This document shows positions 1 to 40,065 of a DNA stretch of 40,065 nt, piece after piece (position 1 is the first letter of the stretch; every line of letters begins with the position of its first letter). Under the pieces are notes generated by a model. That model had not been told where the DNA came from, ran no database searches, and saw only the letters and a list, made by a program, of their open reading frames with translations. The position numbers and the translations under genes are program-made. The DNA comes from Pseudotamlana agarivorans (GTDB taxonomy: Bacteria; Bacteroidota; Bacteroidia; Flavobacteriales; Flavobacteriaceae), in assembly GCF_001642835.1 (NCBI RefSeq), contig NZ_LXEI01000024.1, forward strand, positions 1 to 40,065. The letters run 5' to 3'.

Positions 1-1
1 A

Positions 2-202
2 AAGAAAGCATCCTTTCAACGATTACAGCAGCATATAATGTATCATCAAACTATTCCAAATCAAATTCAAGCAAACGAAGGTAAACGGTTTGTTTGTGTA
101 CTTCCAAAATTCGTGCTTGGGGAAAATGAAAGGCTGATGATTGAATTGATTGAATTGAAAGGTGGGAGGAAAGTGATTGTAAAAGTTAATGACAGAATGT
201 GA
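2..202 (+). CDS. Partial hypothetical protein (C-terminal end only)
   Basis: An open frame enters from the left edge and ends at TGA 200-202, leaving about 66 residues of a C-terminus rich in basic and hydrophobic residues (ending VIVKVNDRM). I do not recognise the family. The composition and uninterrupted frame look like real coding sequence, but the following 800 bp hold only broken genes, so this could also be a relic. The 5' part lies outside the window. Confidence 0.4.
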   Translation, partial: KKASFQRLQQHIMYHQTIPNQIQANEGKRFVCVLPKFVLGENERLMIELIELKGGRKVIVKVNDRM

Positions 203-256
203 AAATATTAATTTAGAAGAATATCAATAAAACATGCATGCTTTTTTTTTACGTGA

Positions 257-766
257 CTTTTAACTTGGTGTTTTAATGAGCAAGTTCGGGATCTCTACAT
301 ATGGACAATGTCATTAGAGATAATATCCGATACAGAATACAATTTAAAATCAACAGTAGTAAATTTAGAATATCAGCTTGACAGGAAGCCAACTTTAGTT
401 ATTATAATGACTAAACCTATAGAACCAGAAGCCTCTAAAGATAGCACTACTAGAATCAAAGACGATTCAGCATCTAATTAAAGGACCTTGGTCAATCTTT
501 TTTATTGCATTTTGTAAGGATTTTCCATATTATTTACGACTTGTGTATTCTCGAAGATTTCAATGATGTTGAGCTTCTATAATATACAAAGAAAGAATAA
601 AACCGCTGGAATTAAGAATGCCATTATTTATCAGCTCTTAGGTGTAGCTTTAATCGGGATTTTTGGAGTCAATGTTTTAAATGCTCTAGTAACTAATGTA
701 TGGTTTAACATTACTTTCTTTGTTCTTTTAGTAGTTTTTGCTGTATACTTTTTAGGAGCTTTCTAG
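257..766 (+). pseudogene. Relic of a DsbD-like thiol:disulfide interchange / cytochrome c biogenesis protein
   Basis: Two separated pieces fit a DsbD-type protein of Flavobacteriia. At about 299-345 the translation IWTMSLEIISDTEYNLKST resembles the start of the periplasmic N-terminal domain, and then runs into an unrelated tail ending at TAA 479-481. At 563-766, 67 codons resemble the transmembrane core (AGIKNAIIYQLLGVAL, then NALVTNVWFN and FAVYFLGAF) and stop abruptly. Everything between, and the C-terminal thioredoxin domain, is missing, so this is a collapsed gene of well under half normal size. A short open stretch at about 795-882 (VDPGGLIGMSRAELRQHV) could be another fragment, but I cannot assign it. 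The assignment rests on remembered family similarity, not on a search. Confidence 0.5.
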
Positions 767-974
767 ATCATATAGTCTGATTTTTAAGTAAATAACGCAT
801 ATTCTCAAGTGGATCCTGGTGGACTTATCGGTATGTCTCGTGCTGAATTAAGACAACATGTTAAAATATTTTATTTACGTTAATTTACTTAATGTTGATG
901 TTTTGTTAATAAGGTAATTCTTGTATATTCATTTAATTTGCGAATTATTGAATTCACAGATTAAATAATCTCTA

Positions 975-1517
975 TTGGTTACACAGGATAATATAATTGG
1001 TAAAAGTGATTTAAAGGAAATATTCTATTTACATTATGATTCACTAGTAGTGTATGCAAAGCGATTTATATTTTCTTTGGATGCCTGTGAAGATTTAGTT
1101 CAAGATGTTTTTGTTGAATTATGGGAAAAAGACATAAAATTTCCTGATGTAGTTTCACTAAAAGCTTATTTATATAAAGTTGTTCGTAATAAATGTTACA
1201 ATATTATTAAGCATGATAAAATAAAAAACAAACATGCTGAAAATGTCAAACAAGCGATTGAGGATGATAATTTTTTTTTAAAACAAATAATTGAGGAAGA
1301 GGTGGTTAATTATTTGTATAAAGCCATTGATAAGCTTCCAGAAAGAAAAAAAGAGATTATCAAGTTAAGCCTTAAAGGTTTGAAAAATTATGAAATTGCA
1401 GAAGAGTTAGGTATAAAACTTCAAACAGTCAAAACATTAAAGTCTCAATCTTACAAAGTTCTGAGAGAACAATTTACAGAGCTAAGTGCTTTTATCTACT
1501 TTTTATTGATGGACTAA
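975..1517 (+). CDS. ECF RNA polymerase sigma factor (FecI/RpoE-like)
   Basis: A 180-residue sigma-70 family protein of the extracytoplasmic-function type. Region 2 is visible near residues 15-55 (LHYDSLVVYAKRF, then DACEDLVQDVFVELWEK), and region 4 near 118-165 (LPERKKEIIKLSLKGLKNYE, then GIKLQTVKTLKSQSYKVLRE), which is the helix-turn-helix for the -35 element. The only start that keeps region 2 complete is TTG at 975, because a stop lies 6 bases upstream. A FecR-type anti-sigma gene follows 215 bp downstream and an STN-containing SusC comes later. This is the usual sigma/anti-sigma/transducer arrangement by which Bacteroidota sense an imported ligand. It probably directs transcription of the SusC operon beginning at 4810. 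Confidence 0.9.
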   Translation: MVTQDNIIGKSDLKEIFYLHYDSLVVYAKRFIFSLDACEDLVQDVFVELWEKDIKFPDVVSLKAYLYKVVRNKCYNIIKHDKIKNKHAENVKQAIEDDNFFLKQIIEEEVVNYLYKAIDKLPERKKEIIKLSLKGLKNYEIAEELGIKLQTVKTLKSQSYKVLREQFTELSAFIYFLLMD

Positions 1518-1634
1518 GCAAAATCCTCATTATCGATAAAACCAATTTTTACAAAATTCAAATAAAAATCTCACTCTTTAATCGAATTTAAATGCTTGTT
1601 TTTTAGTGCTTTAAGTTTGTTTGTTTTTATTGTG

Positions 1635-1664
1635 AGGTGTTTTTTTATAAAAAAACTCCTTTTT
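1635..1664 (+). terminator. Possible weak terminator after the sigma factor gene
   Basis: AGGTGTTTTTT and AAAAAACTCCT can pair around a TATA loop with one mismatch, followed by TTTT. It is AT-rich, so stability is doubtful. It could separate the sigma factor transcript from the fecR transcript. Confidence 0.3.
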
Positions 1665-1732
1665 AATAGTACCATATTAAAACTTAGTTGTTCTATATAT
1701 AGTTAGTAGTCATATATAAATAGTTTAACAGA

Positions 1733-2905
1733 ATGATTGATTTTTTTAAGATATCCAAATTAATAATAAAAAAGTTTCTGAAGGTTTTAAATGAAGTCGA
1801 AAAAAATCAGTTAGAAAAGTTCAGTACCCAATATTCGTTTTTAAAAGAAGTAAGGGTGGAGTCCTTGATAGATAAGTTAGAGCAGTACTCATCAATAAAC
1901 AAAGATGAAGCATGGGAAGCTATAGTGGCAAAAATCGATAAAAAAAACTCAGAAGTTATTCCATTACAAAGAAAGTCTTGGTTTGGGTATGCAGTTGCCT
2001 CGGCTATTATTGGAATTTTATTTTCAGCCTATTTAATTAAAATCAATTATTTCAATTTTATAGAAAAATCAGCCCCAGTAATAGTTGAAACGAATAAAAT
2101 CGTACCAGGTACAAACAGAGCTACTTTAACTTTAGATGATGGATCTAGCGTTGTTTTAGAAAGAGGAGAGTCATATCGTACTAATGAAGCCAGCAGTAAT
2201 GGAGAACAAATAGTTTACAAGTCTGGACGGAATACTTTATCTGAAATAAAATATAATTATTTGACAATACCAAGAGGAGGGCAATTCTACATTGAGCTAT
2301 CCGACGGTACTAAAGTGTGGTTGAATTCAGAAACACAATTAAAATACCCAGTAAGTTTTACAGAAAAAGCGATACGTCAAGTAGAGCTTATTTATGGAGA
2401 GGCTTATTTTGATGTGTCTCCAAGTACCGAGCATCAAGGTTCAAAATTCATGGTAAGAAATAAAAATCAGGATATAGAGGTATTGGGTACTGAATTTAAC
2501 TTAAAGGCATATAAAGGCGAATCAAACATATATACTACTCTTGTAGAGGGGAAGGTATCCTTGTCTTCATCATTGGTAACTAGAATTTTAAAGCCAAAAC
2601 AGCAATTGAAGCTAAGTCTTTTAGATAATTCCATTTCTGTTGATTTGGTTGATGTTTATAATGAGACCTCATGGAAAGAAGGGGTATTTAGTTTTGATGG
2701 TAAAACACTTCATGAAGTAATGATGGTTTTATCACGGTGGTATGATGTTAATGTGACTTTTGAGAAAGAAATTGATAAGAAAGAGGAAGAGTTCGTTGGT
2801 CTTTTTAGTAAAAATAAGGAGTTAGAAAATATTTTAAATACAATGAAAAAATCAGGAATAATAAATAACTATAAAGTCAGTGGTAAAAAAATAATACTCA
2901 AATAA
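1733..2905 (+). CDS. FecR-family anti-sigma factor
   Basis: A 390-residue inner-membrane anti-sigma factor that would hold the ECF sigma factor at the cytoplasmic face and receive the signal from the STN domain of the SusC protein through its periplasmic part. The cytoplasmic head is about residues 1-80, including the WEAIVAKI region. A single membrane segment runs about 83-102 (WFGYAVASAIIGILFSAYLI). The FecR domain follows (TIPRGGQFYIELSDGTKVWL, then GEAYFDVSP and DIEVLGTEFNL), and the C-terminal DUF4974-type domain starts near residue 325 (LHEVMMVLSRWYDVNVTFE). It lies between the sigma gene and a secreted LTD protein, with 44 bp to the latter. Confidence 0.92.
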   Translation: MIDFFKISKLIIKKFLKVLNEVEKNQLEKFSTQYSFLKEVRVESLIDKLEQYSSINKDEAWEAIVAKIDKKNSEVIPLQRKSWFGYAVASAIIGILFSAYLIKINYFNFIEKSAPVIVETNKIVPGTNRATLTLDDGSSVVLERGESYRTNEASSNGEQIVYKSGRNTLSEIKYNYLTIPRGGQFYIELSDGTKVWLNSETQLKYPVSFTEKAIRQVELIYGEAYFDVSPSTEHQGSKFMVRNKNQDIEVLGTEFNLKAYKGESNIYTTLVEGKVSLSSSLVTRILKPKQQLKLSLLDNSISVDLVDVYNETSWKEGVFSFDGKTLHEVMMVLSRWYDVNVTFEKEIDKKEEEFVGLFSKNKELENILNTMKKSGIINNYKVSGKKIILK

Positions 2906-2949
2906 GAGTCATTAAAAAGGGATCTTTTGATATAAAAACTAAAAAAAAC

Positions 2950-4647
2950 ATGAAAAAAATTACATTATTTATTACAGTAGTATTAACAGCCTTTGCTGTT
3001 AAGGCCCAAACAACTGTTTTTCAAGAAAATTTTGAAACGGGTAATTCAGGAGTACAATCTGAAAATTGCAATGACAATATTAACGATTTTTTTGCTAGAA
3101 CAGATGGTTCAGATATAAGTACAGATTATAATGTATTAGGTAAGGAAGGAAATTACTTTTTTGCCGCTCAAGATTTAGACGGAGATTGTTCAAGTCCAAC
3201 TCAAACGTTAATGTTTGATGATATTAATATATCGGGATATACAAGTTTAGCATTGTCGCTTCTTGTTGCTGAAGATACAGCAACAGATGGCTTAGGTGAT
3301 TGGGACCCTGAAGATGTAGTTTCGATAGCAGTTGATTATGACAATAGTGGTACGTTTATTAATTTATTTCAATTTGTCGGAGCTGGTAATTCTACACCAG
3401 GATTAGATTCAGATAGTGATGGTATTATTGATGGAGCTTTGCTGTCAGATACTTTTGCAGAATTTACATCACCGTTAGGTACAGGGGACGTTATAGATGT
3501 GCTAATAACATTTACACTTAGTGCTGGAGACGAAGATATCGCGATTGATAATCTTAGTATAATAAATGGAGTTTCTCCTTCTGTGAGTTTTGATAATACT
3601 ATCACAAATTTAGAAGAAACAGATGATACGCAGTCTATATCTATTCCAGTTACGTTATTAGGGTATTCTGGTATTAATGTATCCTTAAATGTATCTGTAG
3701 ATGGTTCTAGTACAGTAGATCCTGGAGATTATACTTTAAACACGAGCTCACTTACTTTTACAGAAAATGGAACTCAAAATATTTTAGTTGATATTCATGA
3801 TGATGCAGACGCTGGTGAGTTAGAGACTTTAGTATTTGTCTTAACTGAAACTACATCAACAAATAGTATGTTATTGCAAAATATGCATACTGTTTTTATT
3901 CAAGATGATGATTTTTTAGTAGTAAATGAAGTATTAACAAGGCCAGATAGTGATGCGAACGGAGATGGAATAGGTAGTTCCTCAGATGATGAGTTTATAG
4001 AAATCATTAATAACAGTGGTTCAAGTATAGATATTTCAAATTATGAGATACATGATGGAGCTGCTATGAGACACGTGTTTCTTTCTACAACAATTCCAGC
4101 TGGAGAATCTATAGTTGTTTTTGGTGGAGGTACGCCAACAGGTATTTCAGGTTTAGTCCAGACTGCAAGTACGGGCAGTTTTTCTCTTAATAATGGTGGG
4201 GATACAGTAACACTTTATAATGGAGTAGGTGAAATATTACTTCAACATGTGTTTGGTTCAACGGCCAATCTTTCTGATGGATCTTTTGCCAGAGAACCAG
4301 ACATTACGGGAGATTTTGTATTTCATTCTACTATAGGAACTAATACAGTAAAATATTCACCAGGTTTAGATAACACTGATGGTACCACTTTAAATGTTAA
4401 GGACATTAAATCAAACGAAGGTTTGTTAATTTATAAAACAAGCAATAATACTTTAAAAGTAAATGGTTTGGAGACTTCTGTTGCTAATTTTAAAATGTAC
4501 TCAGTTGAAGGGAAGTTGGTGATTAATGAAAACTTATCAATTAATAAAGAATTTGATTTAGAGAGTTTTTCAGCTGGAGTATATTTTGTTATTATTCAAG
4601 ATAATAATTACACCTATTCAAAGAAAATATTACTAACGGATAAATAA
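2950..4647 (+). CDS. Secreted T9SS substrate with Calx-beta and lamin-tail domains
   Basis: A 565-residue surface protein. Residues 1-20 are a Sec signal peptide (ending AFAVKAQ). The next 190 residues form an acidic beta-rich region with DGDC, DSDSDGIIDG and DEDIAIDN stretches that may bind calcium. Residues about 210-318 resemble a Calx-beta domain (VSFDNTITNLEETDDTQSIS, then DPGDYTL and ITEN-like TFTENGTQ). Residues about 323-430 are a lamin-tail domain (VVNEVLTRPDSDANGDG, DEFIEIINNSG, IDISNYEIHDG). The last 80 residues are a type A T9SS sorting domain (FKMYSVEGKLV, AGVYFVIIQD, SKKILL). No catalytic site is visible, so an adhesive or scaffolding role is likely. Family descriptions note that bacterial lamin-tail domains co-occur with synaptojanin-like (EEP) and calcineurin-like hydrolases, both of which are nearby. 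Confidence 0.85.
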   Translation: MKKITLFITVVLTAFAVKAQTTVFQENFETGNSGVQSENCNDNINDFFARTDGSDISTDYNVLGKEGNYFFAAQDLDGDCSSPTQTLMFDDINISGYTSLALSLLVAEDTATDGLGDWDPEDVVSIAVDYDNSGTFINLFQFVGAGNSTPGLDSDSDGIIDGALLSDTFAEFTSPLGTGDVIDVLITFTLSAGDEDIAIDNLSIINGVSPSVSFDNTITNLEETDDTQSISIPVTLLGYSGINVSLNVSVDGSSTVDPGDYTLNTSSLTFTENGTQNILVDIHDDADAGELETLVFVLTETTSTNSMLLQNMHTVFIQDDDFLVVNEVLTRPDSDANGDGIGSSSDDEFIEIINNSGSSIDISNYEIHDGAAMRHVFLSTTIPAGESIVVFGGGTPTGISGLVQTASTGSFSLNNGGDTVTLYNGVGEILLQHVFGSTANLSDGSFAREPDITGDFVFHSTIGTNTVKYSPGLDNTDGTTLNVKDIKSNEGLLIYKTSNNTLKVNGLETSVANFKMYSVEGKLVINENLSINKEFDLESFSAGVYFVIIQDNNYTYSKKILLTDK

Positions 4648-4809
4648 ATCACTTAGAACTTAAAAATAATAAAATAATAGTCAAGAATAAATAAGAAGTA
4701 AAGAGAAGAATTAACCTTAAGAAAAAAACAAAAAAAGAGAATGAAGTTAGCATTTGGCAGTGACTAGGCTTTGTCCCTTACGATTGTTATAATTTAACAA
4801 AGTAAATTT

Positions 4810-7800
4810 ATGAAAATTAATTTAATACTAGTGCGCTGCAGTTTTCAAAAAGCGTGCCTAGTAAATATTATGAGAACATTTATATTTCTATTGTGTACAA
4901 CGGTTTTTAGTCTTTCAACGGATAAAGCTTTCTCACAAGACAAAATAATAATTTCAGAAGACCAAACTGTTACAGTCGATGAAGTTTTTGAAATTATAAA
5001 GAGTCAAACAAACTATAATTTTATTTATCGAAAAAAGGTTTTTCAAAATGCACCAAAAGTGCAATTAAAGAAAGGAGAAATACTTATTACAGAGTTGTTA
5101 AAAAAGAGTTTCTCTGGTAGTAATGTTAGCTATAAAGTTAATGTTGAAGATGTCATTATAATCCAAGAAAATGATTTTCAGAAAACTACACTAGATAACG
5201 ATGTGCAAGGGTATCAGGTGTCAGGTATAATCAGTGACCAAACTGGTTTTCCTTTGGTAGGTGCTAATGTGTATGAAAAGGGTATAAGTAATAAGGGGGC
5301 TCAAACAAATTTTGATGGTAGTTTTACCTTAAAAGTTAGTTATCAAAATGCTGTACTAGTAGTGTCATACGTTGGTTTTGTAACCAAAGAAGTGCCTATT
5401 GACGGGAAAGATTCACTTAATATAACGTTGCAAGAAGATACAACACAGTTAGATGAAGTTGTTATTGTTGGTTATGGAGAACAAAAAAAGGTTAATTTAA
5501 CAGGAGCTGTAGGTGTTGTAACAGCCGAAGAAATAAATGACAGACCTGTAATAGATCTTGCAAAAGCATTACAAGGAGCAGACCCTTCCGTGAACTTAAC
5601 CTTTAACACGGGTGTATTAGATTCAGGATACAATATTGATATTAGAGGAGGGGCGTCATTAAACAACTCTAACCCGCTGATTATTGCTGATGGTATAGAG
5701 GTCAATTTAAACCAGATAAATCCAAATGATATCGAATCTATTTCCGTACTAAAAGATATTTCAAGTGCAGCTATATATGGAGCTAGAGCGTCAGCAGGAG
5801 TAATTTTAATTACAACAAAATCGGGAAAAAACACCAATAATAAAGTTAAAGTTGATTTTAATACAAGAACAGGGTTTTCTCAAAATACAACATCAACAGA
5901 TTTTATAACCACAGGCTATGATCATGTTAGTATAGTAAACCAGTTTTATGAAGCTCATGAAGGAAGGCAAATGTTAGATTATGATTCTGATGAGATGCAA
6001 ATGCTTTACGATAGGAGAAAAGATAGAGTCGAGCATCCTGATCGTCCATGGGTTGTTGTTGGTGACGATAATAAATATAGATATTACGGTAATTTTGATT
6101 GGTTCAATTATTTCTATAGAAAAACACGTCCTGAAACTGAAAATAGTATTTCAATTAGTGGAGGTAATAAGAAAACAACATATTTTGTAAGTGGAAGACT
6201 AATGAAGCAAGATGGTATATATAGTATTTACCATGATAACATGACTTTTGGTACATTTCGTACCAATTTAAAAACAGAGATTAATCCTTGGCTTCGGTAC
6301 ACAAGTACTATAAACTATGCTAATAGAATTTATAAATACGCAGGTAGATTTCTAGAACAAGGAACAGTTAGTGAGCTTTCAAGAAAGGCCATAGCTACAT
6401 TTGTTCCAAGAAACCCAGATGGATCGATAGTACAGTATCCTACTCAATTCCTTCCTGGTTCTCCTATAGGTGGAGGACATGGAGGTTTTCTAACAGCTGA
6501 TAATTCACGCAATTCAAGAGGAACAAAAACTTTTATTATTTCTAATCAATTAGATTTAGATTTTAGAAAAGATTTAAGCCTTACCATGAATTATGCTTAT
6601 AAATATGAAACTCGGTTAATAAAATACCGTAGCAATACATTTGAATATTCTGATGAGTTGAATGTGTTTAATACGTATCAAGCAGGTTCTATTTATGATT
6701 ACTACAGAGAGCAACATAGAGGAAGAAATAACCATAACGTTAATCTGTATGCAACTTATAATCCTTATTTGAATAATAATCACAATTTAAAAATTGTTAT
6801 TGGAAATCAATTTGAGGAGTATAGAAACACCGATTTATCTGTAAGGCAGTATGATTTGTTAAATGAGGATTTAAGCACATTTGCAGTAGGTGCTGGAGAA
6901 ATAGAATTAGCACAATCCATAAATGCATTTAAAAACTTAGGCTTTTTTGGGCGTTTAAATTACGATTATAAAGGGAAATACCTTTTTGAGGTGAGTGGAC
7001 GTTTTGACGGAACATCTAGATTTAGGAAGGAAGAGCAATGGGGATTCTTTCCTTCTGGATCTTTTGGGTGGAGAATGAGTGAAGAAAGTTTTTGGGAGGG
7101 TATAAACCCAGTAATAAATAACAGTAAACTTAGATTGTCATATGGGAGTTTAGGTAATCAGCAAGTTGATAATTATGCCACTTTTGAAGAAATATCACCG
7201 GATATCCAAATGGAATACACTTTCGATGGTACTTCTAGAGCAAGCAGTGCAGGCATATCCAATCCTATTTCATCTTCTTTAACATGGGAAACAGTGTCAA
7301 TGCTCAATATAGGTTTAGATTTATCTTTCCTTAAAAACCGTATAAATTTAACATATGATTATTATGTTAGGGATACTAAAGATATGTTGCAACAGTCTTT
7401 AACGCTTCCTGCTGTATATGGTGCTGCCACACCAACGGCGAATACAGCAAACCTACGAACAAAAGGTTGGGAATTAGACCTTTCGTGGAACGATCATTTT
7501 AAATTAAAAGAGTCTCCTTTTGAATATAATTTAGGATTTACATTAGGAGATTATGTAACAAAAGTAACTAAGTACAACAATCCAGATAAATTAATAGATG
7601 AATTCTATGAAGGTCAGACACTAGGTGAAATGTGGGGCTATAAAGTAGCTGGGTTATTTGCAAGTGACGAATATGCCTCTGCTTACCAAGCGATAATTGA
7701 CGATAGTGCTGTAAACAGAAGAGTGTATAACGGGTCTGTAAATAATTACCTGTTAGCTGGAGATGTTGAGTTTATAGACCTTAATGGAGATAACGTCATC

Positions 7801-8382
7801 AATGAAGGCTCAGGTACTGTAAATGATTCAGGAGACAAAAGAGTCGTTGGAAATAGTCTACCACGGTATTCTTACTCCTTTAGAATTGGGGCAAATTGGA
7901 AAGGTTTTGAAATATCTGCTTTCTTCCAAGGTGTAGCAAAGCAAGATTGGTTTGCAAAACCTGAAACAACAGATCTTTGGGGGCCTTTTGCATACCCAGG
8001 AGCATCTTTTATACATAAAGATTTTGCGTCAAATTATTGGACTGAAAATAATCCAGACGCATATTTCCCAAGACCTCGAGGATATCAAGCATATGCAGGC
8101 AGTTCTTTAAATGTTGTGTCAGATCGATATCTTCAGGATGTATCATACCTAAGACTAAAAAACTTAACCATTGGCTATACAATTCCAACTGCGATAAAAG
8201 GCTTGGATAGTGTTAAAATATATGCCACTGGGGAAAATTTGTTTTACTGGAGCAAATTAAAGCGTAATACATTAACTATTGACCCCGAGCTAACAAATAC
8301 TAATGCAACTTATAATGCAAATACAGGGCTAGGCTATTTTTATTCTAAGACGATTTCTGTAGGTGCCAACATATCAATCTAA
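4810..8382 (+). CDS. SusC/RagA-family TonB-linked outer-membrane transporter with STN signalling domain
   Basis: A 1190-residue TonB-dependent transporter. The signal peptide lies in the first about 43 residues. ATG 4870 (MRTFIFLLC) would give a shorter signal peptide, but the longer N-terminus from 4810 is common in STN-type SusC proteins. In order: STN domain about 50-118, carboxypeptidase-D-like domain about 136-210 (VSGIISDQTGFPLVGANVYE, then NFDGSFTL), SusC signature and plug from about 215 (LDEVVIVGYGEQKKVNLTGA, ISVLKDISSAAIYGARASAG), then the 22-strand barrel to the C-terminus (KTISVGANISI). The STN domain is the part that signals to FecR, matching the upstream sigma/anti-sigma pair. 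The substrate cannot be read from the sequence. The susD partner starts 17 bp downstream. Confidence 0.95.
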   Translation: MKINLILVRCSFQKACLVNIMRTFIFLLCTTVFSLSTDKAFSQDKIIISEDQTVTVDEVFEIIKSQTNYNFIYRKKVFQNAPKVQLKKGEILITELLKKSFSGSNVSYKVNVEDVIIIQENDFQKTTLDNDVQGYQVSGIISDQTGFPLVGANVYEKGISNKGAQTNFDGSFTLKVSYQNAVLVVSYVGFVTKEVPIDGKDSLNITLQEDTTQLDEVVIVGYGEQKKVNLTGAVGVVTAEEINDRPVIDLAKALQGADPSVNLTFNTGVLDSGYNIDIRGGASLNNSNPLIIADGIEVNLNQINPNDIESISVLKDISSAAIYGARASAGVILITTKSGKNTNNKVKVDFNTRTGFSQNTTSTDFITTGYDHVSIVNQFYEAHEGRQMLDYDSDEMQMLYDRRKDRVEHPDRPWVVVGDDNKYRYYGNFDWFNYFYRKTRPETENSISISGGNKKTTYFVSGRLMKQDGIYSIYHDNMTFGTFRTNLKTEINPWLRYTSTINYANRIYKYAGRFLEQGTVSELSRKAIATFVPRNPDGSIVQYPTQFLPGSPIGGGHGGFLTADNSRNSRGTKTFIISNQLDLDFRKDLSLTMNYAYKYETRLIKYRSNTFEYSDELNVFNTYQAGSIYDYYREQHRGRNNHNVNLYATYNPYLNNNHNLKIVIGNQFEEYRNTDLSVRQYDLLNEDLSTFAVGAGEIELAQSINAFKNLGFFGRLNYDYKGKYLFEVSGRFDGTSRFRKEEQWGFFPSGSFGWRMSEESFWEGINPVINNSKLRLSYGSLGNQQVDNYATFEEISPDIQMEYTFDGTSRASSAGISNPISSSLTWETVSMLNIGLDLSFLKNRINLTYDYYVRDTKDMLQQSLTLPAVYGAATPTANTANLRTKGWELDLSWNDHFKLKESPFEYNLGFTLGDYVTKVTKYNNPDKLIDEFYEGQTLGEMWGYKVAGLFASDEYASAYQAIIDDSAVNRRVYNGSVNNYLLAGDVEFIDLNGDNVINEGSGTVNDSGDKRVVGNSLPRYSYSFRIGANWKGFEISAFFQGVAKQDWFAKPETTDLWGPFAYPGASFIHKDFASNYWTENNPDAYFPRPRGYQAYAGSSLNVVSDRYLQDVSYLRLKNLTIGYTIPTAIKGLDSVKIYATGENLFYWSKLKRNTLTIDPELTNTNATYNANTGLGYFYSKTISVGANISI

Positions 8383-8399
8383 AAAATAAGTAATTTAAG

Positions 8400-10127
8400 A
8401 TGAAAAAAATAAAAGTTATTATTCTGGTATTATTTCCATTTTTTTATTGGGGATGTTCAGATTTAACACTAGTGCCAGAGGATTCTTTAAGTCCAGATAC
8501 TTTTTTTTCCTCTGCAGAGGAACTCGAGCTTTGGACGAATCAATTTTATCTGCAACTAGCTGGTGCCAATGGCTCAGTTGGATCAAATTCAGATGTTAAT
8601 ATAGATATAACTTTAGGGTCTTTAATGGAAGGTAGACGCGATGCTTCTAGTGAAGATGGATGGACCTGGGATAGATTAAGAGCTATAAATTATTATCTGC
8701 AAAATTCGTCTAACTGTCCAGATGAAAACGCTAGACAAAACTACGATGGAGTTGCTTATTTCATGCGGGCATATTTTTATTTTATAAAAGTAAGACGATA
8801 TGGAGATGTGCCTTGGTACAATCAAGTTCTTGGTTCTGCTGATGATAAGCTCCTTTTTAAGCCGCGAGATGATCGTGGTTTTGTAATGGATAAAGTTATA
8901 GAGGATCTAGATAACGCAATTGATCTACTTCCAACTTCAAAAAGTGCTGTTAGGGTTACTAAATGGACAGCATTAGCTTTAAAGTCAAGAGTAGCATTGT
9001 ACGAGGGAACATTTCGTAAATATCATGGATTAAATGATTCTGAAAAATATTTACAATATGTAGTAGATGCGGGGTTAGAGTTTATTCAAAATAGTGGATA
9101 TTCTATTTACAATGAAGGAGCAGAACCTTATAGAGATTTATTCATAAGCGATGTTGCTATCGATCAAGAGGTTATTTTATCAAGAGTATACAGCTCTGTC
9201 GCTTTGGTAATGAATAGTGTGCAATTTGGTTTAGAAAGAGATAAACAGGGCTTTACCCGAAATTTTGTAAACCACTATTTGATGAGTAATGGAGAGCCTT
9301 TTAGCTCGGAACCTGGATGGGAAACTATGATTTTTCCAAATGAAACCAAAAATCGAGATCCTCGTTTAGCGCAAACTATTTTAACTCCAGGTTATGTTCA
9401 AAGAGGAGCTTCAACATCAACCATAAATTCACTTTCTTCATTAACAGGTTATCAAAGTATAAAATTTGTATCTACTTCAGATTATAATGGTAACAATAAA
9501 GGAGTCACAGATTGGCCATTGTTTAGAACTGCGGAAGTATATCTCAATTATGCCGAAGCGAAAGCAGAATTGGGAACAATAAGTCAAACAGATTTAGATA
9601 TGACTATTAATGAGCTTCGTGCTCGTGTAAACATGCCAAATTTAATTTTATCTTCAGCAAATTCAACACCAGACCCCTTTTTAATCTCCTATTATACAAA
9701 TGTAACACAAGGAGATAACAAGGGTGTTATTTTGGAGATTCGTAGGGAACGTACTATTGAGTTGGTTTTAGAAGGATACCGGGAATATGATTTACTAAGA
9801 TGGAAAGAAGGACAGCTGTTTGCTCAACCATTTTACGGCTGTTATTTTCCAGATTTAGGTAATTATGATATGGATAATGATGGTTCTGACGATTTAGTTA
9901 TTTGGGCCGGGACACCAGAATCTATAACAGGAGGAACAAGTTTAGAAGCTGGCGTTGATTTGATTCTATCTGATGGCACCTCAGGATATATTTTCGCTTA
10001 TCCAAACAATAATTTAATATGGGAAGAAGACCGAGATTACTTATGGCCGATTCCCGCAGACGAACGTGTACGTTCAAGAGGAGTTTTAACCCAAAATCCA
10101 GGTTGGACAGACAGCACAGGGTTTTAG
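8400..10127 (+). CDS. SusD/RagB-family surface lipoprotein
   Basis: A 575-residue outer-membrane lipoprotein that caps the SusC barrel and captures ligand. The signal peptide ends at a lipobox with Cys19 (FYWGCSDLTLVPED), followed by the usual SusD start (DSLSPDTFFSSAEELE). TPR-like helices are visible (YDGVAYFMRAYFYFIKVRRY, ALALKSRVALYEGTFRKY), and the C-terminal half carries the typical FRTAEVYLNYAEAKAELG, IRRERTIELVLEGYREYDLL and WPIPADERVRS motifs. It is translationally close to susC (17 bp gap). A hairpin lies just after its stop codon, before the first EEP gene. Confidence 0.95.
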   Translation: MKKIKVIILVLFPFFYWGCSDLTLVPEDSLSPDTFFSSAEELELWTNQFYLQLAGANGSVGSNSDVNIDITLGSLMEGRRDASSEDGWTWDRLRAINYYLQNSSNCPDENARQNYDGVAYFMRAYFYFIKVRRYGDVPWYNQVLGSADDKLLFKPRDDRGFVMDKVIEDLDNAIDLLPTSKSAVRVTKWTALALKSRVALYEGTFRKYHGLNDSEKYLQYVVDAGLEFIQNSGYSIYNEGAEPYRDLFISDVAIDQEVILSRVYSSVALVMNSVQFGLERDKQGFTRNFVNHYLMSNGEPFSSEPGWETMIFPNETKNRDPRLAQTILTPGYVQRGASTSTINSLSSLTGYQSIKFVSTSDYNGNNKGVTDWPLFRTAEVYLNYAEAKAELGTISQTDLDMTINELRARVNMPNLILSSANSTPDPFLISYYTNVTQGDNKGVILEIRRERTIELVLEGYREYDLLRWKEGQLFAQPFYGCYFPDLGNYDMDNDGSDDLVIWAGTPESITGGTSLEAGVDLILSDGTSGYIFAYPNNNLIWEEDRDYLWPIPADERVRSRGVLTQNPGWTDSTGF

Positions 10128-10148
10128 TCAGTATTACTTCCTTAGAAA

Positions 10149-10178
10149 CTGTTTTAAAGGAATACACTTCCTAAACAG
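10149..10178 (+). other. Intercistronic hairpin after susD
   Basis: CTGTTT and AAACAG, extended by AGGAA and TTCCT, form an 11-bp stem with a 3-base bulge and a 5-base loop. It lies 22 bp after the susD stop and 44 bp before the next gene. No T-run follows, so it looks less like an intrinsic terminator than a 3'-end protecting or processing structure that could keep susCD mRNA above downstream genes. Confidence 0.45.
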
Positions 10179-10221
10179 ATTAAAATATAAGAATGATTTT
10201 AAAAAAAAAATACTATTAGAT

Positions 10222-11196
10222 ATGTTATCAAATATTATTAAAAAACTATTATATATACTTTGTATAAGTGTTCTATGGAACTGCAGCAGTGAATCTGATG
10301 GTGGAGATGGCAACCTACCTATTATCCCAGAAAAAAGTTCTAAGACCTATACAGAAGCTACTAGTTTGGCAGACGTACTGAATGTTATGACGTATAATGT
10401 ACTAAATGATAAAGGTCAAACAGGTTCTAGACAGTGGTCAACTAGGCGGGTAAGTTTAGTAAACTTAATAAATAGGCATAACCCAGATTTTATTGGCGTT
10501 CAAGAAGCTTTTTTACATCAGACAAAATTTATTAAAGACCAAACATCCCTTAGTTACTTTGGTTATGGTACGGAAAGTGGTAAATCTGAAAGCAATTCTC
10601 CTGCTCCAGACGAAATTTTAAATCCTATTTTTTATAACTCTGATCGTTTTGTACTTCTTGAAAAAGGTGTCTTTTGGCTTTCAAACGAGCCTGATACACC
10701 TAATGTTGGATTTGGCGAAGGCACGAGTGATACACATTTTAGAAATTGTGTGTGGGGAAAATTTAAAGAAAATGTTGAAAACAGCAAATTTATTTACATT
10801 TTCAATAACCATTTTTCATTAAATGATGATATCCGCAAACAACAGGCAACGCTACTGATGAATAAAGTTGAAGATATTATTAAGGAAGGTTCAAGTGTTA
10901 TTGTACTTGGTGATTTTAACTCAGATCCCAATCGGGACACCTCATATAATATATTAACTAACAAAATTATGCCAACTCATTTTATTGATTCCAAAAATGT
11001 GTCTCAAACCTCACCTAGCGGACCTTCGTATACAAAAACGGGTATGGAAGTAGGTCCACTTACTTCAGGTGAGAAAATAGATCATGTTTTTACTAGGAAT
11101 GTAACTTCGTGTAGTGCCTATAAGGTTATTACAGATTATGAAGGTAATTATTATCCTTCGGATCATTTTCCAGTATTAACAACTTTATCGCTATAA
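10222..11196 (+). CDS. EEP-superfamily phosphohydrolase/nuclease lipoprotein
   Basis: A 324-residue endonuclease/exonuclease/phosphatase (DNase I/synaptojanin-like) protein anchored as a lipoprotein (signal ending VLWNC, Cys21, then a Ser/Asp/Gly linker). The metal-dependent active site is complete: Asn59 (MTYNV), Glu95 (GVQEA), His197 (NNHFS), Asp231 and Asn233 (LGDFNSDP), Asp287 (KIDHVF) and the Asp314-His315 pair (PSDHFPV). The fold cleaves phosphodiester or phosphomonoester bonds in DNA, RNA, inositol phosphates or sphingolipids. The sequence does not say which. It is first after susCD, and a second EEP gene (13187) lies two genes on. Their pairing suggests complementary substrates or compartments. 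Confidence 0.9.
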   Translation: MLSNIIKKLLYILCISVLWNCSSESDGGDGNLPIIPEKSSKTYTEATSLADVLNVMTYNVLNDKGQTGSRQWSTRRVSLVNLINRHNPDFIGVQEAFLHQTKFIKDQTSLSYFGYGTESGKSESNSPAPDEILNPIFYNSDRFVLLEKGVFWLSNEPDTPNVGFGEGTSDTHFRNCVWGKFKENVENSKFIYIFNNHFSLNDDIRKQQATLLMNKVEDIIKEGSSVIVLGDFNSDPNRDTSYNILTNKIMPTHFIDSKNVSQTSPSGPSYTKTGMEVGPLTSGEKIDHVFTRNVTSCSAYKVITDYEGNYYPSDHFPVLTTLSL

Positions 11197-11259
11197 TGAA
11201 TAAACAAATAAGTTCATAAAAAAGTTAAAATTAATAGTCTAGAAAACAAAAAACTAAAC

Positions 11260-13173
11260 ATGAAAGAATTACTTAAAAATATAATACTAATATTGGTTGT
11301 TGCGTTAGCCATTTTTAGTTGTGAAGATGATGTTGTACCAATTGAAGCTAAAAGGTTGGTTGTTGAAAACATTGAATTTCAAGTGGCACATGAGAAAGTA
11401 CAGTTGTCTTGGGATAAACCAAGTAAGGGTAACCCTATTGGGTATAGAGTTTATGTGTCTGATGCATTGGTAGCTGACCTTGATAAAAGCATCAGTACAT
11501 ATGAAATTACAGGTTTAGAGGTTAATACAGAGCATGAAATTTGGGTTGAATCAATAATTAGTGAAGATGAAAATTCTTTAAAAGTTCCAGTTTCTGTTTT
11601 TATACCAGATGAACTTAACCTTCAAGTATATCCAGGGAATAAATTTGTTATTGCAAGATGGGAAACACCTAATAGATCAAATATTAGTGGATATTATTTA
11701 TCATGGACTCCTAATGGTGAATCAGGAGTGCTACTGAATGCAAGTACCTCAACTTATCAAATTAAGGAGCTTGAGAATTTGGAAGAATATACTGTAACAT
11801 TATCAGTTGTATATGACGATATAGCTTCTTCAGTTGAGGTCATCTCTCAAGCTACACCAGGTCCGGTAGAACCTTTTACCACAAGTGAACTTACTATGAG
11901 CGGTGAAAAAATAGACTTTATATATAACCCTGCATTTTTAAGTGCAAATACCGCTGTGTCATGGGCATGGAATTTTGGAGATGGGATTACTTCTGAATTG
12001 GAAAATCCAAATCATACTTATGATACACCTGGTATTTACACTGTAAATATGACAGTAACAGATGATAGTGGACTGGCTTATGTGACTGAGCAAGACTTAT
12101 ATGTCTGGGGTGTAAAGTGGACTTTTGAAATTGGCTCAGAAGTAAGACCACAAGCTCCTGCATTGGCAGATGATGGTACTATTTATATAAGCGCTAGAAG
12201 TGATAATAAGCTTTATGCCATTAACCCTAATGGTACTTTGAAATGGGAATATGATGAGTTTACAGACTATTCATATGCATCGGCTTCAATTGGATCAGAT
12301 GGAATTATTTATATAGCTAATAGGGATGATAATTTACATGCCATAAACCCAGATGGTACACAAAAATGGTTGGCTTCAATTGATAATAATGTTAATTACT
12401 CCACTCCAGCAATAGCTAATGACGGTACTTTATATGTAGGATCTGATGAGGATAATTTATACGCCATAAACCCAGATGGTAGCAGAAAATGGATTTTTGA
12501 AACGACAAATAATGTAAAATCATCACCAGCAATAGGTGCCGATGGTACTATATTTTTTGCCTCTGATGATGATAATTTCTACGCATTAAATCCTGATGGA
12601 ACAGAGAAATGGTCGGCCAATATTGGCGGTAACTCCCAATTATGTCCAGCTATTGATTCTGATGGGACCGTAATTGTTGCGGTTAGTCAAGGAGGTACTG
12701 ACGGTTCTGTTTATGCTTTTAATCCAGATGATGGGTCTATAAAATGGCATCTTCCAACATTTGGAAGAATAGAAGTAAGTTCACCGGTAATCGCTAATGG
12801 AACTGTATATGTAGGAACTAAAGATTCTAATAACCTGTTGGCGATTAATGCATCAAATGGAAGCTTATTGTGGACATTTACTGTTGGTGGAATTATTGAC
12901 AGTTCACCTGCTGTAGACAAAAACGGAACTATTTATTTCGGTTCTGCAGATAATTATTTTTATGCTATTAACCCAGATGGAACTTTAAAATATAAATATC
13001 TAACCGGTAACAGGATATGGTCTGGAGTATCCATAGGAGATGATGGCACAGTATATATCGGAGCATATGATGGTAAACTTTATGCATTTGAAATGTTTGC
13101 AGAAGGTTTGGCAGAAGATGCATGGCCAATGCGCGGAAAAAACAATAAGCATACATCTAATGTTAAAGACTAA
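11260..13173 (+). CDS. Lipoprotein with FN3-like, PKD and eight-repeat PQQ-type beta-propeller domains
   Basis: A 637-residue lipoprotein with lipobox at Cys21 (AIFSCEDD). Two fibronectin-III-like modules occupy about 30-200 (VQLSWDKPSKGNP, ITGLEVNTEHEIWV, then IARWETPNRSNISGYYLSW). A PKD domain lies at about 205-285 (WAWNFGDGITS, PNHTYDTPGIYTVNMTVTD). Residues about 290-630 hold eight repeats of roughly 42 residues with the core DGTIYI...LYAINPDGTLKW, which suggests one eight-bladed propeller of the PQQ/BamB type. PQQ-ligand and dehydrogenase residues are not apparent, so a binding or scaffold role is more likely than oxidation. It sits between the two EEP enzymes and may present substrate or organise the surface complex. 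Confidence 0.85.
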   Translation: MKELLKNIILILVVALAIFSCEDDVVPIEAKRLVVENIEFQVAHEKVQLSWDKPSKGNPIGYRVYVSDALVADLDKSISTYEITGLEVNTEHEIWVESIISEDENSLKVPVSVFIPDELNLQVYPGNKFVIARWETPNRSNISGYYLSWTPNGESGVLLNASTSTYQIKELENLEEYTVTLSVVYDDIASSVEVISQATPGPVEPFTTSELTMSGEKIDFIYNPAFLSANTAVSWAWNFGDGITSELENPNHTYDTPGIYTVNMTVTDDSGLAYVTEQDLYVWGVKWTFEIGSEVRPQAPALADDGTIYISARSDNKLYAINPNGTLKWEYDEFTDYSYASASIGSDGIIYIANRDDNLHAINPDGTQKWLASIDNNVNYSTPAIANDGTLYVGSDEDNLYAINPDGSRKWIFETTNNVKSSPAIGADGTIFFASDDDNFYALNPDGTEKWSANIGGNSQLCPAIDSDGTVIVAVSQGGTDGSVYAFNPDDGSIKWHLPTFGRIEVSSPVIANGTVYVGTKDSNNLLAINASNGSLLWTFTVGGIIDSSPAVDKNGTIYFGSADNYFYAINPDGTLKYKYLTGNRIWSGVSIGDDGTVYIGAYDGKLYAFEMFAEGLAEDAWPMRGKNNKHTSNVKD

Positions 13174-13186
13174 TTATCTCATAAAT

Positions 13187-14065
13187 ATGCCTGTATTGAA
13201 GAAAATATTTTTATTAATTATATTGGTACTAACGATCCCTGTTACACTTCAAGCCCAGGATTATCGTATAGCTTCATACAATTTGAGGTATGATAATGAT
13301 GGAGATAGGCCTGACAATGCTTGGGAAGATAGATTCCTACATATTACGGAAGTAATAGCAAATCACGACTTGGATGTATTCGGTATACAAGAAGGGCTTT
13401 TTGAACAGCTTTCTGATTTGTTAAAGGCTATGCCAAATTATGAATATACAGGGCTTGGTAGAGAAGGAGGTAGAAAAGGTGAACATTCTGCAATATGGTA
13501 CAAAAGAGAAAAATTTATTTTATTGGATTCAGGTGACTTTTGGTTATCAGAAACTCCAGAAAAACTAAGCAAGGGTTGGGATGCCGCATTCGAAAGGTTA
13601 TGCAGTTGGGCGAAGTTTCGTGATAGAAAAACAGGTTTTATATTTTACTTTTTTAATTCCCATTTTGACCATAAAGGCGATACGGCACGAACAAATAGTA
13701 TCCATCTTATTTTTGAACAGTTAACGAAGATAGCAGGAGAAAATCCCGTTATACTTACTGGAGATTTTAATATAGGACAACGTAGTAGGTGGTATGCTGA
13801 GTTTAAAAAACATCTAAAATTGAGTAATGCTTACGATACAGCTCTTGAATTAAGTAATGAAAATATAGGAACTTTTAACGGTTTTGGAAAAGTGAAACAA
13901 ACCGATGAAAGGATTGATCACATTTTTTTATCAAAAGACTTCACGGTAAATACCTATCAGCTGGATCTAGTTACGTATTCAAACGGAAAGTTTCCTTCTG
14001 ATCACTTCCCAATAATATTGGATATAGAACTTAATAACGGGAAAGCGAGTTCCATGGCTAAATAG
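13187..14065 (+). CDS. Secreted EEP-superfamily phosphohydrolase/nuclease
   Basis: A 292-residue endonuclease/exonuclease/phosphatase protein with a cleavable Sec signal (residues 1-24, ending TLQAQ) and no lipobox. Key residues are present: Asn32 (SYNLRYDN), Glu69 (GIQEG), His159 (NSHFDH), Asp193 and Asn195 (TGDFN), Asp244 (RIDHIF), Asp272-His273 (PSDHFPI). The longer frame from 13040 would overlap the upstream gene by 134 bp and hide the signal peptide, so ATG 13187 is chosen, 13 bp after the preceding stop. It resembles the small Bacteroidota EEP hydrolases often annotated as endonuclease or sphingomyelinase-like, without a known substrate. Unlike its lipoprotein relative at 10222 it should be soluble in the periplasm or secreted. 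Confidence 0.9.
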   Translation: MPVLKKIFLLIILVLTIPVTLQAQDYRIASYNLRYDNDGDRPDNAWEDRFLHITEVIANHDLDVFGIQEGLFEQLSDLLKAMPNYEYTGLGREGGRKGEHSAIWYKREKFILLDSGDFWLSETPEKLSKGWDAAFERLCSWAKFRDRKTGFIFYFFNSHFDHKGDTARTNSIHLIFEQLTKIAGENPVILTGDFNIGQRSRWYAEFKKHLKLSNAYDTALELSNENIGTFNGFGKVKQTDERIDHIFLSKDFTVNTYQLDLVTYSNGKFPSDHFPIILDIELNNGKASSMAK

Positions 14066-14306
14066 AATATAAAAACATCATTGATGTCTCAAATTCTGTA
14101 CAATGGATTTTAGTAGCAGGGGCATCATAAATATATTTTTTTTAATAAGATCTGGAGTTGTGGTTGGTTTGATGATGGATAAAACCTAGGAAAATACCGA
14201 AAACAACATCAGGATGCCTTGTTAAAAAATATAAAACTCTAAAGAATTATTATTAATAAAACTTGTTGGTTTTAAGTTTTTTGTAAAGTGCTAAAATGAT
14301 TTAAAT

Positions 14307-15146
14307 ATGAAAAAAACAATTATGAATAAGTATATATACTTGTTGTTCTGTTTGGTGCCAAGTGGGCTTATAGCCCAAATATACGTGGCTAGCGGAACTG
14401 AAATACACTATTCTGGAGGTGCTTTTGTTTCTGGTGTTATTAATAATAATAATGGAGGGACATTCTCTATTAGCGCGGATTTTGAACATGATGATAAAAA
14501 TTACGTTAATGGGGAACTTGAAATTACCGAAGGAGGAACTTATGACATTTCAATTGGTCCATCAGCAGAAGAGAGGGCACCTAGCATAGTTACTACCGGA
14601 GCGGCAACGGTATTTTACAGTGCAACTACAGATCCAGCCATAGGTCGTAATGAAATGGTAAATCTTGCTTCTCCAATGATATTGGCAGATAATGAAGTTT
14701 ATACTTTTACGGGAAATGTATCCGTGTTTTCAGCAACTCCTTTATCTGAAACCCAATATAATAAAGAGTCATATATTTCAACGCCTGAACTAGTATATTG
14801 GTCTGGAAGTGAATGGAATAATTTGTTTTCTAATGTCGCTAGTTTTGCAGCTAAAACACCAACTTTAGGCAACCAAGACATAAATTTAAAAGGTTTTTCG
14901 GTAACTCCTAACCCTGTAAATAGTTCAACCAATACACTAAGCTATCAATTGCCTAATGGCATAGAACAATTAAGTATAGATATCTATGATGTTAGAGGCA
15001 AAAAAATACAAACCTATTATGATGTTCCTGTTTATATGGGGGCTAATTCCTTAGTGAAACCTAAAGTTAATCAAGGAATGTATTTAATGCGCTTTAATTT
15101 CAACAAAGGACAACAGTATGTTATAAAAAAAATAGTCATAGAATAA
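14307..15146 (+). CDS. T9SS-sorted secreted protein of unknown function
   Basis: A 279-residue protein with a signal peptide (ending GLIAQIY) and a C-terminal T9SS type A sorting domain of about 80 residues (GFSVTPNPVNSSTNTLSY, IDIYDVRGKKIQTY, QGMYLMRFNF, VIKKIVIE). The middle is low-complexity and beta-rich (EIHYSGGAFVSGVI, GELEITEGGTYDISIG), with no enzyme motif. ATG at 14325 is an alternative start that also gives a good signal peptide. A 241-bp gap before it may hold an independent promoter, and the next gene follows 41 bp downstream. Confidence 0.75.
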   Translation: MKKTIMNKYIYLLFCLVPSGLIAQIYVASGTEIHYSGGAFVSGVINNNNGGTFSISADFEHDDKNYVNGELEITEGGTYDISIGPSAEERAPSIVTTGAATVFYSATTDPAIGRNEMVNLASPMILADNEVYTFTGNVSVFSATPLSETQYNKESYISTPELVYWSGSEWNNLFSNVASFAAKTPTLGNQDINLKGFSVTPNPVNSSTNTLSYQLPNGIEQLSIDIYDVRGKKIQTYYDVPVYMGANSLVKPKVNQGMYLMRFNFNKGQQYVIKKIVIE

Positions 15147-15187
15147 TATAAATACCAGTAGAGGTTTTTAAATCAAAAATAAGAATA

Positions 15188-16096
15188 ATGAAAAAAGTAA
15201 TTGCAACCATGTTTACTGTAACAACCTTAACGGCTTTTGCTCAAGTAGGAATAGGTACAGAGACTCCACATGCTTCAGCAGCATTAGAGGTAAGTTCAAC
15301 AAATAAAGGTTTTTTACCACCACGTTTAACAGAAACACAAATGAATTCCATTGCTTCTCCTGCAGAAGGCTTAATAGTATTCTGTTTCGATTGTTCTCCT
15401 AAAGGCATCTATTTTTTTAATGGATCAAATTTTGCGAGCATTTCGAATACAGGTTTGGAAACTGGTTTGGCTTCAGGTGAAGTATTAAGCACTACAGGCA
15501 AAATATGGTTAGATAAAAATTTAGGAGCTAGACAAGTTGCGATATCAAGCTCAGATTTTAATGCGTATGGTGATTTATATCAATGGGGTAGATCTGCTGA
15601 TGGCCATCAAGTAGTAATAAGAGATACTTCAATATTGCCAAATGATTCTATGCCTGCAGTTGGATCTTCAGGAACTATAGCTACAATAGCTACTAGTTCA
15701 AACCCCGGACATGGAGATTATATTCTTACAACATCTGGTACAGATAATAACTGGGCGAATTATGGCAATGAAGATGATTTATGGCAAAATGGTTTCAACG
15801 ATCCATGTCCAACAGGTTATAGATTACCAACAGAAGCAGAGTTAGGAAATGAAAGATTGCACTTTTCAACCAATAATGCTTCAGGAGCTTTTAACAGCCC
15901 TTTAAAGTTGCCTACTGCTGGAGCTCGTATATATAATGATGGATTACTTAATAATGTTGGTGTTACTGGTCGTTATTGGAGTAGTACTGTTGATGGAGTT
16001 ACATCACGCAATTTACGTATTACAGCTAATGATGCCTACACATCGAGCTATCCTCGTGGGGCAGGCTTTTCTGTACGTTGTATTAAGGATGAATAA
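15188..16096 (+). CDS. Secreted FISUMP-domain protein
   Basis: A 302-residue secreted protein with signal peptide ending TAFAQ. Residues about 20-85 form a Bacteroidota surface module (VGIGTETPHASAALEVSS, KGFLPPRLTE, PAEGLIVFCFDCSPKGIYFF) with a CxxC at Cys66/Cys69. Residues about 100-302 match the Fibrobacter succinogenes major paralogous (FISUMP) domain: KIWLDKNLGARQVA, DLYQWGRSADGHQ, NDPCPTGYRLPTEAEL, RYWSSTVDGVTSRNLRI, RGAGFSVRCIKDE. FISUMP proteins are surface-associated and probably bind ligands. No enzymatic role is established. The N-terminal module recurs in the esterase at 17550, with a TlpA-like gene between them. Confidence 0.8.
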   Translation: MKKVIATMFTVTTLTAFAQVGIGTETPHASAALEVSSTNKGFLPPRLTETQMNSIASPAEGLIVFCFDCSPKGIYFFNGSNFASISNTGLETGLASGEVLSTTGKIWLDKNLGARQVAISSSDFNAYGDLYQWGRSADGHQVVIRDTSILPNDSMPAVGSSGTIATIATSSNPGHGDYILTTSGTDNNWANYGNEDDLWQNGFNDPCPTGYRLPTEAELGNERLHFSTNNASGAFNSPLKLPTAGARIYNDGLLNNVGVTGRYWSSTVDGVTSRNLRITANDAYTSSYPRGAGFSVRCIKDE

Positions 16097-16143
16097 GCGT
16101 AGATATCATAATTCGATTAAAGTCATAACAAACTAACAACTTG

Positions 16144-17493
16144 ATGAATATTTTTCTTACACTACCATTAATAGTTACATTATTATCACTTTCTTCACCT
16201 ACTAATACTTTCTCCGGTAAATTAACGCATCATGCTAATCAGGAATTAACTTTAACAGGCTTTGATTATTACGAAAGTTTTGTGCTATCAAAAGACAAGA
16301 TAGATGATAATGGCAGTTTTAATTTAGAATATCCAGAAAATTATAAAGGGATGGCTATTCTTACCACACAAGATAATAACAGTTTAGTGGTTTCTTTAAA
16401 CGAACCCAATATCGTTTTAAATGGAACACATCTTAAAGCGATAGATAGTATAAATTTTTTAAACAGTTTTGAAAATAGACAACTTATAGCTTTATCTAAT
16501 AGTTACAATTATAATTCAAATATATATAAAGCGTGGAGGTATTTATTTCCAATTTACAAAAAAAAGGAGCTATTAGGATTAGATGGGCAACAAGAGCTTG
16601 CAAAGCTTATTGAAGAAGAGCTTAATCGCATAGAAACCTTAGATAGAGAAGCTATAAAAAATTTACCAAAAGAAAGCTATTTGCGTTGGTTTGCTCCATT
16701 ACGTAATCTAGTTAATGATATGCCAAAAAGTGTGTTTAATTATAATGAGAAAATTCTACAGTACATTCAACAGTTTAGGGAAATAAATTTCAACAATCCT
16801 AAGTTTAAAACTTCTGGTTTGTTCAAAGAATTAATAGAAGGGCACTATATGTTATTAGAAAACATGGGGCAACCTTTAGATAGTGTCATTATTCAAATGA
16901 ATACAAGCACAGATTATTTAATAAAAAACTTAGAAGGTAATGATGCTTTGCTAAATGATATTACAAATCAGTTGTTTTTCTATTTTGAAAAACGAAGTAT
17001 GTTTAAAGCATCTGAGCATTTAGCAGTATCTATGCTGTCAAATAGTCAATGTCATTTAACAGACGATCAACTAAAAAAGTATGAAGCTTACCGTAAACTA
17101 AAGGTAGGAAATACAGCTCCAGAAATTACTTTTACGGATGGCACCAAACTAAGTAACTATAATAAAAATACTTTGTTGGTATTTGGTGCTAGTTGGTGTC
17201 CATTATGTAAAAAAGATGCTTGGAAACTACTTAATTATTTTGAAGATTGGAAATCTAAAGGTTTAGAGGTAGTATATATATCAATGGATACAGATAAAGA
17301 ACTTTTCAAGACAGCATATAGCGATGCTCCTTGGCAAATTTATAGTGATTATAAAGGTTGGGAAAGTCAAGCTGTTAAAGATTACTATATAACTGGTACA
17401 CCAAGTTACTTTTTATTAGATAAAGAACAAAAAATATTAGTAAGACCTATATCATTAGAGCAAGTGGATACATGGCTTAAGTATAAAATTTGA
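16144..17493 (+). CDS. TlpA-like thiol:disulfide oxidoreductase with N-terminal extension
   Basis: A 449-residue secreted or periplasmic protein. The last about 130 residues are a thioredoxin fold (GNTAPEITFTDGTKLSNY, LLVFGASWCPLCKKDAW with Cys352 and Cys355, cis-Pro loop in TGTPSYFLLD). The first about 320 residues resemble the DUF4369-type extension of Bacteroidota TlpA/ResA proteins (SGKLTHHANQELTLTGFDYY, then an alpha-helical middle). The start is placed at ATG 16144 rather than the TTG one codon before it. The N-terminus is a plausible signal peptide (IFLTLPLIVTLLSLSSPT). Lying between two secreted proteins that share a CxxC module, it may reduce or isomerise their disulfides. That role is inference. 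Confidence 0.85.
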   Translation: MNIFLTLPLIVTLLSLSSPTNTFSGKLTHHANQELTLTGFDYYESFVLSKDKIDDNGSFNLEYPENYKGMAILTTQDNNSLVVSLNEPNIVLNGTHLKAIDSINFLNSFENRQLIALSNSYNYNSNIYKAWRYLFPIYKKKELLGLDGQQELAKLIEEELNRIETLDREAIKNLPKESYLRWFAPLRNLVNDMPKSVFNYNEKILQYIQQFREINFNNPKFKTSGLFKELIEGHYMLLENMGQPLDSVIIQMNTSTDYLIKNLEGNDALLNDITNQLFFYFEKRSMFKASEHLAVSMLSNSQCHLTDDQLKKYEAYRKLKVGNTAPEITFTDGTKLSNYNKNTLLVFGASWCPLCKKDAWKLLNYFEDWKSKGLEVVYISMDTDKELFKTAYSDAPWQIYSDYKGWESQAVKDYYITGTPSYFLLDKEQKILVRPISLEQVDTWLKYKI

Positions 17494-17549
17494 TTTTAGA
17501 ATCATAAAAAAATAAACAAGTACTTAAATATTAATTTTACTACAATACT

Positions 17550-19133
17550 ATGAAGAAAATATTAGCAATAATAATAGTTACTGTTCAAATGTCTTATGCT
17601 CAAATAAGCATTGGAACAACAAATCCAGATCCATCTGCAGTTTTTGAGGTAAGTTCTTCAACAAAAGGTTTTCTTATTCCTAGAATGACTAAATCACAGA
17701 TAAACAATATAAGTAATCCCGCAGAAGGTTTAATGGTATATTGTACAGATTGTAATCCTAAAGGGATTAATGTTTACATGGAAAATACTTTTATTGGTAT
17801 TTCAGAAGAGCCTACCTTTGAAGTCACTAATTTTCCAATACAAGGAAAAATTTATAAAAGAGATAAAACAACTAATACTGCGCCTATAAATATTACAGGT
17901 AAAATACATTATAATTATGGTGCTAGTAGTGTTATCCTGGAAGTTTATAGAAATAATGTTCTTGAGTCCACTCAAACAGTAAACCTAAATGGCTTAGACC
18001 AAAATAATAAATATTCGTTTTTATTTGATACGATTATTGCAGCCGAATTAGCATCATACAAATTCGTGCTAAAGACAAATACAAATTTATTGCTAAGAGA
18101 AGCGTCTGATGTAATGGCTGGAGATATATATGTTGTAACAGGTCAATCTAATTCAATAGGTACAAAGTATAACCCTACTAGCAACTCAAATAATTACGTA
18201 AAAACCTTTGGTAGTCCAAACATTTTTACAAACAATTTAAATATTTTAAGCACAAAAGGTATTGGTGATATTGGATTTCATGTGGCAGACCGTATAGTTA
18301 ATAACGAAGGTATACCTGTGCTAGTATTTAATGGTGGTAGAAGTGGTAGGCCTATTCAGTTTTTCCTAAGAAATGATGCCGATAAGTATGACTCCTCTAC
18401 AAATTATGGTTTGCTATTAACGCGTTTTGTCAATGCAGGGTATAAGCCAACAGATGTTACGTCCTTTATTTGGTATCAAGGAGAATCGAATGGCACAGAT
18501 ACCACGCTATTGGAGTATAATAATTTTTTTAATCAACTGTATATCGATTGGGAAGAAGATTTTAACCCTGATCATTATTATGTAGTTCAAGTACATAAAG
18601 TTGGATGTGGAATAGATATAACATCACAAATACCAGAAGCTCATAGACAATTAGGATTGACTTATTCAGATATTACAGTAGTATCTAGTAATGGAGCATT
18701 ACAAGGGTCAGACCAATGTCATTTTTATGGCACCGACGGTTATGAAACTATTGCTGAGCGCATTTATAACCTTATGGATTACAGATATTATAATGGTTTG
18801 AGTTCTGCTGGTATATACTCACCAGATATAACTAATGTTAGGTTTGGAAGTCTTGCAAAGGATACCATTAAATTTGACTTGTTACCAGCAACAGACATAT
18901 ATACTCTCGGAGGTAATATTAACGATGACTTTTTAATAGAGAACAGCAATGTAAAGGTTGCTAATGTTAGTATAAGTGGGAATGAAGTTACTTTAACGCT
19001 ATCAGGTAGCGTTACAGCTACTAATCCTGAACTTACGTACCTGGGAGAGATATTGAGTGATACACTTTATATTTTTAATCAAAATAACATTGGGATGTTG
19101 AGCTTTAAAGGTGTTTCAATTATTGATTTTTAA
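17550..19133 (+). CDS. Secreted SGNH-type carbohydrate esterase (sialate-O-acetylesterase/CE6-like)
   Basis: A 527-residue protein with signal peptide ending SYAQIS. Residues about 20-85 repeat the module seen in the gene at 15188 (FEVSSSTKGFLIPRMTKSQ, PAEGLMVYCTDCNPKGI, CxxC at Cys65/Cys68). A beta-sandwich-like segment follows. From about 190 the protein is an SGNH esterase of the SASA/CE6 type: the nucleophile Ser200 in VVTGQSNS, GRSGRPI near 264, the block III motif WYQGESNG (residues 309-315), and the acid/base pair in Asp388-Gln-Cys-His391. Such enzymes remove acetyl groups from sugars; the substrate here is unknown. It ends locus A. A short AT hairpin (TTGATT/AATCAA, 19123-19144) overlaps the stop. 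Confidence 0.87.
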   Translation: MKKILAIIIVTVQMSYAQISIGTTNPDPSAVFEVSSSTKGFLIPRMTKSQINNISNPAEGLMVYCTDCNPKGINVYMENTFIGISEEPTFEVTNFPIQGKIYKRDKTTNTAPINITGKIHYNYGASSVILEVYRNNVLESTQTVNLNGLDQNNKYSFLFDTIIAAELASYKFVLKTNTNLLLREASDVMAGDIYVVTGQSNSIGTKYNPTSNSNNYVKTFGSPNIFTNNLNILSTKGIGDIGFHVADRIVNNEGIPVLVFNGGRSGRPIQFFLRNDADKYDSSTNYGLLLTRFVNAGYKPTDVTSFIWYQGESNGTDTTLLEYNNFFNQLYIDWEEDFNPDHYYVVQVHKVGCGIDITSQIPEAHRQLGLTYSDITVVSSNGALQGSDQCHFYGTDGYETIAERIYNLMDYRYYNGLSSAGIYSPDITNVRFGSLAKDTIKFDLLPATDIYTLGGNINDDFLIENSNVKVANVSISGNEVTLTLSGSVTATNPELTYLGEILSDTLYIFNQNNIGMLSFKGVSIIDF

Positions 19134-19354
19134 TTTTTAATCAACTGCTGTATATCTTAGGATAAGATCTTGGAATACAATACGTGTATGATTAGTCGCG
19201 TGATTTAGAACGGAAGTTAACAAATAAAAATTGGATAGAATATTCGTAAGCAGGCTCGAACTAGCCATTAATTATATACCTTGTGCCCATTGTACAAGTT
19301 AAGAGAAAAGCTTTAATGAGATTGTATAAAATGGCTGATTTCTTATGTTTATAT
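19134..19354. other. Intergenic stretch, no recognised gene
   Basis: About 220 bp between the esterase and the IS1182 transposase remnant. I see no open frame with family resemblance. Part of it could be the non-coding left end of the IS1182-type element, but I found no matching right end. Confidence 0.4.
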
Positions 19355-19627
19355 ATGCAGGGAAAGGATTTATCAAGAGAAGCTATTCGATCGTTTTAGG
19401 CTTAGCGACAGAGTACCAGAAGACAATTTCTACCGTTGACTCCACGCAGTCATAGACCTTAATTTTCTACACAAAACACCTCAAAGTTTCTATGGATCGA
19501 GTGGACAAAAGAGTATTGATTCTATTGTTTTTTTGCTTTGTTTGGTGGGATATTTAGAGAATATTACAAGCGATATTGCCCATTGAAGTATGCGCTTGGA
19601 TATTTTGTATTTTTAAGGGTATGATAT
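19355..19627 (+). pseudogene. IS1182-family transposase, N-terminal remnant
   Basis: Forward translation with frameshifts and stops gives the start of an IS1182-type transposase: MQGKD, then (frame shift) YQEKLFDRFRLSDRVPEDNF, a TGA where Arg is expected, LHAVIDLNFLHKTPQSFYG, then SSGQKSIDSIVFLLCLVGYL, ENITSDIAH, a second TGA, SMRLDILYFL and GYDI. This covers only the first about 95 codons of a protein usually near 500 residues. It breaks off exactly at the left terminal repeat of the IS3 element, so that insertion interrupted or truncated it. No continuation is recognisable beyond the IS3 right end. Confidence 0.7.
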
Positions 19628-19650
19628 TGTCTCGCCCTAAATATGGCTAC
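19628..19650 (+). repeat. IS3 element terminal inverted repeat, left
   Basis: Starts TGTCTCGCCCT and ends TGGCTAC. It matches the reverse complement of 20781-20804 (TGACCCGTCCT...AGGCTAC) at about 18 positions once one gap is allowed, which defines the element border. Confidence 0.7.
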
Positions 19651-19665
19651 AGTTAAAAATTGAAT

Positions 19666-20450
19666 TTAAGCAGCTAAATTATAAACCATATTTGGTGTTT
19701 TGAAGTCTAAAGGTAAGTGTAATCTTATTTCTTTATATAAATTAATTGCATTTTTTGTAGCGCTTCTAGCGTGCGCCATACTATCAAAGGTTTGATCTAG
19801 GCAAAACTCATTTTTGAGTATCCAGTTAACGCGTTCAGCCATAGCATTTTCGTGACAATTATTTTCTTCTGTCATACTAATACCTATTTTTTTAAGAATT
19901 TGTGTGTATACATTGCTGCAATATTATATTCCTCTGTCTGAGTGGTGTATGAGTCCTTTAGTATTTTTGGTTTGATAAAGCGCTTTATTAAGTGCTGTTA
20001 CATATCCATTTAGTTCCAGGCTGTCACTGAGGTCATAAACGACGATTTTATGGGAATACATGCAGTTATAAGGGCTAGATAACAAAAGCCTTTTATAGTT
20101 CAGATGTAAGTTATATCGCTTACCATACCTTATTAGGTTTAGTGACTTCTAGGACTTTAATGATGTTTTTGTACTTGTAGAATCTATGCAAAGAATTGGT
20201 TGTTCTCGCGCTGTATTTCTTTCTAAAAATAAGCATATTGTGTTTTCTGAGAACATTAAACAAAGTATCTCTACCCATTTTAAGGTTAGATTTAATAAAC
20301 TCATTATCTAAAGATTTTATGAGTTACGTACGTGTTCTCTGGGAAGAGATCTACGTCTTTTCTGTTCTAACATTAAACGTTCATCAGTTCTATTTTTACA
20401 CTTATAATAGACATTACATTTTAGTCCAAAAAAATGAGTTATAGTCGTTA
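19666..20450 (-). pseudogene. IS3 orfB (DDE integrase), broken
   Basis: Recognisable minus-strand segments in order are NEFIKSNLKMGRDTLFNVLR, KKYSARTTNSLHRFYKYKNI, KPNKVW plus stop, then HKIVVYDLSDSLELNGYV, ALYQTKNTKGLIHHSDRGI, a TAA in place of the expected Gln codon, YCSNVYTQILKKIGISMTEE, ENAMAERVNWILKNEF and the C-terminal DFKTPNMVYNLAA. The catalytic Asp of HHSDRG and the Glu of ILKNEF survive in sequence, but stops separate them. The frame 19666-19875 is only the intact tail, not a gene. Confidence 0.8.
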
Positions 20451-20765
20451 AAGAAGCAAGTCCTTAGACTTTTCTTTAGCTTTTTTTTAGTTCGGCTACA
20501 AATTTAGATCCTAACTGTTTAGTTGCTTGATTTCCTTCTGAAGCGCTTTAATACGTGTTATTTCGTCTTTGGTTTCCACTTTTATCGTAGTGTTCATAAG
20601 GTCTTTACGTTTGTACTTCCTAATCCATTCATTAATGGTTGTAGGTGCAATAACTTAGAGTTTACCGAGTTGATACTTGTTTAACTTTCCGGTGGTAAGT
20701 TTGTCTAAAATTTTTAATTTAAAGAGTTCTGAATACCGTCTAATTTCTTTGTCATTTTTGTACAT
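20450..20765 (-). pseudogene. IS3 orfA (transposase helix-turn-helix subunit), broken
   Basis: From ATG at 20765 the minus strand reads MYKNDKEIRRYSELFKLKIL, DKLTTGKLNKYQLGKL, stop, VIAPTTINEWIRKYKRKDLM, then KVETKDEITRIKALQKEIKQ followed by further stops. This is the HTH_Tnp_1 N-terminus and the leucine-zipper region of an IS3 OrfA. The first stop falls inside the helix-turn-helix, so no functional DNA-binding subunit can be made. Confidence 0.75.
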
Positions 20766-20780
20766 AATGTTTAAAATTAT

Positions 20781-20804
20781 GTAGCCTTTATTCAGGACGG
20801 GTCA
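20781..20804 (-). repeat. IS3 element terminal inverted repeat, right
   Basis: Read on the minus strand it starts TGACCCGTCCTGAATAAAGG and pairs with the left repeat. It lies 16 bp upstream of the orfA start codon, as expected for an IS3 left (promoter-proximal) end. Confidence 0.7.
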
Positions 20805-21018
20805 GATGATGACACAACTGGATTGTATAAGATTAGTTACGTGTTTTAAGCACTAAATTTAGTAAATAAATCACAGATAGAAAGTCCGCAAGAATTTTCC
20901 TATGTAGTCTATAGCCAGTCAATTAATTTTATACGGTTTAGAAACAGTATTTTATATTTTCGGAATAATATATTGTATTAAACAATTCAATTCTATCTTT
21001 TGCTCGCGGCATAAATTA
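20805..21018. other. Non-coding stretch, unidentified
   Basis: About 210 bp between the IS right end and the serine-hydrolase remnant. No coding frame is recognisable. The stretch beginning near 20830 (GTTACGTGTTTTAAGCAC) and ending near 20950 (TTTTATACGGTTTAG) looks like structured intergenic sequence rather than decayed coding DNA, but I cannot name it. Confidence 0.3.
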
Positions 21019-21440
21019 TTATGCAATAGCAATTATAGTATTTTTCAGTTGGTCAACATAAATTATTCCCTCGATCTCCGATAGCAGCAAAGAAATTGTT
21101 GTCTCGGTTGTCAATTATCCACCATAAATATCCATATTCTCAATCATTCAATTGGCTATGTTTTTTTAGTACTTTCATTAATCCATTTGGATGAAATTAT
21201 TTGAATATTATTCTATTTTCCTTTATTCAAAAATAGTTGACTTATTTTAACCATATCTCTGCTTTTTAAGGTTAAACCCCAACCTACTGTGTTTGCTCCT
21301 TTAGGGGCAATTACCCGACCATTTCCATATTTATCTTTTGGAAATGAGAAATGTTCTTCTTTCTTATGTATTCTCAAAATATCAGGAACTTTAAAATCTA
21401 CCTTCAGTTTATTGTTCTGGGTAAATCTTACTAGGGAAAA
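21019..21440 (-). pseudogene. Beta-lactamase-fold serine hydrolase, C-terminal remnant
   Basis: The minus strand reads, across frame changes, GWGLTLKSRDMVKISQLFLN, KGK, stop, NNIQIISSKWINESTKK, then LWWIIDNRDNNFFAAIGDRG, NN and finally VDQLKNTIIAIA plus stop at 21019-21021. This is the familiar C-terminal half of serine hydrolases of the class C beta-lactamase/penicillin-binding-protein-like fold (LTSRDMAKIG...W..ES...YGYLWW). The N-terminal catalytic SxxK and YxN parts are absent. A less certain extension upstream (DFKVPDILRIHKKEEHFSFP) reaches about 21440. It is dead coding DNA. Confidence 0.65.
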
Positions 21441-21730
21441 AATAACTTGGTATCTAATTCAGATTCTAATAGTTAATCAAAGGCAAATAGGGTATGATAT
21501 ATTAATTTAATGTACTTTGGTTTTGTTTGTGCAAGATTTTTAATCCAAAAATAAAATAATCATCTTATTATCGGGTGAGATGGATAAAAGGTAGTTCTAT
21601 ATAATGCCAATCAATAATTATTATCCCAATTTTTAAACGTTTTTATAACTAATTGATAATATAGCACAGGTTACTAATTTAATTACTTATTATAATTTCG
21701 TCAATTAATTTTGTTTAAAAATAAATAGAC
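21441..21730 (+). other. Upstream region of the phosphodiesterase gene
   Basis: About 290 bp without a gene, mostly AT-rich. Apart from the promoter-like box at 21706-21713, I see nothing definite. Confidence 0.4.
21706..21713 (+). promoter_or_regulatory. Bacteroidota-type -7 box (TAATTTTG)
   Basis: Matches the TAnnTTTG consensus, 17 bp before ATG 21731. No clear -33 TTTG lies at the right distance, so support is moderate. Confidence 0.35.
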
Positions 21731-24322
21731 ATGTTTTCATTTCGATGGCTTTTTTACATCTTTTTTTCTGCTTCAATTTCTCTTTATTCTCAAAACGCTT
21801 ATAAAATACATTCCCATAACGATTATACTCAACAATCACCATTTTGGAGAGCATATACAAGTGGCTTAGAGTCTATTGAAGTAGACGTGTTTTTGAAAAA
21901 TGATATGCTATGTGTGGCGCATGAAGAATCTGAAATAAGCCTCCAAAACACATTAGAATCATTATATCTTGAACCTCTAAAAAAAATATCGACTACACCT
22001 TTAGCAGAAGCTCAAGAGGTTCAGCTTCTTATTGATATAAAATCTGAAGCATATGCTACGCTAAAAGCTATTGAAAAGGCTTTAAAAAAATATCCTGAGC
22101 TTATAATTAATAAAAAATTACATTTTGTAATATCTGGCAACAGACCTTCTGTAAAAGATTATAATAACTATCCTGATTATATTTTATTTGACTATCAAAG
22201 TCTAGAACCTATTCCAGATAAAAGTTTAAATAAAATAGCTTTAATAAGTTTAAGTTTTAAAACGTTTTCAAAATGGAAAGGAGCATATGCTTTAAATGAC
22301 AATGAGTATAATCAAATAAAAAAAATTGTAGATGCAGCACGTGCTCAGGGAAAACCATTTCGGTTTTGGGGAGCACCAGATACGGAAATAGCTTGGCGAA
22401 CTTTTAATAAAATGGGGGTCAGCTTTATAAATACAGATCATCCGTTATTATGTGCTAATTACCTAAACAAAGTTAATAATACAATTAAGGATATTAAAGT
22501 CGCTTTTGTATCTGATATCCATTTTCAAGATATATATGGACAGCTTTCAGATCACTCTTTCAAAGGTGTTTTTAATAATGAAACTAATATATACACACTG
22601 TTAAGAACTATGGATGCACAATTGCATTCCACCAGAATTTTTAATGAAAATTATTTTGCTCTATTTGCTGTTTTAGATGATATTGTGGAAAGAGGAATTA
22701 AGTATGTTGCTTTACCAGGCGATTATACTGATGATGGACAAACAATTCATTTAAGAGGACTGCAACGTATTTTAAAAGCATATGAAACGAAACATGGATT
22801 GCAATTTTTTATAACCACAGGAAATCATGATCCTGTGGGACCTTTTGCTCAAGACTCTGGAAAATCAGACTTCATGGGAGAAAACGGTCAGACTCAAGGC
22901 ATTTATAGTTATAAAAGGACATCGGAGAAGAGTTCTAAAAAAGTACCAGATATACTATCAAAAGATTTAAAAAAAATGGGGTATGAAGGGGTATTCAACC
23001 ATTTAAAATCGTTTGGGTTTTATCCTCAAGAGAACTATTTATACTGGGAGACACCTTTTTCTAAATACACGCCAGAGACTTATACTTACCAAAACGCTTT
23101 AGATGCAGCATTACTAGACCATAGATTGTATGATATGATGCCTGGTTGTACAATACCAGATGCAAGTTATCTTGTAGAGCCTGTACCAAATCTATGGCTT
23201 CTTGCTATAGATGCAAATGTATATTTACCTAAAGACTCTTTAACAGGAATGGCTATAGATCCAAAAAATTATAAGGGAGCTAGTATTGGGTATAATAATG
23301 TTTTAACACATAAAACACATCTATTAAAATGGATAAAATCAGTCTCAGAAGAAGCTGAACGTTTAAATAAAACTCTAATAACATTTAGTCATTATCCAAT
23401 TATAGATTTTAATGACGATGCTTCAAAAAATATAGAGTCGTTTTTTGGCGATAAAAAATGGCAATTAGAACGCATCCCGGTAGAAAAAGTGGCACAGTCG
23501 TTTTCAGATGCAGGAATCACCATACATGTAGCGGGACATATGCATATAAATGATACTGGTGTTAGAACGTTTGAGGATGGAAAATCAATTGTTAATATTC
23601 AAACACCATCTATAGCAGCTTATATTCCTGGTTATAAAATTTTAAATATAAAGAGTGATAAAACTGTAGAGGTCACTACAATTGCTATTGATAGTGTGCC
23701 AAAGTTTAATGACCTCTTTTCGCTCTATGAAAAAGAATATAATTATTTAAAACAAAATGAACTTCCGTTATGGAATCATGATATTTTAAATAGTAAATCT
23801 TATCATGACTTTACTATGTTTCATTTAAAAGAGCTGGTTCGTTTACGTTTTCTTGAAGACGATTGGGAACCTAATTTTAAGGATGTAATGCTAAACCTTT
23901 CTGGAGAAGATTTACTTATAATACCTTTTTTAAATACGAGTTTAGATTTAAAGAGGCTTACTCAGCACAAAGAGTTATATAAAACAAATTGGGAGTCTGC
24001 AAAAGTTAAAGCAGAATTGGCTTTACAAGACACCGCCTTTAAATTAGATGATTTTAAAGGTTGGAGTGGACTAGATATAATCTTTGATTTTTACAGAATT
24101 AGAAATGCCGATGTATTAGCTATTTCAGATATAGGTGAGAAACAAATAGCTATTTATAAATGGTTATTTTATGTTACAGATTTTTATATGAAAAGCAATA
24201 GTGATTTAAATCGAACTAAACTATTAGAGTTTTATAATATATTTTCTAAGTTTTTAAATGGTGCTCCAGCAGATCATTTTAGTATTGATTATAAAACAGG
24301 TAGAATACAACCTCTTGATTGA
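21731..24322 (+). CDS. Secreted fusion of glycerophosphodiesterase-like and calcineurin-like phosphoesterase domains
   Basis: An 863-residue protein with a signal peptide (about 1-21, ending LYSQN). Residues about 24-240 resemble a GDPD/PI-PLC-type TIM barrel: HSHNDY (His27, His29), IEVDVF (Glu50, Asp52), VAHEE, LLIDIKSE and the closing INTDHP. Residues about 255-640 are a metallophosphoesterase with all metal-binding motifs: SDIH (Asp262, His264), GDYTDDG (Asp331), GNHD (Asn365, His366), FSHYP (His554) and GHMH (His603, His605). The last about 220 residues are helical and unassigned. The combination could hydrolyse a phosphodiester and then remove the exposed phosphate in one polypeptide. 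It is convergent with the PI-PLC-like gene, with only 7 bp between stops. Confidence 0.85.
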   Translation: MFSFRWLFYIFFSASISLYSQNAYKIHSHNDYTQQSPFWRAYTSGLESIEVDVFLKNDMLCVAHEESEISLQNTLESLYLEPLKKISTTPLAEAQEVQLLIDIKSEAYATLKAIEKALKKYPELIINKKLHFVISGNRPSVKDYNNYPDYILFDYQSLEPIPDKSLNKIALISLSFKTFSKWKGAYALNDNEYNQIKKIVDAARAQGKPFRFWGAPDTEIAWRTFNKMGVSFINTDHPLLCANYLNKVNNTIKDIKVAFVSDIHFQDIYGQLSDHSFKGVFNNETNIYTLLRTMDAQLHSTRIFNENYFALFAVLDDIVERGIKYVALPGDYTDDGQTIHLRGLQRILKAYETKHGLQFFITTGNHDPVGPFAQDSGKSDFMGENGQTQGIYSYKRTSEKSSKKVPDILSKDLKKMGYEGVFNHLKSFGFYPQENYLYWETPFSKYTPETYTYQNALDAALLDHRLYDMMPGCTIPDASYLVEPVPNLWLLAIDANVYLPKDSLTGMAIDPKNYKGASIGYNNVLTHKTHLLKWIKSVSEEAERLNKTLITFSHYPIIDFNDDASKNIESFFGDKKWQLERIPVEKVAQSFSDAGITIHVAGHMHINDTGVRTFEDGKSIVNIQTPSIAAYIPGYKILNIKSDKTVEVTTIAIDSVPKFNDLFSLYEKEYNYLKQNELPLWNHDILNSKSYHDFTMFHLKELVRLRFLEDDWEPNFKDVMLNLSGEDLLIIPFLNTSLDLKRLTQHKELYKTNWESAKVKAELALQDTAFKLDDFKGWSGLDIIFDFYRIRNADVLAISDIGEKQIAIYKWLFYVTDFYMKSNSDLNRTKLLEFYNIFSKFLNGAPADHFSIDYKTGRIQPLD

Positions 24323-24329
24323 TTAATCT

Positions 24330-25391
24330 CTAATTTCCTGTTACAGGATTCTCTCTAATGTATGTGTAATTTTTAAACGAGATGTGGTAGTCACTTTTAA
24401 ATAACTTACTCGGTAAATAATAATCTGTAGTAATAATTTGTGCGCCAGAAAGCTTGGCCATGTTAAAATGCGAATAATCATTTGCACGGGCTTCTTTTGT
24501 TCCTGCATCTGCACGCGTTCTTACAATATATCCTTTAGAAACTAACGTTTTAATGGAATTATCTTCTGGGTTGTTTCTAAATAAAGTTGCGGCTTCAGGT
24601 GTTCCAGGAACAGCATTAACAAACATCACGCGGTTTTTTAGAGCAGCATGATTTTCTATATATAAATCTCTTTTACGGCCAGAGTCGTCTAGAATAAAAA
24701 GAAATTTACCTCTAGCGGCTTTTAATTCTGGCCAATTGTTATGTAACACAGCAGCCTCTAATGTTGCATAATTACCTCTTACAACATCGGGAGTAATTAA
24801 TTTGTTTATACCTAAACCTTTAATTAAAGCGATATCTAATTCGTTAAAGAGTTGTTTAGAAAATAGTTCTGGCATGGTGCCAAATACATTTTCTTTTCCA
24901 TCTTTAGCTTCTAAAGTTATAAATATAGGGTCGTGGTTTGGATTTAAATCAGACCACTTTTTTATATCATTTAAGCAGCTTTGTAATGTGTAATAATGCG
25001 TTCTAAAATCTATATCTAAAATGTGTAAGATTTTAAAACCAGGTTGTAACATTTCGTTCATAGGGTCATAACTTTCATCTATGTCTGCTAATTCTAAACC
25101 TTTCGGATTTGCATACGAACCACCTTTAGAATCTGCAAATACATCAATTTCAAGATTTCTTAATCCCATATTTAATTGTTCAACTATAGGTATATGTTCA
25201 TACTGTAAAGTTTGTATACTACGAGTAGTATCTTTTTTTTCTAAAACCTCATACAGTTTAGGTTCTATCTCTTTTTTATAACTGTTATGAGAACCTATAA
25301 CTTGAATTTGATTAATTCTATAATTATCGTACTGTGCACCTACGTCATAACATAATAAACAATGTAAACATATTGACAAAAAATATCTCAT
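24330..25391 (-). CDS. Secreted PI-PLC-like phosphodiesterase (Ca2+-dependent SaPLC1-type)
   Basis: A 353-residue protein related to phosphatidylinositol-specific phospholipase C1-like proteins. ATG 25391 (MRYFLSICLH, signal ending VGAQY) is preferred to TTG 25412. Catalytic-type residues are His35-Asn36 (IGSHNSYK), Glu81 and Asp83 (NLEIDVF), and His123 (ILHILDIDF), followed by IFITLEAKDG and ARGKFLFILDD strands of the TIM barrel. Family members cleave glycerophosphoinositol-type phosphodiesters and, in some, need calcium. It is transcribed towards the GDPD/phosphoesterase gene and away from the second susC, so the intergenic region 25392-25772 may regulate both directions. Confidence 0.87.
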   Translation of the reverse strand: MRYFLSICLHCLLCYDVGAQYDNYRINQIQVIGSHNSYKKEIEPKLYEVLEKKDTTRSIQTLQYEHIPIVEQLNMGLRNLEIDVFADSKGGSYANPKGLELADIDESYDPMNEMLQPGFKILHILDIDFRTHYYTLQSCLNDIKKWSDLNPNHDPIFITLEAKDGKENVFGTMPELFSKQLFNELDIALIKGLGINKLITPDVVRGNYATLEAAVLHNNWPELKAARGKFLFILDDSGRKRDLYIENHAALKNRVMFVNAVPGTPEAATLFRNNPEDNSIKTLVSKGYIVRTRADAGTKEARANDYSHFNMAKLSGAQIITTDYYLPSKLFKSDYHISFKNYTYIRENPVTGN

Positions 25392-25772
25392 AATAAAATA
25401 AGTGTTAGTCAACTAAAGTACATATTTAAGATTAAGTTAATGTTAGCTAATCAAAAACAATATGTAATACCTCTTGTTATTCCAGTTCAAAAATAACTCA
25501 AGTCAAAACACTGTATAACAAAGTGTTATCTATTTTTTGAATTGCGTTTTACTCATAGTTAATTTAACACTATCATAAAGATTAGCTAAAATTAGATCCC
25601 TCAAAATTCCATTATTTTGCTTCTTAAATTTTTTATTAAAACAAAACAATCTAATTAATTTCTAAATCTTTATAGTATATGAATTAACAAAAACTAAAAA
25701 CATAAAAAAACCGCAGTTGCTACGAACAACTACGGCCAAATCATTAAGCATTGTAACACAAATAACTTAAAA
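25392..25772. other. Divergent intergenic region between PI-PLC-like gene and second susC
   Basis: A 381-bp AT-rich stretch with no coding frame of note. It should contain the promoters of both flanking genes and the leader of the susC mRNA, including the hairpin at 25711-25735. A TATTTTGC stretch near 25613 is close to, but not exactly, the -7 consensus. Confidence 0.5.
25711..25735 (+). promoter_or_regulatory. Structured leader hairpin upstream of second susC
   Basis: CCGCAGTTG and CAACTACGG pair over 9 positions (one C:A mismatch) around a 7-base loop CTACGAA. It lies 37 bp before ATG 25773 and is the only GC-rich patch in an AT-rich leader. No T-run follows, so it is more likely a leader stem affecting translation, mRNA stability or small-RNA binding than a terminator. 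Confidence 0.5.
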
Positions 25773-28700
25773 ATGTTCAATAAATATAACTTTTTTTTAT
25801 TAAAAAATATAATTTTTTTAATATTATTAGTAGTTAGTCAGATAGGGTATTCTAGCAACTACGAATCAAAAAAAATAGTACAATCGAATAATAATACTCA
25901 AAAAACAATTAAAGGTAAGATTGTAGACGACACAGGTATACCCTTATATGGAGCTTCCATTTTATTAAAAGGTACAATCCAAGGTGCTTCTACAGATTTT
26001 GATGGGAAATTTTCTATTGAAGCAAAAATAGGACAAACACTTCAAATATCTTATATGGGGTATGAAACTAAAGAAGTGGTTATAGATTCTGAATTTTTAA
26101 CCATTACATTAAATCTTTCAAATGCTGTATTAAACGAAGTTTTATTAGTTGGTTACGGCAAACAAAAAAAATCAGATTTAACAGGAGCTGTCGCTCAGCT
26201 TTCTTCTAAAGATTTCAAAGAAGGTGTAAATATTTCGCCAGACAACTTAATTCAAGGTAAAGTTTCAGGTGTACGTGTAATTCAGTCTAGTGGAGAGCCT
26301 GGAGCAGGAGTAGATGTCTCTATTCGAGGTGTTGGATCTATTAGAAGCGGAAGTACGCCTTTATTTGTGGTAGACGGCGTGCCATTAAGTAACTCTAGTG
26401 TGAGTTCTGAAAGTCCAGACTTTGGTTTGGGGAATTCTAGTGCAAAGAACCCGTTAAACTTCTTAAATACTAGTGATATTGCGTCAATTACAGTATTAAA
26501 AGATGCTTCTGCTGCTGCTATCTATGGAGCTAGAGGGTCTAATGGTGTTGTTATAATAACGACTAAACAAGGAAAAACAGGTGATGCTACTATTACTGTA
26601 GATTCATATTTAAGTGTGGCGTCTGTTATTAAGAAAATAAATGTTTTATCAGCCGATGAATATCGTAGTGCAATCAATGATACTGCCTATGATCATGGAG
26701 GAAATACAGATTGGCAAGATCAATTATTTAGAGATGGCGTAACACAAAACAACAACTTTTCTTTCTCTAAAAAGACAGAAAGTGGAAATTACTATACATC
26801 ACTTTCTCTAATGGATCAAGATGGTATTGTTCAAAGTAGTACGTTTAAAAGAGCTACAGCACGTTTAAATGCAGAAGAGTCTTTCTTCGATGATAAACGT
26901 TTAAAGGTAAAAGTAAACTTAACGGCAAGTCAAATCAATGAAACTGGAGTTCCTAATGGTGCAGATGCTGGATCAGATGGACAGTTAATTATTCATGCTT
27001 TAATGGCTAATCCTACACAACCTGTTTTTGATGAGAATGGAGAATATACAAACTTCAATCTAAATCAAAACTATAACCCAATGTACTTATTAGATATTTA
27101 CGACGATCACACAAGTACGTTAAGAGTTTTAGGTAATGTTGAAGCTTCATTTAGAATTATAGATGGGTTAAATTACAAATTTAATTATGGTGTAGATCGT
27201 TCTGTTTCAGAAAGAAACTCTACTATTTATCCAAACGTAACAGATAGAACCCCAGAAGGAGCATATGTGCAAAATAATTTAGATTCAGAAAATACTTTAA
27301 TGGAACATTACTTAACGTATAATTTCGATTTTAATAAAAATAATTTCGAAGTATTAGGTGGGTTTTCTTATCAAAAATTTAATTTCTCTGGAACTAATTT
27401 TTCTTTAACAGGAATAGATGAAAAAGGTACAGGTGTTGCACCTGAATATGATCCTGGTTATTCTGGTACCCAAAACGGTGTTGGTGGTTATGCTCAGGAA
27501 AATGAGTTACAGTCATACTTCGGAAGATTAAATTATAATTATAATAATAAATATTTAGTTACGGCCTCGTTACGTGCTGATGGTTCTACACGTTTTGGAG
27601 AGAATAATAAATACGGTTATTTCCCATCTTTTGCTTTAGGTTGGAACTTAGATCAAGAAGAATTTTTAAGTAATATAGATGATTTAAATGCTCTAAAATT
27701 AAGACTTAGTTGGGGAGAAACAGGAAACCAAGAGGTCCAGAATAAAATTACTCAAGCCAGTTACTCACAATCTGCTTCAGGTGGTTATTATTTATACGAC
27801 AATTATAATTTAATTAATGGTATTGTTGTTAATAGAACTGCTAATCCAGATTTAAAATGGGAAGTTGTAACGCAGTTAAACATAGGAGCAGATTTTAGCT
27901 TCTGGAATAATAGACTTTATGGCTCTTTAGATTATTATAATAAAACAACTACAGATGCTATATTAAATATTCCAGCAGAACCATTAAGCCCGACAACTAC
28001 GGTGTGGAAAAATATTGATGGAGAAATTGTAAATAAAGGATTCGAATTTAGTTTAGGTACACAACTTGTTAGTACAGATAATTTTTCATGGTCTTTAGAT
28101 GTTAATGGGGCAACATTAGATAATGAAGTAACAAATTTGCCTGTTTCTGAATTATATTCAGGAAGTGTAGCAGGTCCAGGTTTATCGGGAGTAGCAGCAA
28201 ATATCTACAAAAGTGGTTATGAGGCCGGGTCGTTTTTTATGTTAAAACATTTAGGCTTCGACGAAAATGGCGTTGATGTTTTTGAAGATATTAATAATGA
28301 TGATATTATTAATAGTGACGATCGTCAGATTTTTGAAGGTGCCTTACCAAATTTTACTTACGGGATTAATACAAACCTTTCTTATAAGCGTTGGGATTTA
28401 AGCTTAGCATTTATAGGACAAACTGGAGGGCTATTAGTGAACAATACTAATTTAGCTTTAAATATTAATAACATAGTTTCAGATAGAAACGTATTATCTG
28501 AATTTTATTATGATGGTGCCAGTTATACAAATACTCCTCAACTGTCTACTTTATATCTTGAAAAATCTAATTTTTTCAGGTTAAATAATGCGCGTATTGG
28601 TTATTCTTTAGATGTTGAAAAACTAAATTTAAATTGGTTAAAAGGACTTAATTTTTATGTAAGCGGCCAAAACTTGTTCACCATTACTAATTATTCAGGT

Positions 28701-28817
28701 TACGACCCATTGGTTAACAGTCCGCGTGCTACAAATGGAAATCAATCTATTGGTATAGACTATACAACTTACCCATCTTCTAAAACTTATATGTTAGGAG
28801 CTACATTAAAATTATAA
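25773..28817 (+). CDS. SusC/RagA-family TonB-linked outer-membrane transporter (no STN domain)
   Basis: A 1014-residue transporter: N-terminal signal region (about 1-28), carboxypeptidase-D-like domain about 45-118 (IKGKIVDDTGIPLYGASILL, DFDGKFSIEA), SusC signature LNEVLLVGYGKQKKSDLTGA near 120-139, plug (ISIRGV-like VSIRGVGSIRSGSTPLFVVD, ITVLKDASAAAIYGARGSNG), then barrel strands to KTYMLGATLKL. It lacks the STN domain of the transporter at 4810, so it is unlikely to be wired to the FecI/FecR pair. The susD partner begins 3 bp after its stop. The adjacent phosphodiesterases suggest a phosphate-ester ligand, but the sequence alone does not show it. Confidence 0.95.
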   Translation: MFNKYNFFLLKNIIFLILLVVSQIGYSSNYESKKIVQSNNNTQKTIKGKIVDDTGIPLYGASILLKGTIQGASTDFDGKFSIEAKIGQTLQISYMGYETKEVVIDSEFLTITLNLSNAVLNEVLLVGYGKQKKSDLTGAVAQLSSKDFKEGVNISPDNLIQGKVSGVRVIQSSGEPGAGVDVSIRGVGSIRSGSTPLFVVDGVPLSNSSVSSESPDFGLGNSSAKNPLNFLNTSDIASITVLKDASAAAIYGARGSNGVVIITTKQGKTGDATITVDSYLSVASVIKKINVLSADEYRSAINDTAYDHGGNTDWQDQLFRDGVTQNNNFSFSKKTESGNYYTSLSLMDQDGIVQSSTFKRATARLNAEESFFDDKRLKVKVNLTASQINETGVPNGADAGSDGQLIIHALMANPTQPVFDENGEYTNFNLNQNYNPMYLLDIYDDHTSTLRVLGNVEASFRIIDGLNYKFNYGVDRSVSERNSTIYPNVTDRTPEGAYVQNNLDSENTLMEHYLTYNFDFNKNNFEVLGGFSYQKFNFSGTNFSLTGIDEKGTGVAPEYDPGYSGTQNGVGGYAQENELQSYFGRLNYNYNNKYLVTASLRADGSTRFGENNKYGYFPSFALGWNLDQEEFLSNIDDLNALKLRLSWGETGNQEVQNKITQASYSQSASGGYYLYDNYNLINGIVVNRTANPDLKWEVVTQLNIGADFSFWNNRLYGSLDYYNKTTTDAILNIPAEPLSPTTTVWKNIDGEIVNKGFEFSLGTQLVSTDNFSWSLDVNGATLDNEVTNLPVSELYSGSVAGPGLSGVAANIYKSGYEAGSFFMLKHLGFDENGVDVFEDINNDDIINSDDRQIFEGALPNFTYGINTNLSYKRWDLSLAFIGQTGGLLVNNTNLALNINNIVSDRNVLSEFYYDGASYTNTPQLSTLYLEKSNFFRLNNARIGYSLDVEKLNLNWLKGLNFYVSGQNLFTITNYSGYDPLVNSPRATNGNQSIGIDYTTYPSSKTYMLGATLKL

Positions 28818-28820
28818 TTT

Positions 28821-30587
28821 ATGAAAATGTCAAATATAATATCAAGAACAACTCTTATCTTTTTCCTAAGTGTATTCGTTTTTAGTTGTACAGATTTAGA
28901 AGAAGATGTAATAGATGAAGTTATTGGAGGAGAAACCTCTAATCCAGAAAGTGCAATGGCTGCTGCCTATGGACAGCTAGCAGAAGGTACATTTACAGAT
29001 CACGGTAGTGTATTTGGGCTGCAAGAGTACCCAACAGATGAGTGTATGTTGCCTACGCGTGGTAGCGACTGGGGAGACGGAGGTAAATGGAGAGCTTTAA
29101 CAGAGTTTACTTGGGGAACCAATAATGCTGCGGTTTCTACAGCTTGGAATAATCTTACAAGCGGTATTACTAAAACCTTAACAGCTATAGTGTCTTTACA
29201 AGAAAATCCGGATTACGAAAATCACGATTTATTTATAGCTGAAGCTAGAGGTTTATTAGTGCTTTATGTGTATACCACTTTAGATTTGTTTAATCAAGCA
29301 CCTTATAGGGATGTGTTTTCAGAAGATAAATCTTTAGTTTTTCTTCAAGCAGAATCTGCTATAGACGACTTAATTATTGAAGTTGAATCAATTATTCCTA
29401 ACCTTGTAAACTTGGGGGAACAACAAACAAATAATGGTCGATTTACCAAACAAGCTGCATATGCGTTACTTGCAGATATGTATTTAAATAGAGCTGTTTT
29501 TAAAGACCGTTATAATGAGACTTCTAGTTTTAACTTTATGGCCTCTGCTGTGGATAACGATGGAACAGATATGGATAAAGTGATTTATTACACGTCTTTA
29601 TTAATTAACGGAAACTTTAGTTTAGAAAGTAACTACTTTGATAATTTCGCAATTGATAATACACACGGATCTGAAATAATTTTTGCAGTTATACAAGAAA
29701 ACGATAATATAAGACGTAGTGATAACGATTTTGCATATATGTCTACTGCTAGAGCTCAGAAACAAACTCCAGACAACAGAGGAACAAATGGCTCTTGTGT
29801 AGAACCAGAATTTTATTATACATGGGAAGGAAATCATGACGATCCTAGATTTCATAGATACTATCAGTATTCTGATGGGACATGGTTTATGAATGATGGT
29901 ACTACAGAAAGTTTGCCAGCTGAAGACACAAGACCGGATACTGGTAAATATCTAGTTCACTTTAATAGAGGGCTTCAAGTAGGACAACAATATGGACCAA
30001 CACTTAGTGGCGATGGTGAATTTGATATGACTGAAGATGGGAGAATTGCAATTAGTAAACTTTACATGGAAAAGAATACAACTATTCCTATGGATTTTAC
30101 ACCTGAAATGGATTTTAATAATCCTTTAGAAGCTGTATTATCTCAAGATCAAATTAACCGAGGTGTGCGTAATTTTAAATGGGAATTCGATCCAGAAAAT
30201 GGAAATGGTAATAGTGCCGTTGATGTTCCGTTATTTCGTTTAGGAGGAATGTATGCAATGCGAGCAGAAGCTTATTACCGTAAAGGATCAACGGCTCTTG
30301 CTTTAGCAGATGTTAACATACTTAGAACAAGCAGAACACGCGAAGCTTTATTTGATAATGCTCCAGGAACTGCAATAGCTTCTATAGACGAAGAAATTTT
30401 ATATAATGAAATTGGTTTCGAAATGTACTGGGAAATGTATCGTAGAAAACAAATGATTCGTTTTAATACTTACGATAGAGCTTATACAGCCAAAGCTTTA
30501 ACAGAGCCGTATTTAAGAGTATTTGCCATTCCTCAATCTACTATAGATGTTACAGAAGGTATCACTCAGAATTTTGGATATAATTAA
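28821..30587 (+). CDS. SusD/RagB-family surface lipoprotein
   Basis: A 588-residue SusD-like lipoprotein with lipobox Cys23 (VFVFSCTDLEED). Typical features are AMAAAYGQLAEGTF near the start, QAAYALLADMYLNRAVFKD in the TPR region, LFRLGGMYAMRAEAYYRKGS, and the C-terminal EIGFEMYWEMYRRKQMIRFN and RVFAIPQSTIDV segments. ATG 28827 is a possible alternative start. It is co-translated with the preceding susC and followed after about 70 bp by a strong terminator. Confidence 0.94.
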   Translation: MKMSNIISRTTLIFFLSVFVFSCTDLEEDVIDEVIGGETSNPESAMAAAYGQLAEGTFTDHGSVFGLQEYPTDECMLPTRGSDWGDGGKWRALTEFTWGTNNAAVSTAWNNLTSGITKTLTAIVSLQENPDYENHDLFIAEARGLLVLYVYTTLDLFNQAPYRDVFSEDKSLVFLQAESAIDDLIIEVESIIPNLVNLGEQQTNNGRFTKQAAYALLADMYLNRAVFKDRYNETSSFNFMASAVDNDGTDMDKVIYYTSLLINGNFSLESNYFDNFAIDNTHGSEIIFAVIQENDNIRRSDNDFAYMSTARAQKQTPDNRGTNGSCVEPEFYYTWEGNHDDPRFHRYYQYSDGTWFMNDGTTESLPAEDTRPDTGKYLVHFNRGLQVGQQYGPTLSGDGEFDMTEDGRIAISKLYMEKNTTIPMDFTPEMDFNNPLEAVLSQDQINRGVRNFKWEFDPENGNGNSAVDVPLFRLGGMYAMRAEAYYRKGSTALALADVNILRTSRTREALFDNAPGTAIASIDEEILYNEIGFEMYWEMYRRKQMIRFNTYDRAYTAKALTEPYLRVFAIPQSTIDVTEGITQNFGYN

Positions 30588-30658
30588 TGCTATAAAATTT
30601 TTTGTAGTCCTCTAAATTAACGTTATACTTTATTTTAAGGATTAAAAGAATAAATTAA

Positions 30659-30689
30659 ACCTGAACAATATTTATTGCTCAGGTTTTTT
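30659..30689 (+). terminator. Rho-independent terminator of the second susCD operon
   Basis: ACCTGA-CAATA and its complement (TATTG-TCAGGT) form a stem of about 12 positions with one mismatch and a small loop, followed directly by six Ts. The inverted form also ends near a T-rich tract, so it may partly serve the convergent AraC gene. Confidence 0.85.
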
Positions 30690-30816
30690 ACTTTACACAA
30701 TATGTGAATTGTAAATCGTGCCTATGATTTTATAAAATCAGGTGCAACTAACAGTACTTTAATATTTGTATTTTGAAAAAGTATATTATACTGATTTTGC
30801 TTCTTTGTTCTTTGGT

Positions 30817-31737
30817 TTAGTTGAATGACCGTCTATATTCTAGAGGCGAAAAGCTTGTTTTTGTTTTGAATAGTTTACTGAACGATTGTGAATGTTCAAA
30901 GCCTAATGTATACGCAATTTCACTTACTGATAAGTTGGTGTTTGATAATTTCTCTTTTGCTTTCTCAATCAATTTCTCGTGTATATGTTGTTGTGTGCTT
31001 TGCCCTGTCAAGGTCTTTAACAAACCACTAAGATAGTTAGGCGATACATTTAGTTCTTTAGCAATATTTTGAACTGTAGGTAATCCACTTTCTACCAAAC
31101 TGTCCTGATCGAAATATTCTTTAAGTATTTCTTCCAGACGATTTAATATTTTATGGTTGAATATTTTTCTGGTGATAAACTGACGGTGATAAAATCTGTC
31201 TGAATAATTTAATAACACTTCTATTTGGGAAATGATGAGGGGCTGACTAAACTTATCAATATTGGAAACATATTCCTGTTTTATGCTTTGAAAAATATTG
31301 ATAACTGTGGTCTCCTCTTTATTTGATAGATGTAGCGCTTCATTGGCTGAATAACTAAAGAATTCATATTTTATTATGGTTTTTATCAATGGACTCTGCC
31401 ATAAAAAATCAGGATGAATGAGCAGCATCCATCCCGAAAGTTTATAATCTCCCTGAGTTTCGACTGAAAAAACTTGTTTGGGAGCAATGAAAAACATAAT
31501 ACCTTCATCAAAATCGTAGGTTTGTTGACCATATTTGTATTTTACCGTAGGATCAATGTTTCTTTTTAACGCAATAGAGTAAAAGTCAAATGTCCAACTA
31601 GTTTGCTCATCAGTTCGAAGATTCCTTATGTCATCCAAATTTATTACACTCATCAATGGGTGTTCTGGTTTAGGTAAACCTCGGAATCGATGGTATTCGC
31701 TAATTGTTTTGAAATGGTAAGGCGGTGTGTTTTTCAT
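30817..31737 (-). CDS. AraC-family transcriptional regulator (copy 1)
   Basis: 306 residues. The N-terminal about 190 residues form a cupin-like sensing domain (YKYGQQTYDFDEGIMFFIAP, YKLSGWMLLIHPDFL). The C-terminal about 100 residues hold two helix-turn-helix motifs (TVQNIAKELNVSPNYLSGLL and VSEIAYTLGFEHSQSFSKLF), the AraC signature. It is about 91% identical by eye to the copy at 34135 over the first 276 residues, but the last 30, which include the second recognition helix, differ at 11 positions. It lies 9 bp downstream of the broken NmrA gene, as its twin does of the intact one. Its stop faces the susCD terminator. Confidence 0.92.
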   Translation of the reverse strand: MKNTPPYHFKTISEYHRFRGLPKPEHPLMSVINLDDIRNLRTDEQTSWTFDFYSIALKRNIDPTVKYKYGQQTYDFDEGIMFFIAPKQVFSVETQGDYKLSGWMLLIHPDFLWQSPLIKTIIKYEFFSYSANEALHLSNKEETTVINIFQSIKQEYVSNIDKFSQPLIISQIEVLLNYSDRFYHRQFITRKIFNHKILNRLEEILKEYFDQDSLVESGLPTVQNIAKELNVSPNYLSGLLKTLTGQSTQQHIHEKLIEKAKEKLSNTNLSVSEIAYTLGFEHSQSFSKLFKTKTSFSPLEYRRSFN

Positions 31738-31746
31738 AATCTATGG

Positions 31747-32297
31747 CTAGAGCTTATTATATGCTTCAGTAAAATCTTGAGCAAAATCTTTCATTTTTAC
31801 AGTGCCCATCTTTTTGGGTTTATGTTGGTTATAATGTTCGTACAATAAACCACTGTTTATAACTGCATACATTTCTGCCATACCCTCCGCAATGGCAGGT
31901 TGCAAACCCACAGCTTTCAGGCCTTCTTTCAGCTGTTCATCTGTTAAAGTTACCCATTTCAAATCTGGATTCCCTATTGCTTCACCTAATATTTTTGCCA
32001 ATTCATTGTAAGTAAGCTCATCACTTGCCACATAACTTACTTTTTGGCCGGCAAGTGGTGAGGTAATTTCTTCGGCAATAGCGCTAGCAATATCCATAGG
32101 AGATACCCAAGCATTTATAATAAGCTATCAAATCAAGATTATGGTCAAAATAGTTTGCCGGTGGCACCATACAAAAAACAGCATCAGCACCTGTAAGCTT
32201 TACTGCTTATCACCGTTACCGAATGTCCTTTTTGTACTAACTCCTACGTTAGCGGTCTACCTATGTGGCCTAATGAACCTGCAAGTGTAATTTTCAT
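31747..32297 (-). pseudogene. NmrA-type NAD(P)-binding protein, deleted duplicate
   Basis: Matches the intact gene at 35065-35964 but keeps only 551 of 900 bp. From ATG 32297 it reads MKITLAGSLGHIGRPLT, a TAG where Gln is expected, then ELVQKGHSVTVISS. A first deletion jumps to TGADAVFCMVPPANYFDHNL in another frame, and a second jumps from LIAYYK to AWVSPMDIAS. The C-terminal frame 31747-32097 is open, but it lacks the Rossmann core and has no plausible function. The second deletion removes about 115 residues. Confidence 0.88.
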
Positions 32298-32619
32298 CTT
32301 TTCTGTTTTTAAGTGCTTTGCAAAATTGCTCAACAAAATTCTGCAGAAACAGAAGGATATCTGTAGCCTAATATATAATTCTTGTAGGCTAATGTAAGGT
32401 CTATGATTTTCCTTGTTCGGTGTTTTTTCGTGCCACGTATCATCCTGATTAACGTTCAATATAAGAAAGGTAAAGGCGATGAAAAATGCTTACGTTTCTA
32501 TTTATGTTCGAGCTATAAATTTAGATTTATTTGAATTTGTTAATATTCACAAACTTTTGTGTTTAGTACAAAAAAGACTATGTTTTACACTTTGTTGGCA
32601 GCTGCATTTTTTCAGTAGA
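32298..32619. other. Region upstream of the NmrA pseudogene
   Basis: 322 bp without a supported gene. 32298-32403 is the duplicated leader shared with 35965-36070 and contains a TAGCCTA/TAGGCTA inverted repeat (about 32364-32391). 32404-32619 is unrelated to the other copy and shows no recognisable coding sequence. A forward frame running into the SDR gene is its antisense shadow. Confidence 0.5.
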
Positions 32620-33429
32620 TTATTCATGTACAAAAAATCGTTTGTTCATTATGTTCATTACTTTTTCTATTCCTTCTTTTTTCAACCATTCATATTCCGT
32701 TGTCGAAAGATTACCTGCGGTATAATGTAATTGTTTTTTATTATCTGTACTTGCTTCGTAAACAATGTTAGCGATTTCTTCAGGCAAGTCTCGTTTTTTT
32801 GAAGAATCCGCTTTCATAGCTGTAATGTATTTTTTGAAAATAGCTTGGTAATCTTGATGAGAAACCATTTGTGCATTATTTCCAAAATTGGTTTGCATAT
32901 AAGCAGGAACTACTGTTTTTATATTGATACCAAATTCATTTAATTCATAGCTCATTCCTTCTGTCCACGTTTCCAATGCTGATTTTGTTGCTGCATAAAC
33001 AGCTACAAAAGGATAAGGAATATTAGCAGTTGAAGATGTAACAGTAATGATTGTACCACTTTTTCTAGCTCTGAAGTATGGAAGGAATGATTTAGTAACG
33101 AGTATTGTTCCTAAGAGATTAGTGTTGATTTGTTGTTTTAATTGCTCGTCAGTAGTTCCCTCAAAAGCTCCCATAAGCCCATATGCTGCATTATTGAATA
33201 ATACATCTACGGAACTAATTTTTTCTACTTCTGAAGCTACTTGAGCAATTTGTTTGGTATTGTTGATATCCAACTTCAAAAGATGAATGTTTGGCAACTC
33301 AGTAAGTTCAGTTTCTTTTTCGGGATTACGCATTGTAGCAATTACAGTCCAACTATTTGCCGCAAATAATTTGGCAGTTGCTTTTCCTAATCCTGATGAT
33401 GCACCTGTAATAAAAATTGTTTTGTCCAT
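32620..33429 (-). CDS. Short-chain dehydrogenase/reductase
   Basis: A 269-residue classical SDR. The cofactor motif TGASSGLG is at 8-15 and the structural NNAAYG at 79-84. The catalytic Ser132/133, Tyr145 and Lys149 (VTSSTANIPYP, VYAATKS) have normal spacing. It should act in the cytoplasm as an NAD(P)(H)-dependent oxidoreductase; Arg34 after the second strand (ATMRN) favours NADP(H). The substrate is unknown. A perfect palindrome lies 61-76 bp upstream of its start, and the Crp/Fnr-like gene is immediately upstream on the same strand, suggesting control by that regulator. C-terminal MNIMNKRFFVHE is shadowed by a forward frame. Confidence 0.92.
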   Translation of the reverse strand: MDKTIFITGASSGLGKATAKLFAANSWTVIATMRNPEKETELTELPNIHLLKLDINNTKQIAQVASEVEKISSVDVLFNNAAYGLMGAFEGTTDEQLKQQINTNLLGTILVTKSFLPYFRARKSGTIITVTSSTANIPYPFVAVYAATKSALETWTEGMSYELNEFGINIKTVVPAYMQTNFGNNAQMVSHQDYQAIFKKYITAMKADSSKKRDLPEEIANIVYEASTDNKKQLHYTAGNLSTTEYEWLKKEGIEKVMNIMNKRFFVHE

Positions 33430-33489
33430 TTTCTTTGTTTTTTAATATAACTTGATGGTACAAAAGTGCAATGATTAAAAATGAACTGG

Positions 33490-33505
33490 TTTACCATATG
33501 GTAAA
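33490..33505. promoter_or_regulatory. Palindromic operator candidate TTTACCATATGGTAAA
   Basis: A perfect 16-bp palindrome in the 83-bp gap between the Crp/Fnr-like gene and the SDR gene. Its half-site TTTACCA recurs at 34104-34119 before the regulator itself. The position fits the SDR promoter region. Confidence 0.65.
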
Positions 33506-33512
33506 AAGCAAC

Positions 33513-34070
33513 TTAGCGAATATTTTTTCTTATTCTACTCAACGATTGTTGTGTGATGCCCAAATATGACGCGATGAATGACAATGGAATACGGTTGACA
33601 AGTGTTGGATATTTTTCCATAAATTCCAAATAGCGTGTAGTAGCATCTTGTGAAACTAACGGACTTACACGTTCCAGTTTTTGCGCAAGTGATTTATTCG
33701 TAATCTTTTGAATAATATTTTCCCAATCAATTATAGTATCTGAAATTTCTTTCCAATCAGAATTGGAAAATACAAGTAATTTACAATCTGTTGCAGCTTG
33801 TATGTATTCCGTTGAAGGTACGTTTTTTAAGTTGAAAAGTAAGTGCTTTTCTTCAATGAAAATTTTAGTGATTTCTTCTCCTTTTTTGTTGTAATAACAA
33901 ATGCGAAAAATACCATCAATAATAAACCCGACTTGTTTTAAAACTTTACCCGCTTCTACAAAGTAGTCATCTTTGCTAAGCTCAATTTCCGTTCCTTTTC
34001 TTGTTATCAGGTCAATTTGCTGTCTATTCAAATTACCATATTGTAATATGTATTCTATAAATTCTTTCAT
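33513..34070 (-). CDS. Crp/Fnr-family transcriptional regulator
   Basis: 185 residues: a cyclic-nucleotide-binding-like jelly roll (about 15-115: LSKDDYFVEAGKVLKQVGFI, IDGIFRICYYNKKGEEITKI), a dimer helix, and a short C-terminal helix-turn-helix (IPLSFIASYLGITQQSLSRI). Residues that bind cAMP in E. coli Crp are not evident, and there are no Fnr-type cysteine clusters, so the effector is unknown. Bacteroidota members of this type often control a neighbouring SDR or efflux gene. Matching palindromes lie before this gene and before the SDR. Confidence 0.9.
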   Translation of the reverse strand: MKEFIEYILQYGNLNRQQIDLITRKGTEIELSKDDYFVEAGKVLKQVGFIIDGIFRICYYNKKGEEITKIFIEEKHLLFNLKNVPSTEYIQAATDCKLLVFSNSDWKEISDTIIDWENIIQKITNKSLAQKLERVSPLVSQDATTRYLEFMEKYPTLVNRIPLSFIASYLGITQQSLSRIRKNIR

Positions 34071-34103
34071 TATTGAAAAGTAAGCTATTGCTGTTTTACG
34101 TCA

Positions 34104-34119
34104 TTTACCATTTGGTAAA
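34104..34119. promoter_or_regulatory. Palindromic operator candidate TTTACCA-TT-TGGTAAA
   Basis: 7-bp arms with a 2-bp centre, 34-49 bp upstream of the Crp/Fnr-like start codon. The half-sites are identical to those at 33490-33505, which suggests autoregulation. Confidence 0.65.
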
Positions 34120-34134
34120 AAATATTTTTAGCTG

Positions 34135-35055
34135 TCAGTTATACGAATGTCTATACTTCAAAGGAGACATTTCGGTTTTCTTTTTAAAAAGTCGGTGGAA
34201 CGACTGAGGTTGTTCAAAACCAAGTTCATACGCAATTTCACTTACTGACAAATTGGTATTTGATAACTTTTCTTTTGCTTTCTCAATCAGTTTTTCGTGG
34301 ATATGTTGTTGTGTGCTTTGCCCCGTCAAGGTCTTTAGCAAACCACTAAGATAGTTAGGCGATACCTTTAGTTCTTTAGCAATACTTTGAACTGTAGGTA
34401 GTCCACATTCTATCAAACTATCTTGATTGAAATATTCTTTAAGTGTTTCTTCCAGACGATTTAATATGGTATGGTTGTATATTTTTCTGGTTATAAATTG
34501 CCGATGATAAAATCTGTCTGAATAATTTAATAACACTTCTATTTGGGAAATAATGAGGGGCTGACTAAACTTATCAATATTGGAATCATATTCCTGTTTT
34601 ATGCTTTGGAAAATATTGAGAATTGTGGTCTCCTCTTTATCTGAAAGATGTAGCGCTTCATTGGCCGAATAACTAAAGAATTCGTATTGTTTAATAGTTT
34701 TTGTCAATGGATTTTGCCATAAAAAATCGGGATGAATGAGCAGCATCCATCCCGAAAGTTTGTAATCGCCTTCTGTTTCAACTGAAAAAACCTGTTTGGG
34801 AGCAATGAAAAACATAATGCCTTCATCAAAATCGTAGGTTTGCTGACCATATTTGTATTTTACCGTAGCATCAATATTTCTTTTTAATGCAATAGAGTAA
34901 AAGTCAAATATCCAACTGCTTTGTCTGTCAGTGGGAAGATTCCTTATTTCATCCAAATTTATAACACTCATCAACGGGTGCTCTGGTTTAGGTAAACCTC
35001 GAAATCGATGGTACTCGCTAATTGTTTTGAAATGGTGAGGCGGTGTATTTTTCAT
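34135..35055 (-). CDS. AraC-family transcriptional regulator (copy 2)
   Basis: 306 residues with the same layout as copy 1: a cupin-like sensing domain with YKYGQQTYDFDEGIMFFIAP, and two helix-turn-helix motifs (TVQSIAKELKVSPNYLSGLL; VSEIAYELGFEQPQSFHRLF). It lies 9 bp downstream of the intact NmrA-type gene and is surely co-transcribed with it. The C-terminal recognition segment (FHRLFKKKTEMSPLKYRHSY) is the part that departs most from copy 1, so the two may bind different sites while sensing the same signal. Confidence 0.92.
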   Translation of the reverse strand: MKNTPPHHFKTISEYHRFRGLPKPEHPLMSVINLDEIRNLPTDRQSSWIFDFYSIALKRNIDATVKYKYGQQTYDFDEGIMFFIAPKQVFSVETEGDYKLSGWMLLIHPDFLWQNPLTKTIKQYEFFSYSANEALHLSDKEETTILNIFQSIKQEYDSNIDKFSQPLIISQIEVLLNYSDRFYHRQFITRKIYNHTILNRLEETLKEYFNQDSLIECGLPTVQSIAKELKVSPNYLSGLLKTLTGQSTQQHIHEKLIEKAKEKLSNTNLSVSEIAYELGFEQPQSFHRLFKKKTEMSPLKYRHSYN

Positions 35056-35064
35056 AATCTATGG

Positions 35065-35964
35065 CTACAGTTTATTATACGCTTCAGCAAAGTCTTTAGC
35101 AAAATCCTTCATTTTCACCTTGCCTATCTTTTTGGGTTTATGTTGGTTGTAATGTTCGTACAATAAACCACTGTTTATAGCTGCATACATTTCTGTCATA
35201 CCCTCTGAAATGGCTGGTTGCATGCCGGCAGCTTTTAGGCCTTCAGTCAGTTGTTCATCTGTTAAAGTTACCCATTTTAAGTGTGGATTTCCAATCGATT
35301 CACCTAAGATTTTTACCAATTCATTGTAAGTAATCTCATCACTTGCCACATACTGTACTTTTTGGCTAGCATGTTTTGAAGTAATCTCTTCTGCAATTAC
35401 GCTAGCAATATCGGTGGGAGATACCCAAGCATTTACAATTTCACCTTTAATATTAGAAGCTATAAAACCATTTTCCTTGGCAGAATAAACCTGTGGCAGC
35501 AAATTATAATAAAATTCGGTAGGACGAATGTGGGTAATAGCAACATCAGAAGGTAATGCATTGAGTATACTTTCCACATAAAAAGTACCCTGAAGTATGC
35601 CGTTACCTTCCTTCATATGAGCTCCGATACTACTTAGATTAACAACCTTTTTCACTCCACTTTGTGCAATGGCTTGTGCGTAGTTACTCCCTAGGTTTTT
35701 ATAATAGGCTAGCAAATCAAGATTATGGTCAAAATAGTTTGCCGGTGGTACCATACAAAATACAGCATCAGCACCTGTAAATGTTGATGTAATAAAATCA
35801 ACATCATCTAAAGAGCCAATAGCTGCTGTAGCTCCTATAACTTCAATGTCTTTTTGCCTTTCGGCATTACTGCTTATTACCGTTACGGAATGTCCTTTTT
35901 GCGCTAACTCCTGCGTTAGCGGTCTTCCTACGTGCCCTAAGGAACCTGCAAGTGTAATTTTCAT
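35065..35964 (-). CDS. NmrA-type atypical SDR (NAD(P)-binding) protein
   Basis: A 299-residue atypical SDR of the NmrA/quinone-reductase-like group. The start is placed at ATG 35964, where the Rossmann fold begins (MKITLAGSLGHVGRPLT, motif GSLGHVG at 7-13). The longer frame adds 13 residues without a domain. Further landmarks are AVFCMVPPANYFDHNLDL, GVKKVVNLSSIGAH, ITHIRPTEFYYNLLP and WVSPTDIASVIAEEI. The Tyr-x3-Lys catalytic pair of classical SDRs is not seen, typical for NmrA proteins that bind NAD(P) for regulation or reduce quinones. It heads a two-gene operon with an AraC gene and has a truncated duplicate at 31747. Confidence 0.9.
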   Translation of the reverse strand: MKITLAGSLGHVGRPLTQELAQKGHSVTVISSNAERQKDIEVIGATAAIGSLDDVDFITSTFTGADAVFCMVPPANYFDHNLDLLAYYKNLGSNYAQAIAQSGVKKVVNLSSIGAHMKEGNGILQGTFYVESILNALPSDVAITHIRPTEFYYNLLPQVYSAKENGFIASNIKGEIVNAWVSPTDIASVIAEEITSKHASQKVQYVASDEITYNELVKILGESIGNPHLKWVTLTDEQLTEGLKAAGMQPAISEGMTEMYAAINSGLLYEHYNQHKPKKIGKVKMKDFAKDFAEAYNKL

Positions 35965-36137
35965 CTTTTCTGTTTTTATGTGTATTGCAAAATCGCTTAA
36001 CAAAATTGCACAGAAACAGAAGGGTGTTTGTAGCCAAATATATGATTCTTGTAGGCTAATGTAAGGTCTATTCTTTTTCTTTCATTTATTAACTAAACCC
36101 GCTGTTTTTTAAATCCGTTGCAAGCAGTAGAAATTTT

Positions 36138-37049
36138 TCAATTAAATGATGCCCTGAATTGCAAGGGTGTTTGTTGTGTGTTTTTTTTAAACATAGTACT
36201 GAATGATTGTGGGTATTCAAACCCTAAATCATAAGCAATTTCCTTTATGCTAAGATTAGTTGTGGAAAGTAGTTCTTTGGCTCTTCTAACTATGGATTCT
36301 TGAATATGGGTTTGTGCATTTCTGCCGGTAGCATTTTTCAGTAAATCACTAAAATAATTAGGAGAGATATTGAGTTTTTCTGCAAAATAGTTGACCGTTG
36401 GAATACCCGATAATGTAGCATCACTTTTTAAGTACACATCCATTAATTCTTCCATTTTTATGACAATATCATTATTCACAGAACTTCGTGTCAAAAACTG
36501 CCTATTGTGAAAACGCTTTGCGTAATTCAGAAGCAAGTCAATATGCGACACTATTAAATCTTGACTGTAATGGTCAATGTTATTTTTTAGTTCATCTTGC
36601 ATTTGATTCATTAGGGACATAATGATATGGTCTTCTTTTTCAGAAAGGTGAAGCGCTTCTGCGGTGGAATAGGAGAAAAATCCATAACTACCAATGTGTT
36701 TGCCCAATTCATAATGCCGTATTAGGTCAGATTTAAAAACCATCATATATCCTGACATAGGGTCATCTGCAAGATTTGTAACAGAAAAGATTTGACCTGG
36801 CTTGGTAAAACTCATTACGCCTTCATCAAAATCATAATGCCCTTGTCCGTACCGAAACTTACCTGAAGCCTCTTTTTTAATCGCTACGCAATAGAAATCA
36901 TAATAAAAGCTGCTCCAAATTTCATTGGAATCGAATTTCAAATGCTCAAAATCAATCACGCTTATTAAAGGATGAATTGGTTTTGGCAAATTGAACAATT
37001 TATGAAGTTCAGATATGGATTCAATTTTATATGGAGCAGCTTTTTTCAT
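36138..37049 (-). CDS. AraC-family transcriptional regulator (third paralogue)
   Basis: 303 residues, aligning end to end with the AraC genes at 30817 and 34135 but clearly more diverged. Shared landmarks are SELHKLFNLPKPIHPLISVI, YGQGHYDFDEGVMSF, HLSEKEDHIIMSLMNQMQDE and the helix-turn-helix pair TVNYFAEKLNISPNYFSDLL and IKEIAYDLGFEYPQSFSTMF. It starts one base after the stop of the SDR gene, so the two are one transcriptional unit. It probably responds to a reactive small molecule handled by the SDR, but this is inference. Confidence 0.92.
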   Translation of the reverse strand: MKKAAPYKIESISELHKLFNLPKPIHPLISVIDFEHLKFDSNEIWSSFYYDFYCVAIKKEASGKFRYGQGHYDFDEGVMSFTKPGQIFSVTNLADDPMSGYMMVFKSDLIRHYELGKHIGSYGFFSYSTAEALHLSEKEDHIIMSLMNQMQDELKNNIDHYSQDLIVSHIDLLLNYAKRFHNRQFLTRSSVNNDIVIKMEELMDVYLKSDATLSGIPTVNYFAEKLNISPNYFSDLLKNATGRNAQTHIQESIVRRAKELLSTTNLSIKEIAYDLGFEYPQSFSTMFKKNTQQTPLQFRASFN

Positions 37050-37050
37050 A

Positions 37051-37890
37051 TTATTTTTCTTGAAAATCAGTAGATAAAGATAAGGATTTCCATTGTTCCA
37101 TTTCTTCCTTTTCGTTTTTGCGAACTTGTAAAATGGTATTGTAACTATCAGAACCTAAAGGAAGATGCAGGGGAGGATTCGGCACTTCTGCAAGTTTACA
37201 CACTACGGCTGCTAATTTTTTAGGATTTCCTAATTGCTTACCATCAAACCCTGTAAATTGTGCTACCTGTTTATCTAAATTATAGGCATCAATTTTATGT
37301 TGCGCCACATTGAGTGTGTCCTCATTCATAAAATTTGTACGAAATGTTCCTGGCGCAAGGATAGTTACTTTTATGCCAAAAGGAGCGACTTCCTGAGCCA
37401 GCGCTTCTGATAAACCTATAACCGCATATTTTGAAGCGCTATAGCTACCGTTAGCAGGATAACTCATATAACCCATCATAGATGCGATATTAATTATATG
37501 CCCCGATTTTTGATTGCGTAGGTGCGGCAAAACATTTCTGATGATGTGGGTCATTGCAAAGACATTAACATCCATTGTTTTTCTAAACTCGGCATCACTT
37601 AGTTCTTCGATATTACCCAATAGGTTATACCCTGCATTATTAACCACAACATCTATTTGTCCAAATTCATCTATGCTTTTTGAAATAGCATTTTTAACCT
37701 CTTTTTCATTGGTGATGTCTAGCTTTATGGGGAGCAAATTCCCTTCGTATTCTTCAAATTTTTCTATAAGCGCTTCCGTATTTCGCGAAGTTGCAATGAC
37801 CTTATCTCCATTAGCTAAAGCTGCTTTTGTAATCTCAAGCCCCATACCTTTAGAGGCTCCTGTAATAAACCAAACTTTCTGTGTATTCAT
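37051..37890 (-). CDS. Short-chain dehydrogenase/reductase
   Basis: A 279-residue classical SDR with cofactor motif TGASKGMG (10-17), NNAGYN (84-89), and catalytic Ser137 (NIASMMG), Tyr150 and Lys154 (GSYSASKYAV). The C-terminal extension (PNPPLHLPLGSDSYNTIL) is typical of the oxidoreductase group often paired with AraC regulators in Bacteroidota. Arg36 after strand beta-2 favours NADP(H). It is the first gene of an SDR-AraC operon and has a good -7 box 16 bp upstream. Confidence 0.92.
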   Translation of the reverse strand: MNTQKVWFITGASKGMGLEITKAALANGDKVIATSRNTEALIEKFEEYEGNLLPIKLDITNEKEVKNAISKSIDEFGQIDVVVNNAGYNLLGNIEELSDAEFRKTMDVNVFAMTHIIRNVLPHLRNQKSGHIINIASMMGYMSYPANGSYSASKYAVIGLSEALAQEVAPFGIKVTILAPGTFRTNFMNEDTLNVAQHKIDAYNLDKQVAQFTGFDGKQLGNPKKLAAVVCKLAEVPNPPLHLPLGSDSYNTILQVRKNEKEEMEQWKSLSLSTDFQEK

Positions 37891-37906
37891 AATTTTTTGT
37901 TTTATA

Positions 37907-37914
37907 CAAAGCTA
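37907..37914 (-). promoter_or_regulatory. Bacteroidota -7 box TAGCTTTG
   Basis: Exact match to TAnnTTTG on the minus strand, with 16 bp between it and ATG 37890 of the SDR gene. A TTTG lies about 26 bp further upstream, slightly far for the usual -33 element. Confidence 0.5.
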
Positions 37915-38088
37915 TCAGATACTTAGATGAATAAAGTTTTCAAATCACGGAGAGATGTATTTAAATTCAGGATTTTAAGAATTATATTTTAAAGCCAAAC
38001 GGTCTCGAATAATGGGCAGTTACGAGGTTATATATCTTGATTTTCAGTTTAGAACAAACTATTAAGTTTAAATCTTGTCAGCCAATTG

Positions 38089-39069
38089 CTATTTCAAGTA
38101 TTTCAGCATAAATACTCTCATTTTTTCAATGATTTTTTCCCCATCTTCTTCTAAAGCAAAATGTCCTGTATCATAAATATTATAGTCTATAGTTTTTACA
38201 TCTTTTTTAAATGCCTGGGCACCTTGTTCTGGAAAATATTCGTCATTTTTTCCCCATACAATAAGCATTGGAGGTTGATGCTCTCTTAAATACTTTTGCC
38301 ATAAGGGATATTGCTTAATATTCTCTTGGTAATCATACCATAAATCTAAATTAACTTTATGAGCATTGGGTCTAGACATTCTAAGATAATCTAAATGCCA
38401 AGTATCAGGATTTACAGTTTCTGGATTTCTTGTTCCGTGGGTATATTGCCATTTTAAACCATCTAATGTAAAGGCTGGTAACAGTGCATTTTCTGTTGTT
38501 TCATTTCTATCGGCCCAGAAATTTCTAATGAGTTCCCAGCCTTTTCCAAGTCCCTCCTCATAGGCATTACCATTTTGAGTGATAATAGCCGTAACCCGTT
38601 CAGGGTGTTTAACAGCAATTCTAAATCCAATGGGAGCACCGTAATCCTGCATCATAATGGCATAGGTCTTTAATCCCTTTTTTTCTAAAAAGGAATCCAT
38701 TGTTTTAGCGATATTCTCAAAAGTGTATTCATACACGTTTGGAGCAGGGAAATCACTGTTTCCATAACCAGGATAATCTGGTGCAATTAAATAATAGTCG
38801 TCTGATAACGTATTGAGCACTTTTCGATATTGGTGTGAAGATGCCGGATAGCCATGCAGTAAAACCAAAGCAGGATTTTCTGGGTTTCCGGCTTCTCGGT
38901 ATGCTATATCTATACCATCAACTTCCATTGTTTTGAATTTTGTCGCTTTCATAAAAGATGTATTTTGAGATTTTACGGTGGATTGAGCTATAATGCTTTC
39001 TTTTTCAGATTCTTGACATCCGATAAGAAACAGTACTGCCCCTAATACAGTAGTAATAATTTTTTTCAT
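38089..39069 (-). CDS. Alpha/beta hydrolase lipoprotein (haloalkane dehalogenase/epoxide hydrolase-like)
   Basis: 326 residues with a lipoprotein signal (VLFLIGCQ, Cys18) and a linker of about 25 residues before the fold. Motifs are HGYP (oxyanion region, 72-75), APDYPGYGNSD, the nucleophile elbow MMQDYGAPIGFR with Asp142 as likely nucleophile, Asp276 in GKNDEYFP and His303 in DTGHFALE. An Asp nucleophile in a QDYG/QDWG context points to the haloalkane dehalogenase/epoxide hydrolase branch rather than Ser esterases. The substrate is unknown, and the cell-envelope location is unusual for that branch. It lies 56 bp downstream of a TetR gene, with a palindromic operator in the gap. Confidence 0.88.
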   Translation of the reverse strand: MKKIITTVLGAVLFLIGCQESEKESIIAQSTVKSQNTSFMKATKFKTMEVDGIDIAYREAGNPENPALVLLHGYPASSHQYRKVLNTLSDDYYLIAPDYPGYGNSDFPAPNVYEYTFENIAKTMDSFLEKKGLKTYAIMMQDYGAPIGFRIAVKHPERVTAIITQNGNAYEEGLGKGWELIRNFWADRNETTENALLPAFTLDGLKWQYTHGTRNPETVNPDTWHLDYLRMSRPNAHKVNLDLWYDYQENIKQYPLWQKYLREHQPPMLIVWGKNDEYFPEQGAQAFKKDVKTIDYNIYDTGHFALEEDGEKIIEKMRVFMLKYLK

Positions 39070-39089
39070 TTATAGTAGTTTTTATATAT

Positions 39090-39105
39090 TACCGAACATT
39101 CGGTA
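39090..39105. promoter_or_regulatory. TetR operator candidate TACCGAA-CA-TTCGGTA
   Basis: A perfect inverted repeat with 7-bp arms and 2-bp centre between the TetR gene and the hydrolase gene, 21-36 bp before the hydrolase start codon. The half-site TACCGAA recurs before tetR. Confidence 0.7.
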
Positions 39106-39125
39106 TATTATTATGAGAAATTTTT

Positions 39126-39683
39126 TTAGTTATATCTATCTTTTATTTGTTTTAATGTGTTTTCAAAAACGGTAGTATCTTGCAAACCTTTACTTACCAA
39201 AAGACTACCTTGTATATCAATCAATGTTTGCAAAGCCTTTTCTTCTGCTAAGTGTTCTGATAAATTAATTGATAAGCCAAAATGCTTAAATGCCTTTAGC
39301 CATTCATTCATACCATTAGTAATACTTTGACCGAATAAATCCATTCCATTTTGCGTAGATAAAACTTTAAATAAGCAAGAGTCTAGCCCACCATTATAGA
39401 GTTCCCGTATTTGAAAGAGTGCATTTTTTAATCTATCCTCAGCAGGATCTCCTTCCTTATTAAGTACGTTGAATATGTTATCAGCCACCCATTTTCCGAT
39501 ATGAATAAGAACAGATTCGGCCATTTCCTTTTTACCATTGGGAAATCTATGATAAAGACTTGCTTTTTTTAAGCCCGTTATATTAGATAAATCACTGAGA
39601 CTAGTGCCTTCATACCCTTGTGTCCTAAAAATTTTTGATAAGGAAATTATTAACTCGTCGTCGTTTACTTTTTGTGGTCTCAT
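39126..39683 (-). CDS. TetR/AcrR-family transcriptional regulator
   Basis: 185 residues from ATG 39683 (MRPQKVNDDELI). TTG 39698 would add five residues and lie upstream of the apparent promoter box, so it is disfavoured. The N-terminal helix-turn-helix is clear (FRTQGYEGTSLSDLSNITGL, KKASLYHRFPNGKKEMAESV). The remainder is the all-helical ligand domain, with a C-terminal TetR_C-like segment (ALQTLIDIQGSLLVSKGLQD). It probably represses itself and the hydrolase gene through the palindromes at 39711 and 39090. Confidence 0.92.
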   Translation of the reverse strand: MRPQKVNDDELIISLSKIFRTQGYEGTSLSDLSNITGLKKASLYHRFPNGKKEMAESVLIHIGKWVADNIFNVLNKEGDPAEDRLKNALFQIRELYNGGLDSCLFKVLSTQNGMDLFGQSITNGMNEWLKAFKHFGLSINLSEHLAEEKALQTLIDIQGSLLVSKGLQDTTVFENTLKQIKDRYN

Positions 39684-39687
39684 AAAA

Positions 39688-39695
39688 CAAAGATA
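39688..39695 (-). promoter_or_regulatory. Bacteroidota -7 box TATCTTTG of tetR
   Basis: Exact match to TAnnTTTG on the minus strand, ending only 4 bp before ATG 39683, which implies a leaderless or nearly leaderless transcript. The operator at 39711-39728 would cover the -33 region. Confidence 0.55.
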
Positions 39696-39710
39696 CAAGT
39701 AATTTTTTAG

Positions 39711-39728
39711 TTACCGAATGATTGGTAA
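39711..39728. promoter_or_regulatory. TetR operator candidate, imperfect (TTACCGAATGATTGGTAA)
   Basis: An imperfect inverted repeat sharing the TACCGAA half-site with 39090-39105, 28-45 bp upstream of the tetR ATG. The second arm (ATTGGTA) differs at two positions from the perfect TTCGGTA. Confidence 0.6.
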
Positions 39729-39828
39729 ATAAGTTTTGAGATATTACAGCTTATTGATTATGAATGGCAAATGAAAAGTATAGAATTAATCTGCTATTTT
39801 TTATTTTAAACATTATAATTTTCATTAA

Positions 39829-40014
39829 CTATTTTACAACGGTAACTTCTAATTCAACTTTTAAGGTTTCATAAAGACCCTTTACTTCTAATACAGTACT
39901 TGCTTGTTTTATGTTGTGCTTAACTACCCAATTTTGGAAAACATCAAAACATGAAAAAAACTCTTCTGTTGAAGTAGTATAAATATTTAATCTAACTGTA
40001 GCCTTCCCTAAAAA
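39829..40014 (-). pseudogene. RidA (YjgF)-family C-terminal remnant
   Basis: The minus strand reads KATVRLNIYTTSTEEFFSCF, DVFQNWVVKHNIKQASTVLE, VKGLYETLKVELEVTVVK and stop at 39829-39831. This matches the C-terminal half of RidA-type enamine/imine deaminases (VRLNIYTTS...ASTLLEV..L.....VE.E). Only about 57 codons survive. Upstream the frame enters the short tandem repeats and meets a stop at 40021-40023, and no start codon or N-terminal half is present in the window. A relic disrupted by the repeat is the simplest reading. Confidence 0.6.
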
Positions 40015-40065
40015 TGTAGCCTATCCCATTTGTAGCCTATCCCATTTTGTAGCCTTCCCTAAAAA
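39997..40065 (+). repeat. Degenerate short tandem repeat (four units)
   Basis: Four units of 16-18 bp each beginning TGTAGCCT: units 1 (39997-40014) and 4 (40048-40065) are TGTAGCCTTCCCTAAAAA, and units 2 (40015-40030) and 3 (40031-40047) are TGTAGCCTATCCCATT(T). The array reaches the window edge and probably continues. Confidence 0.85.

Follow-up and report, generated by a model that had tools for sequence, protein, structure and literature searches.

Two adjacent SusCD loci with phosphoesterase genes in Pseudotamlana agarivorans are probable organic-phosphorus uptake systems

Introduction

The closest described systems to the region reported here are the PUS clusters of Flavobacterium johnsoniae. 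In PUSI (PusCD1, Fjoh_4168-4173), the SusCD genes, an ECF gene and both enzyme genes are up-regulated under phosphate depletion, and the authors see lipid head groups and nucleic acids as the probable substrates (PMC8115612). PUSII and other PUS clusters, like the region described below, combine SusCD with phosphoesterases in place of glycosidases, and the text on Fig. 6 of the same report mentions inner-membrane organic-phosphorus transporters (PMC8115612). No other matching precedent was found in the open-licence literature. Two further systems resemble parts of the region: the yeast-mannan PUL of Bacteroides thetaiotaomicron, in which BT3783 encodes the mannosyl-6-phosphatase of PDB entry 4c1r, and the Ugp/GlpQ-GlpT system of Escherichia coli, which takes up glycerophosphodiesters.

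Results

Two loci separated by a decayed transposase

The window, the whole 40,065-nucleotide stretch analysed, is one complete contig (C16) of P. agarivorans. ORF and domain scans of positions 975-30587 found two SusC/SusD pairs, two EEP hydrolases, a fusion of GDPD and calcineurin-like metallophosphatase domains, and a PF16670 PI-PLC, confirming the gene content given by the first-pass annotation. That annotation had read the genes as a single two-part locus for capturing organophosphates, among them nucleic acids, and knew of no described system of this composition; only the organophosphate part of this interpretation survived. Of the 28 window ORFs of at least 100 aa, 26 were scanned with Pfam and none contained a catalytic family of glycoside hydrolases or lyases, in agreement with the first-pass annotation (the remaining two, at 5472-5837 on the minus strand and 37514-37930 on the plus strand, overlap larger opposite-strand genes). 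The make-up of a classical glycan PUL, in which glycoside hydrolases or lyases accompany SusCD, is not found at 975-30587, which holds only one SASA-type carbohydrate-esterase-like protein (17550-19133), previously overlooked. Two other details were corrected: EEP2 starts at about 13187, where a signal peptide is encoded, rather than at 13040, and no ORF in the interval from 19.1 to 21.7 kb reaches 100 aa, the interval holding broken minus-strand transposase pieces.

19666..20801, minus: decayed transposase (rve_3 2.7e-10, rve 0.0091, HTH_Tnp_1 0.0047; fragments in different frames)

This element, which we infer to be IS3-like, lies between the two SusCD pairs. Both SusD types were also present in 11 other genomes, and in each of these the two lay on separate contigs or were 70 kb or more from each other. 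Because of the intervening dead transposase and this separation elsewhere, we reject a single two-part locus; the region looks like two independent import systems, A (975-19133) and B (21731-30587).

Relatives and controls

A first search for relatives gave 33 loci, of which L001-L009 were used and L010-L033, being weaker or partial, were left out. To these were added 25 of 39 other SusD1 rows, 25 of 32 other SusD2 rows (in 24 stretches), and 20 of 30 g127 genomes, with L099 as a 21st; the same species may recur between first-search and family-genome loci. With the same phmmer queries (EEP, GDPD, PI-PLC, NPP and metallophosphatase), phosphoesterases were found near none of 34 control SusD loci (0/14 from the same genome and 0/20 from family genomes), a comparison by phmmer only in which a few stretches were shorter than 20 kb and the 20 family controls were hand-picked along the PF07980 list of 41 family genomes.

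Locus B is the counterpart of PUSI

Locus B and its surroundings contain the following features.

21731..24322, plus: GDPD-metallophosphatase fusion, 863 aa (PF13653 GDPD_2 2.6e-7, weak GDPD 0.0078; metallophosphatase motifs)
24330..25412, minus: PI-PLC of the Ca-dependent type, PI-PLC-C1 (PF16670 8.1e-124; PDB PI-PLCs 5fyo and 3h4w)
25701..25781, plus: hairpin leader ending at the susC2 start codon (model R1, pair counts)
25773..28817, plus: SusC2, PusC1 counterpart (TIGR04056 733 bits)
28821..30587, plus: SusD2, PusD1 counterpart (PF07980 1.3e-11)
30817..31737, minus: AraC-type regulator 3′ of SusD2, its tie to locus B uncertain (PF12833)

Among the relatives, L194, probably F. johnsoniae, permits a direct comparison. 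Window and L194 proteins are 63% identical for SusC, 56% for SusD (96% to L094), 65% for PI-PLC-C1 and 51% for the metallophosphatase, and a leader hairpin at the susC start is common to both; no window sequence matched an Rfam family at gathering level, and the weak Rfam hits close to the leader are probably fortuitous. The L194 order SusD-SusC-FecR-ECF / PI-PLC / metallophosphatase is that tabulated for Fjoh_4168-4173 in the PUSI report (PMC8115612). As in PUSI, an orthologous PusC/PusD pair is accompanied by adjacent genes for PI-PLC-C1 and a calcineurin-type phosphodiesterase, so that a system with the composition of locus B has in fact been described (PMC8115612).

Locus B differs from PUSI in that one protein unites GDPD and metallophosphatase and that an AraC gene follows SusD2. 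GDPD_2 and the weak GDPD match are the only Pfam matches of the fusion, with none for the metallophosphatase half. The motifs of that half are intact (D262/H264, G330-D331, GNHD 364-367, H554 and GHMH 602-605), residues 239-862 account for the 51% identity to the 641-aa L194 protein, and two members of that protein's family match PF00149. The two activities are encoded by separate genes in L199 and L210, and a search by sequence found no credible solved relative of the fusion (best E 0.87). Unlike in PUSI, no ECF or FecR gene lies between 19133 and 30817, nor is one beside SusC2 in L094-L097, L199, L209 and L210; locus B is therefore a regulatory variant within the PUSI orthologous group rather than a full PUSI. 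Judged by its sequence, locus B is the PUSI counterpart, and its own copy would be expected to share the phosphate response. A direct-repeat scan for a Pho box in 30 PI-PLC upstream regions was not convincing: it gave 28 at both period 11 and period 10, where shuffled sequences averaged 18.5 (s.d. 7.8) and 19.7 (s.d. 7.7), respectively. A GCTAAC element occurs in the window and in 7 of 40 other regions scanned, and the genome has one weak PhoX match (30.1 bits, cut-off 24).

All 26 fetched relatives of at least 53% identity have a PI-PLC gene no more than 8 kb from SusD2, and 20 of them also have a GDPD/metallophosphatase match. At 33-37% identity (n = 19), GDPD, metallophosphatase or AlkP-GDPD_2 genes accompany SusD2 in 16 and PI-PLC in 3; in L100 the AlkP-GDPD_2 protein combines the two domains given for PhoA1 of the PUS clusters (PMC8115612). 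Inositol phosphates or phospholipid head groups are plausible locus B substrates.

It is also conceivable, if unlikely, that plant or algal glycosyl-inositol-phospholipids of the GIPC type (glycan-GlcA-inositol-P-ceramide), rather than plain phosphatidylinositol, are foraged by locus B and by the PI-PLC loci related to it. Glucuronate isomerase and TRAP genes adjoin 6 of 44 fetched SusCD2-family loci, with the isomerase in 0/34 controls, but it is near only one of the 26 closest (L095). The family sample contains 21 PF16670 loci, nine of which sit in another kind of cluster, with GH92-type matches in all nine and GH115 matches in six; L131, for example, holds GH92, two GH29, GH3, GH115 and HTCS genes, whereas locus B itself has no glycosidase. 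Glucuronate catabolism was ruled out for the window species, whose genome lacks UxaC, which also counts against the GIPC reading.

Locus A is a candidate PUS variant

The genes of locus A are all on the plus strand.

975..1517, plus: ECF sigma factor (PF04542/PF08281)
1733..2905, plus: FecR-type anti-sigma factor (PF04773 and PF16344 FecR_C)
2950..4647, plus: lamin-tail-domain protein with T9SS sorting tail (PF00932, PF18962; conserved in L001, 885 bits)
4810..8382, plus: SusC1 with long N-terminus (TIGR04056 800.7 bits; weak STN, E 0.0069, below cut-off)
8400..10127, plus: SusD1 lipoprotein (PF07980 1.5e-44)
10222..11196, plus: EEP1, lipoprotein endonuclease/exonuclease/phosphatase-fold hydrolase (PF03372 1.5e-19)
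11260..13173, plus: fn3-PKD-PQQ beta-propeller lipoprotein, likely at the surface (PF00041, PF18911, PF13360/PF13570)
13187..14065, plus: EEP2, secreted EEP hydrolase (PF03372 6.1e-18)
14307..15146, plus: T9SS-tail protein (PF18962 just under cut-off)
15188..16096, plus: Fib_succ_major-like secreted protein (PF09603 below cut-off; stronger members in L002 and L008)
16141..17493, plus: thioredoxin-like protein, of locus A or a neighbour (PF13905)
17550..19133, plus: SASA-type esterase (PF03629 4.1e-12; weak SASA match in L002, 8e-4, below cut-off)

The PQQ protein also matches the carrageenase beta-propeller model PF25292 (4.9e-7), a non-catalytic domain.

Both EEPs retain 15 near-invariant positions of the fold. 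EEP2 matches PDB entries 4c1r (1.6e-62, over 240 residues) and 3mpr (7.9e-63), and EEP1 matches 4c1r at 4.6e-24. The EEP fold includes nucleases, and weak exoIII-type NCBIfam matches, far under cut-off, were seen, as might suit a single locus for extracellular nucleic acids with EEPs as DNases and SusCD pairs importing oligonucleotides. We consider this very improbable: mannosyl-6-phosphatase, the name of 4c1r, is the sole activity named among the four PDB matches of either EEP, none of which is named as a DNase, the scan of the window genes revealed none for nucleosides, and the halves are split by the dead transposase and were not found linked elsewhere. The DNase reading is not supported, and nucleic acids as substrate lack specific support; the matches point to EEPs that are mannosyl-6-phosphatase-like, sugar-phosphate phosphatases rather than nucleases.

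Genes for EEP, GDPD, metallophosphatase or PafA-like (NPP) proteins lie within 8 kb of SusD1 in 31 of 47 relatives examined (matches above 60 bits; L081, which matched only the GDSL half of the query, is not counted), including all seven closest (55-87% identity). The other 16 had none by phmmer; Pfam adds a metallophosphatase in two of these (L164 and L166), and L169, L170, L173 and L081 have AP_endonuc_2 TIM-barrel genes instead of the phosphoesterases. Sulfatase or GH92-like genes accompany several SusD1 relatives of less than 38% identity, which indicates that SusD1-like proteins also serve other substrates.

In close relatives GDPD stands in place of EEP, and L001 has a PafA match above its curated cut-off. 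MFS genes of the GlpT/PgtP/UhpC kind occur in 8/47 SusD1 loci against 0/34 controls, and in gut Bacteroides SusD1 relatives adjoin two GDPDs and a GlpT/UhpC-like transporter. This combination recalls E. coli Ugp/GlpQ-GlpT, except that the outer-membrane step is a SusCD pair and that neither an MFS transporter nor a PafA gene is present in the window's own locus A.

With SusCD beside phosphoesterases and not CAZymes, locus A has the general features of a PUS, and from its gene content it is best classed as a putative, less-known PUS variant. It differs from the published clusters in that F. johnsoniae has no close SusD1 (best match 34%) and in that the EEP/GDPD/MFS set of its relatives is not described in the available part of that report (PMC8115612).

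A phosphoglycan system is a possible but doubtful alternative, in which SusCD1 would import phosphorylated, phosphomannan-like oligosaccharides, the EEPs would remove sugar-6-phosphates and glycosidases would be encoded elsewhere. The 4c1r matches, the UhpC/UhpT-like transporter of relatives and GH92-type genes (the alpha-mannosidase family) in four distant SusD1 loci (L091, L092, L146 and L147) favour it, and the SASA esterase and fn3-PKD proteins would suit a glycan. In contrast to the yeast-mannan PUL, locus A has no mannosidase; glycoside hydrolases are absent from it and from the scanned genes of L001-L005 (L005 being B. cellulosilyticus DSM 14838), and the GDPD that replaces EEP in close relatives acts on glycerophosphodiesters.

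Discussion

Two lines of evidence support organophosphate capture: gene neighbourhoods are conserved, and PUSI, the counterpart of locus B, is induced at low phosphate (PMC8115612, Table 1). We consider it likely that the region comprises two independent PUS-kind organic-phosphorus uptake systems side by side, locus B being this species' version of PUSI. In locus B, the PI-PLC would cut inositol-phosphate head groups, or similar phosphodiesters, off lipid; SusC2/SusD2 would take up the soluble phosphodi- or phosphomonoester, from which the GDPD-metallophosphatase would free phosphate and alcohol in the periplasm. In locus A, ECF/FecR-controlled SusC1/SusD1 may bind a phosphorylated small molecule or oligosaccharide, which the secreted EEPs, or in relatives GDPD, metallophosphatase or PafA, would dephosphorylate; in relatives an organophosphate-antiporter-like protein could take up the resulting sugar- or glycerol-phosphate.

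A broader proposal, speculative and in our judgement improbable as a whole, is that PUSI-type loci and PI-PLC relatives give Bacteroidota widespread access to inositol-phosphate head groups of lipids, those of plant GIPC sphingolipids among them. Loci of the SusCD1 type would be another route, one that in gut Bacteroides spans both membranes completely, with SusCD capturing glycerophosphodiesters or phosphosugars, GDPD or EEP cutting them and a GlpT/UhpT-like antiporter importing the phosphate ester.

SusCD pairs are usually taken for glycan importers; two SusCD families are tied here to phosphoesterases across many genera, and one of them, PUSI, is already known to answer phosphate starvation. 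The SusCD1 substrate can be tested in gut Bacteroides that grow in culture and encode a related SusCD together with two GDPDs and a protein resembling organophosphate antiporters. The proximity of glucuronate and alpha-glucuronidase genes to PI-PLC loci suggests that a lipid head group is used as a nutrient; phosphorus scavenging would then be connected with plant sphingolipids.

Gene content of the window

The open reading frames and domains that the first-pass annotation had claimed across positions 975-30587 were borne out by an ORF and domain scan. They form two halves, each with its own SusC/SusD pair.

Features of the window
975-19133, plus strand: locus A, in order ECF sigma factor, FecR, lamin-tail/T9SS protein, SusC1, SusD1, EEP1 (endonuclease/exonuclease/phosphatase fold), fn3-PKD-PQQ lipoprotein, EEP2, T9SS-tail protein, Fib_succ-like protein (15188-16096), thioredoxin-like protein, SASA esterase (17550-19133)
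Between 19133 and 21731, minus strand: broken transposase pieces
21731-30587: locus B, GDPD-metallophosphatase, PI-PLC (minus strand), SusC2, SusD2
25701-25781: 81-base leader with hairpin, its end being the susC2 start codon
Directly after locus B, minus strand: AraC gene
30817-39698, minus strand: regulator/oxidoreductase island with three AraC-type regulators (one adjoining SusD2), two SDRs, NmrA-like protein, alpha/beta hydrolase, TetR

EEP1 and EEP2 both keep all 15 near-invariant EEP columns (24 aligned sequences), PI-PLC keeps GSHNSY and the remaining near-invariant columns (41 sequences), and the GDPD-metallophosphatase keeps its metallophosphatase motifs (34 sequences). N-termini inspected by eye carry putative signal peptides or lipoboxes in EEP1, EEP2, the PQQ protein, SusD1, SusD2, the GDPD-metallophosphatase and PI-PLC. 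As had been claimed, the scan detected neither a catalytic glycoside hydrolase nor a lyase, but the SASA protein (PF03629, 4.1e-12) had been overlooked. The Fib_succ-like and SASA proteins have a similar N-terminal module (IGT..P..SA..EVSS..KGFL.PR) and unlike C-terminal parts. The 30817-39698 island looks unrelated to either locus.

Locus B corresponds to a described system

According to Lidbury et al. (PMC8115612), the phosphate-starvation SusCD cluster PUSI of Flavobacterium johnsoniae comprises an ECF factor (Fjoh_4171), PusC1 (4169), PusD1 (4168) and phosphodiesterases 4172/4173 (PF00149, PF16670), and all five transcripts rise under phosphate depletion. L194, a locus from genome G834, has the order published there, SusD2-SusC2-FecR-ECF (minus), PI-PLC (plus) and metallophosphatase (minus), and its proteins are 56% (SusD), 63% (SusC), 65% (PI-PLC) and 51% (metallophosphatase) identical to those of the window. 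Table 1 of that source seems to have exchanged the names and Pfams between Fjoh_4172 and Fjoh_4173; the L194 order agrees with the names. Locus B corresponds to PUSI, and the earlier statement that no system of this composition was known therefore fails for this half. Locus B is of a known kind, its new points being the fusion and changed regulation.

The expected co-occurrence of PI-PLC with SusCD2 was found within 8 kb in all 26 fetched SusD2 relatives of at least 53% identity, 20 of which also have a GDPD/metallophosphatase match nearby. Among distant SusD2 rows (33-37% identity) PI-PLC occurs in 3/19 and GDPD/metallophosphatase in 16/19, many of the latter being low-score matches to AlkP-GDPD_2 proteins. 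SusD2 is present in 30 of 150 genomes of genus g127, probably Flavobacterium (E <= 1e-150); the 20 loci fetched from these all have PI-PLC nearby, and 16 have GDPD/metallophosphatase matches. L199 and L210, which are without ECF/FecR, encode the GDPD (253-256 aa) and the metallophosphatase (560-565 aa) in two adjacent genes. Joint action of the two domains is supported by their fusion in one 863-aa protein in the window and L094.

A conserved leader upstream of susC2

In PUSI-type operons the leader consists of a hairpin and a conserved TTAAGCATTGT/CAATAACTTAA-like block extending to the susC start codon. A model, R1, takes its seeds from the window, L094-L097 and L081, whose own matches to it are built in. 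Beyond these seeds it found L098, L099 and 17 of the 20 g127 loci (L194-L198, L200-L208, L211-L213), and in every one the start codon of susC falls within the end of the match. R1 also matched L154, from another family of the same order, before a SusC-like ORF and beside a PI-PLC-like ORF. Matches at E <= 0.1 occurred in 9/60 genomes, several being weak and not before susC. The window genome's remaining 14 SusD loci lie in stretches without an R1 match at E <= 1, and Rfam gave no match to the leader at gathering level.

In the alignment of 24 leaders, six of the nine pairs change on both sides, and 83.8% of cells are paired versus 75.6% after shuffling (0/500 shuffles as high; kinship not controlled). 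Counting against the hairpin, 10-11 of the 24 sequences leave its two outer pairs open, and a partner shift of +3 raises covariation slightly, from 0.126 to 0.143, yet with only 60.4% of cells paired. Judged from sequence, the leader is a possible translational or sRNA control element.

Substrate clues from PI-PLC loci

PF16670 is found in 21/299 family genomes, the window's counted. On inspection, ten of the 21 loci lie by SusCD2-type pairs (window's included), nine (L128, L130-L137) in clusters of another kind, and two (L129, L138) elsewhere. The nine other-kind clusters contain GH92-type genes (9/9), metallophosphatase (8/9) and GH115 (6/9); L131 combines GH92, two GH29, GH3 and GH115 with a regulator of the hybrid two-component type (HTCS), and L128 has GH28 and GH92. 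Clusters of this second kind are candidates for acting on glycosyl-inositol-phospholipids, for example the GIPC of plants, which carries a glucuronate-inositol-phosphate head group. Genes for glucuronate isomerase (UxaC) and TRAP adjoin 6 of 44 fetched SusCD2-family loci, in different genera (L095, L100, L107, L113, L140, L141); among 34 control SusD loci the isomerase occurs in none and TRAP genes in one (L174). A GIPC-like head group would fit as substrate of the PI-PLC loci, but UxaC is absent from the window genome, which counts against the idea.

Locus A and its relatives

The association of SusCD1 with phosphoesterases held in part. EEP, GDPD, metallophosphatase or NPP matches above 60 bits (phmmer; L168 marginal at 62) lie within 8 kb in 31 of 47 SusD1 loci, a count omitting L081, where the match covers the query's GDSL half. 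A Pfam scan brings in L164 and L166 as well. The 47 comprise 9 of 33 GTDB-contig loci, 25 of the 39 family-sample rows other than the window's and 13 phylum-sample rows (13/395 genomes at E <= 1e-100, window's included; all 13 other rows taken), with L190, a control row, outside them. Control SusD loci gave no match to the same queries, whether the 14 others in the window genome (0/14) or 20 hand-picked ones from the family (0/20). The closest relatives (55-87% identity) have a phosphoesterase in 7/7 cases, and the association is weaker below; some more distant loci carry TIM-barrel isomerase-like or sulfatase-like genes, and L091, L092, L146 and L147, below 55% identity, GH92-like genes. The GH92-like and TIM-barrel neighbours of these distant relatives slightly weaken the organic-phosphorus reading.

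In gut Bacteroides (L003-L005), SusCD1 is accompanied by a pair of GDPD genes (in L003 identified through Pfam as GDPD-DUF4996, in L004 and L005 as GDPD through phmmer), a sulfatase-superfamily gene and an MFS gene, the L003 product scoring highest against PgtP/UhpC/GlpT models, all below their cut-offs. Such MFS genes occur in 8/47 SusD1 loci (L002-L008, L163) and 0/34 controls. Carboxylicivirga L002 bridges the window and gut gene sets: it has two EEPs (one of them EEP1-like), GDPD, Fib_succ, a weakly matching SASA gene and an MFS of the L003 kind. Flavivirga L001 has PafA between EEP1 and PQQ (677.7 bits; cut-off 650). In L083 and L085, SusD1 relatives lie by a metallophosphatase-PQQ propeller fusion, mirroring the window's separate PQQ protein, and a DAO-family FAD oxidoreductase.

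Because EEP1 and EEP2 match the mannosyl-6-phosphatase 4c1r (PDB), a phosphosugar is a live rival as candidate locus A substrate. Locus A is a new variant in that searches of the open-licence literature turned up no account of any EEP/GDPD/OPA-type SusCD system.

Two loci side by side

A single two-part locus, as first proposed, was not upheld: transposase remains lie between the halves, which were not found linked in the other genomes with both. Among 299 family-sample genomes (E <= 1e-60, window's own counted), SusD1 relatives occur in 29, SusD2 relatives in 32 and, from reading the match lists, both in 12. In all 11 others with both, the two are at least 70 kb apart (nearest, G212 at ~71 kb and G297 at ~103 kb) or on different contigs (G094, G129, G289, where linkage across contig ends is possible). 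The nearest relative of locus A, L001 (SusD1 87% identical), has genes beyond EEP2 unlike the window's over the 10 kb compared downstream of SusD1, the window needing 11.6 kb to reach locus B; its genome has one SusD2 match only, 39% identical and elsewhere. The nearest relative of locus B, L094 (SusD2 96% identical), belongs to a genome, G014, outside the 29 with SusD1. The window probably holds two independent organic-phosphorus uptake systems of the PUS kind, side by side.
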